From Scatophagus argus (Eukaryota; Chordata; Actinopteri; Scatophagidae): 64,000 nt of DNA. Made by a program: the position numbers and the translations under genes. Shown here in pieces: positions 1 through 64,000 of the stretch. The DNA lies in assembly GCF_020382885.2 (NCBI RefSeq), contig NC_058511.1, positions 1,979,001 through 2,043,000 on the forward strand. Reading direction: 5' to 3'. The stretch's first letter is position 1; every line of letters starts with the position of its first letter. The notes under the pieces were generated by a model. The model saw only the letters and a list, made by a program, of their open reading frames with translations, searched no databases and was not told where the DNA came from.

Positions 1-887
1 GTACATCGCTGACGTCAAAGGTCTGCCGCCGCAGACTGTTCAGCTCGTCACCACGCAAAACGCTAAGCGACTTTTCCCCAAGATGAGCAGGTGCTAACAC
101 TCACAGAAAGCACACAAAGTTTCTGAGATGAGAGACTTGGCCTGAGGGGGGCGCCAGAGGGGACCTAAATCATAGTGTTCTCACTGTGCTGTTGGGCTCA
201 GCTGTGTTCTGAGCTTTATACTCACTTCAGCATGCTAACAGACATTTTTAGCACATAATGCACAAATTGCCAGTGATGTTAGCATGCTGTGATAGCACTA
301 AGCTCAGTGCACAGCCAGGGCTGACTGGAGATTAGTTTTTGAGATATTTCCTGAAATCGTGTCAGATGAAAAGTCATGAAAATTCATCCTGAGCACAAAT
401 GGCAGTCCATGACGCTAAAGGCTGAGATGATAGACTTTAGAGACAGGTGGAAACACACACAAACAAACCATCAAGGCAAACGTCAACATCAGCAGCACTC
501 AGGTTACTCGTGTGAATGATATCTGCATATAAACATGTATTCTGATCTCTGTTTCTGGAAGTAAAACCCTGAAAGTCAAAACGTGTTCAGGTCCATGTGC
601 GTTTGTTCTGTTCACCTGCGTGTCCTCGTCCCGCTGCGGCAATCTACACCAGGTGTGATTTATCTGGAAGACAAAAGGTGTAGTGTTTTGTTCACAACAG
701 TCATCATCCAAAACAGAAAATTTCCCTCCCGAGCTCACCCCTCCCAGCCAGTGATCGCCAGGCATGAGGTGAAGCGAGGTGAACAGGTGAGTAATCACTC
801 CCAGTCACGGAGCACACACATAGCGACGCTGCCTGCACCTGATAGGCCCATGCAAAGCAAACACACGAACAGGAGTGCGTCAGTGAG

Positions 888-1142
888 TCAGAACTTCTTA
901 CGCCTCTCTTCGAAGTGCCTCCTCTCTGGAAGCTTGGCGGGTGGCGACCTCTCGCTGCAGGCCGCCCTGCGCTGCGGTCCGGCGGTCAGAGCGGTGAGGA
1001 GGGCCGGGCTGGTCCGCAGGTGATTCCGGAAATGTCTCCTCTCTGCCCTCCCCCAGGACTGCCGAGGGCTCACCTCCACCTGACACCACGTCTCCCTCCG
1101 TAGGTTCAGCTCCAGGAGAGCCTGGTCCTCATTTCCGGACAT
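888..1142 (-). CDS. Small basic protein, candidate SPATA45 orthologue
   Basis: This is a single-exon ORF of 84 codons starting at ATG 1142-1140 and ending at TGA 890-888. The protein is Arg/Glu-rich, has no signal peptide or membrane segment, and carries two ERRHF-type motifs (near residues 34-38 and 73-77) plus a LNLRRETWCQVE stretch near residues 12-23. These look like constrained coding sequence rather than chance. In other vertebrates a short gene, SPATA45, lies head-to-head with FLVCR1, and this ORF is in that position and orientation, 2.2 kb from the flvcr1 start. The SPATA45 name is an inference from synteny and approximate length. Alternative: a chance ORF in CpG-rich DNA, since overlapping ORFs exist in other frames. 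Confidence 0.45.
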   Translation of the reverse strand: MSGNEDQALLELNLRRETWCQVEVSPRQSWGRAERRHFRNHLRTSPALLTALTAGPQRRAACSERSPPAKLPERRHFEERRKKF

Positions 1143-2224
1143 TGTGTGTTTGTCTTGATGTGCTTTGGGGTGTATTTCTCCTGCTGGCAGTTAGTTTGTG
1201 ATGCTGGCGTTACCATTGCAACGTGAAACCCGAAGAGCCACCTGCAAGCCAAAGATCCTTTATGCTGTAAGATGAGTTACTCCATTGAGAGTTCCCAGTG
1301 TTTTCATACATCCTATAAACTTTTATTCTCTCTCTTTGGTTGGCCATGTCAATTTTACTTTTGGTTCCATTACTCTTAAAGTTACTGCAAATCTTATGAC
1401 TCAAATAAAAGGTACAACCATGGAAAATTATAGAGATGGACCAAAAATAGAATGTATTGGCAAAGTATGATCCTGTCATGGATATTGTATTGTGTACAGT
1501 GGTTTTAAACATGAGGTCCAGGGACTCCCTGAGGTACTTGAGGGGGTTCTAGGGGGTCCCCAACAAAATGGCAGATAATTTATCTTCCCTGTAATTCTAT
1601 CCATTTCATCAGTGATGGACTGTATGAGTAGTTTGGTCACAGGCTTCATGTGCTTCCTGGAATAGAATATCTTAAAGCAAATTTCATTCAGTGACCCTGG
1701 GACAAAACCTTCTGACTGCTTAGAGGTGAAAAGCTTCCCTGCAAGAAAGTGATTGTCATGTAATGGTGTGTGTGTGTGTTTGTGTGTCTGTCTGTGTCTG
1801 TTACTGGGCAACAAGACAGGATTCAGTGACAGGAGTGAGAGCTCACCTCCATCAGGCCCAGGCTCAGTATCACTGAAGTCAGGTTATTTGATCCTCCTGT
1901 GACCGACCTGCGCACAGGGCGGTTAAGAGTTATTCCTGTTTCTTGCTTGACGGCACTTTAATGTAAATAAGCACCATGTTTGTCTTATTTTCACACATAT
2001 TGACGAAACAGGAAAGTGCGTGTGCACTAAGTGTGAGTGGGATCAGACTCGTGAAGCTTGTACCTGCGGCAGTGGAGTCCCACTGGGTCAAAGGATGATT
2101 AGGATTAGAACAGATAACAGCCTGAACATATGGACGGGCTGATTATAAGGACGATGCAGCAACTCAGGCCTGACAGGAAGCAACACACACACAGGGTCCA
2201 TATCAGTCATTTTCATTGATTTGT
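1143..2224. other. Intergenic, nothing convincing
   Basis: No coding or RNA gene is supported here. A short imperfect TG/TCTG tract sits at about 1764-1802. The segment lies between the divergent SPATA45-like ORF and flvcr1. Confidence 0.4.
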
Positions 2225-2640
2225 TATTTATGTTTAATATACATCAATCAGCCACCTGTTTAACATGTCGCAGGTCCCCCAATCACCAATCAGCCGCCCC
2301 CTTTGTGCTGCCCGAACAGCTCTGAGCTGTCAGGGTCAGGAACACAGGACCTCTGGGGGGATTTTGTGGTCACCAGCATCACAGTGTTGGATCATTTGGG
2401 TCCTGTGCACTGAGGGTGGATTCGGCTTATTCCGATGCATTCCACAGATTCTCCATCAGGTTTGGATCTGAGGAGGCTCCAGGCCGTCGTTGTGGTTTCA
2501 GACATTCCTGAGCCGTGACGGGGGTACAGTGTGCAGCTGGTCTGCACTGTTTAGGTGGATGGTGTGTGTCAAAGAACATCCACATGACTGGCAGAACCCA
2601 AAGTTCCCCTGTAGAACGCTGCACTGACTGATGCCTAATG
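2225..2640 (-). mobile_element. Degenerate Tc1/mariner-like element remnant
   Basis: The beginning, around 2245-2300 (cagccacctgtt, then a cgcaggtccccc-like stretch), and the end, around 2555-2620 (tggatggtgtgtgtcaaag, acatccacatgactggcag), resemble a Tc1-type element common in teleosts. Its transposase C-terminus would read on the minus strand. Here the frame is broken by many substitutions and an internal deletion, so it is a relic. Family assignment rests on recognition, not alignment. Confidence 0.45.
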
Positions 2641-2949
2641 TTACTCTCCTCACCTGTCAGTGCTGCTCATGTCGTGGCTGTCGGGTGTTTTTCCAACAGT
2701 TGATGAAGGCCTGAAACAGAAGTGAACATTTCAGTAACACTTCATTAACACTTAGTAACTAAGATTTAACAACAACCAAAATGATTATTAATAATAACAT
2801 TTTTATTAGTGCAGGATAGTGATATGACATAATTCAGTTCATGAGTTGAAGTGAATTATTATTAATGTTTATCTTCTATAAATGATGGGATACAACAGGC
2901 CAACATGCTGGGAGCTTATTTCACTGCACAGACTGTTGCATCATGGGAT

Positions 2950-3361
2950 CCCGGCACGTTAATGCAGTCACACAAACTGTAGCACAAGATCCTCCACGCT
3001 GTAGCTGCTCTGCTATTGGCTCGTCGGCATCGGAAGGCCGAGTGACAACGTCTGCCGAACAAAAGACAAGAGGGACCCACAGAGGCAGCCAGCCGGAGAC
3101 AGAGACGCTCCTGACGGGCGGCGTGCCGGGCCAGCGGAGTCGGACAGCACACTGCAGATACCGGAGTCTTCAAAACGAGCAGGGCGAGTTACAGCAGCCG
3201 TTCTGGTTATTCTGGTTCATATTGTAGTCATTCATCGGAGCGTCATCCGCAAGTAACCGAATGAGGAAACCGCTCTGCTTTGCGTTTTCTCGCTTCCTGT
3301 CTCGTCTATAGTTGTCATCTCTCGACTCAGCAGCGAGCGGAAAGAGTTTCAGACGAGCGTC
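2950..3361 (+). promoter_or_regulatory. CpG-rich promoter/5'UTR region of flvcr1
   Basis: CpG density rises sharply from about 2990 and stays high through the first coding exon to about 4080, in contrast to the AT-rich flanks. No TATA box is apparent. This fits a CpG-island promoter of a broadly expressed gene. The exact transcription start cannot be read from the sequence. Confidence 0.45.
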
Positions 3362-11143
<7,782 letters not shown>

Positions 11144-13489
11144 CCGTGCCAAGTCACTGCATCGCAGGACAGAAGGCCTGCTGCCCGGGATACGTGTTGG
11201 CGCCACAGTCTGTGTGACGTACATGAAGGTGCACTTGATTTTTTTTTTATTGCCAAGCATAATCTCCTCGATAAATGAAAGGCTGGAGGTTCTCGGTGTG
11301 AGCTCAGCCTAATCAAGCACAGCCACAATCTACAGTCAGATGGGTGACCAAATGTACTCTCAAAACACTTACAGAAGATGCATTACCTCCAACTGACAGA
11401 ACTTTGGGTTTCATCCTGTGTATTGGTTGAAAAGTATGCATGCAATGACATGCAGAAGAAGCTCCGCTGCACTTTATTCGTATTGTCGGCGAGGCATGGC
11501 GCTCCTGCTTTGGTTACTGTATGTAAATTCGGTCTCTAAGGAAAACAAGCTGGCCAAACAAGTTCCTGACGGTCATACAACACGTGAAGTTCCTGGAGTC
11601 TTCAGAGCCGGAGAGCCGTACTGTTTGGTTTTGTACTTCAGCCACTTCAGCCTGCTGCACAGGGCTGACATTTCCTGAGTTTACTTGAATCATCTTGAAT
11701 CAAGCTCTGGACTAAAGTTGTTGAGCACACTGCAAATGTTGTTAATGTCGCTTCATTTGGTTTCTTCTGTACATGTGACACTGGTTATGGAAACATCACA
11801 TCTGAAATCTGTTTTCAAGCTCGGTTTACATAAATCACGTTTATTTAATGCTGCACATGTCGAGTCAAGAAGGAGCTGCGAATCACTTTACCTGTAAAAT
11901 AACGGGCCAGTGCTTTGGCCAATGATACGACAGCAAGTCCGAGGAGGCACCTGGAAGTAAATGCAGCTCAAGTCTGAAACCATCCGGAAATCCTCACAGG
12001 TTTTCTTTTGCAGCTTCCTCTTTGACACGGGTTTACATGTGGCTTTCATATGCTGTCATCCACAAATAGGAGTTCAGTTCTTCCACTGTGACTGACGGCA
12101 CCTACCTGCTACAGGTAAAACAAACAAACAAACAGGCTTTGTAAAGTAAGGTTGTTCCACATACCAGATTGTAAAATGGCTTTGATATGCTGGCATCAGC
12201 GAGCTCGTGACATTCATTTCTTTCACCTCTAGCAATTTTTTTTGGTCAAGTCCAAAGTCACGGACTTGTTTAGACATAAAGTAAAGTAAAACAGAACATT
12301 TGCTGTATAGAACATGTGGCTGGCTTGTACAAACGCTTCACAACAACACGACTGTGCTGACACAAACTGCAGTGGACAAACAGAACGTGAACGTGTTCTG
12401 TGCACAAAACAAAACGAAACGCACGCACAACTTCCAGTTTTCTACCCACATTCACGTTTTCGCACGTGTTTTTAACACTGACTTCTGTGGATGTTGCTGA
12501 CCCAGGCTACTGACAGAAGCGTAGCGCCACCTCGTGGCTTTTCTGTGGTAGCAGCAAAGCAGACCTGGTGGGCGGGAGAAGCACAAATGTGTTCAGTTCT
12601 TTGTGTAACAGAAAAAAGATTTTAATTTATTCTCGGATCAGTTGACTCCTTTTATTTTTGTTCGAATTGTAGGATAATTTCTGGTTTTTGTAGCCCATTT
12701 ATAACTCCAAGTATCCTTTTTTTAACTGTGAATGAATGTTGCCAACTTTTACAGTCTGAAACTTACTTCAACTTTTGTGTCTGTTCAGATTCTACAATAT
12801 TAAGTAGTTACTGTCAAGAGTACAATGTTTGCAAGATTTCAAAATGAAGTAGTAGTCAGCAGTACTGTTTGTTATTGAGTTTTGGCATTTGACAATGATG
12901 TGTTATTTTAAGACATTTTTACAAAATGATCATCAGAGAGGCATTTCACGTATTTTACTTTCTGTACATACCTTCAACATGGTAACAAACCACTGTTAAA
13001 TCTTTATGTCTAAAGTGTTTATCTGGTTATTTTTTTTACATGTTTTCTGTTCTAACAACACAGCAACAAAACGTTTATCGATCGTTGTTGTCTTTTCATA
13101 AGGTTACATAGTTTATTTGTCTTGTCGGGTTAGGCCATTTATTAATCTCCGTTAGTAACTTTATGAAAGAGTTAATGAAAACTGATGCTGAGAATTCATC
13201 TGATTAGACACTTCTTGACGTGCTTTCATACTTTAAAACTGCCTCTTCTCTCATGTTTGATGAACCACATTTCTGTCCTGTTTTCATCATTTCTCTGTAT
13301 GACCAAAATAGATTTCACAACTGACCAGGAAAGGATGTCATGTACTGGATACTCTATTAAACTGGCCCTGCTGTAGCCACGAAACAGAAATTCAGAGGCT
13401 TTTTTTACAATGTCTGCCAATGTATGAAACATTTCTGGGTGGCAGGATGTGTTAGTCTGTCTCTCTCTACCTTCCAACACATCCATCCA
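11144..13489 (+). other. flvcr1 3' flank and presumed 3'UTR
   Basis: No coding gene is supported. The AT-rich, repeat-poor stretch after the flvcr1 stop may be a long 3'UTR. The first plausible poly(A) signal is ATTAAA at 13356-13361; no AATAAA was found earlier. There is no direct evidence that transcription extends this far. Confidence 0.35.
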
Positions 13490-14000
13490 TTCTGCTCAGC
13501 AACAACCCAGTTGGTGTTTTTCTGAGGTGGTGCTGTTTGTGAAGTCTGTGGACTTCAGTGAAATTCCCACAACACTGTCCTGATGGTTTGGCTCACGCTT
13601 TTTTGCAAACTGCTTCCGTTCTCTCATATTTGAAGGGTTTCCTCTTCCAGGCAGTGTCCAGATCTCCCCACAGGGTCACGTGTCCGTTTTGCTGCATGTA
13701 TTGGATCATTGTGCTGCTGGAGGACCTTCAGTGGGGGACACAGCTTTGTGGACAACGTGCTCCAGGAAACGTCCGGCAATTTCCTGATTTCACAAAGCCA
13801 GGTACAGATTCAAGGCAAGCTTTCTGCCGACTTAAAATTCATGGGATTCACATGATTTGCAATAAGCTCTAATTTGATCTCATCAGACTTACAGGAAGAT
13901 TTTGGCTTTTTCGGGTGTGTTTTAGCAAACTCCATCTGGGCTTTCTTGGCTCTCAGCAGTGGGGTCCTCCTGGGTCTCCTACTACATAATAGGGATGTCA
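13490..14000 (-). mobile_element. Tc1/mariner-type transposase relic
   Basis: On the minus strand 13810-14001 reads RRPRRTPLLRAKKAQMEFAK, then an SDEIKLELIANHVN-like stretch. This resembles the HTH-linker/first catalytic-domain region of Tc1 transposases, where the canonical text is a WSDET-type motif. Further decayed sequence continues to about 13500. No terminal repeats were identified and stop codons interrupt the frame. Confidence 0.5.
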
Positions 14001-15478
14001 CCAGTCCAGAGAATAGGTGTCTGTTATCATGTTTTCCATAGAAAATTTCAGTTCAGACACTGGGAAGTTGGAGAATCTTCTTAGCTGTCATAAAAGCTTG
14101 AAACAGATTATATGCAGATGACACGACTTTGTATGTTTCTGTGGAATTGAAGGATGCTGAGTAACTTCACGATAATGAAAGCATTTTGCCAGTGTCTTCA
14201 TATTACGCAGTGTAAAAACATTTCCTCTTGAACTACACTCAAAACAATATCCAGTCTCTCTGCAGTGACAGCTGAAGGATTACATGCTCATCCATAAGTT
14301 GAAACAAACTTTTAGACATTTAATCTTATAAAAAAAATATCTTTAAATCTTTCGGGTGATCTTAAAGACCATTGATCAGTACAATCAGATGTGCTTGTAG
14401 TAATTAGAAATGTGGTAGAATCTGTGGTATTACTGTCACTGGAGAAGCACAGCAAGTTAAGAAAGTACATTTCTGTAAATGCTGATTCACTGAGCCTGAC
14501 TGTGTTAAGATTTCTTGCTCACTATTTCCTATTCATCTGGATACCTGATGCTGTTTTATACAGAAACTCGACCACAAAAAAGGAAATTGCATCATCACCT
14601 AGTGTGACAAAACATTTTATAGAACGTTGCATGTTTCAACAGAACAGATGCACAATGGAAAATGAAATAACACCAGACTTGGTTGAATATTTAATTAGGT
14701 GGTGTCAGAAGTTAACTGACATCACCATTTGCCCTCCAGAAGGCTTCAGTAGTTGATGTGCTGGGTTTTCTCCCAGAAACCAACAAATACTCTCACATTA
14801 ACCTGAATGTATGCTAGTACACAACTCACTTACCCTCTCGTGTTAGTGCAGAGGTGAACAACATTTTCTTTTCCTGGTTGGATACTGTGATCCTGTGCCT
14901 CAATATAAACTGAATGTGTACACCAAATATAACAGCGGCATCTAGTGGTGCTCAGGGACAATCACAGGAGCAGGATCATTACTGGAGGAAAGTCATAGTC
15001 ACAGTTTCAGCACATCAGCACAGTGCAGATGGTCTCAAGGATTAAAAAAAAAACTCCAGAAATCATGACCTGATTAGATAATCCACAGACATTGTAGACA
15101 CTTTCATGTAGGAACTATTTTCTTTCTGCCAAACTGCACAGAATGAAACATGCAAGTGCTCCTGGAGGCTCATGCTCATGACAGGACAGCATGGAAACGT
15201 GGATGGCAACCTCCTCTACTGAGCTCTAATGTTACATAGCTTAGTTAGCTTAGTTAGCTAGCTTCTCGTCCATGAGTAGATGCACCTTTCTTTCTGCACT
15301 GAGATACAGAGTGGAAAAGGTTCCTCTCCTCCGATTGCAAATAGAAAATTGCAGTTCAGAAATGGGCAATCTTTTCTCTTTTTGTTGTGAGAATGAAATG
15401 AAGGGCTCGAGTTAAGTGATTGGTCTCCATGCTGATGATTTTATGTGTAATAAAATGAATTGTTTTTAATCTTTCCAG
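14001..15478. other. Intergenic, nothing convincing
   Basis: AT-rich sequence with no supportable gene. I searched it for a signal-peptide exon that could serve the V exon at 15479 and found none with a good donor and matching phase. Confidence 0.4.
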
Positions 15479-15799
15479 TGTTCATCAGTGGATACCCAAC
15501 TGTAATCTACAAAAGAGATGGACATGATGCCATCCTGCCCTGTGGAGAGACATCACCCGCAAACACAAAATGCTCCATTTTTTTGTGGCTTTACAGCATA
15601 GATCCATCTACGTCTCTTATTGTGCCTGTTGGAGGAAGAATTGCAAAGAAGAGCTCAGGCCAGGCTGCCAGGCTGAGTCTGGGCGCTGGCTGCTCTCTGG
15701 TAATTACAAACGTCACTGCTGAGGATGCTGATCTCTATACCTGTCGTCTGGGGACGACCCCTGATCAGGATGCACCTGTGTTTCTAAGTGTTCTCACAA
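15479..15799 (+). pseudogene. Orphan immunoglobulin V exon (duplicate of receptor E V exon)
   Basis: A 321-base open exon with a strong acceptor (tctttccag) and donor (gtgagt) in phase 1-1. It is identical in length and very similar in sequence to the V exon at 17817-18137. It keeps the V-domain cysteines (ILPCG, KCSIF, GCSLVI, YTCRLG), the conserved Trp and the AEDADLYTC motif. No leader exon precedes it, and no C-type or membrane exon lies between it and the next leader at 17229. It may be a duplicated exon cut off from its gene, or belong to a transcript with a leader upstream of the window section I could recognise. The coding sequence itself is undamaged. Confidence 0.6.
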
Positions 15800-17228
15800 G
15801 TGAGTCTCATTTCCACAAAAACCAGCTGAGCTTTCAATAAACGAAAGAGCTACTTAAGAGTTTAACGTAAAGGAATTCAGCTGTTACATCTCACACTGGT
15901 TTAAACCACACATGTTCAAAGACTGAAATGATTATGACCAGAGGATAATGCATGACTCTGGTGATGCTCTCATTTTTCCTCTGGGGCCACCATGAGGTTT
16001 AAATTTGTGCTTTTAACTGGCATTTATCACCTAATAAACACAATGAAATGTGTAACACACATTCATGGAAAAAAAAAATTGCAAAAGTGGTTTAAATCTG
16101 CAAGCTCTCTAATGGCCAGCAGAGGGCAACACCACTGGTTACTTGTTATGAGAAAGTGAAGCTACTTCTCATTTGATTTATTACCTCAGTAAACCGTTTC
16201 CTTTATGTTGAGCTCCATTCAAGTCATCTTCAATACAACATGATGTTCATTTAGTAAATAATGGTCCCCTTTAGAGTGACAGTAAAGCAGGTTATGCTTT
16301 AGGGCAGGGCCACCTGGGGATTGACGGGCTGCTACCACAGCGTGTGCCAGAGCTCTTTGTCAGATCCACATGGTGTCCTCCCTAACTCCACCCCCTTACT
16401 GCAACACTGGGCCCTTCTGGCTTCAAAAAACCAAGAATGCAGGATGATGACATGGCAAGTTTGCTGGAGTCTCTTATTCTGTTCCTATTCTGTTTTTGGT
16501 TTCTTTTCAAACACCATACTTCCTCTTTTGATTGCCCCATATACATGACTAAATGGAAATTGCAACATTTCCATTACCGAGTCCTGTGAAAAACAGATCA
16601 CAGAAATAAAGGTTAGTTACAATTCATAACACTGCAGTTTATGTACTTCACTGTAAAAATATTTTGACTTTTGGCACTGAAAACAATTTGTTAAGAGAAA
16701 AACGAAACACTAATGACACTTAAACCCTTCGTCTCCACACCAAAATGGGGACATAAAGTACCAAAGTACACGTTCACCAAAACAATACAAGGATTAAGTT
16801 TGTCTTTCCAGAATCTTGACATTTAAAGAAACAAGATTTTTAGCTGACAGAAAAAAATGAAGATCCTGATGTGCTTTATCATACTGTGTACTGTGGCATA
16901 CTGTGAATACTCTCCCTGCAGAGTACAATCCACGTCCCCTGTCGAGTCACTTTACGCACTGTGGCACTTCTGTTTGAGGGATTCTGCTGAAGGCGTATGT
17001 CAAAGTGAGGAACACAACAGAAGTTTGAGAAATAAGTTTCTTTTGATTGTGGCTGTGGGCTTAAAGCGAACACAGAAGTGATGTAAGCCTCTCTGTCTGG
17101 TGTGTGCAACAGGCCGAGTGGGATGGCTTTTGCTGTTTCTCATGTTGTTCTCACTCGGTATGTCATCCATAAAGGGGAGATCACAGGTAGACAAGTGTCA
17201 CACAATGTCGACAGGCGGTGAGCACAGA
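15800..17228. other. Between the orphan V exon and receptor E
   Basis: No coding exon with acceptable splice sites was found. The stretch is AT-rich. Confidence 0.4.
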
Positions 17229-20200
17229 ATGTCTCTGCTGGAATTAATCTTAATTTGTGCACTTCAGTTTGAAGGTAAAGCTCTGGTTGTTTATTTCACT
17301 GTGAATTCATTTGAAATGTTCATGACTTTTAAATAAGAAAGAAAATGTCACATTTTTTGCTTTAAGAAGTCACTTTGATGAGCTGTGATAAACCCATTAA
17401 GTAAAAATGAGCCAGCAGCTGTGTGAGACCAAAGCAGGATAGTAATTAAGACTGAGGTACTTTCAGACGGATTCTGACATGTAAACGATGATCAAGTTGT
17501 CTGTTTGCTCTCTCTGCTCTCTGTTGTGATGAAATATTCAAGTGCTTACAACATAACTTGATGCCCTTAGAGATCGGAAAGGATAATGAAAAAAACAAAA
17601 CAAAGACCGCAATGACATCAGAGCTGCAGATTTTATTTGTCACAGTCAGCCTTGATTTATTCTGATCAGCTGATGCCTTTTGTTTTTATTATTACTGAGG
17701 CATAAATGAAAATGACTCAACACAACCACTAGAGAGCAGAGGAGGGTCATGTTCACTGTTTAGTCTGCAAGCACATGGAGTCACTTCCTAAACAACATGC
17801 CTCTTTATCTTTCCAGTGTGCATCAGTGGAAACCCAACCAGAATGTACAAAAGAGATGGACAGGAAGCCATCCTGCCCTGTGGAATGGCATCACCCTCAG
17901 ACACAACATGCTCCAATTTTTCCTGGCTTTACAACAGAGATACATCTAAGACTTTGAATGTGTATGTTAGAGGAAGAATTGCAAAGGAGAGCTCAGGCCG
18001 GGCTGCCAGGCTGAGTCTGGGTGCTGGCTGCTCTCTGGTCATTACAAACGTCACTGCTGAGGATGCTGGTCTCTATACCTGTCGTCTGGGGACGACCCCT
18101 GATCAGGATGCACCTGTGTTTCTAAGTGTACTCACAAGTGAGTCTCATTTCCACAAAAACTCATTGAGACCCATTTTTGTCATTTGATTTTAGAAGAAAA
18201 AAAAATGTCAGTTTGTATCAAATTGTCTTACTGAACCTGAAAGGTCGTGATTCTGTTTAGTTCAGCCCATCTTATTTTTTGTCTCGTTTTAAAACAAATG
18301 AGACAAAAGATGAGTAGAAAGTTATCGTGGCCTTTGATTACAGTCGCAAACATTTTTCTTTTAACAGTCATCACTTGTTTTCTCTCAGTCTCTTCATCTC
18401 CACCAGAAGCTGGTCAAAAGAGGGACGGTGAGGTCACACTGAACTGCTCTCTGGTCAGATACAGCACACTCGGTCCTTGTAAACAGGACAGCATCCGCTG
18501 GGTGAATGAATCAGGAACTCTGCTGCATGGTGAAGGTGTTGGGCACAAGTTCCTCGGACAGAAGAACTGTTTGTCTCTTCTCTCTGTGAGTCAGAGTGGC
18601 CTCAGCAGGAAGTACACCTGCCAGCTGCTTGATGAGGAGAACAAAGTACTGATAGACGCTGACTACACACCTGATGGTCAGAAAGAACAAACTAACTCAG
18701 GTAAGATAATAAGCAGACCACAGCCATACAAAGCTGAGGTGTTCTTCTGTACACGACGGTTTGTTGATCAGGAGAACAAAAGCTAAGAGATGATGAGCCA
18801 GACATGTGAAATTAGGACGAGATTAAAATCATTTGACCATCAACCTTTTCTGATCATCCTCTGACTACAGATCAGACCTCCATCACCATCATCGCTGCAG
18901 TGGTCGGGGCGGTGGTGGTGTTGGTGGTGTTGGTGGTGGTGGTTATTGCTGCTGTTCTCATCAAATACAGGCAGAGAGCCAAAGTGACAGAAGGTCAGTA
19001 AAACATAAAACACAGTCTGTCTTTGAACCACTGATTGTATATAAAGATGGACAGCATGGCAGCTGAATCCAACACCTCTGTATTGCCCCCTGGTGGCTGG
19101 CTGCAGTAAAGGTTAGATGGCTTCATTTTGTACAGTGGGAGGAAGTTGAGACACTACATCCATCTTCCATATGCCAGTGGTTTAAATATAATGTGATACA
19201 CATAAAGTACAACACAATGAGATATGCTCTGCTGTGATACATGATTTGATCCGCAGCCTGCCATCACGTCCAACTTTCCAGAGGCGCCCCATTTATCCTC
19301 ATTGCTTCCACATATTCATGTGTTTTTTGTAAAGATGGTCACGTAGGGAGGGACCTGCGGCAGACATCGATTGGCTTTTAAAGGAGCCAATAGCAGTAAA
19401 TTTGTGTCACTGCCGTCATGCAGCTCGATGTCCGGTTAGCTGAGTCTGACTGGGAGCTCACAGAGACCAGGATTAATGTGAGCAGGGCTTGTCAAACACG
19501 GACTGAGTGTGTACAAAATGATCATATTTGATGACTAATCTCTGAAATTTTACCTTTTGTTCCAGATGTGCAAAAGCCAAGTCAGCAGCCTGTGAGTAAT
19601 ATGTGGCACAATCACAGGAGAAAAACCAGCTGAGCTGTTTCACCGTCAGATTCATACGCTTTCTGAAGTTTCCAACTCCTCACTTTTAGATTTGGTTTAA
19701 TTGAGATGTTAGAAGAAGCCTGGAAGCAGCAAATGTTCGTCAGTGGTTCACTGATCCGGGAATACTAATTCATCTGGATTCATCAGCAAAACTATCCAGC
19801 AAAATCCTGACTATCAATTCATGTGAGAGAAAGCTTCACAATCAGCATATTCACTTCCTGTTTGTGAATCCTTTGGCCACCAGTCGATGTAACTTCCAGG
19901 AGAGTCAGAGAGTGAGGAAGGTAGTCTGTGAACTGGACTGAATGTAACATGAAGGAAACTAAAAGGTTTCTCTCGTCCTTTAAAGTTTCTGCCTGAGTCA
20001 CGTCAGAGTTTCATCTGTAAAGCCGGTTGTTTAACAGTGGAGACAAAAAGCTCCCATGATCCCACGCTGCTTACGTCTTTTGCTTTAACTGAACCAGGAG
20101 AAGCCACACGCTTTGTGGTTAAGCTGTTCAGCAGATGCCAAGCACAAAAGTGACTTAGCAGTCCAGATTTCACAGTGATGTTAGAGCGTGTAAAGGAACA

Positions 20201-20858
20201 TGAGTGACAATGACAAGTTGAGGTTAACCACAGCGAATCACCTGCGGTCGCTGCTGCTACATCAGCACACACGCAGGAAGTCTCTTTGTCTTTGTACTTG
20301 TGTGCATTTTCGCATGTGGCTAAGAAACTTGTGTACCTTTTGTGTTTGTACAGAGCTGCCATGTTGTTTGCACTCAGGATGAGCCGGAGAGCAACCTGAC
20401 ATACATCACCATCAGCCACGCTAACCAACAGGCCTCCTCTAGGCAGAAGGTGAGTGATTTAAACTCCTATATTAGCTCAGCTCTAGTTTCCTGCTTCAGG
20501 TTTAATTTGCTCTGCTCTGCGAGTTATTGCAGCCTGCAGCATGTGCTCACATTTGTGTTCATTATAAATCTCTCCGCGACAGACCAAAGTGTGTTTCCAG
20601 TTTTGTGACTGCAGTGTCAACGTGACAGTTTTCTCGTGCACAGCTGGCCTCATAAAGAAACAAGATTATTGATTATTGATGGTCATATATGGTCCTGATG
20701 TGTCTGAAAAGTGCTCACCACAAGGTGACTGGAATCATGTTAGACCTCCGCTTTGTGCCATACAGATCAGAAAGGCAGAGGAAGTCACTTATTCCACAGT
20801 GAAGACACCAGACAAAGATCCCAGCAGCCTGTACAGCTCCGTCGGCTGGCCAAAATAA
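17229..20858 (+). CDS. Receptor E: two-Ig-domain membrane receptor with three ITIM-like motifs
   Basis: Exons: 17229-17274 (signal peptide), 17817-18137 (V domain), 18389-18700 (C-like domain), 18871-18993 (transmembrane), 19566-19591, 20354-20449 and 20766-20858. Extracellular exons are phase 1-1 and tail exons phase 0, giving 338 residues. The V domain has four cysteines (ILPCG, TCSNFSW, GCSLVI, YTCRLG), the extra pair resembling CD300/pIgR-like folds. The C-like domain also has four. The membrane helix is very Val-rich (AAVVGAVVVLVVLVVVVIAA) and is followed by KYRQR. The tail contains LTYITI, VTYSTV and SLYSSV, each fitting S/I/V/LxYxxI/V/L, so recruitment of SHP-type phosphatases and an inhibitory role are expected. 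An upstream in-frame ATG exists, but MSLLELILICAL is the better signal start. The fish subfamily name cannot be fixed by eye. Confidence 0.85.
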
Positions 20859-21975
20859 ATCAGGGGAAGTGACACCTCCCACAGTGTCGCGCCGAGACGA
20901 CCTGCTGCCGGTGTGTTTTCTGTCTGCTGGGAAGTGGGCGGATGTGTCTCAGCACTCCTATGAAACACTGAGCAGCTGTTTTGACCTTGATGTTGCTTTG
21001 CTCAGCGTGAGGACGGTTGCTCTGTTAAAGTGGACACTGAGGACAGACGGACTCTGCAGTCTGTCACTGCGCTTCGTCACAAGATAAAGTGTAAATACTT
21101 ATTGCTTCTTTGGAGCTTCAGGGTGTTTTTTGAATTTTTCATTTGCACTCTTGTAGGATCCAGTGGGTTGCCTGCTTATTGCTTTTGTTGCCAGTCAAGG
21201 GATTTTCTTTTGTTCTTTATTTTGTTTCAAGACTCAACTGAGGGTCTGTCTTCCCGCCTCTCTAAGAAACAAACCTGAACTCATCACAGTGATTTAATCA
21301 ACGCTGTGTCATTGATTTCATTTTGCTCAAAGTTACATTATCTTATCTGGCAAAGCAACTGAGAGCAGTGATCAAGTTGGATGTCCTCTGTGGTGAGTTC
21401 AGTGATAATCCGACATTTGAGAGTCAGCTGCTAATTGTAAAATTAAACCAAGAAGACAATCAAATAATCAAATGAGACACTGGGAAATTTCTTGATGAGA
21501 ATGTGAGTGAGTTGTTGCATCGAGAAGGTGAAATCTGTGGGTCCCTGAATGCGCTGAGACTGAGGCAGTCCCCACTCGACGCTGTACTGTGACATGGTCA
21601 AGGATTTAAGGAGAGTAAAAGTGTGGAGTGAACTTTGAAGCATCTCTGTGTTGATTTTCACAGTGAAATAAAATATCTTGAAAGAGTCAGACGTTTTGTG
21701 TGGTTACAGCTGACGACGGATGGATGATGTCACTGTGTACCAGCTGAGGGGATGTGCTGTGATCTCCCGCTGCAGGGCAAACAGGATGACAACAACTCTC
21801 CCTCTCCAGTGCAGTCATGCCAGTCATTGCATGTCAGCTTTGTACTGTGGTTTTGAACGATTGATGTTCATGTTTCATGTTCCTCCCTGTTGTGTCAGAG
21901 CTGGTATTTCCTGTAGCTCTCATCAAAAAAGCAACCTCCCCATAATAAAACATAAAACACTTAAAACTGTGTTAA
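20859..21975 (+). other. 3' region of receptor E, absent from the right arm
   Basis: This is downstream of the receptor E stop, with a poly(A) signal AATAAA at 21667-21672. The right arm lacks everything corresponding to about 20177-21975, including the last two receptor E exons, so this block was deleted there or gained here. Confidence 0.5.
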
Positions 21976-22593
21976 ATATGTGCTGTACTCAATATGGAGG
22001 ATGTTGAAAGTCTGTTATCAGCGTCCTTCACATGCAGTTCTTTTCCAAACATTCCTTGAACTGAGTCTGGTCAACACACTTTGTTGGCTGGTTCCTGGCG
22101 TCCTGGCTACACCAGGTTATTCCAACAAAGTGCTCTCTGGATCTCTGGATAATATTTCTCAGGATCAGTTAACAGCTTGTCCAAATCTGACCTTAAAAGT
22201 ACAACCACTGACACAGAGGGGCATCCTTTATCCTTCCAAAAACTGTGCCTGTTGCTTTTTGAAGGTTAGCTGATCTGGTGCTAATTATTTTTAATTGGTT
22301 ATATTTTTGAGAGGGATAGAGTGAGTTCTGTTGATTAATCTCCTATATGAAAATGCCAAGAGATGGGCTGTACTTTTCAGCAGGTCTGTGGGAAGACTGT
22401 AGGTTGTATGCAGATGCCACCAGCAAGGAGTGAATTTTCCAAAAAATACATAAATAAGCAACAAATCAATTTTATCAAGGTGAAACACACTGTGCTCAAA
22501 CTCAACTGAAACAACTCAGAAAAACCAGAACATCTTGGAGTTAAAGTAACCCGGGCTCACGCATTCATGCCTTTCATTAGAATTTTTTTTTTA

Positions 22594-23554
22594 AAGCGAA
22601 AGTGCTGCATGAGGGTGGTGAAGAAGATGAAGAGCTCCATCTTGGCCAGACTCTCTCCAAGACAAATCCTGTGACCTGTGAGAGGCACAGCAAAAGGAAA
22701 ATGTTCACCTCATCTGTGCACAGGTGCATTTAGAGTTCTGACTGCCCAAGGGAAGAAACAGTTTTTTAGCCTGTTTGTTTTGTACCTGATGGATCTAAAC
22801 CTCTGCTCAGAGGGCAGCATGTTGAACAGGTGGTGGTTAGGATTAAGGTGGTCTTTCATGATCAACCTGGCTCTGGTGAGACACCTAGAGCTGGCGATGG
22901 TGTCCAGGTAGGGGAGTGGGCAAGCGATCACCTTCTCTACAGTGCTAATAACCCTCTGTAGTCTCTTCCTATTGGCCATTGTACTGCCAGCGTACCACAC
23001 AGGGATGGCGTGCGCCAGCACGCTCTCGATTGTGGCCCGACAGAAAGAGACCAGAAGGTCAGTTTCAGCCTGTTCCATCTCAGGACCCTCAGGAAATGGA
23101 GGCACTGCTGGGCTTTTCTGATGAAGGCAGATGTGTTAGCTGCCCAGGACAGTTCCTCAGAGATGTGGGTCCCCCGAGGAACTTGAAGGTGGGCACCCTC
23201 TCCACAGTGACCTTTTATGTGGGGGGGGTGAGACACACCAGAGTGGTGTCATTGGCAAATTTTATGATGGTGTTGCGGGGATGTGTGGGGGTGCAGTCAT
23301 GGGTGTAGATGGTGTACAGAAGAGGGCTCAGCACACAGCCCTGTGGGGGGTAAGGTGTTGTAGGGCCTCTTGAGGTCCAGCTGCAGCAGGTTACCCAGCA
23401 GGGGAAGTGGTCTGGGTCCCGGGGGCTCCTTCCTGTCTTCCTTTGAGCTGTGGTTGGAGGAGGAGGAGATGAGGTAGATGAGCAGCAGGACCACCAGAGC
23501 CCCCAACAGGGAGACAGAACTGGAGGACTGGAGAAAAAGGTCTAACACCCCCAT
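22594..23554 (-). pseudogene. CYP2K pseudogene D' (exon 1 and partial exon 9 only)
   Basis: Exon 1 (ATG at 23554 down to about 23351) encodes the same anchor and proline hinge as gene D ([33 protein letters not shown]). Exons 2-8 are missing. At 22594-22675 the beginning of exon 9 survives (rc of the heme-loop codons), with 42 bases of intron 8 beside it to 22717. The heme-loop acceptor area reads GTCACAGG rather than GTCGCAGG. The space between is occupied by non-LTR retrotransposon sequence. The rest of exon 9 and its 3' flank are deleted, joining directly to sequence that lies about 350 bases past exon 9 in gene D. It is the inverted-repeat partner of intact gene D and cannot encode a P450. 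Confidence 0.85.
22718..23350 (-). mobile_element. Non-LTR retrotransposon RT fragment inside D'
   Basis: On the minus strand the DNA reads a reverse-transcriptase C-terminal half: a GCVLSPLLYTIYTHDC-type block, FANDTTLVCL (catalytic ADD box degraded to AND), HISEELSWAANTSAFIRKAQ, then, after a frameshift near 23100, CRATIESVLAHAIPVWYAGS and FRSIRYKTNRLKNCFFPWAV. These are hallmarks of fish L2/Rex1-like LINEs. It is absent from the corresponding position in the right arm, where intact gene D stands. Confidence 0.75.
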
Positions 23555-25635
23555 GACTATAAAACAAACTGTGTTTGGAAGCTGCCAACACAGCTGACTG
23601 ATTCTGTTTCCTCGTGGAGCGTTCGGCTCAGTTTCACCAGTGAGAGGTCATTTTTGTCCATGTCAGCTGAAGGGGATGGGCCATATGTGAAAAATGTCAA
23701 TGTTAGTAAATATTTACTTTCCTGGCATTTGTCCAACAAGGCTTTTTGTCGTTTAACTATATGTTCATGCTTTTAAGTGAATGAGAAGGAGACAGGGCTT
23801 AAAGGTTAACAAGCGCGGAGAAGAGGAATGGAGGATTCGCAAACTGACAAACGACCTCACAAACCCCCATCCCAGTCCACCTCTCAAGTAAGTCTAAGCT
23901 TTCCACGACACACATAGAAATGTGTAACTGCTTAAAATGTATACATATATAAGTGTAATGTTGACACAACTACTGGCTGAGCAGCTTTTCAGTATTTACC
24001 CAAAGCAACAATCTCTCCATCAAGTTAAAGTTCTTTGCCTTGGATTTCCATTAACTGCAATGATCTTCTTACAAATTCTTTGTGCTTCTGTGTTTAAAAC
24101 ATTTAGAGTATCGTTGTATATTTGTTGTAATTTTGCAGGTGTTGTGTGATATAGATGACTTAAAGGCCAGACTACTGAGGAGGCATTTCAGGCACGTTCA
24201 GGATCAACGTTCTTTGTAGGACAGAACAGTTCGCTTTGGCACGGACTTACTAATATGTTAAAATGTTACTAATAAAGTAACAATAAAAGAAAGGGATAAA
24301 ACTCATAAGGCATGAAATGGTCTCTTTAGTCTTTGCTGTTCAGGGCCAACAGGGCCAAGAGGGTCAAGACTCTCAGGAACAGATGGACAGGATGTACAAA
24401 GGTAACAGAGACTGATTACAAGACTGCAAGATTACAAGATTACAAGCCTGACTGAACATTTACTGTGAGGAACTTTGCGACAGTAACACAAATACGTTCA
24501 TGTAATAAAAGGCTTTTTTCAAGTCATATGAGATATGGGATATTCATTTTCCATGGTTTACAATTTCCAGGTAAAAGATTCTGTAAGACTCTATATACAT
24601 ATACATGAGCTGTGGGCAGTTTCCCAGTAGGCTGGCACGTCTAAACCCCTTGGTTAATTTTCCATGATGACAGCAAGCTGGCTCAGTCTTTTCTCTTGCT
24701 GGGACGGCTCCACCACTTCTCCCCATTGACTTACATGTTACTGGTGTCAGATGCTGTGGCTCAGAGTTTAACACAGTGGATGAAGACGGACGTCTGTCAG
24801 TTATCAAGACAGATAGGCAGAAACGAATGAAGGCAGATGTGGAGAAACCGCTTCCCAAGAAATGAAGAATCTAGACGTGAATACTGACAAAGATTGATCA
24901 CAGAGAGGTTTTCTGCAGTGGATCCCTATATCATCACTTATGACCCATTAGAAGAGACCCTGTCTGAATTTTCTTACTCTCTATCCTTGTAATCATATAG
25001 ATTGACTCCTCATATCAGTCATTTTGTTTCAAAACAAAAACTTTACAACAAAAAGTGCAGGCTCTGGCTCAGACTTGTTTTGTTGGCTTTCACTATTGCA
25101 TCACGTGCTGTTGTTATTCGTGTGCGTTCCTATCCCTTAGGAGTTCAATAAATGTCTTGATTTAAGTTGCTGTATTTGTATTTTCCTTTGTAACAGAGGT
25201 GGAAGTGGAATCAGAATTAACAAATCAGCAGCTCAGAAGGTGTAGCCTGAAGAAAACATGTCTGTCTGAAGTGCACAGCTGTGGTCCCACTTACCTGTCC
25301 AGGTAAAACTCACCTCTTCACTTCCGTGAATCCCTGGACAGACTTATTATCTCTTGCTTATCATATCAGTGTTACAATATGACATTTAAGATAACAGAAG
25401 TGCAAACTCATCACTGAAGTCATGATACAAACCAAGCTTTGTTCTGAAAGGTGCTGACAAGTGTTTTACTCCCCATTCTGGGCAAAATAATCCACACATT
25501 AGCCCTACCCCAGAGCTGGGCTGTTTTGTTTACTTACAGTTACATAAGGCAGCTCCCCGAGACAAATCACTCACGGTGCCAAAGGCGGCTGGCGTGACAC
25601 TTGATACTCGCAAGGAAACATTTTCTTCTGAAGTC
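23555..25635. other. Divergent intergenic region between D' and CYP2K gene A
   Basis: No gene was found. It is the inverted counterpart of 40114-41760 between genes B and D, so both arms keep the same head-to-head spacing. A TATA-like ACATAAGG at 25542-25549 lies about 90 bases upstream of the gene A start, and the equivalent is present upstream of gene B at 40201-40208. Confidence 0.55.
25542..25549 (+). promoter_or_regulatory. TATA-like box of CYP2K gene A
   Basis: ACATAAGG occurs 87 bases upstream of the start codon. The same spacing is seen for gene B (rc at 40201-40208), and a better ATATAAGG lies 96 bases upstream of gene C. Conservation of position across paralogues supports a core promoter role. 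Confidence 0.4.
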
Positions 25636-28600
25636 ATGGGGGTGTTAGACCTTTTTCTGCAGTCCTCCAGTTCCGTCTCCCTGTTGGGGGCTCTGGTGGT
25701 CCTGCTGCTCGTCTACATCATCTCCTCCTCCAGCTTTAGCTCCCAGGATGACAGGAAGGAGCCTCCGGGACCAAAACCACTTCCACTACTTGGTAATCTG
25801 CTGCAGCTGGACCTCAAGAAGCCCTACAGCACATTAATGGAGGTCAGGAGATTGTCTTGCAGTTTATTGTTTCTGTTTATGTGTGTTTTTTCTGTTGGAA
25901 AATGTCATGACATTGTGCTCCTGTTCATAGCTTTCCAAGAAATATGGATCAGTGTTCACCGTTTATTTAGGACCCAAAAAAGTGGTGGTTCTGGCTGGAT
26001 ACAAGACGGTGAAGGAGGCACTTGTTAACAATGCAGAAGAGTTTGGTGAAAGAGATCCGCTGATATTAGCACAAGAAAATAACCAAGGACATGGTATGGA
26101 AAGAAAAATAATTTTCCCATCCTGTTTAACTTATCCTCGCTCAGTTTATCTGACATTGGCAGTGGTGGTGCTCACTGCTCCTGTGTGTTTCACTGCATGT
26201 TGCATGTGTGTGTTCAATCAGTGATGAGTTAAGTTTGAAGATATGCAATTATTTTTTAATTAATTAATATTGATTAATTAAAAAATAATTCATTCCTATT
26301 TTCAGGTGTTATATGGTCCAATGGGGATTTATGGAAGGAGATGAGGCGCTTTGCCTTGACAAACCTGAGAGATTTTGGGATGGGCAAGAAGGCATGCGAG
26401 GACAAAATCATTGAGGAATGTGGCTACCTCCTTGAAGTGTTTCAGAAATTTAAAGGTAAGTGTTGCATTATAACCAACCAGGTAACATTTGGGACTTTAT
26501 TAGTTTGTGCAGATTGTACATCCTTTCAAGAGATAGTAAATCCTCAGGATTTCTTGTCTCCCCTGTCACAGGAGAAGCTTTTGATACAACCCAACCAATG
26601 AACTATGCAGTCTCTAATATTATCTGCTCCATCGTCTATGGCAGCAGATTTGAATATGATGACCCGGAGTTTACATCCTTGGTAGATCGAACAAACAGAA
26701 ATATTCAACTTGTTGGCTCTCCGTCACTGCAGGTCTGTTTATTAAGCTGGGATTTTCACCACTAATATGCATATAAATAGAAACTGAACAGGAGAAGTTA
26801 TTTCATTTCACTTACCTGATAACACTGATATACATTTTTTGAACAGTTGTACAACATGTTCCCATGGATCGGCAAATTGATGAATGCCAATAAGGAATTG
26901 CAAAAGCTGATTTCTGCCAACAAAGAACAGAACTTAAGGCTGTTCAGCCGTCTGAAGGAGACCCTCAATCCACAGTTGTGCAGAGGCTTTGTGGATGCCT
27001 TTCTGGTCCAAAAGCAAAATCTGGAGGTTGGGAAGCATTTCATCACCTGTCAAAAATGCTGTTATGCCTATTGCTGTTAAGATTTAAGAAGAAGAATGAT
27101 TTTTCAAATTATGTTTGAACATGCAGACTTTAAATGATTGTGAGGTGGTGCAAAGCTTCAAGTAATTCAAGATCCTTATAAGAAAGGACCTGTGGGCTGG
27201 AAAGCATGATAAGCACTACGAGACCTATATACATACATATGCCATGTTAAAGGAGGGCCACCGATATGTTCAAGGTTCCTCCCTGCCCACACAAATGGCA
27301 TGATAATATACTGATAAGGCAAAGCTTTGCACATAATGGCTTACACTATGTGAGACATAAAGAGCAACCTTGGAGCGTCTGTGGGCATTTTTCTGTTATG
27401 GTAAAAGTGTGTAGGAAAGAAACACGTTGTTGGCCACAAGTTCATAAGACGACCTTCAGTGCCACTGTGTATAACTAGTAAGTAAGTGATAAACCAGGTC
27501 CTCTCACTCTTTGACCCAGTGTCTCCTGCTGGTTGAACAAGTTGTCACATTTACATCCTTCCCAGTAAGAGTACAGGTATCATGGACAAGGTGCAACCCA
27601 CACAGTCAACACTACTGCTTTAAAACAATGGCTCAGTGGTTCTTAAATGAAGGTAAAATATCAAAGTTCTCCAACAGATTTGTTTGATTAATTGCCTTCT
27701 TTACCTGCAGGAATCTGGGACCAATATATACTTCCACAACAACAATCTCATGTCGACAGTCCTGAACCTTTTTGCTGCCGGCACTGATACAACAGCAACT
27801 ACATTAAGATGGGGGCTTCTGCTTATGGCAAAGTACCCAAAAATACAAAGTAAGGACCTCAGGACCCTCATGGTAGCAACAATGGGCTGCATCAGCACCG
27901 AATTCATCTTTGTGAAAAGAAAAACTTTCCCTCTCCCAGACCAGGTCCAGGAGGAGGTGAGCAGGGTGATAGGAAGTCGCCAGGTGCAGCTTGAGGACAG
28001 GAAGAACATGCCCTTCACAGACGCCGTCATCCATGAGACTCAGAGACTGGCCAACATCGTCCCCATGGCAATTCCTCACAGAACGAGCCGAGACGTCACC
28101 TTCCAGGGTCACTTCATCAAGAAGGTCAGACTGACATAAACACACCCAATACAGAGGATCCGACTGCACTTGAAGAATGAATTAGTCCAGTAATGGTCTG
28201 AGTGGTTTAGACATGGCTGCCCTGAAGCAGGTGGATCCCTCTCCTGTCAACAAAGTTTTTCACTGTGTGTGTTGTCTGCAGGGGACCACAGTGTATCCTC
28301 TCCTGACGTCCGTCCTGTATGATGACACTGAGTGGGAGAAGCCACGCAGCTTTCATCCCGCTCACTTCCTGGACAAAGACGGGAAGTTCGTCAAGCGAGA
28401 CGCCTTCATGCCGTTTTCTGCAGGTTGGTGAACTTGGCCGTCGCTTCTTGTTGTTGACTTACTGACAAATGAGGTGAACATTTTCCTTTTGCTGTGCCTC
28501 TCACAGGTCGCAGGATTTGTCTTGGAGAGAGTCTGGCCAAGATGGAGCTCTTCATCTTCTTCACCACCCTCATGCAGCACTTTCGCTTCACTCCTCCACC

Positions 28601-28694
28601 TGGAGTTTCAGAGGACGACCTGGATCTGACTCCACGTGTGGGCTTCACCCTCAACCCTTCACCTCACAAACTGTGTGCTGTTTCCTGTATGTGA
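25636..28694 (+). CDS. CYP2K gene A, complete cytochrome P450
   Basis: Exons: 25636-25842, 25931-26093, 26306-26455, 26572-26732, 26847-27026, 27711-27849, 27940-28124, 28282-28423 and 28507-28694. The 163/150/161/142-base pattern for exons 2, 3, 4 and 8 is typical of CYP2 genes. The product is 504 residues. It has an N-terminal membrane anchor (about 8-33), hinge [12 protein letters not shown], helix C WKEMR (133-137), helix I AGTDTT (310-315), ETQR (366-369) and heme loop FSAGRRICLG with ligand Cys447. It should be an ER-bound, NADPH-P450-reductase-dependent monooxygenase of lipids or xenobiotics; the substrate is unknown. Sequence features match the fish CYP2K subfamily. Exons 7-9 and their introns are nearly identical to gene D although the 5' halves differ. 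Confidence 0.93.
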
Positions 28695-28825
28695 ACAGCA
28701 GGTGCTGAAAATGTTTGGCTCACTGTCAGCACATCAACTAAATTACATTCAAAAGTGCAGGTTTTGATTTGAAATTATATTCCATGTAGTGCAACACCAC
28801 TGATTATGTTCAATATCAACAACGT

Positions 28826-28831
28826 AATAAA
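28826..28831 (+). terminator. Poly(A) signal of CYP2K gene A
   Basis: AATAAA lies 132 bases after the stop codon. The mirrored AATAAA of gene B is at 36156-36161 on the minus strand. Confidence 0.65.
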
Positions 28832-29185
28832 GTAAATGCCAGATTGTTTTCCCCTGTGCCTGGTCTCCTTTGTGAATTTAAGCCGTGTTGTGTTCTCCTT
28901 CTGTGTCAGTTCGTCCGTTGTTCCCTGAGTTCGATGTGTCTGCATGTTTTGTCACCAGTGATCCCATTCGGTCACCTACTGATTTGAGGGCTGGACAGAA
29001 TATCTCAAAATACAAACATTTGTTAGCTTGGTTTTGACAAGGGGGTCGGGGACAACGCTGGATGAATTATATCATGACTGGAAGCAGGTCAACAGACAGA
29101 GGTCTTCTAATGATTTACTAATTCTGGATGGAGGCTAAATCACTTATAGGAGCCAAAGGTTGCAGGAACCTCTTTCTGTGAGACC

Positions 29186-29193
29186 ATATAAGG
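29186..29193 (+). promoter_or_regulatory. Orphan copy of the CYP2K gene C TATA box
   Basis: ATATAAGG and about 200 bases of flanking DNA are the inverted copy of the gene C promoter (35770-35777). The duplication stops at 29213 inside what would be the gene C 5'UTR, so no exon 1 follows, only retrotransposon sequence. It is presumably non-productive. Confidence 0.55.
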
Positions 29194-29339
29194 TGAGCCT
29201 GTTCTCCCCTCAACGACCCCTTCTCTATAAGCCTACACCCAAATCTGGAGGAGCTGGAAAACCTAGTTAAAATCACTTTAGCCAACCAATCCAAGTTAAC
29301 TTTTAAATATTCTTTTGCTAAATATTCCGCCCCTCATGT

Positions 29340-29945
29340 CCAAATCTCTGCTAAAAAAATGATCTGATACTTGATCACCACATTGATGTAATGTCACTCA
29401 CAGAAACCTGGTTGCAGCAGGATGAATTTATCAGTTTAAATGAATCAACCCCTCCGTGCTACATTAACTACCAAGTTCCCTCAAAAACTGGTAGAGGAGG
29501 GGGAGTGGCAGCAGTTTATCAGTCAATGAAAAATGAAAATGACTGCCTAGCTTCTGCATTCAAATCACTGGTAGACTCAATGAGCTTCTCTCAGAGGGTA
29601 AATAAACCCACTGAATCTTGTAATCACATCCTAGACCTGGTGCTAACCTATGGCATTGAGACTGACCACCTTACAGTTTTCCCCCCAAATTCCTGTCTTG
29701 TCTGACCACTCATTAATAACATTTGTATTTACTTTAGCAAACTATACTTTGCCTGGGAAAAAACAAGGGATCCCTCCTCTGTTGTTCACCCTGAGGTTTC
29801 TCCAATGTTTTCCCTGTTAAAAGTTTTCTGGTAGTTTTCCCTTTGTCGATGTGAAGGTCGAAGGGCAGAAGATGTTGCTATGATGTTATGTAAAGGCCTT
29901 TGAGACAAACTGCTGTATGGGCTATACAAATAAAGTTGTCTTGTG
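29340..29945 (+). mobile_element. L2-like LINE endonuclease fragment with 3' tail
   Basis: Positions 29391-29520 encode MSLTETWLQQDEF, SLNESTPP and TGRGGGVAAVYQS, the start of the apurinic-endonuclease domain of fish L2-type LINEs. 29570-29720 continue with the CNHILDLVLTYG and LSDHSLITF endonuclease region after an internal loss. 29768-29945 is the element's 3' tail (ccctgaggtttct, gatgttgctatgatgtta, ttgtcttgtg), the same tail family as at 6155-6355. The RT domain is missing. It sits just inside the left edge of the palindrome spacer. Confidence 0.65.
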
Positions 29946-30124
29946 TAGAAATGTGTTACTTCCTCTTTGTGATTTTTTATTACATGAAACACTGACTTCA
30001 GGTAGGCTGACCATATCAGCTTTTAATTTCCTTAATTTCCTGAACTTTTTCAGGAAAAGGGTTTTTAGACTGAAAAGCCACCGTAACAACAACAGTAAGT
30101 AAGAAATATGCTGTGAGTGTGGAG

Positions 30125-30560
30125 CAGGATGGAGAAGTCGAATGCCTTCTCCAAGTCGACAAAACACATGTGGACCAGTTAGGCAGACTCCCATGAACCC
30201 TCAAGCACCCTGCGGAGGGTATAGAGCTGGCCCAGTGTTCCATGACCAGGGCGAAAACCGCACTGTTCCTCCTGAATCCGAGCTTCGACTATTAGCCGGA
30301 TTCTTCTCTTGAGTACCCTGGAATAGACTTTCTCAGGAAGGCTGAGGAGTGTGATCCCTCTGTAGCTGGAGCACACCCTCCGGTCCCCCTTCTTGAAAAA
30401 AGGGACCACAACCCTGGTCTGCCAATCCAGGGGCACTGTTTCCGACTGCCATGCGATGTTGCAGAGGCATGTCAACCAAGACAGCCCCCACAACATCCAG
30501 AGACTTAAGGTACCCAGGACGGATCTCATCCACTCTGCCACTGAGGAGCTTCCCAACTAC
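30125..30560 (-). mobile_element. RTE/Rex3-like LINE reverse-transcriptase fragment
   Basis: The minus strand reads SLWMLWGLSWLTCLCNIAWQ, VVVPFFKKGDRRVCSSYRGI, TLLSLPEKVYSRVLKRRI and EEQCGFRPGHGTLGQLYTLRRVLEGSWESA. These are RT blocks 1-3 of the RTE/Rex3-type LINE common in fish. The fragment starts and stops within the RT domain and lacks the catalytic FADD region. Clade naming is from memory. Confidence 0.65.
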
Positions 30561-30597
30561 CTCACTGACTTCAGTTTGGGTGATGAATGGATCACCC

Positions 30598-30682
30598 CTT
30601 TAAAAAGATTACTGATGTATGCATGTGCTGCCCTTTAAAATACATTATCCTCTGTGCAGTAGGCTAGGGTGATACATTTGTG
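30598..30682. repeat. Short block also found inverted just outside the right arm
   Basis: About 77 bases (containing ttactgatgtatgcatgtgc and ccctttaaaatacatt) recur in reverse complement at 47099-47176, immediately beyond the outer edge of the right arm. One 10-base indel separates the copies. Confidence 0.65.
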
Positions 30683-30899
30683 CAACTGGTGAAGGATAAT
30701 CAGTCCAGTACTCATTCAAGCTTTCTAGATATTTTTGTTTCTCAGCTGTAACTTGGTAAGTGATAAACTTAAATGAGACGTGTACCTCATATTACTTGAC
30801 CCAGTGAAAACATCCTTCTGCTGAATAATCTACAACCTCACCTTGTCTAACCTCTGTCTGAGAGGCTTTTATCCTGCTTGTGTTGGCACGAGAGCTCCC

Positions 30900-31260
30900 C
30901 AAAAGTGAAGCCAAAACACCTGGATCGCCCCCTGCTGGCCAGTTGCAGTACAGGTGACAAACCCCTACTCAAAGTACATGTCCAATAAATTTTTCCCAAA
31001 GATGATTTCTGTCATTTTAGGCAGCTCTTATCACGCTACTGTTTGCTCAAGTGTGATTGGCTCAGATGGATGTATGGAGGGGACCTCGATACTGTGGCTC
31101 CACCTCCCGATCGTTACTGCACACACTCTGGCTCCAAATGATGTCACCAGAATATGATGGCAACACTCGTATCTGTGAAATTTGGACTTCACTTTTGTGC
31201 AGTGGGAGGAAGGCTGTCTTAAGATATGTGAATAGTTGAGACACACCTGGCAAATATGTG
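30900..31260. repeat. Probable dispersed fish repeat
   Basis: Contains tgattggctcagatgg followed by a tggctccacctcccgatc-type stretch. Related wording occurs at 63845-63905 (tgattggctcagatgggttt, then cggttccacccactgatc), and the ccccctgctggcc motif resembles ccccctggtggct at 19086-19098. It is probably a degenerate SINE or MITE family; no termini were identified. Confidence 0.35.
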
Positions 31261-32074
31261 GAATAATAACAACAGAGATTATCCGTGTGTTTTTAGTGTG
31301 TTTGTAGCACGAACAACAGAACAATAGCTTCAGATCACATTTTTGTTTCTCAGATGTATACTGGTGAACACGTAGCTCGCACAACTTGCAACAAAAAATC
31401 ACCAAACACAAAACAAGCTGTCTAACTGGGGACAAAGATTATCAGTGACAATAAAGGTTTTAATCAAACAGTGTTTGTTCTGTCACCCTTCATCCAGTAT
31501 TATGTCATCACCGGTCAGTTGAATCTTCATACATTGTTGGACATTTTTGAATGAGATGATTAACTCTACTGTTACAACTTTAACAACATTTATCTGATAC
31601 GGTGACTTGAGTAGTGTAGAAGCTGATTCTGAATTCTGTATCTGATGAAAGCAACACATTTCAGGGGCAAAAAGACTGGGATGGTTGTGATCATGCTCAA
31701 AAGGAGGGAAACGCACACAACTGTACAAACAATCATTTACATAAAAGGAAACAAAATACATTAACGTATTAACATAGTGTGAAATGGTCAGTAGATCAGC
31801 TGTGTGAGTGGATGGATGGATGAAAGTCAAGAGCTCACTGGTGTTAAACAAAGAGAAGGACAGCTAAACCAACCTGACAAAAGAGGGAGAGCCATGATGG
31901 CGCAAGAGAGAAGAAATGTGATGGCTGCCTTCTGGATGGACACCCATGTGATCTGATCCAAAGTCTACATACCATGCAGTCAGTGAAATGGTTCACTAAT
32001 TGTTTGTTTAGTGTCTCAGTCAATAAGCTGCTGAAATACTCCAAATACTCTAAATACAGAGTTCCTCCTCCTCC
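31261..32074. other. Spacer sequence, nothing convincing
   Basis: AT-rich DNA downstream of the gene C stop codon. It probably includes the gene C 3'UTR. No other gene is supported. Confidence 0.4.
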
Positions 32075-35000
32075 TCACATACGGGGCACAGCACACAGTT
32101 TTTGGGGTAAGGGACTGGGGCTTAAGCCCTCAAGTGGAGTCAAATCCAGTTCGTCTTCTGAAAGTCCTGGTGGAGGAGTGAAGCAAAAGTGCTGCATGAG
32201 GGTGGCGAAGAAGATGAAGAGCTCCATCCTGGCCAGACCCTCGCCCAGACAAACTCTGCGACCTGCGGGACATTCATCACAGGAAGAAGTGCAAGACATG
32301 TGCCAGTAGACTGAACAATAACAAGGAGTATTGCTTGAATACCCACAAACCTGCAGAAAAAGGCATGAAGGCATCTCGCTTGACAAACTTCCCATCTTTG
32401 TCCAGGAAGTGGGCTGGATAAAAAGTGTGAGGCTTCTCCCATTCGCTCTCATCAAAGAGAACAGACCACAGGACAGGATAAACTGCAGTCCCCTGCAGAC
32501 AGAAGTTTATTGTGTGATTGGATGAATTCTCTATGCTTCATATTCTTATTCTATTCGTTTTTCTCCCTTTTTTACTCGCATTTTTTCCCACATGTAAACC
32601 TTCTTTATGTGATCTGTTACAGTTACTGGAATATAATTTTTTTAACATTATTTTTTGGACTTTATAGCCTTTTGACGTGAAAAAAAAAGAGATAAACTGT
32701 AAGGAAATACAAAATAAGTAGCTGAACCTGTCACTATAGCAGAGTGCCAGAGTAAATGTCAAACAGTGTCGTCACTGGACCGTTGACATTTCAAACGCTG
32801 TAAAACATTTTACGGTTGTCACAATCCCATCTACTGTGTAACACTTCAAATTCAGTTCAGTTTGACCTTCTTAATGGAGTAACCGTGGAAGATTAGATCT
32901 TTGGAGGTTTTGTGAGGAAGCGATATGGGGGCAATGTTGGCCAGTCTCTGTGTCTCATGGACGACAGCGTTGGTGAAAGGCAGGCTGATCCGGTCCTCGA
33001 TCCGGACTTGACGACTTCCTATCACCCTGCTCAGCTCCTCCTGGACCTGGTCTGGGAGATGAAGGGATTTAGTTTTTATGCACAGAGTGAAACTCTGAAA
33101 GTTGTGGTTCGGCTAGAGCTTATACCTTGTGTCTTCGGATACTTGGCCATAAGCAGAAGTCCCCACCTCATTGTAATCGTTGTTGTATCAGTGCCGGCAG
33201 CAAACAGATTCATAACAGTCTGCAGAAGGTTTTCATCATGGAAGTGGCTGTTGGTAATCCCAGATTCCTGCAGGAAAGTACAACATATGTACGATACTGC
33301 ACATTTGCTCTCAGTTGTTAAAGTGAACAGTTCACCTAGAAATGAAAGTTCAGTCATTATCTTTATGCCCCACAGATGGAAAGTCAGTTTCTTAAACATT
33401 CCTGGAGTTTCACAGCAAAAGAGCTTTGCAGCATAACTCCTGACAACTGAAGAACTGGGGACTTGTTTTAAAACATAATTGTAAGAATAATCCAAATCTC
33501 CAGAAGCCTCAAGGTTGGTATTAAGTTACGACTTTTAAAAAGAGCAATGACAACTTTAGAAGCAACACAAAAGCTGTCATATTCAGTACAATCATAAAGC
33601 ATCTGATAGCACACCTAAATGAGCTGCAAAATGTAAACCTAAACTCATATTCATACTAAATATGATAAGATTCTGTCTGCATTCGGCACCATTTACACAG
33701 ATTATTCCTCAGCTCCATAGACCAAGATATCAGATTGGATAGATACCGTATGTTTTCTCACCTCCAGATTTTGCTTTTGGATCAGAAAGGCATCCACAAA
33801 GCCTCTGCACTTCTGTGAATTAAGGGTCTTTTTTAATTGGCTTAAAAGCTCTGAGTTTTGTTTCCGACTGGCAGCTCCCAGTTTGTGGAATTCCTTCCTG
33901 TTAGCAATCCATTTGCAAAGCCACGGGAAGTGGTTGTAAATCTGTCAAAAATAAACACATCATGATTCATAAAACCATTTTACCTTAGGTTTCATTAGCA
34001 CAGTGAGGTGCAGTGCACATGCAGTAGTTTGTGTTATTTAGTATTTTGGGCACTACACTGAAATTAATATCTGCAACAATAAATAAGATAATTATAAAGA
34101 TAAGATAAGATAAGATAAGATAAGATAATTAGATAAATTATACCTGTACTGAAGGGGTGCCCATCAGCTGACTGCGTCTGGATGTGTTATATACCAGGGA
34201 TGTAAACACTGGATCACTGTAGTCAAATCTGTTTCCGTAGACCATGGAGCAGATCATATTGGAGATGGCAAAGTATATTGGTTGTTCTGTATGAACAGCT
34301 TCGCCTGCATTGAAGATGAAAAAACTTTTTGCTTTTCTGATAACCAGATCGCTTCAGACAAGCATAATATTTGGTTACTTGTGATGAGATGTGTGTATGG
34401 GTCAGAGATGATGTCAAGTTTTCAATCAAACTAGTTCGGTCATGAATGTCTGGATTTACTTTCAGCGACCTGAGCAATTGGTCCAATAGATTGCTTCAAC
34501 TTGCCGCGACTCCTGCCTCCTGCCTGAATCCTTCTGGGGCAACACCAACTGTCAAAGTCATGTCCACTAAAAAAGCGTGTTGTAATTTTAATCCTTTTTA
34601 ATCTGACCCATTTATTGATGATTAATGTTTCATTTCTATGTAATTCTTTATCAATTCACCTTTTTCTCCCTCACTGTAATGTTAAATGATGATTTAATTT
34701 GTAGTATTTTTAGATTCAGAATTTAATTCATTCTAAACAAATTAATGGGAAAAACAACTAATGATTATGAATAATATTTGTATTTATTTCTTTATTAGTG
34801 ATGAATTTGAAAAATGCTTTATTGCTATTTCTGTGCCTTTTGTGGTTCCCATTCATTTAAATGACGGACTGAATTTAAAGACATTTACCTTTAAATTTCT
34901 TAAAAGCTCCAATGAGGTGGTCACATTCCTCGACGATTTTGTCCTCACATGCCTTCCTGCCCATGCCAAAGTCTCTCAGGTTGCTCAGGGCAAAGCGCCT

Positions 35001-35674
35001 CATTTCTCTCCATGACTCCCCATTGGCCCAAATAATACCTGAGTTGAAGTAGTTCAACAAAATATGTGAGCAGAGGGTTAAAGGCCTTCAGATTTAGTTT
35101 TAAGAAACAGATCAAAGCAAAGATGACTGAGGAAAATACAAGTGTTTTTCTCTCGTTACCATTTCCTTTATTGAATTCATCCAAAATAAGCATTGGATCT
35201 CTGTCTCCGAACTCTTCAGCGCGGTTGACAAGCGCCTCCTTCACCGTCTTGTATCCGAACAGGATCACCACTTTCTTGGGTCCCATGTAAATGGTGAACA
35301 CTGACCCATATTTCTTGGAAAGCTAAGAGCAGGAACAAGATGTCTTATATGTGACTTATAATTATGGAGCACACGTAGAAGAAAGTGTGACCAGGTGATA
35401 GAGCTGCCTTAGAAGCAGAAACAACAAAATAGCTGACAAGAGAGTTACTCTTACTGCGCTGCCTCACCTCCAGAAATGAGTGATAGGGCCTCTTGAGGTC
35501 CAGCTGCAGCAGATTACCCAGCAGGGGAAGTGGTCTGGGTCCCGGGGGTTCATTCCTGTCTTCCTTTGAGCAGAACATTGAGGAGGAGACGAGGTAGACG
35601 AGCAGCAGGACCACCAGAGCTCCCACCAGGTGGACAGGAGTGGAGGACTGAGGGAAAAGATCTAAGATATCCAT
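32075..35674 (-). CDS. CYP2K gene C, complete cytochrome P450 in the spacer
   Basis: Exons in transcript order: 35674-35468, 35322-35160, 35038-34889, 34304-34144, 33941-33762, 33267-33126, 33051-32867, 32492-32351 and 32262-32075. All are GT-AG and in phase, giving 505 residues. Motifs: anchor [38 protein letters not shown] and heme loop [10 protein letters not shown] with ligand Cys448; the C-terminus is AVPRM. It is clearly more divergent from A, B and D than they are from each other: exon 6 has one more codon than in A and B, and intron 8 is unrelated to theirs. It occupies the non-duplicated centre of the inverted repeat. It is expected to be an ER monooxygenase; substrate unknown. Confidence 0.93.
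34099..34128. repeat. (GATAA)n microsatellite in gene C intron 4
   Basis: About six GATAA units. This pentamer is often left at the 3' end of fish LINE/SINE insertions, and a similar run occurs at 62028-62042. Confidence 0.85.
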
Positions 35675-35769
35675 GACTTTAGAATAGTGTTCTCAAGTTT
35701 CTCATCTCATTTGCAGGATTTGTCTCTGTCTCTCTAGAGAGGGATGTGTTTGAGGGGAGAACAGGCTCA

Positions 35770-35777
35770 CCTTATAT
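35770..35777 (-). promoter_or_regulatory. TATA box of CYP2K gene C
   Basis: On the minus strand ATATAAGG stands 96 bases upstream of the gene C ATG. It lies inside the inner edge of the right arm, so it is duplicated at 29186-29193. Confidence 0.5.
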
Positions 35778-36155
35778 GGTCTCACAGAAAGAGGTTCCTG
35801 CAACCTTTGGCTCCTATAAGTGATTTAGCCTCCATCCAGAATTAGTAAATCATTAGAAGACCTCTGTCTGTTGACCTGCTTCCAGTCATGATATAATTCA
35901 TCCAGCGTTGTCCCCGACCCCCTTGTCAAAACCAAGCTAAAAAAATGCTTGTATTTTGAGATATTCTGTCCAGCCCTCAAATCAGTAGGTGACCGAATGG
36001 GATCACTGGTGTTACAATTAGTTCAAAGATCAGGACCCAACATGCAGACACATCGAACTCAGGGAACAACGGACGAACTGACACAGAAGGAGAACACAAC
36101 ACGGCTTAAATTCACAAAGGAGACCAGGCACAGGGGAAAACAATCTGGCATTTAC

Positions 36156-36161
36156 TTTATT
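36156..36161 (-). terminator. Poly(A) signal of CYP2K gene B
   Basis: AATAAA on the minus strand, 132 bases past the gene B stop. It mirrors the gene A signal. Confidence 0.6.
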
Positions 36162-36292
36162 AAGTCGTTGATATTGGACATATTCAGTGATGTTGCACTA
36201 CATGGAATATAATTGCAAATCAAAACCTGCACTCTTGAATGTAATTTAGTTGATGTGCTGACAGTGAGCCAAACATTTTCAGCACCTGCTGT

Positions 36293-39200
36293 TCACATAC
36301 AGGAAACAGCACACAGTTTGTGAGGTGAAGGGTTGAGGATGAGGCCCACACGTGGAGTCAGATCCAGGTCGTCCTCTGAAACTCCAGGTGGAGGAGTGAA
36401 GCGAAAGTGCTGCATGAGGGTGGTGAAGAAGATGAAGAGCTCCATCTTGGCCAGACTCTCTCCAAGACAAACTCTGCGACCTGCGGGACATTCATCACAG
36501 GAAGAAGTGCAAGACATGTGCCAGTAGACTGAACAATAACAAGGAGTATCGCTTGAAAACCCACAAACCTGAGACCTGCACAGCAAAAGGAAAACGTTCA
36601 CCTCATCTGTCAGTAAGTCAACGACAAGAAGCGACGGGCAAGTTCACCAACCTGCAGAAAACGGCATGAAGGCGTCTCGCTTGACGAACTTCCCGTCTTT
36701 GTCCAGGAAGTGAGCGGGATGAAAGCTGCGTGGCTTCTCCCACTCAGTGTCATCATACAGGACGGACGTCAGGAGAGGATACACTGTGGTCCCCTGCAGA
36801 CAACACACACAGTGAAAAACTTTGTTGACAGGAGAGGGATCCACCTGCTTCAGGGCAGCCATGTCTAAACCACTCAGACCATTACTGGACTAATTCATTC
36901 TGCAAGTGCAGTCGGATCCTCTGTATTGGGTGTGTTTTTGTCAGTCTGACCTTCTTGATGAAGTGACCCTGGAAGGTGACGTCTCGGCTCGTCCTGTGAT
37001 ACGGCATGGGGACGATGCTGGCCCGTCTCTGAGTCTCATGGATGACAGCATCAGTGAAGGGCATGTTCTTCCTGTCCTCGAGCTGCACCTGACGACTTCC
37101 TATCACCCTGCTCACCTCCTCCTGGACCTGGTCTGGGAGAGGGAAAGTTTTTCTTTTCACAAAGATGAATTCGGTGCTGATGCAGCCCATTGTTGCTACC
37201 ATGAGGGTCCTGAGGTCCTTACTTTGTATTTTTGGGTACTTTGCCATAAGCAGAAGCCCCCATCTTAATGTAGTTGCTGTTGTATCAGTGCCGGCAGCAA
37301 AAAGGTTCAGGACTGTCGACATGAGATTGTTGTTGTGGAAGTATTTATTGGTCCCAGATTCCTGCAGGTAAAGAAGGCAAACAAATCTGTTTGAGAACAT
37401 TGATATTTTACCTTCATTTAAGAACCACTGAGCCATTGTTTTAAAGCAGTAGTGTTGACTGTGTGGGTTGCACCTTGTCCATGATACCTGTACTCTTACT
37501 GGGAAGGATGTAAATGTGACAACTTGTTCAACCAGCAGGAGACACTGGGTCAAGAGTGAGAGGACCTGGTTTATCACTTACTTACTAGTTATACACAGTG
37601 GCACTGAAGGTCGTCTTATGAACTTGTGGCCAACAACGTGTTTCTTTCCTACACACTTTTACCATAACAGAAAAATGCCCACAGACGCTCCAAGGTTGCT
37701 CTTTATGTCTCACATAGTGTAAGCCATTATGTGCAAAGCTTTGCCTTATCAGTATATTATCATGCCATTTGTGTGAGCAGGGAGGAACCTTGAACATATC
37801 GGTGGCCCTCCTTTAACATGGCATATGTATGTATATAGGTCTCGTAGTGCTTATCATGCTTTCCAGCCCACAGGTCCTTTCTTATAAGGATCTTGAATTA
37901 CTTGAAGCTTTGCACCACCTCACAATCATTTAAAGTCTGCATGTTCAAACATAATTTGAAAAATCATTCTTCTTCTTAAATCTTAACAGCAATAGGCATA
38001 ACAGCATTTTTGACAGGTGATGAAACGCTTCCCAACCTCCAGATTTTGCTTTTGGACCAGAAAGGCATCCACAAAGCCTCTGCACAACTGTGGATTGAGG
38101 GTCTCCTTCAGACGGCTGAACAGCCTTAAGTTCTGTTCTTTGTTGGCAGAAATCAGCTTTTGCAATTCCTTATTGGCATTCATCAATTTGCCGATCCATG
38201 GGAACATGTTGTACAACTGTTCAAAAAATGTATATCAGTGTTATCAGGTAAGTGAAATGAAATAACTTCTCCTGTTCAGTTTCTATATATATGCATATTA
38301 GTGGTGAAAATCCCAGCTTAATAAACAGACCTGCAGTGACGGAGAGCCAAGAAGTTGAATATTTCTGTTTGTTCGATCTACCAAGGATGTAAACTCCGGG
38401 TCATCATATTCAAATCTGCTGCCATAGACGATGGAGCAGATAATATTAGAGACTGCATAGTTCATTGGTTGGGTTGTATCAAAAGCTTCTCCTGTGACAG
38501 GGGAGACAAGAAATCATGAGGATTTACTATCTCTTGAAAGGATGTACAATCTGCACAAACTAATAAAGTCCCAAATGTTACCTGCTTGGTTATAATGCAA
38601 CACTTACCTTTAAATTTCTGAAACACTTCAAGGAGGTAGCCACATTCCTCAATGATTTTGTCCTCACATGCCTTCTTGCCCATCCCAAAATCTCTCAGGT
38701 TTGTCAAGGCAAAGCGCCTCATCTCCTTCCATAAATCCCCATTGGACCATAAAACCCCTGAGAATATCAATGTGCTTGAATTACATATCTTCAAGTATAT
38801 TTTTACATTCACTGAAATTCTTCTGTGCATTTAACTCATCACTGATTGAACACACACATGCAACATGCAGTGAAACACACAGGAGCAGTGGGCTGCACAT
38901 CAGGCACCCAGGGAGCAGTTGGAGGGGTTGGGTGCCTTGCTCAAGGGCACCAGTTGTTACCAATATCCAGTGGCGGGCCGTGCATTTGTTACCTGGGACT
39001 TCAGTGGGAACATACCTGACTTAGTCCACCTCTTAATACAACCACTGTCATGTCACAATTATAACAAAACATTGAAACTATCCAAAAACACAATATGACA
39101 GGGTGTGGAATTAGAGAGAGAGGAATTTCGTGTGTTGAGGATAATTACCATTATTAATACAACAAGAAACACGGTTAAGACAACTCCATACCTCTACACT

Positions 39201-40113
39201 ACAACTGCAACCGTGCCATGTACATCATCTGGAGCAGTACAGGTTTCTGAGATCTGATTGGTTAAAGAAACAGTCAATGCCTAATATAGTCTAAACTTCG
39301 TGGGTCAGCACTACTGATTCTGAACGCCCGGCAGGTTAGACTGACATGGCAACATATAGAGGACAAAAATCGAACAACCACGTACTGATATACTGATTCT
39401 GATTCTGATCACGTACTAGAAGTGGCGCAGCTGAGAGAAATGCTGCGAAATGAAGAGAAACTGTTGGGAATAAATTAACACAATTTCATGGAACAAATAT
39501 TAGAATTTAGGTTGTAAATTTGGGTCAGTGCTTCTGATAGTGTTTAGCCCAGCAGAGAAGGCCTTGCTGGCTCTGACGGCCCGCCACTGCCAATGTCAGA
39601 TAAACTAAGCGAGGCTAAGTTAAACAGGATGGGAAAATTATTTTTCTTTCCATACCATGGTGTTGGTTATTTTCTTGTGCTAATATCACCGGATCTCTTT
39701 CACCAAACTCTTCTGCATTGTTAACAAGTGCCTCCTTCACCGTCTTGTATCCAGCCAGAACCACCACTTTTTTGGGTCCTAAATAAACGGTGAACACTGA
39801 TCCATATTTCTTGGAAAGCTATGAACAGGAGCACAATGTCATGACATTTTCCAACAGAAAAAACACACATAAACAGAAACAATAAACTGCAAGACAATCT
39901 CCTGACCTCCATTAATGTGCTGTAGGGCTTCTTGAGGTCCAGCTGCAGCAGATTACCAAGTAGTGGAAGTGGTTTTGGTCCCGGAGGCTCCTTCCTGTCA
40001 TCCTGGGAGCTAAAGCTGGAGGAGGAGATGATGTAGACGAGCAGCAGGACCACCAGAGCCCCCAACAGGGAGACGGAACTGGAGGACTGCAGAAAAAGGT
40101 CTAACATCCCCAT
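36293..40113 (-). CDS. CYP2K gene B, complete cytochrome P450, inverted partner of gene A
   Basis: Exons in transcript order: 40113-39907, 39818-39656, 38757-38608, 38491-38331, 38216-38037, 37361-37223, 37132-36951, 36793-36652 and 36480-36293. The product is 503 residues. Motifs: [42 protein letters not shown] and [10 protein letters not shown] with ligand Cys446. It differs from gene A by a three-base in-frame loss in exon 7 (about 36997-37005) that turns the [10 protein letters not shown] region into VPMPYHRTS, plus an L-to-R change just after ETQR. Both are in the substrate-recognition-site-5 region, so specificity or activity may differ. Intron 8 is a fusion of two intron types (see findings). 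Intron 2 carries a SINE remnant and a hAT-like element. Confidence 0.92.
38836..38958. repeat. SINE-like dispersed repeat in gene B intron 2
   Basis: Contains gaacacacacatgcaacatg, ggagcagtgggc and gtgccttgctcaagggcacc, a block widespread in fish genomes. A related copy is at 52690-52850. A shortened, inverted copy survives in gene A intron 2 at about 26160-26225. Confidence 0.6.
38968..39589. mobile_element. Non-autonomous hAT-like element with 8-bp target duplication
   Basis: The termini are inverted: cagtggcgggccgt at the left and acggcccgccactg at the right. They are flanked by ccaatatc (38960-38967) and ccaatgtc (39590-39597), an 8-base target duplication with one mismatch, as expected for hAT superfamily elements. 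The 622-base interior has no transposase frame. The gene A intron carries a single ccaatgtc at the matching place. Confidence 0.75.
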
Positions 40114-41760
40114 GACTTCAGAAGAAAATGTTTCCTTGCGAGTTTCAAGTGCCACACCCAGTTGCCTTTGGCTCTGTGAGTGGTTTGTCTCGGGGAGCTG
40201 CCTTATGTACCTGTAAGTAAACAAAACAGCCCAGCTCTGGGGTAGGGCTAATGTGTGGAATATTTTGCCCAGAATGGGGAGTAAAACACTTGTCAGCACC
40301 TTTCAGAACAAAGCTTGGTTTGTATCATGACTTCAATGATGAGTTTGCACATTTTGTTATTTTAAATGCCATATTGTAACACTGATATGATAAGCAAGAG
40401 ATAATAAGTCTGTCCAGGGATTGAAGGAAGTGAAGAGGTGAGTTTTACCTGGACAGGTAAGTGGGACCCAGTTACTTAAGCCGAATCGAGCCTTCCACAG
40501 CTGTGCACTTCAGACGGACATGTTTGTTTTCTTCAGTCTACACCTTCTGAGCTGCTTGTTAATTCTGATTCCACTTCCACCTCCGTTACAAAGGAAAATA
40601 CAAATAACCTGCAACTTAAATCAATCCTAAGGGATAGGAACGCACATAAATGTATGTGTATGTATATAGAATCTTGCAGAATCTTTTGCCTGGAAATTGT
40701 GAACCATGGAAAACGATTATCCCGTATCTCATATGACTTGAAACAAAAGCCTTTTATTATTATTATTACAAAATTGTGTTACTGTGGCAAAGTTCATCAC
40801 TGTAAATGTTTTCTATCGGTCAGACCTGTACATCCTGCATCTGTTCCTGAGTTCTGCTGCTGAATAGTTGACAGAAAACATTATGATACTCACACAGTAA
40901 CAGACAGATCAGCCTGAGAGTCTTGACCCTGTTGACCCTGTTGGCCCTGAACAGTACAGGTTAAAGAGACCATTTCATGCCTTATGAGTTTTATCCCTTT
41001 CTTTTATTGTTACTTTATTACTTATTTTTTGTGCATGCAGAACAAAGTTACAAGCCCAAAGTCCATGCCAAAGCGAACTGTTCTGTCCTACAAAGAACGT
41101 TGATCTTGAAAGTGCCTGAAACGCCTCCTCAGTAGTCTGGCCTTTACTTCTTTAAGTCATCTACATCACACAGCACCTGCAAAATTACAACAAATATACA
41201 ATGATACTCTAAATGTTTTAAACACAGAAGCACAAAGAATTTGTAAGAAGATCATTGCAGTTAATGGAAATCCAAGACAAAGAACTTTAACTTGATGGAG
41301 AGATTGTTGCTTTGGGTAAATACTGAAAAGCTGCTCAGCCAGTAGTTGTGTCAACATTATACTTATATATGTATACATTTTAAGCAGTTACACATTTCTA
41401 TGTGTGTCGTGGAAAGCTTAGACTTACTTGAGAGGTGGACTGGGATGGGGGTTTGTGAGGTCGTTTGTCAGTTTGCGAATCCTCCATTCCTCTTCTCCAC
41501 GCTTGTTAACCTTTAAGCCCTGTCTCCTTCTCATTCACTTAAAAGCATGAACATATAGTTAAACGACAAAAAGCCTTGTTGGACAAATGCCAGGAAAGTA
41601 AATATTTACTAACATTGACATTTTTCACATATGGCCCATCCCCTTCAGCTGACGTGGACAAAAATGACCTCTCACTGGTGAAACTGAGCCGAACGCTCCA
41701 CGAGGAAACAGAATCAGTCAGCTGTGTTGGCAGCTTCCAAACACAGTTTGTTTTATAGTC
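40114..41760. other. Divergent intergenic region between CYP2K B and D
   Basis: Head-to-head spacer, the inverted copy of 23555-25635. No exon is supported. It probably contains both promoters: rc ACATAAGG for gene B at 40201-40208, and no clear TATA for gene D. Confidence 0.5.
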
Positions 41761-44647
41761 ATGGGGGTGTTAGACCTTTTTCTCCAGTCCTCCAGTTCTG
41801 TCTCCCTGTTGGGGGCTCTGGTGGTCCTGCTGCTCATCTACCTCATCTCCTCCTCCTCCAACCACAGCTCAAAGGAAGACAGGAAGGAGCCCCCGGGACC
41901 CAGACCACTTCCCCTGCTGGGTAACCTGCTGCAGCTGGACCTCAAGAGGCCCTACAACACCTTACTGAAGGTGAGGGAGTGACTCGAATGAAATTACTTT
42001 TTTTTACAGCAATTTACTGTGTCATAATACTTAAAACACATTTAAGCAATAACTAAGACTATCGTTCTTAGCTTTCCAAGAAATATGGATCAGTGTTCAC
42101 CATTTATTTTGGACCCAAAAAAGTGGTGGTTCTGGCTGGATACAAGACAGTGAAGGAAGCACTTGTTAACAATGCAGATGAGTTTGGTGAAAGAGATCCG
42201 CTGTTATTAGCACAAGAAACTACCCAAGGCCATGGTAAGAAAAGAAAGACCAGAGCCATTCATTTTAACTTGCAGTCTACATACTGCAGTCTTCAGTCTT
42301 CGTATACTTTACAAAACATTTTTAACCTCAGGGGTTTTATGGTCCAATGGGGATTCGTGGAGGGAGATGAGACGTTTTTCTTTGACAAACCTGAGGGACT
42401 TTGGGATGGGCAAGAGGGTGTGTGAGGACAAAATCATTGAGGAATGTGGCTACCTCATGGAAGTGCTTAAGAAATTTAAAGGTAAGCATGTTTTCTTTTC
42501 TCAAACGTGATTAGATACCTTTGGGATGTTTTTCATGTGTTTTTTGATTGTGTTTTTTTCTCCCCTTTTTGAAGGACAAGCCTTCAATACGACTCAGCCA
42601 GTGAACTACGCAGTCTCTAATATTATCTGCTCCATTGTGTACGGCAGCAGATTTGAATATGATGACCCCAGGTTTACATCTATGGTAGACCAAACTAACA
42701 AGAGGGTTCAGCTTCTGGGCTCCCCATCGCTACAGGTTCCATTCACCAGCTTCGTCAAACTTTCACTGTGTCGACTTCAACCTTCATGTTATTTTAAACA
42801 CTGGTGAACACACAGTAGACGCAGTATTTATTTTCTGTGTGTTTGTTTTGCAGATGTACAACCTGTTCCCGTGGATCTACAAATGGGTTGGTGAGAAAAC
42901 AGAATTTAAAAAGCTCACCGCCTTCATTAAGGAGCAGAACTTGGACCTGTTCAGCCGGCTGAAAGAGACCTTCAACCCACAGATGTGCAGGGGGTTTGTG
43001 GACGCCTTTCTGGCCAGGAAGCAAAATCTGGAGGTTTGGAAGCTTATCTGCTATCAAATTAGTATCACTGTTTGTTTATTTATTTATCCTCTATTCAGCC
43101 AGTCTGCTCTTCCAGGGAGACCTGGTTAATTTGTTGTTAGTTGGGATTTAAAACATTTTTTTTTTACAGTGATTTGTTAATGTGTTTTGGTCATGATTTC
43201 CAAAATGCAAATTAGGCATGACTTTAGTATTAAATTTTAAAACAGTCACAAAGATTGATTTGATTAGATTTTTTCATTGAATTTTTGTGTTTAATATTTA
43301 CAGTGTATAAATTGTTGAGATGTTGTTGAACATTTAATTATTAAAAATGCTGCACAGACAGCAGGAGACGGATGTGTGCCTGTGAACTTCAACAAAGGAA
43401 AAAGAAAAAAATTAAACTAACTTTGCGGCCTTTCAAGAATACGTTTAAATTATAATAAAGTTCAACCCCTGCTGATGCATAAACACGGTGGTCCGATGAA
43501 GGTCGTCGTTCTTTTTCACTACCAACAGATTTAATATTTCTCTCGAGCTGTTAACGTCACACTACATCTCTGCCTGCAGGAATCTGGGATGGCTCACAGT
43601 CACTTCCACAATGACAACCTCATGGAAACAGTCATGAACCTGTTTGTTGCTGGCACTGATACAACAGCAGCTACACTCAGATGGGCACTTCTGCTTATGG
43701 CCAAGTATCCAGAAATACAGAGTAAGGAGCAGTAAACAACTCACATATGTAAACATGCAACACAAGCTATGTGCTCCACCAGCACAAAAGTCAACAAACG
43801 TTTGCCTGGGCACCATGCTAACAGTGTCCATAAAAGTAAATGAATGTCATACAGTCACAGAATGATGAGGTTACTCCCATTTCATCTCCCAGACCAGGTC
43901 CAGGAGGAGGTGAGCAGGGTGATAGGAAGTCGTCAGGTGCAGCTCGAGGACAGGAAGAACATGCCCTTCACAGACGCCGTCATCCATGAGACTCAGAGAC
44001 TGGCCAACATCGTCCCCATGGCGGTGCCTCACAGGACGAGCCGAGACGTCACCTTCCAGGGTCACTTCATCAAGAAGGTCAGACTGACATAAACACACCC
44101 AATACAGAGGATCCGACTGCACTTGAAGAATGAATTAGTCCAGTAATGGTCTGAGTGGTTTAGACACGGCTGCCCTGAAGCAGGTGGATCCCTCTCCTGT
44201 CAACAAAGTTTTTCACTGTGTGTGTTGTCTGCAGGGGACCACAGTGTATCCTCTCCTGACGTCCGTCCTGTATGATGACACTGAGTGGGAGAAGCCACGC
44301 AGCTTTCATCCCGCTCACTTCCTGGACAAAGACGGGAAGTTCGTCAAGCGAGACGCCTTCATGCCGTTTTCTGCAGGTTGGTGAACTTGGCCGTCGCTTC
44401 TTGTCGTTGACTTACTGACAGATGAGGTGAACATTTTCCTTTTGCTGTGCCTCTCACAGGTCGCAGGATTTGTCTTGGAGAGAGTCTGGCCAAGATGGAG
44501 CTCTTCATCTTCTTCACCACCCTCATGCAGCACTTTCTCTTCACTCCTCCACCTGGAGTTTCAGAGGACGACCTGGATCTGACTCCACGTGTGGGCTTCA
44601 CCCTCAACCCTTCACCTCACAGACTGTGTGCTGTTTCCTGTATGTGA
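41761..44647 (+). CDS. CYP2K gene D, complete cytochrome P450
   Basis: Exons: 41761-41970, 42072-42234, 42332-42481, 42575-42735, 42854-43033, 43580-43721, 43893-44077, 44235-44376 and 44460-44647. The product is 506 residues. Motifs: [38 protein letters not shown] (preceded by FV rather than FA), ETQR and FSAGRRICLG with ligand Cys449. Exon 1 has one extra codon relative to A and B. Head-to-head with gene B. From about eight bases before exon 7 to the stop codon, exons and introns are almost the same as gene A, whereas upstream exons and introns are clearly different. Its left-arm partner is the D' pseudogene. Confidence 0.93.
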
Positions 44648-44890
44648 GGAGGAGGAGGGCTTGAAACTGCTGCGTGGCCCAGGGTGGTGGATTCGTCTTC
44701 GCTGAAGGCAGCGAAATGGTGCTGAAAATGTCGAACACTTGTGATGTGTGTAAGAAAATATATTTCTTGTATGGACTTTTTTTCATGATTTACTTAGAAA
44801 ACCAAATAATGACAAAACATTCACTCTTCTGTATGTTCAAATGAATTATAAAGTGTGCTAAAATAATTTTTAAGATGTGCTTAAATTCTA

Positions 44891-44896
44891 ATTAAA
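44891..44896 (+). terminator. Candidate poly(A) signal of CYP2K gene D
   Basis: ATTAAA about 245 bases after the stop. No AATAAA was seen nearer. Confidence 0.35.
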
Positions 44897-45605
44897 GGCA
44901 TGAATATGTGAGCCCGGGTTACGTTAACTCCAAGCTGTTCTGGTTTTTCTGAGTTGTTTCAGTTGAGTTTGAGCACAGTGTGTTTCACCTTGATAAAATT
45001 GATTTGTTGCTTATTTATGTATTTTTTGGAAAATTCACTCCTTGCTGGTGGCATCTGCATACAACCTACAGTCTTCCCACAGACCTGCTGAAAAGTACAG
45101 CCCATCTCTTGGCATTTTCATATAGGAGATTAATCAACAGAACTCACTCTATCCCTCTCAAAAATATAACCAATTAAAAATAATTAGCACCAGATCAGCT
45201 AACCTTCAAAAAGCAACAGGCACAGTTTTTGGAAGGATAAAGGATGCCCCTTTATGTGTCAGTGGTTGTACTTTTAAGGTCAGATTTGGACAAGCTGTTA
45301 ACTGATCCTGAGAAATATTATCCAGAGATCCAGAGATCCAGAGAGCACTTTGTTGGAATAACCTGGTGTAGCCAGGACGCCAGGAACCAGCCAACAAAGT
45401 GTGTTGACCAGACTCAGTTCAAGGAATGTTTGGAAAAGAACTGCATGTGAAGGACGCTGATAACAGACTTTCAACATCCTCCATATTGAGTACAGCACAT
45501 ATTTAACACATTTAATGATAAACATTTTTTCTTTAGCATTTAAGGAGGTTTTATTATGAAGACATCACTGTGAAATCTGGACTGCTAAGTCACTTTTGTT
45601 CTTGG

Positions 45606-46387
45606 TGTGGTAGGTGTGGTAGACTCCAGGTAGTAGGAGTTAGCCACACCTATTTCCTAATGGCTGGGCAAGGCTATAAAGGCCACCCCCAGTCTGCTGA
45701 GTCCTCCTCTCTGCTGCCTGGTGAGCCTGGGTGATCTTTTGTTTGCCACATTTGTTTTGTTTGGTTGTTTTTAGTGCCTTGTTTGAAATGCTATTTTAGT
45801 TAGCAGGGTACTCTGTTTATTTAGGTGTGCTGTGTTGTATATTTTGTGATTTATTACTTGCTGTTTTCCCTTAAGATTGGTCTTTTGTTGAACTCATGTG
45901 CAGATTTGTCTTTCTTTGTGTATTGTGCTGTAGGGTGTCGCTGCAGGCAGTTTGGTGGTGGGGATTTTCACCTGCGCCCCCTATTAGGGAACGGATGGTA
46001 ATTTGTGCACACCCTTCACTTTTTGCTTTTCTCCCTTTATGGTTAATTTGCTGTGTGAGTGTGTGTGGGTGTGTAGGGCACGGAGGGCTGGTGTGGTGCC
46101 CCACCCCATGTGAAATACTCCTGCTGCGGCCTCTGGCCCCTGCTGCCAATCCCTCAGCATTCTGTTGGTTTGTTTTTGTATATATGTATATTTTAAATGT
46201 CATTTTACAGTAAGGTTCTAATTTTTTTTTTTTAGATTTGTTGATTAATAAAATTGTAAATCTTGGGAGGGAAATCCTTGTCTCGTGGCCCTCACTGTAT
46301 CAGGAGAACCTGCATGTATTCTTTGATGTGGGCTGATTGGGCTGAGGTCAGTGTAATATCTGGGCCCAGTCGCCACTCCTGGTCACA
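45606..46387 (+). mobile_element. Probable solo LTR
   Basis: A 782-base insertion relative to the left arm. It starts TGTGGTAGG and ends GGTCACA (TG...CA termini) and is flanked by ttgg and ttgt where the left arm has one ttgg, consistent with a 4-base target duplication. Internally it has TATAAA at 45675-45680 and AATAAA at 46247-46252 in the right order for an LTR. No coding region is present. The retroelement family is not identified. Confidence 0.6.
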
Positions 46388-46937
46388 TTGTCATCTGCTG
46401 AACAGCTTAACCACAAAGCGTGTGGCTTCTCCTGGTTCAGTTAAAGCAAAAGACGTAAGCAGCGTGGGATCATGGGAGCTTTTTGTCTCCACTGTTAAAC
46501 AACCGGCTTTACAGATGAAACTCTGACGTGACTCAGGCAGAAACTTTAAAGGACGAGAGAAACCTTTTAGTTTCCTTCATGTTACATTCAGTCCAGTTCA
46601 CAAACTACCTTCCTCACTCTCTGACTCTCCTGGAAGTTACATCGACTGGTGGCCAAAGGATTCACAAACAGGAAGTGAATATGCTGATTGTGAAGCTTTC
46701 TCTCACGTGAATTGATAGTCTGGATTTTGCTGGATAGTTTTGCTGATAAATCCAGATGAATTAGTATTCCCGGATCAGTGAGCCACTGACGAACATTTGC
46801 TGCTTCCAGGCTTCTTCTAACATCTCAATTAAACCAAATCTAAAAGTGAGGAGGTGGAAACTTCAGAAAGCGTATGAATCTGACAGTGAAACAGCTCAGC
46901 TGGTTTTTCTCCTGTGATTGTGCCACATATTACTCAC

Positions 46938-46963
46938 AGGCTGCTGACTTGGCTTTTGCACAT
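46938..46963 (-). pseudogene. Relic of receptor E tail exon 5
   Basis: This 26-base exon with its acceptor and donor is preserved in reverse orientation within the right arm (it matches 19566-19591, encoding VQKPSQQP). The neighbouring receptor E exons are absent, so it is a by-product of the inverted duplication. Confidence 0.75.
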
Positions 46964-47268
46964 CTGGAACAAAAGGTAAAATTTCAGAGATTAGTCATCA
47001 AATATGATCATTTTGTACACACTCAGTCCATGTTTGGCAAGCCCCGCTCACATTAATCCTGGTCTCTGTGAGCTCCCAGTCAGACTCAGCTAACACAGCA
47101 CAAATGTCCTACTGCACAGAGGACAATGTATTTTAAAGGGCAGCACATGCATACATCAGTAATCCTTTAAAAAGGCGTGTAAAGTGTTTTAGAGTCACTA
47201 AGATGTCCAAGACAATTTGTAGAGGCCGCCTTGTGGGAAGTTTGGGCACTTCATCTCAAGCTATAAGC

Positions 47269-49260
47269 TCATCCACATCAGTTCGGCTGGTGATGTGCTC
47301 ATTTACAGCAGCAGGTGGCAGTAAATACCCTGAACCCGATATCACCACGCTGTGTCAGGAAGCCTGTTGTGCCCTCTAGTGGTGACAGTGAGACATTAGC
47401 AGCAGATGTGTGTGAACTGTGGTACCCCACAGAAAATCAAAGAACCACATTTTCAGACTTTACAAGCCCTGATATGAAGTCTTGTCTTTCACCTTCCAGG
47501 CTGAACCACAGCTTCCTCTTCTGCTGCTGTATTTTTACACAAATAACTCTTCTCCACTCTTACTCCTCATCTGCTCATCCCAGAACTTCTCCATCCTGCT
47601 CCACACTCACAGCACATTTCTTACTTACTGTTGTTGTTACGGTGGCTTCTCAGTCTGACAAGTTTTGGCAGTTCAAGTTCAGGAAATGAAGGAAATGAAG
47701 GAAATTAACAGCCGATGTTCTCCGCGTGCTGAAGTCAGTGTTTCATAAAAGAAAAAGTAACAATGAGGAAGTAACACATTTCTCATCACAGGAAGTAGTT
47801 CATTTACATGTTAGCTTTTCAGCCACTGAACTGACCGTTAATAGCTGAGAAGGGACAGAAAACGAGACAGAGAAGAACGACAGCTGACGTCTGGATTAAA
47901 ATGTCTTTAATTCTGATGCTGCTGCTTCAGTTTCCGGGTAAGCGTGACCACATGCAGAAACACCAACATTACAGAACTGCAGCCAAGGCTGAGCTTTGTT
48001 TTTAACATGTTGAGTCTCACTGATGGAGTTTAACTAAGTACATTTACTCAGGTACTGTTCTTAAGTACATGTTTGAGGTGCTAACTTGCACATTACTTTG
48101 AGTATTTCCATGTTCTGCTACTTCATTCTTGCACTGCACTGCTCATTTGATAACTTTAGTTACTTTACAGATTGCTGTGTCAGAGCCGAGTAGTAAAAGC
48201 AGGCAAATAATCAGCTGACCCTCAGTACACAGTACACAGGCTACATGTGAATGTATGTCAAATTTTACCTGTAATTTTGATGCCTAAGTACAGTATTTCA
48301 CCATGAAATTACTAAAGTAATTAAACTAAAATTTTAAGTGCTCTTAATATCAGAGAATTAAATTCTGTTAGTCAAGTAGACTTCGAATGGGCGACTTGAC
48401 CAAAGTAATTTTTTTGAGGATGAGACACATTTTCAGACTTAAACTGTATCTTAAACTATTCTCACACTGTCAGTCAGGATTAAAGACATGTTCATATTCC
48501 ATTTTATTTTCCTCTCTCATCCTATCGACAGCAGTGACTGGACAGTATTACAGCAGCTTTGTTGTTGGAGATGGAGAAGAAGTGACTTTGCCTTGTGACA
48601 ACAGGAGAGCTGATCTGCACAGATGTGATGAGATTGACTGGCTCTTCATTGATCTTGAAAACAGAGCAACAGTTTTGCTGGTTAAGCGAGGACAGATTGG
48701 TGAACAGGCCAAAACCAAATCAGACAGACTGAGTGTCACAAACAGCTGTTCTCTGGTTATAAAGAAGGTCTCAGCTGAGGATGCTGGTCGTTACACCTGC
48801 AGACAGTCAGGACATCAAGATGTTAATGTTGATCTGTCTGTGGTCACCAGTGAGTATTTACATCATAAAGTTTTCAGCTCAGACTGTGAAACATTACAAT
48901 AATTCTGATTACTGTGATGAAGTTCATTTTGCTCTTGTTGTCTTTCTCTCACAATGTCTCCATCTTCACCAGTGACTGAACGTGAGGACGCTGATGAGGT
49001 GACATTAAGCTGCTCTGTGGTGACATATGAGCGATGTGGACACACAGTGAAGTGGCTGAATGAGGGTGAAGAAGTGAATGAAGGTGAAGATGACATGAAG
49101 ACATCAGGGTCTGACTGCTCAGTGACTGTGACACTTCGTTCCTCTTTTGTCAAGCAAAAGTCAAAGTATCGCGAGCAGTTCAGGTGTGAAGTGACTGATG
49201 AATACACTGACACAGTGCAGCAGTTCACCTTCAGGCATCAGTCCTCAGGTGAGAAACCAG
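47269..49260 (+). repeat. Tandem duplication unit 1 (receptor F1)
   Basis: It matches 49432-51139 with an offset of about 2.16 kb, from ttcatccacatcagtt-like sequence through the promoter region, leader, V and C exons. Intron 1 is about 280 bases longer here than in unit 2. Confidence 0.85.
47901..49248 (+). CDS. Receptor F1: leader, V and C exons without own membrane exons
   Basis: Exons: 47901-47937 (MSLILMLLLQFP signal), 48532-48849 (V domain, 318 bases) and 48973-49248 (C-like domain, 276 bases); internal exons are phase 1-1. The V domain has four cysteines (TLPCD, HRCDEIDW, NSCSLVI, YTCRQ) and the C domain has four (LSCS, ERCGH, SDCSV, FRCEV). There is no transmembrane exon before the next leader at 50071. 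The product may splice in frame into F2 exons. It may also retain the following intron, which would add a short hydrophobic end (VTLQIIPVSFHLVLLF) and stop at 49328. Otherwise it is an incomplete duplicate. No inactivating change is visible in the three exons. Confidence 0.65.
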
Positions 49261-49431
49261 GTGAGGAGCTGTTCATGGTCACATTACAGATTATACCTGT
49301 GTCTTTCCACTTAGTTTTGTTATTTTAGAACCACCTAAAATGACACAAACCATCTTTGAGAAAAATTTATTTGACGTGTTCTTTGATCAGCTAAACGTTC
49401 AGCCCAACATCAGCTCTTCTTAGGCAGCCGT

Positions 49432-51139
49432 TCATCCACATCAGTTCAGCTGGTGATGTGCTCATTTACAGCAGCAGGTGTCAGTAAATACCCTGCACCC
49501 GACCACGCCGGGTATGCAGTCTGTTCAGAGTGTCACCCGTCTGTTGTGCCCTCTAGTGGTGACAGTGAGACATTAGCAGCAGATGTGTGTGTGAACTGTG
49601 GTACCCCACAGAAAATCAAAGAACCACATTTTCAGACTTTACAAGCCCTGATATGAAGTCTTGTCTTCCACCTTCCAGGCTGAACCACAGCTTCCTCTTC
49701 TGCTGCTGTATTTTTACACAAATAACTCTTCTCCACTCTTACTCCTCATCTGCTCATCCCAGAACTTCTCCATCCTGCTCCACACTCACAGCACATTTCT
49801 TACTTACTGTTGTTGTTACGGTGGCTTCTCAGTCTGACAAGTTTTGGCAGTTCAAGTTCAGGAAATGAAGGAAATTAACAGTCGATGTGCTCTGCGTGCT
49901 GAAGTCAGAGTTTCATAAAAGAAAAAGTCTCAATGAGGAAGTAACACATTTCTCATCACAGGAAGTAGTTCATTTACATGTTAGCTTTTCAGCCACTGAA
50001 CTAACCGTTAATAGCTGAGAAGGGACAGAAAACGAGACAGAGAAGAACGACAGCTGACGTCTGGATTAAAATGTCTTTAATTCTGATGCTGCTGCTTCAG
50101 TTTCTGGGTAAGCGTGACAACATGCAGAAACACCAACATTACAAAACTACAGCCAAGACTGACATGTGAATGTATGTAGAATTTTACCTGTAATTTTGAT
50201 GCCATGAAATCACTTTAAATTCTTAAGTGCTCTTAATATCAGAGAATTTCATTCTGTTAGTCAAGTACATTTCATGTGGGTAACTTTTACTTTTGCCAAA
50301 GTAATATTTTTGAAAGTAAAGGATGAGACACATTTTCAGACTGTATCTTAAACTGTTGTCACACTATCAGTCAGCATTAAAGTCATATTTCAGCTCATTT
50401 TTGTCTCTCATCCTATCAACAGCAGTGACTGGACAGCGTAGCCCCCACTTTGTTGTCGGAGATGGAGAAGAAGTGACTTTGCCTTGTGACAACAGGAGAG
50501 CTGATCTGCACAGATGTGATGAGATTGACTGGATCTTCGCTGATCATGGAAACAGAGCAGCAGTTTTGCTGGTTGAGCGAGGACAGATTGGTGAACAGGC
50601 CAGAACCAAATCAGACAGACTGAGTGTCACAAAGAACTGTTCTCTGGTTATAAAGAAGGTCTCAGCTGAGGATGTTGGTCGTTACACCTGCAGACAGTCA
50701 GGACATCAAGATTTTCATGTTGATCTGTCTGTGGTCACCAGTGAGTATTTACATCATAAAGTTTTCAGCTCAGACTGTGAAACATTACAATAATTCTGAT
50801 TACTGTGATGAAGTTCATTTTGCTCTTGTTGTCTTTCTCTCACAATGTCTCCATCTTCACCAGTGACTGAACGTGAGGACGCTGATGAGGTGACATTAAG
50901 CTGCTCTGTGGTGACATATGGACCATGTGGACACACAGTGAAGTGGCTGAATGAGGGTAAAGAAGTGAATGAAGGTGAAGATGACATGAAGACATCAGGG
51001 TCTGACTGCTCAGTGACTGTGACACTTCGTTCCTCTTTTGTCAAGCAAAAGTCAAAGTATCGCGAGCAGTTCAGGTGTGAAGTGACTGATCGTGTGACTC
51101 AAACAGTGCAGCAGTTCACCTTCAGGCATCAGTCCTCAG
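49432..51139 (+). repeat. Tandem duplication unit 2 (5' part of receptor F2)
   Basis: Second copy of the promoter-leader-V-C cassette. Similarity ends at the donor of the C exon, where unit 2 continues gtaaac instead of gtgaga. Confidence 0.85.
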
Positions 51140-53813
51140 GTAAACGAGCTCTTTACAGTCACCTGTGTCTCATGCCTTTTCATTTAGTTCCTGCAGATAG
51201 TGAATCATTGCTTTTTTCACTGTTGTTTTGTTATTTTAATGTCCAGATGAGGAAACAACAACAACAACAACATTAACAACAAGAACAAATGAGAATTCAA
51301 AAGATCCTGAGCCTGGTGTGTGTTTCAGTGTTTCCCTCAGCTTTTGAAGCTAAAAGCATGAATGTCAGACCCACATTTGGCTGAGATATTCTCTTATGAG
51401 TTAATTCTCCAAAACAGAAAATTTGAACAGTTTTAATGTTTTCATTTGTGCTTCAGCTTTGTGGGTGTACATCGTCGCTGCGATGGGTTTTGCTGTACTT
51501 GTGATGATCATCGTGCTGGTCATCAGATGTAGGAGACCAAAAGGTGAGAACATTCAGAAATTAAACCTTTAACAACAAGAAGTTTTGAAATGTTGGATTT
51601 TAGCTGTGGAAGCTAAAGTGGACTCTGACTTTTGTCTTTTCAGGCAACAAAACACAGCAGGACGACAGCACTGTGAGTTTTCAACAGACTGATCAAATGT
51701 GGCTGGTACACTTTTGACTTTACAGAGCGGCGGAGGTGCTGCTGCTAGTTGGTTCTGCTCCGTTAACAGTCATGATATACACAACATGTAATTCCTTCTG
51801 TAAAAGTACAAATTCTGTTGTTTATTTATGGAAATGTGAACTGTGATTGTGCAGGGACGGAGCTTAAACCCTGCGGCGCGTCAGCCTGTTCCAGAAAGCA
51901 GGCAGGACACGGTGAGATGACCCTCTACAGCCATCAGAGTGGCACACTGTGATGTGTGTTTGCTCTCTAAAATGTACCAGTGACTCTTGAGTTTAATTTT
52001 CTGCTACAAGAGAGAAAAAAAGGGGAAGGATGGTGATGCAGCTGGATTACAACAGAGCAGAACAGAAGGAGGCAGGAAGTCCTCAGTGGGAGGATGTGCA
52101 GAGAGCCTGCATGAGTCAAAACCAGGGCTACAGAAAGGGAGAATATAGAAGTGTTATGAGTGAGTGAGTATGCTGTAAGTCCACTGATTACTGAACAGTC
52201 ACTGGGTCATCTTGTCTGTGTAGGCTGATCCTGAAGATGGTGTTTCCTATGCCTCCATCACCTACACCAAGAAGACCAGCAAGGCGCAGGTAAGCCGTCT
52301 GACTGGTTGTACTGGTGATGCTATACCAAATGTTGCGTAAAGAGTCACAATTCTACCCTGAAAGCCAATTTATTTTTTTGGTCTATACCAACCCCAAATG
52401 TAAAATGTTGGGACATTGAGTCAAACAAATAAAATCAGAATGCAGTCATTTGCGTAACGACTGAGCCTTTCATACACATTAATAATTCTTTCACCTGTTT
52501 AACTGAGGAATGTGGAAAACGGGTGTTTTTTGAGCAATCCACAACTTCCCGTGTTGCTGAAGCCAGAATAAACACATGCGTACAAAAATCAGTGAAGACC
52601 ACCCACAGAAACACGTCAGCTGTAATCACGTACTGGAAACAGAATCAGCTTTATTGACAGTATATATATTTTTACACACACACACTGAATTCGTCTTCTG
52701 CATTTGACCCATCCTTAGTTGAACACACACATGCAACACCCAGCAAATTACATGCAGTGAAACACACACAGGAGCAGTGGGCCTGGGGAGCATATTGGGG
52801 GGTTAAGTGCCTTGCTCAAGAGCACATCAGCCGGCTAATGGAGGGGGGAAGCATTTTTCACATTAATCACTCCATCCATCCATCTTCTTCCGCTTCATCC
52901 GGGACCGGGTCGCGGGGGCAGCAGCTTGAGCAGGGATGCCCAGACTTCCCTCTCCCCAGACCCCAAGGCGTTCCCAGGCCAGCCGAGTGACATAGTCCCT
53001 CCAGCGTGTCCTGGGTCTTCCTCGGGGCCTCCTCCAGGTGGGGCATGCCCGGAAGAGGCGTCCAGGGGGCATCCGAAACAAATGCCCGAGCCACCTCAAC
53101 TGGCTCCTCTTGATGTGGAGGAGCAGCGGCTCTACTCCGAGCTCCTCCCGGGTGACAGAGCTCCTCAACCTATCCCTAAGGGGGCTTCCTGCCACCCTGT
53201 GAAGACAGCTCATTTCAGCTGCTTGTATCCGAGATCTCGTCCTTTCGGTCATGACCCAAAGTTCATGAAGCTGTTAGAGCAGAGGGTAGGAACGTAGATT
53301 GACTTAATCTCTCCACCACACCCAAATTTTTCCTGCCCGTCCGGTGGGGGAATCGAACCAGTGACCCTCCGATCACAAGCCGCTTCTCCAACCTCTGGGC
53401 CACGACTGCCCCCAAAAAGAAAAGAGAGGTTAATGTGGTGGAGGAACCTGTTTGGTCTACTGCCTCCAGCTGGACTTTCAGTGGACAGAAACCCTTCAGT
53501 TTGCAGCAAAACTTTAACTGTGAAACATTTGCAGGAACACTTTGAGGGAAAACTGTCTGTTTCTTGACTTAACCCAAAGAGATTTGTCGATTAACTGGAC
53601 AAAACCAGGTCCTCGTGTATGTCAGGTTATGTTGTGTCATGTGTATTTAATGTACTACGTGGGCTGTTTCCGTCTTCCCAGGTTCAGGTTAAAAACGATT
53701 ATGATGAAGGTGATATGGTGACCTACAGCACTGTGAAAGCTTCCTCACCGTCTGCTGGGGCCTCTGATGATTCCAGCAACCTCTACGCCTCCATCAACAA
53801 ACCAAACCAATAA
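50071..53813 (+). CDS. Receptor F2: two-Ig-domain membrane receptor with ITIMs
   Basis: Exons: 50071-50107 (signal), 50423-50740 (V), 50864-51139 (C-like), 51247-51315 (Thr-rich stalk), 51457-51543 (transmembrane), 51644-51672, 51855-51911, 52224-52289 and 53682-53813. The product is 356 residues. The V domain is close to that of F1, with four cysteines and AEDVGRYTC. The membrane segment is WVYIVAAMGFAVLVMIIVLVI followed by RCRRPK. The tail has VSYASI and VTYSTV, both matching the ITIM consensus, and a third related NLYASI near the C-terminus. An inhibitory signalling role is inferred. It shares domain and exon organisation with receptor E, so the two belong to one family. The last intron holds SINE and LINE remnants. 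Confidence 0.85.
52636..52860. repeat. SINE-like repeat in F2 intron 8
   Basis: Contains cagctttattgacag, gaacacacacatgcaacacc, caggagcagtgggcc and gtgccttgctcaagagcac. Same family as 38836-38958. Confidence 0.6.
52868..53310 (-). mobile_element. RTE/Rex3-like LINE 3' end in F2 intron 8
   Basis: The minus strand encodes the C-terminal part of the LINE polyprotein: MTERTRSRIQAAEMS, REELGVEPLLLHIKRSQLRW, RPRGRPRTRWRDYVTRLAWE. It ends with an (ATCC)n-type tail at about 52868-52884 on the plus strand. It is 5'-truncated and of the same element type as the fragment at 30125-30560. Confidence 0.75.
53311..53415 (-). mobile_element. tRNA-derived SINE head fused to the RTE fragment
   Basis: On the minus strand a tRNA-like promoter unit begins gggggcagtcgtggcccaga (A-box region) and contains ggttcgattccc (B box). 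It then runs into aggaaaaatttgggtg, typical of a fish tRNA-derived SINE. It is followed without a break by the RTE 3' sequence. Confidence 0.65.
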
Positions 53814-53934
53814 GAGACCACAGGTCCACAACACAAACAACGTTCCCCTCTTGCTTCACCATGTTTACAACTGGAGGACTCTCTGCTCCTATTGGCTAAC
53901 GTCTCAGTACACGTCATTTCAGAGGAAGTACAAA

Positions 53935-53940
53935 AATAAA
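53935..53940 (+). terminator. Poly(A) signal of receptor F2
   Basis: AATAAA 122 bases beyond the F2 stop. A second AATAAA is near 54124. Confidence 0.6.
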
Positions 53941-54310
53941 CTCTGATATGCTTGCTTTTCTGTCAGGACTTCAAGACTTATTGATGCTATTCATCAGGCT
54001 GATATCATGTAGTCTGATCCTGGCAAAGCTCATTTTTTGACTTAAAATGACTGGACGAGCTTTGTCGTCATGGTTACAGTTATATGTGGTTGGGACGAGA
54101 GGGACGATCGCAGTCATGCTTTCAATAAAAGAGGAAGGAAGCCGCTGACTGCTTGAAAAGTGACTACTTCTTGGTCATAAATATTCTTCTGATCATTTCC
54201 AGGAAGTCCTGTTGTATAAATATTCTTTGCCCGGAAGGGGGCATATTAAGTTAACTAGTTACAGTGATAACCCAACATGTCACATCTGGTTGCTGTGCTT
54301 AATTAAAACA

Positions 54311-54862
54311 TACACTAAACAGACAAAAGTATCCAGACACCTCTCTTCATGGGTCTGTTTCTCATGGTTTGTTCTCGGCCCCTGACTTCCAGTGAAGGGA
54401 AATCTTAATGCTTCAGCATACCAAGACATTTTGGACAATGCTATGCTTCCAACTTTGTGGCAACAGTTTGTTGAAGGCCCTTTTCTATTCCAGCATGACT
54501 GTGCCCCAGTGCACAAAGCAAAGCTCCATAAAGACATGGTTGGATGAGTTTGGTGTGGAAGAACTTGACTGGCCCACACAGAGCCCTGACCTCAACCCCA
54601 TCCAACACCTTTGGGATGAACTGGAACGGAGATTGTGAGCCAGGCCTTTTGGTCCAACATCAGTGTGTGACCTCACAAATGCTCTACTGCATGAATGGGC
54701 ACAAATTCCCACAGAAACACTCCAACATGTTGTGGAAAGCCTTCACAGAAGAGTGGAAGCTGTTAGAGCTGCAAAGCTGTCTGTGTGTTTACAATGAGAC
54801 GTCATTAAAGTCCCTGTTGGTGTGATGGATGGGTGTCCCAATACTTTTGTCTATATCATGTA
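54311..54862 (+). mobile_element. Internally deleted Tc1/mariner element
   Basis: Terminal inverted repeats of about 30 bases (agacaaaagtatccagacacc at the left; ggtgtcccaatacttttgtct at the right) are bounded by TA dinucleotides. Inside, a frame from about 54480 reads FQHDCAPVHKAKLHKDM, then after a shift FGVEELDWPTQSPDLNPIQH and LWDELERRL. This is the second-Asp region and C-terminus of a Tc1-type transposase. The N-terminal two thirds are deleted, so it is non-autonomous. Confidence 0.85.
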
Positions 54863-55520
54863 TGTAGGAATTGTATGTGGCACATTTTGCTTGATGAATT
54901 TGATTGTGCTCGCTGCTTTTTTGTGTTTTTAATACAAATGTATTTGTATTTCTTTTTATTGTTGAGTGCATCAACTGTAATTTTTTGGTTTTTAACATTC
55001 ATAGCTGCTTTTCATTTTTCTTTTCTTTCTGTGAAGTAAAAACAGAGGAAGTAAAATATGATATGTCTTATTTGGGACTACAAAAATTGTGTCACCTTTG
55101 AGAGTCGTATTAAACAGCTGAATGAATGGAAACCAGTAATGGAAAAGGGTTGTAATTCAGTTTCTTCTGTTGTGAACGTTACCTGCAGAAGCTTCATTAG
55201 GTCAATGTAAGCTTCATTCCAATTTGTGACATCCCACATCACTCTGATGCTGCTGCCGTGAGTCGACAGACAAATTCAAACTTTTTGGAAGACAAGATTT
55301 TGAAGACTTTTCGAGACTGAAGCTTATTCATCGCTGAGCTTCCACACTTCAACTCCCCCAGACTTGAAATAAGCATTACGCCTTCGCTTCACACACACTC
55401 ACAAAAAAATCCCACTTTATTTCCCCGAAACAAAATCAGCAAATTGCACAATGTTGAGTAAGCAACACAATTCTGTATTTAAAGAGTGATCAGACACCAA
55501 GATCAGACACTGACAGCAGA
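54863..55520. other. Intergenic between Tc1 element and receptor G
   Basis: AT-rich, with no gene visible. It presumably includes the receptor G promoter. No clear TATA box was recognised. Confidence 0.4.
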
Positions 55521-57685
55521 ATGTCTGCTAGCAGATGGATCGAAATGTCTCTGACGCTGCTGCTTCATTTAGCTGGTAAGACTGTGCTTTAAAATGTCAT
55601 GTATTTGGTTTTATTAACACCGTGAACACATCAAGGCCAGCAACTTTTTAAAAAAACTTTATTAACAACATTCTTGTCTCATTCCTCTGCAGCAGTAGCA
55701 GCAGAGTATTCCTACGTCACCGTCAGAGATGGAGGCGAAGTCACTTTTCCTTGTGAAAATCTAATGCAGGATCAGGATGAATGTGACAGCACAACATGGG
55801 TCTTCAGTGGTTTAAGACAAAACACAGCAGCAGAAGAGCTGGTTAAACTCGGACAGATTGGTGAACAGGCCAGAACCAAATCAGACAGACTGAGTGTCAC
55901 AAAGAACTGTTCTCTGGTTATAAAGAAGGTCTCAGCTGAGGATGCTGGTCGTTACACCTGCAGACAGTACAAATCAGGACATCAACAAGGTCCAGACTCT
56001 CAGGTTCATCTGTCTGTGGTCACCAGTGAGTATTTACATCATAAAGTTTTCAGCTCAGACTGTGAAACATTACAATAATTCTGATTACTGTGATGAAGTT
56101 AATTTCTTAATTTCTATCTCTTGTTGTCTTTCTCTCACAATGTCTCCATCTTCACCAGTGACTGAACGTGAGGACGCTGATGAGGTGACATTAAGCTGCT
56201 CTGTGGTGACATGTTCACACACGATCGAGTGGCTGCGTGTGCTTCACGGCGCTCAGCAGACGCACAGCCAAGATGTGAAGACGTCACAGTTTCACTGCTC
56301 AGCCACTGTGACGTTTCTGCAGCTCGAGCTCAAGTCCAACTATCGCGAGTCGTTCAAGTGTAAACTGAAAAACGTTCACAGTGGAGAAGTTCAGCTGTTT
56401 GCCTTCAGCAGCCAGTCTTCAGGTGAGAAACCAGGTGAATATAATGAGCAGGTTAAAATCACTTCATCCTGATATGCAAACACATTAAGCATTAAATTAA
56501 TCATTCTCTGTGTTAACACATGCAGTAAACAAGCGACATCTTCTCATCATCTCAACACTGTGTTGTTCGTTTTGTGCCTTCATTTGTCCAGCTGGTGACC
56601 CGACAAAAACACCAGCAGCAGAATCCACGACAAAAGCATCTCAGACAGTGAAATCAACGGAACACGAAGGTCAGAACGCAGCTCAGTTACTGCAGATTTT
56701 ACAAACAGGAGAAAAGCATTTTCCACCCCCAACAACAGCAGTATCATCACACAGGAGAGAAATCATTGTTTCCTTCATATGTGATTTATGTGCTTCTATT
56801 GTGAAACAGTGTAGTGAATGGCTGATTTATGCACCCGACCAAAAAAATGTGCAAAATGTGAATGCATGCTTAGAACATACATGACACATGAAATAACACC
56901 TTTAGATGTCAGTACATCTTAAATATTTTTTAGAGAGAAAAAAATGTGTTCCTGATCGTTTCTTCTAAAGCCAAAACTTTCTTATCTGACGTTATTGTTG
57001 TGTTCCACAGCTCGTACAGATTGTTCTGTTCTGGACTACATGATGTTGGTTCTGCGTGTGGCTGAACTCCTCCTCATTACTCTGATTGCTGTTCTTCTCA
57101 TCAGAGCTGCAGGTGAGAACATTCAGACCAACATTTGTTCAGACTGACCAACACAAACTGGAAGTTTGGAGCTGAAATGTTCCTCTGTGCTTTATTTTCC
57201 AGGGAAGCAGAGACCACCTGATGACAACACTGTGAGTTGAACAGAAACACTGAAGTGAAGCCGTGTGTAAAATTCAAAATGTGTATCAATGATCAGGGAC
57301 TGTGAGTCAGTGTAGATGATGAGAAGCTGCTGCTGCTAACTGTTCATGTTACTGTAATGCAGGACTGTGAACGTCTCACCGTTTGTGTCTGTGCAGGTTT
57401 CACACTCAGTCAGAAGGCGGACGGCGAGGCGTTCAGGTGCAGCAGCCGGTCAGGTAAAGGTCAGCTCAGACAGGAGGTGGTGGTGCGTTCAGGTGCTGTC
57501 AGATTATTTCTTGTGTCCTGGTGTTTAATGTGGCTCAGTGGTGTGAAAGTGGTCAGTTAAAGTGTGTCAGAGTGAGAGTTTGTTTGTGTTGTGTTTCACA
57601 GGTGAATAATGATGAAGATGAAGATGAAGGTGTGGTGAAATATGAAAACTTTGGAGAAACTTCTGCCTCTGTCAGCCTCCACTGA
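55521..57685 (+). CDS. Receptor G: two-Ig-domain receptor lacking classical ITIMs
   Basis: Exons: 55521-55575 (signal; a second in-frame ATG at 55545), 55693-56025 (V), 56159-56422 (C-like), 56592-56669 (Thr/Ser/Lys stalk), 57011-57112 (transmembrane), 57203-57231, 57397-57453 (less certain; both neighbours are phase 0 so it could be skipped) and 57602-57685. The product is about 333 residues. The V domain resembles F1/F2 (IGEQARTKSDRLSV, AEDAGRYTCRQ) but has a longer third loop. The membrane segment YMMLVLRVAELLLITLIAVLLI carries Arg and Glu, unusual for a single-pass helix and compatible with pairing to a signalling adaptor. The tail is acidic (NNDEDEDEG) and its only tyrosine motif is VKYENF, a pYxN-type site, in place of the VTYSTV of E and F2. 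This suggests an activating or altered member of the family. Confidence 0.8.
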
Positions 57686-58102
57686 TCAACAACTTCCACA
57701 TCGACATGAAGTCATGAGAGAAAAGACTCCACTGCAGTTAAATAACATCACATTTACACGAGCAGTCGAAGCTTTTAGACAACAAAAACCTGATGAGATC
57801 ATTTTCAGTTTGGGACGACTGCTTGTTTTTATTTCATTCATCAATGTGAGAAATGTTTGTGCGTTTTGTGTGCTGAGACATTTTAGTGTGACTTTGGACA
57901 ACAGCACTGATTTCATCTCATATCTGGAAGTCCACTGTGAGTTTTCTAAAACGTCTTCTCCTCCATCAGCTGTGAAAATCTTTATTTTCTGCAGTCACTT
58001 CAGAACTCAGCAGGTGGATTTCAGCTTCCTGGAACAGAAAAGATCATTTAACTCTTGTTGTTTTAGGATTTCCTGGTTGCTGCTGAAGCTTGAGCTCAGT
58101 TT

Positions 58103-58104
<2 letters not shown>

Positions 58105-58140
<36 letters not shown>
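58105..58140. repeat. (TG)n in the receptor G 3'UTR
   Basis: About 18 TG units between the stop codon and the poly(A) signal. Confidence 0.95.
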
Positions 58141-58143
<3 letters not shown>

Positions 58144-58286
58144 ATGAGCTCATTTGAATTCACTTTGACTCAGCGTTGTTGCTAACATATTTGTTGTGAT
58201 GTGTGTGTGTTTGGCTTGAATGTGTTTTCAGTCTTCATGGAGTCAGTAACAGTCTTCTTCATCATATCCTCACAATATAATCTGCA

Positions 58287-58292
58287 AATAAA
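58287..58292 (+). terminator. Poly(A) signal of receptor G
   Basis: AATAAA 602 bases after the stop, following a GT-rich 3'UTR. Confidence 0.65.
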
Positions 58293-58559
58293 GAAATGCT
58301 GACCACTTCATTCTACACTGTGTGTTGTGATGCCTTCATGTTCTCACGGTGTCATAAAGGAAAAAGAAGTTTTGTTGTCACAGCCGTGTGTGCTCCTTTG
58401 GACTGTGTGTCCCTCCTGTCCTCCTGTCTTCTATACCAGGTGTTCCACGTTGTAATTACTTAATGAGGTCCACCTGGCCTGGGAGGGAAGTGTTTATAAA
58501 TGCACCTTCGCCAGCGTCTGAAGGAGAGGCTTCTGGGGTCCATCATGAAGCAGGTTCAA

Positions 58560-60060
58560 CAACCTCTGAGTATGAATGTTAACTCTGAGTTGACAAACCC
58601 TGGGATGAAAATCTGTGAGTTTCCTGTTTCAACACAGCTGATTAGCATTAGTTCTGTCGACTCTGAGTATGTTGACTCAAGCGCGTGCACCACGACTATA
58701 AAAAAGCCCTCATCAATGGAGCCCCGATTCCCTGATTCACCACGGAGGCCAGAGGGGAAAGAAAGCGCTGGACATATTTTTCACCTCTGGAGCTGGAAAT
58801 CTTGATGGAGGCTTACGGTGAATATGAGCATTTATTCCGGAAAAAAAGTAACACGACAGCAGCGGCAAAAGAAAGAGAAAGTGCACGAGGGGAAAAATCA
58901 CTGCTCGAGTCAATGTGTAAGTTCTGTGTTTAATCACTCATAAAATATTGTATGTAAAAAATGGTGTTGACCCTCTGCTCATGTAGGTGCAACCCAGGGG
59001 GTGAAAAACAGACTTGGAGGCAGTTGAAAATGAAATATAAAAATCTAATTCAGTCAGGTGAGGCGGAAACATAACATGCCTGGTTGTATCTCACTTTGCT
59101 AACGTTTGACATGTCAAACTATTTAAATGTAATTAAATGATTTAAAACTGTACAACTCTTTCATCCCTGCATGATGTTTCCACACATTCTGTTCTCTGTA
59201 AAGTTTCATTAATTAATGTGGTGAAGATAACATTTGACTCCTGCCTGGCCAACAGAAAGAGGGCAGAGGCCCCTAAAACGGGTGGAGGACCTGCACCACC
59301 ACCTCTAACAGAGGCAGAGGAGATGGCCCTTAGCCAAACTACTGGAAGGCCAGTGGCTGAGGGAATCCCAGGGGGCAGCTCATCTGAGCCAGTCACCCCC
59401 AGGACACAAGTGTCTTCATAACATGTAAGAAGTCCACACCTCTATAACGTTTTTTATGAAGCCTCTTTTAGAGACAGGATGTTTGTTCTTGAATCCAGTA
59501 GACTCTGAGGGACGTCTCCACCTGTTGGAGCCTCATGTAGCCCAACTCCAGCCTGTTGTATGGAACTCAACACACCAAAACTCATAACCAATAGTGGTAT
59601 AAAGTTCACTGAATAAAATGGTTGTCTTCAAAGGATAATGAAGATGAAGACACTGTGTCTGCTGTCACAGAAAGGCCTACAGAGGTATCATGTTAGATCA
59701 GCTTTACATGTACATGTGACATTCTTGTATGGATTTATATTGACATGGAAGCTGACATTGTTATTCTTTTTTAACAGAGCGTAACTGGACAGCATGAAGA
59801 GGGTCCATCAAACTCTGCAGCACCAATGGACACAGTGAGAGTTTCAGTAAACAACACAGTTTAATTCTGTACAATTGTACATGTAGAACAATATGACTTA
59901 ATGTCATTCTTATGGATTTCCAGTTACCAGTTATACAGAATCCATCTCCTTAAACTGACTGAAAAAACAGATCAGGAAATGGTGCACTTGGACCGCCAGA
60001 TCCAAAAGGCAGATCTGGAAATCGAGATACTTAAATACAAGTTAGAGGTGGGTGTGCAGT
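58560..60060 (+). pseudogene. Harbinger-type Myb/SANT-like gene remnant
   Basis: Starting with the repeat-like aactctgagttgac region (58560-58690), the sequence matches the plus-strand gene of fish PIF/Harbinger transposons. Recognisable blocks are YFSPLELEILMEAYGEYEHL and KKSNTTAAAKERESA (58765-58890, trihelix Myb-like domain), a second exon at 58988-59057 (CNPGGEKQTWRQLKMKYKNL), and a third at about 59253-59421 (KRAEAPKTGGGPAPPPLTEA, EEMALSQTTGRP). Further C-terminal pieces lie near 59635-59835 and a coiled-coil-like EMVHLDRQIQKADLEIEILK near 59978-60040. An indel after the KERESA block and other breaks disrupt the frame. The protein normally helps transposase nuclear entry and DNA binding. 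Confidence 0.7.
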
Positions 60061-60094
60061 CACAGGTAAATTTAATTTGTCATTGGAACAAGAT

Positions 60095-60690
60095 AAGATT
60101 ACATGAACTTTATTTATTGATCCCGCAGTGGGGAAATTCACTTCTTGTGGCAGCTCTATACAAAACCATCCTGGCTTCTGGGAGGTGGATGGGGTCCTCC
60201 TCGTGGTCTTCTGTTTGTAGGGCAGGGTGTCGCTCTCCTCTAATAGTTGCAATATTATGGAGAACAACACAAGCCACAGTTATGTCACAGGCTCCCTCAG
60301 GAGTTACTGAGATGATGTAAGCACTGGGAACAGGCTTTCAGCAGGCCTACAGTCATCTCTAGCCTGGCTCTGGTCCAGCAGTGTGCCACATTGAAGTGCT
60401 GCTGGGGGCCTGGTTGAGGGTCTGGGTAAGGGGTTATGAGTGTGGGTTGGCAGGGGTAACTCCTGTCACCCAGAAGGAAGCCTTCAATCTCTCCTGCAAG
60501 TAAAGTCACATTTATTTAGTCCAGATATTTTTCACAGACTAATTAGACAAAGATCTTCACAGTGACAAACAGCCACCAGTGCAATGTTTCAGACCACTTA
60601 CCACAGTCCAGTCTGTTGCTCAGAGTAGACCCTCGATATATGCAGGAGTCCTGCTCAGACCCAGGCCACTTGGCTTCCACAAGTGTGATG
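60095..60690 (-). pseudogene. Harbinger transposase C-terminal fragment, copy 1
   Basis: The minus strand reads a LLGDRSYPCQPTLITPYPDP block, QQHFNVAHCWTRARLEMTVG and LLKACSQCLHHLS, then the expected VVLHNIATIRGEQHPAL-type end (one stop or shift). This is the C-terminal DDE domain of a HARBI1-like transposase. The 3' end runs into a ttattgatcccgcagtgggg-type repeat tail. Only the last third is present. It is a near copy of 62037-62630. Confidence 0.7.
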
Positions 60691-61178
60691 ATTTCAGCTT
60701 CTTTTCACATCATAAACCTGGGTACAAAATACACAACAAAAGAAACGCGTTAAGCTAACTCAAACAGTATCAAATGACAATAATAATAATAATAATTGAT
60801 TGACAAAACATATTCTTCAAACTGTATGCAACAACATACCTTTCAGCTGAAGCTGTTTTCTTCATGTTGTTCACTTTTAAACTTGGTTTCCGCTTCTCGT
60901 TTTACTTGTTGTTGTCACCTTTTCCGTTTACGTTTTTGTAGTTACTTTAGTCCGTGCTCATTCAAAATAAAAGCATGAATCCAGGTAAACAGTTTACAGC
61001 AACTGTTTACATTTGCTTTGAGAGTTTTTATAATATCTGTCAAATTTCATTGTGTGGGTGAACCGGAGCCCCGGAGAAAACCCACAGGAACAGGGTCAGG
61101 GTTGGTGTGGTTCTTGATCTCTGGTCCTGGTTCCTCTGACGGTGAACCTCCTCCACCTGCAGCTGTTGGTGTGCTGCT

Positions 61179-61730
61179 TTATGGGATGAGGATCAGTAAA
61201 ACCAAGGCGGCCAGAAAACCTGCAGTGATCCCCATGACCTTGAACATGTCCTTCCACCATTTTCCAGGGTTTGCAGCTTTCTTTGCAAGACGAGCAGACA
61301 GGTCTTTGATGTGAGCTTGTAGGCATCGAACGATCTCTGCTTCCACCACCGGATCCTCCAATAACATCAGAGTCTCCAGCATTCGCTTCCCGCCGAACTT
61401 CTTCTGCAGCTCTTTTATCACGGCCTTGCACACTTTCTTGGCGCTCTTGATGTCCGGGCAGAAGCCTTCAGTGATGGTGAGTCCCTCCATCGTCTGGTTT
61501 ACCATTCTCTTGATGTGGGGGACCCACTTCTCCTGGTTGCGGTTCGTGACAGCGTTACACTTGTCCAACACTCTCACCGTCAGCACAGTGACAAACATCT
61601 GGAGCTGGTTCTGGTTTTCTGCTCCGGCTGCAGGTTCACATCCAGAGGCAGGAGTCTGAGGTTGGTCCATAGTGGCCCCAGAGTTGCTTTCCTTCTCTTG
61701 GACTGTCTCCGCTGTGTTGTCACCAGACAT
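61179..61730 (-). CDS. Putative tail-anchored protein, 183 residues, unrecognised
   Basis: One uninterrupted exon from ATG 61730 to TGA 61179. Residues 1-45 are polar and Gln/Glu/Thr-rich (MSGDNTAETVQEKESNSGAT). Residues about 46-155 look mostly helical, with FVTVLTVRVLDKCNAVTNRN, KWVPHIKRMVNQTMEGL, FCPDIKSAKKVCKAVIKELQ and LEDPVVEAEIVRCLQAHIKD. Residues 160-183 form a single hydrophobic segment (MGITAGFLAALVLLILIP) at the extreme C-terminus with no signal peptide, the layout of a tail-anchored membrane protein. The C-terminus has no charged stop-transfer residues. It lies between two direct copies of Harbinger transposase sequence. The frame is long and clean, but I cannot name a family. A role in apoptosis- or immunity-type signalling would be speculation. 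Confidence 0.6.
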   Translation of the reverse strand: MSGDNTAETVQEKESNSGATMDQPQTPASGCEPAAGAENQNQLQMFVTVLTVRVLDKCNAVTNRNQEKWVPHIKRMVNQTMEGLTITEGFCPDIKSAKKVCKAVIKELQKKFGGKRMLETLMLLEDPVVEAEIVRCLQAHIKDLSARLAKKAANPGKWWKDMFKVMGITAGFLAALVLLILIP

Positions 61731-61936
61731 GACGCTTTTCTACACGCTCGATATGCTCTGCTCTAAACACTCAGTAGTCTCTGCAATGAGATTAAACCCT
61801 GAATGTGTCAAACTGTCTGCTGCTGGTGACTTTTAGAGCTTCAACATTCCAGAATCCCACTGTGATGTTACAAAGCCGATCACCAAGCAGAATGTCTTTG
61901 ATGTCTCTGATATGTTCTACAATATCTCCACATCTC

Positions 61937-62042
61937 CCCCCCCCCCCCACCTCTGCCCCCCTCCTCCGCCCCCCTATATATATTTTATATATATATATAT
62001 ATATACACGTATATATCATGTATAAGATAATATAAGATAAGA
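61937..62042. repeat. Poly-C, (TA)n and (GATAA)n low-complexity block
   Basis: A C-rich run (61937-61972), TA repeats (about 61976-62004) and TAAGATAA units (62028-62042) lead into the ctttattgatcccgcag repeat tail. This is the junction between the tail-anchored ORF region and the second Harbinger copy. Confidence 0.85.
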
Positions 62043-63331
62043 TGAACTTTATTGATCCCGCAGTGGGGAAATTCACTTCTTGTGGCAGCTCTATACAAAA
62101 CCATCCTGGCTTCTGGGAGGTGGATGGGGTCCTCCTCGTGGTCTTCTGTTTGTAGGGCAGGGTGTTGCTCTCCTCTAATAGTTGCAATATTATGGAGAAC
62201 AACACAAGCCACAATTATGTCACAGGCTCCCTCAGGAGTTACTGAGATGATGTAAGCACTGGGAACAGGCTTTCAGCAGGCCTACAGTCATCTCTAGCCT
62301 GGCTCTGGTCCAGCAGTGTGCCACATTGAAGTGCTGCTGGGGGCCTGGTTGAGGGTCTGGGTAAGGGGTTATGAGTGTGGGTTGGCAGGGGTAACTCCTG
62401 TCACCCAGAAGGAAGCCTTCAATCTCTCCTGCAAGTAAAGTCACATTTATTTAGTACAGATATTTTTCACAGACTAACTAGACAAAGATCTTCACAGTGA
62501 CAAACAGCCACCAGTGCCATGTTTCAGACCACTTACCACAGTCCAGTCTGTTGCTCAGAGTAGACCCTCGATATATGCAGGAGTCCTGCTCAGACCCAGG
62601 CCACTTGGCTTCCACATTTGTGATGATGTGAGCTGCATCACAAATGATCTAACAGTACAGAAAATGAGACAGGTTAGTTGAAATGATTGTGCTCTGACAT
62701 TTAAAAAGAGTAGTCAATGTGTGTACCTGCACATTAATGCTGTGGGAGGACTTCCAGTTCACATAATATTCATTTTGTGAAGGAGCAGTGATAGGAATCT
62801 GAGTGCCATTAATGCTACCAATCACATTGGGAAATCCTAAAAGACATTCAAATTTTTGCTCCCAGAGGTCACAGCAACATGTTTACAGAAAAATTATTAT
62901 TCATTTGAAATTATTTACCCGCAGTCCCATTTGATGGGTCTCACAGGCTTGTGGCCAGGAAAAACAAGACAAACTGAGAGAAACCGTTTCAGAGCGAGGC
63001 TCACCTTTCTGACAGCTCTGCAAACAGGTGCTTTACTTATGTGCTCTGCATCTCCAGTGTTGTATAAACCTCTCCCGTTTGCAAAAACGTAGAGCAACGC
63101 AAAGTATCTGTTCAGTGGTGAGTTCACGGCCACGGTGGGTGATGTGAGTGATGACAGGACGGACGAGGCTGTGAATGAATTGCAGTGACTGTAACGAAAA
63201 ACGCTCAAAAGCTCAAGTTTTAACTTTGTTAAAGTTAGATCTAAAACAGACTGAAGGTCACAATGAGGAAGTGACATCACGCTGACCACAGGAAGTAGGT
63301 GCAGCATCTGTCCACACTGCATTTCCTTCAT
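62037..63331 (-). pseudogene. Harbinger transposase, copy 2, longer but defective
   Basis: In transcript order the minus strand gives SSVLSSLTSPTVAVNSPLNR, YFALLYVFANGRGLYNTGDA and LVFPGHKPVRPIKWDCG (63220-62915); FPNVIGSINGTQIPITAPSQ and VNWKSSHSINVQ (62845-62725); NVEAKWPGSEQDSCIYRGST (62625-62565); a LLGDRSYPCQPTLITPYPDP block (62420-62355); and MACVVLHNIATIRGEQHPAL (62212-62150). This order matches a HARBI1-like DDE transposase split by introns or deletions. The first catalytic position, normally Asp in the IGxIDGTH motif, is Asn here (IGSINGTQ), so it should be inactive. It is convergent with the Myb-like gene, as in complete Harbinger elements. Confidence 0.7.
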
Positions 63332-64000
63332 ACTGTGGAGGCTTGATGCTCTCCATCCTGACAGTTAAAGTCAGTTCAGTCTGGACGCTCAGCGAGGTTC
63401 TGACCATCAGTTATAATTAGAGTCAGCAGTGGTGGACTCAGGTGGTCTGAGGGGCAAACAAACCAAACAGGCACAAAGTTGTGATGCACTTGTGATGAAA
63501 CTTCCAATCCCTGGTTCAGACTAAACTGGATCTGTGATGTGCCTCAGAGAACCGGAACGACGCTCCAACACTTTGTCTTCCTGACAGACAGGAAACAGAA
63601 GATTCACAGCTCTCATCTTCCTGTTGAAATTAATATTCATCTTTCAAGCGCTGGTCAAAGCTGTCATATTGACATTTAAAGTGTGATGATTGATTCACAA
63701 CATCAGCTCACGACTAACATCAGAAAACAGTCGGCCTTAAAAGTTGCTGATAGCCATTAAGAAGAAGAAGTTTGGTGTTATTTTTTCATTTGATGCTTTG
63801 AAAACGAGGTGAAATGTCATGATTGACAGCTGAGCGTGGCTCCTGATTGGCTCAGATGGGTTTGTGGGTGGAGTTCAACACCACGGTTCCACCCACTGAT
63901 CATTACTGATAGTTACTTCAGTACAGGCACTGAGTTATGCTCATGTTATTATCCACCTGCTGACCATTTGCACTGTTTACCTCACCAACTTGCACTATAC
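63332..64000. other. Terminal intergenic stretch
   Basis: No gene is supported. A short dispersed repeat related to 31040-31130 is visible at about 63840-63905. Confidence 0.4.

Follow-up and report, generated by a model that had tools for sequence, protein, structure and literature searches.

The window analysed here, the whole stretch of 64,000 nucleotides from Scatophagus argus, contains four predicted CYP2-type P450 genes with open frames, each of nine exons. These are gene A (25636..28694, forward strand; 504 amino acids), gene B (36293..40113, reverse strand; 503 amino acids), gene C (32075..35674, reverse strand; 505 amino acids) and gene D (41761..44647, forward strand; 506 amino acids). 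GT-AG borders are present at eight of eight introns in each gene, the motifs AGTDTT, ETQR and FSAGRRxCLGE occur in all four translations, and the mutual amino-acid identities are 69–97%. The Pfam p450 domain was recognised in the three spliced products that were scanned, A (E=9.3e-140), C (E=8.6e-130) and D (E=2e-139). An unspliced six-frame search for the heme motif FxxGxxxCxG returned no match because an intron interrupts FSAG|RRxCLGE. The best solved relatives of D, the one product compared in this way, are CYP2B4 and CYP2C. CYP2 genes have nine exons, and membership of CYP2K is defined by more than ~55% amino-acid identity to a named CYP2K, with synteny with the CYP2W1 region as a further criterion. 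Nine exons are also found in most of the CYP2 genes tabulated in PMC3012610 and PMC5751882. Ig-receptor genes and an MFS-like frame neighbour the P450 genes within the window, and an Rfam search of the window gave no family reaching the gathering threshold. Elsewhere in the genome, near relatives cluster on C16 at 13.25–13.29 Mb, where they form a direct array with all matches on the forward strand.

The four genes are arranged within an imperfect palindrome of 27.7 kb. The first-pass annotation had placed this structure at 19434..47093, and the self-comparison of the window that it proposed, run as self-BLAST (E cut-off 1e-10; matches of at least 100 bits kept), recovered the inverted arms there as colinear inverted blocks. 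The left arm (19435..29227, forward) measures 9,793 bp and holds part of an Ig-receptor gene, a P450 remnant termed D', and gene A with its 3' flank. The right arm (35735..47094, reverse) measures 11,360 bp and holds genes B and D and a fragment of the Ig-gene intron. The spacer (29228..35734; 6,507 bp) carries gene C together with LINE and Ig-upstream relics. These sizes agree with the ~9.8, 11.3 and 6.5 kb given previously, and the gene models support the proposed order, with head-to-head pairs D'/A and B/D and gene C between them. The inverted blocks pair 19435-20141 with 46388-47094 (98.4%), 21965-22585 with 44883-45513 (97.3%), 22594-22717 with 44418-44541 (98.4%) and 26170-28508 with 36567-38893 (96.5%) and, with gaps counted, 23350-24606 with 40654-41965 (90.2%), 25121-26168 with 39581-40646 (92.4%) and 28444-29227 with 35735-36543 (92.1%). 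As had been claimed, they extend over coding, intronic and intergenic DNA, and they are so long that chance matching is no issue, a judgement made on length. The arms are thus a real inverted repeat but a patchy one, with only ~6.3–6.8 kb common to both.

When the arms are aligned globally over their full length, identity is 37–56% from ~20100 to 23300, across the D' deletion, where such an alignment is meaningless; divergence was therefore counted block by block. In nine chosen blocks, covering 6,327 of the 9,793 left-arm bases, 101 of 6,290 aligned bases differ (1.61%, substitutions only). Left out of this count were stretches with no partner (20142-21964, 22718-23349, 24608-25114) and poorly matching homologous DNA (24301-24607, 25115-25120, 26161-26319, 28491-28514). 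The resulting arm identity of 98.4% describes the well-aligned part alone, since some homologous windows are only 66% (24314-24513) and 79.5% (26239-26438) identical. By definition, an inverted segmental duplication pairs 1 kb or more of DNA in opposite orientation with an identity of at least 90%; here 6,290 bases pair at 1.61% substitutions, with single blocks of 1–2.3 kb at 90–96% (gaps counted). Substitution counts vary among the blocks beyond what one clock allows (chi-square p = 6e-5), so that one event alone, with no subsequent exchange, is an oversimplified account.

The two arms also differ in content. D' (22594..23554, reverse) has the position and orientation of a P450 in a head-to-head pair, as first described, but it is a gutted pseudogene, the arm partner of D, retaining exon 1 (23554-23350), a LINE fragment (23349-22718) and the tail of intron 8 with a partial exon 9 (22717-22594). 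In the Pfam scan, the LINE part matched ALKBH8_N (E=7.5e-8) and, at a score under its cut-off, RVT_1 (E=0.002). DNA found only in the left arm (24608..25114, forward; 507 bp) was either gained on the left or lost on the right, and ~780 bp (45606..46387) occur only in the right arm. Intron 2 of B contains a stretch missing from A (38895..39580, reverse), which starts with an element that has terminal inverted repeats of 14 bp, is flanked by an imperfect 8-bp repeat and is taken to be of the hAT-like class. Insertion of this element into B is only one of two readings: A appears to retain the element's first bases, in the form of a CAGTGGTGG resembling its start, and the adjoining DNA of A (26170-26232) is a dispersed repeat. 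For these reasons loss from A seems as likely as gain by B.

The Ig-receptor gene at the left edge suggests a direction of copying. It comprises V-type, further, transmembrane and tail exons, and the outer block of the palindrome (19435..20141, forward) lies within one of its introns. In a genome search with 40 of 211 candidates scored, the right arm was the sole other full-length match to this block among the matches listed; ~215 bp within the block resemble dispersed repeats (69–79%). Two cytoplasmic-tail exons (20378..20858, forward; ~20378-20449 and ~20766-20858), with tyrosine motifs that are presumably ITIM-like, are absent from the right arm, and a genome search matched no second copy of them, two of two matches being the left exons themselves. 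The right arm retains only a fragment of the intron. Because the outer block sits in the intron of a gene whose tail exons were found only on the left, we regard the left arm as the probable donor and the right arm as its inverted copy, placed beside gene C. This polarity depends on one Ig gene.

A history in two steps has also to be weighed, in which the unit of Ig intron, D and A was duplicated in direct tandem, the arrangement usually published for CYP2K genes, and ~30684-47094 was then flipped by recombination between older inverted repeats (29947-30663 and 47108-47783). The first of these (29947..30663, reverse) is a relic, in inverted orientation, of sequence lying upstream of the right-hand Ig genes, and a dispersed LINE fragment interrupts it at ~30137-30591. 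The pair (81–94% identical) lies just outside the segment to be flipped, and its homology runs out no more than ~5 bp from the palindrome edge at 47094 (the final bases were judged by eye), although such an end would equally be expected from simple insertion of a copy. Restoring ~30684-47094 to its opposite orientation brings A, B and C onto the same strand and makes both units direct, in keeping with the C16 array of the same genome, also on one strand, and with the zebrafish CYP2K genes listed in PMC3012610 and each killifish cluster in PMC5751882, which those papers place on one strand. However, the relic follows the first unit and has no equivalent after the second, where gene C has its start codon ~60 bp from the arm edge, and this history requires two events where inverted copying requires one. 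We consider it rather unlikely.

An error of assembly, in which two haplotypes or a misplaced contig were joined head to head, has to be considered as well, because an arm divergence of 1.6% could be allelic within a single fish, so that identity alone does not argue against it. Yet on each side the arms give way to different DNA, which would require two false joins, the window is free of N, and the assembly consists of 570.7 Mb in 48 contigs. Moreover, kilobase indels separate the arms, a gene that is open in one is gutted in the other, and B contains DNA from the adjacent gene C that A lacks. No further near-identical long copy was seen among the matches listed for queries with A's stretch and with 19435-22585 (40 of 1057 and 40 of 211 candidates scored). 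An artefactual palindrome is therefore unlikely, and we give the head-to-head joining of haplotypes or contigs very little credence.

Gene conversion, invoked in the first-pass annotation, is evident at the locus, but its strong cases link paralogues (A with D in exons 7–9; C into intron 8 of B) and not plainly the two arms. A tract in A (27932..28702, forward; 771 bp) is 98.2% identical to a tract in D (43885..44655, forward), spanning exons 7–9 and introns 7–8; the latter also matches B at 37140-36285. Between A and D, dS is 0.040 in exons 7–9 and 0.43 (0.431) in exons 1–6. Identity is 97–100% for exons 7–9 and introns 7–8, 80–95% for exons 1–6 and 74–83% for introns 1–6 (forced alignment). 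None of 2000 permutations reached the observed score for A–D, and likewise for B–D. Conversion between P450 paralogues is recognised by a near-identical tract, introns included, within otherwise diverged genes, and this is what A and D display. A weak signal was obtained for C–D (20 of 2000 permutations), and no significant tract for C–A and C–B (496 and 509 of 2000) in the gapless alignment used, the C-type insert of B falling in gapped columns outside it. This insert (36481..36568, reverse; ~88 bp, limits approximate) is 98% identical to intron 8 of C and lies within the 171-bp intron 8 of B, which can be read as 83 bp of A type plus 88 bp of C type; extra acceptor-like AGs remain upstream. 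The open frame of B depends on use of the distal acceptor of this intron, since splicing at either of the nearer AGs would put the heme cysteine out of frame and, at one of them, lead into a stop codon. No donor for an odd patch in exon 7 of B was found in the genome, the best other matches being D (94%) and A (92%). The matches of A and of B to D share their first and last D bases, on which ground we tentatively place the A/D conversion before the duplication. The shared ends may, however, mark only the limits of homology, since the 3' end is where the C–A and C–D matches stop and the 5' end is an exon edge.

The clearest conversion is that between paralogues. Exchange between the arms might also have kept them alike, in the manner of mammalian X/Y palindromes, a view compatible with an origin by inverted duplication. 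Divergence is uneven, being 0.62% from exon 3 to intron 6 of A/B (more than half of this intron sequence) and 4.0% in the 5' flank, which hints weakly at possible arm-to-arm conversion, but patches brought into B from elsewhere could have the same effect. The mean identity of the well-aligned part, 98.4%, stays below the 99% exceeded by X/Y palindromes, large indels persist, the dead D' in one arm has been left uncorrected, and the strongest conversion is between paralogues. A sex-chromosome-like palindrome whose arms stay identical through conversion is not supported: the well-aligned parts differ by 1.6% on average, indels of kilobase size separate the arms, and one arm has a dead gene. Maintenance of the arms by conversion appears improbable. 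Similarly doubtful is the idea that the palindrome is still active, the 6.5-kb spacer flipping between fish and the P450 copies trading their heme-binding half (exons 7–9) while the substrate-binding half diverges. If true, this would be a modular route to new detoxification enzymes; a spacer inverted in some fish would provide a natural test case for changes of copy number and orientation in xenobiotic genes.

We favour, as the probable explanation, a young inverted segmental duplication within a small birth-and-death P450 cluster with local conversion. The ancestral locus would have consisted of the Ig-receptor gene with two head-to-head P450 genes after it, one D-like and one A-like. Gene conversion would, probably first, have rendered exons 7–9 of this pair near-identical. 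Next, a segment of ~9.8 kb, running from within the end portion of the Ig gene to a point 0.5 kb beyond A, would have been copied in reverse and set down beside gene C, giving rise to B and D. Later, D' would have lost exons 2–8 and gained the LINE fragment, the right arm would have lost the Ig tail exons and gained ~780 bp, B would have acquired its C-derived piece, and the hAT-like element in intron 2 would have come to distinguish A from B. The outcome is four open-frame P450 genes and one dead copy. The arms, the gene models, the mosaic tracts and the differences in content between the arms are observed directly, whereas the direction of copying, the sequence of events and an origin by copying as opposed to misassembly are inferred.

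As an example of cluster growth by copying, conversion and loss, the locus is clear but fairly ordinary for such gene families. It offers a readable history of how a detoxification cluster may grow: genes are copied in inverted orientation, their catalytic half is converted piece by piece, and one copy is lost. In practice, short reads, primers and gene trees of the 3' half will confuse A, B and D because their exons 7–9 are nearly the same. In human CYP2D6/CYP2D7 and CYP21A2/CYP21A1P, part of a P450 gene is overwritten by its neighbour; those pairs are direct repeats and one partner is a pseudogene. The conversion described here is similar, but both partners have open frames.

No palindromic CYP2K cluster was found in the literature among the titles and abstract openings of the matches listed. 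The nearest published case found is CYP2K38pseudo of Kryptolebias marmoratus which, in the gene listing of PMC5751882, is 98% like CYP2K38 and lies ~1 kb from it on the opposite strand. Both cases have a gene and a pseudogene in opposite orientation, but that one concerns single genes, whereas the unit involved here spans ~9.8 kb and includes two genes together with part of an Ig gene, with a gene-bearing 6.5-kb spacer and paralogue conversion. The zebrafish and killifish CYP2K arrays, as tabulated, are likewise CYP2 genes, mostly of nine exons, expanded in one cluster, but each lies on one strand while the cluster described here is inverted and head to head (PMC3012610, PMC5751882). Gene-bearing palindromes formed by inverted duplication are also described from Folsomia candida, an arthropod, whose two described cases hold Dscam2 and zinc-finger genes (PMC5490193). 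Mammalian X/Y palindromes, as summarised in PMC8981503 and PMC6790999, similarly have gene-bearing inverted arms flanking a spacer. Their arm identity exceeds 99% through frequent conversion (PMC8981503), in contrast to the 98.4% in the well-aligned part, the large indels and the one dead copy of the palindrome described here.

Self-comparison of the window returned seven colinear inverted block pairs, 19435–29227 against 47094–35735, which, together with a block-wise count of substitutions, bear out the 27.7 kb imperfect palindrome (19434–47093) proposed in the first-pass annotation. The arms differ by 1.61% (101 of 6,290 aligned bases, substitutions only), counted in nine sub-blocks of our own choosing that cover 6,327 of the 9,793 left-arm bases and omit both the partnerless stretches 20142–21964, 22718–23349 and 24608–25114 (the last being 507 bp of left-arm-only DNA) and the poorly matching homologous DNA at 24301–24607, 25115–25120, 26161–26319 and 28491–28514. 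Identity between the arms is 66% at 24314–24513 and 79.5% at 26239–26438. Substitutions are unevenly distributed among the blocks (chi-square p = 6e-5), with divergence of 0.62% from exon 3 to intron 6 of the partner P450 genes A and B and 4.0% in their 5' flank. The inverted repeat is real and the interpretation offered with it is partly supported, but the role of organising a putative CYP2K cluster, also ascribed to it, was not sustained: the palindrome is less the organiser of the cluster than the record of its latest growth step.

The window (C19:1979001–2043000 in an assembly of 570,666,677 bases and 48 contigs) is free of N. Among the best 40 of 1057 candidates scored with the gene A stretch as query, long near-identical DNA occurred only within this cluster; the rest of the genome gave paralogues on contig C16 at 72–82%, plus roughly two dozen short hits (about 50–130 bp, 79–98%) to a dispersed repeat in intron 2. 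Query 19435–22585 found the right arm; its other matches, at 69–79%, were to dispersed repeats (best 40 of 211 candidates). An assembly artefact is unlikely and would require two false joins.

All four P450 genes were modelled with nine exons, GT-AG borders at 8/8 introns and no inner stops. Gene A (25636–28694, + strand, 504 aa) lies in the left arm, B (40113–36293, − strand, 503 aa) and D (41761–44647, + strand, 506 aa) in the right arm, and C (35674–32075, − strand, 505 aa) in the spacer. In a scan of A, C and D, each matched Pfam p450 across nearly its full length; among solved structures, D is nearest to CYP2B4 and CYP2C enzymes. A nine-exon layout and frames of 1.5 kb also characterise most of the CYP2K genes that PMC5751882 lists, as they do the putative CYP2K genes here. 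D', the left-arm partner of D, is dead: exon 1 minus its last 5 bases is followed by a LINE fragment (ALKBH8_N, E = 7.5e-8; RVT_1 below its cut-off at E = 0.002), the tail of intron 8 and a partial exon 9. Only about 60 bp of its own DNA separate gene C (35674) from the palindrome arm (35735), so that the 3' flank of gene B may have taken the place of the C promoter.

The right arm alone contains 45606–46387 (about 780 bp), and 686 bp of B intron 2 are missing from A. This extra DNA starts with an element whose terminal repeats read CAGTGGCGGGCCGT and which is flanked by the imperfect repeat GACATTGG/GATATTGG, features typical of hAT elements. At the matching position A carries CAGTGGTGG, and both arms then run into the dispersed repeat, so that either a gain in B or a loss in A appears possible.

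An Ig-receptor gene (+ strand, modelled by eye) lies left of the palindrome and overlaps its edge. It comprises V-type exons at 15466–15822 (Pfam V-set, E = 3.8e-5, under cut-off) and 17804–18160 (E = 2.8e-9), a further domain near 18375–18645, a transmembrane exon near 18837–18998 and two tail exons at about 20378–20449 and 20766–20858. The outer palindrome block 19435–20141 sits between the transmembrane and tail exons. This intron block is present in the right arm with 44 bp extra (45562–45605), without the tail exons, whose genome matches are the two left exons alone. Chiefly because the Ig gene is whole on the left and a fragment on the right, the left arm was probably the donor of the duplication. 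Further Ig genes (+ strand) lie right of the palindrome. Ig-receptor genes on the + strand with V-set domains and tyrosine-motif tails flank the P450 cluster at 15454–20858 and 47269–57700; self-comparison identified tandem copies, 47269–49250 and 49432–51141, among the right-hand ones. The window also holds an MFS-type transporter reading frame (3257–4096; Pfam MFS_1, E = 9.5e-11), frames that look like part of a Tc1/mariner transposase (54386–54635, by eye) and, by self-comparison, a 97% identical direct repeat (60090–60699/62029–62634).

Beside C, the spacer contains an inverted relic (29947–30138 and 30596–30663, 81–94%) of sequence found upstream of the Ig genes on the right, interrupted by a LINE fragment (RVT_1, E = 2.3e-8) with at least 39 copies elsewhere at 88–89% among the matches listed. 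The relic-type match stops within about 5 bp of the palindrome edge 47094, which permits another history, direct tandem duplication followed by inversion of about 30684–47094; we consider this unlikely and retain inverted duplication from the left arm as the probable history.

A and D are 80–95% identical in exons 1–6 and, in forced alignments, 74–83% in introns 1–6, against 97–100% over a stretch that opens shortly before exon 7, takes in introns 7 and 8 and closes shortly past the stop codon; dS drops from 0.431 (exons 1–6) to 0.040 (exons 7–9). In our own GENECONV-like permutation test (2000 shuffles), the A-D fragment 27983–28686 agreed at 197 of 205 variable sites (score 182.6, mean maximum 9.7) and the B-D fragment at 186 of 207, scores reached in 0/2000 shuffles in either case. 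The match to D has identical limits in A and in B, and conversion may thus predate the inverted duplication, a weak indication since the 3' limit is common to the matches with C and the 5' limit falls at an exon edge.

Gene B has patches of its own. Its intron 8 (36481–36651) can be read as 83 bp of A-type and 88 bp of C-type sequence joined at or near CAGGT, and the initial bases of exon 3 are D-like. Acceptor-like AGs precede the distal acceptor of intron 8 and may harm splicing; use of either nearer AG would lose the heme-cysteine frame, so that B is possibly impaired. A patch in exon 7, presumably within substrate recognition site 5, turns 16 residues into 15, and a genome search found no donor for it.

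Related P450 genes form another array, a direct one, at C16:13251679–13290514, where two units offset by 8,035 bp look nearly identical, as in a recent tandem copy. Every match in this C16 cluster of S. argus (13.25–13.29 Mb) is on the + strand; likewise, PMC3012610 lists zebrafish CYP2K genes on one strand, and PMC5751882 does so for each killifish CYP2K cluster. The latter also describes a CYP2K gene and a pseudogene in inverted arrangement, 98% alike at a distance of about 1 kb, and springtail palindromes from inverted duplication are described in PMC5490193. The kind is thus already known, and the S. argus palindrome represents a larger and better-marked case of it.
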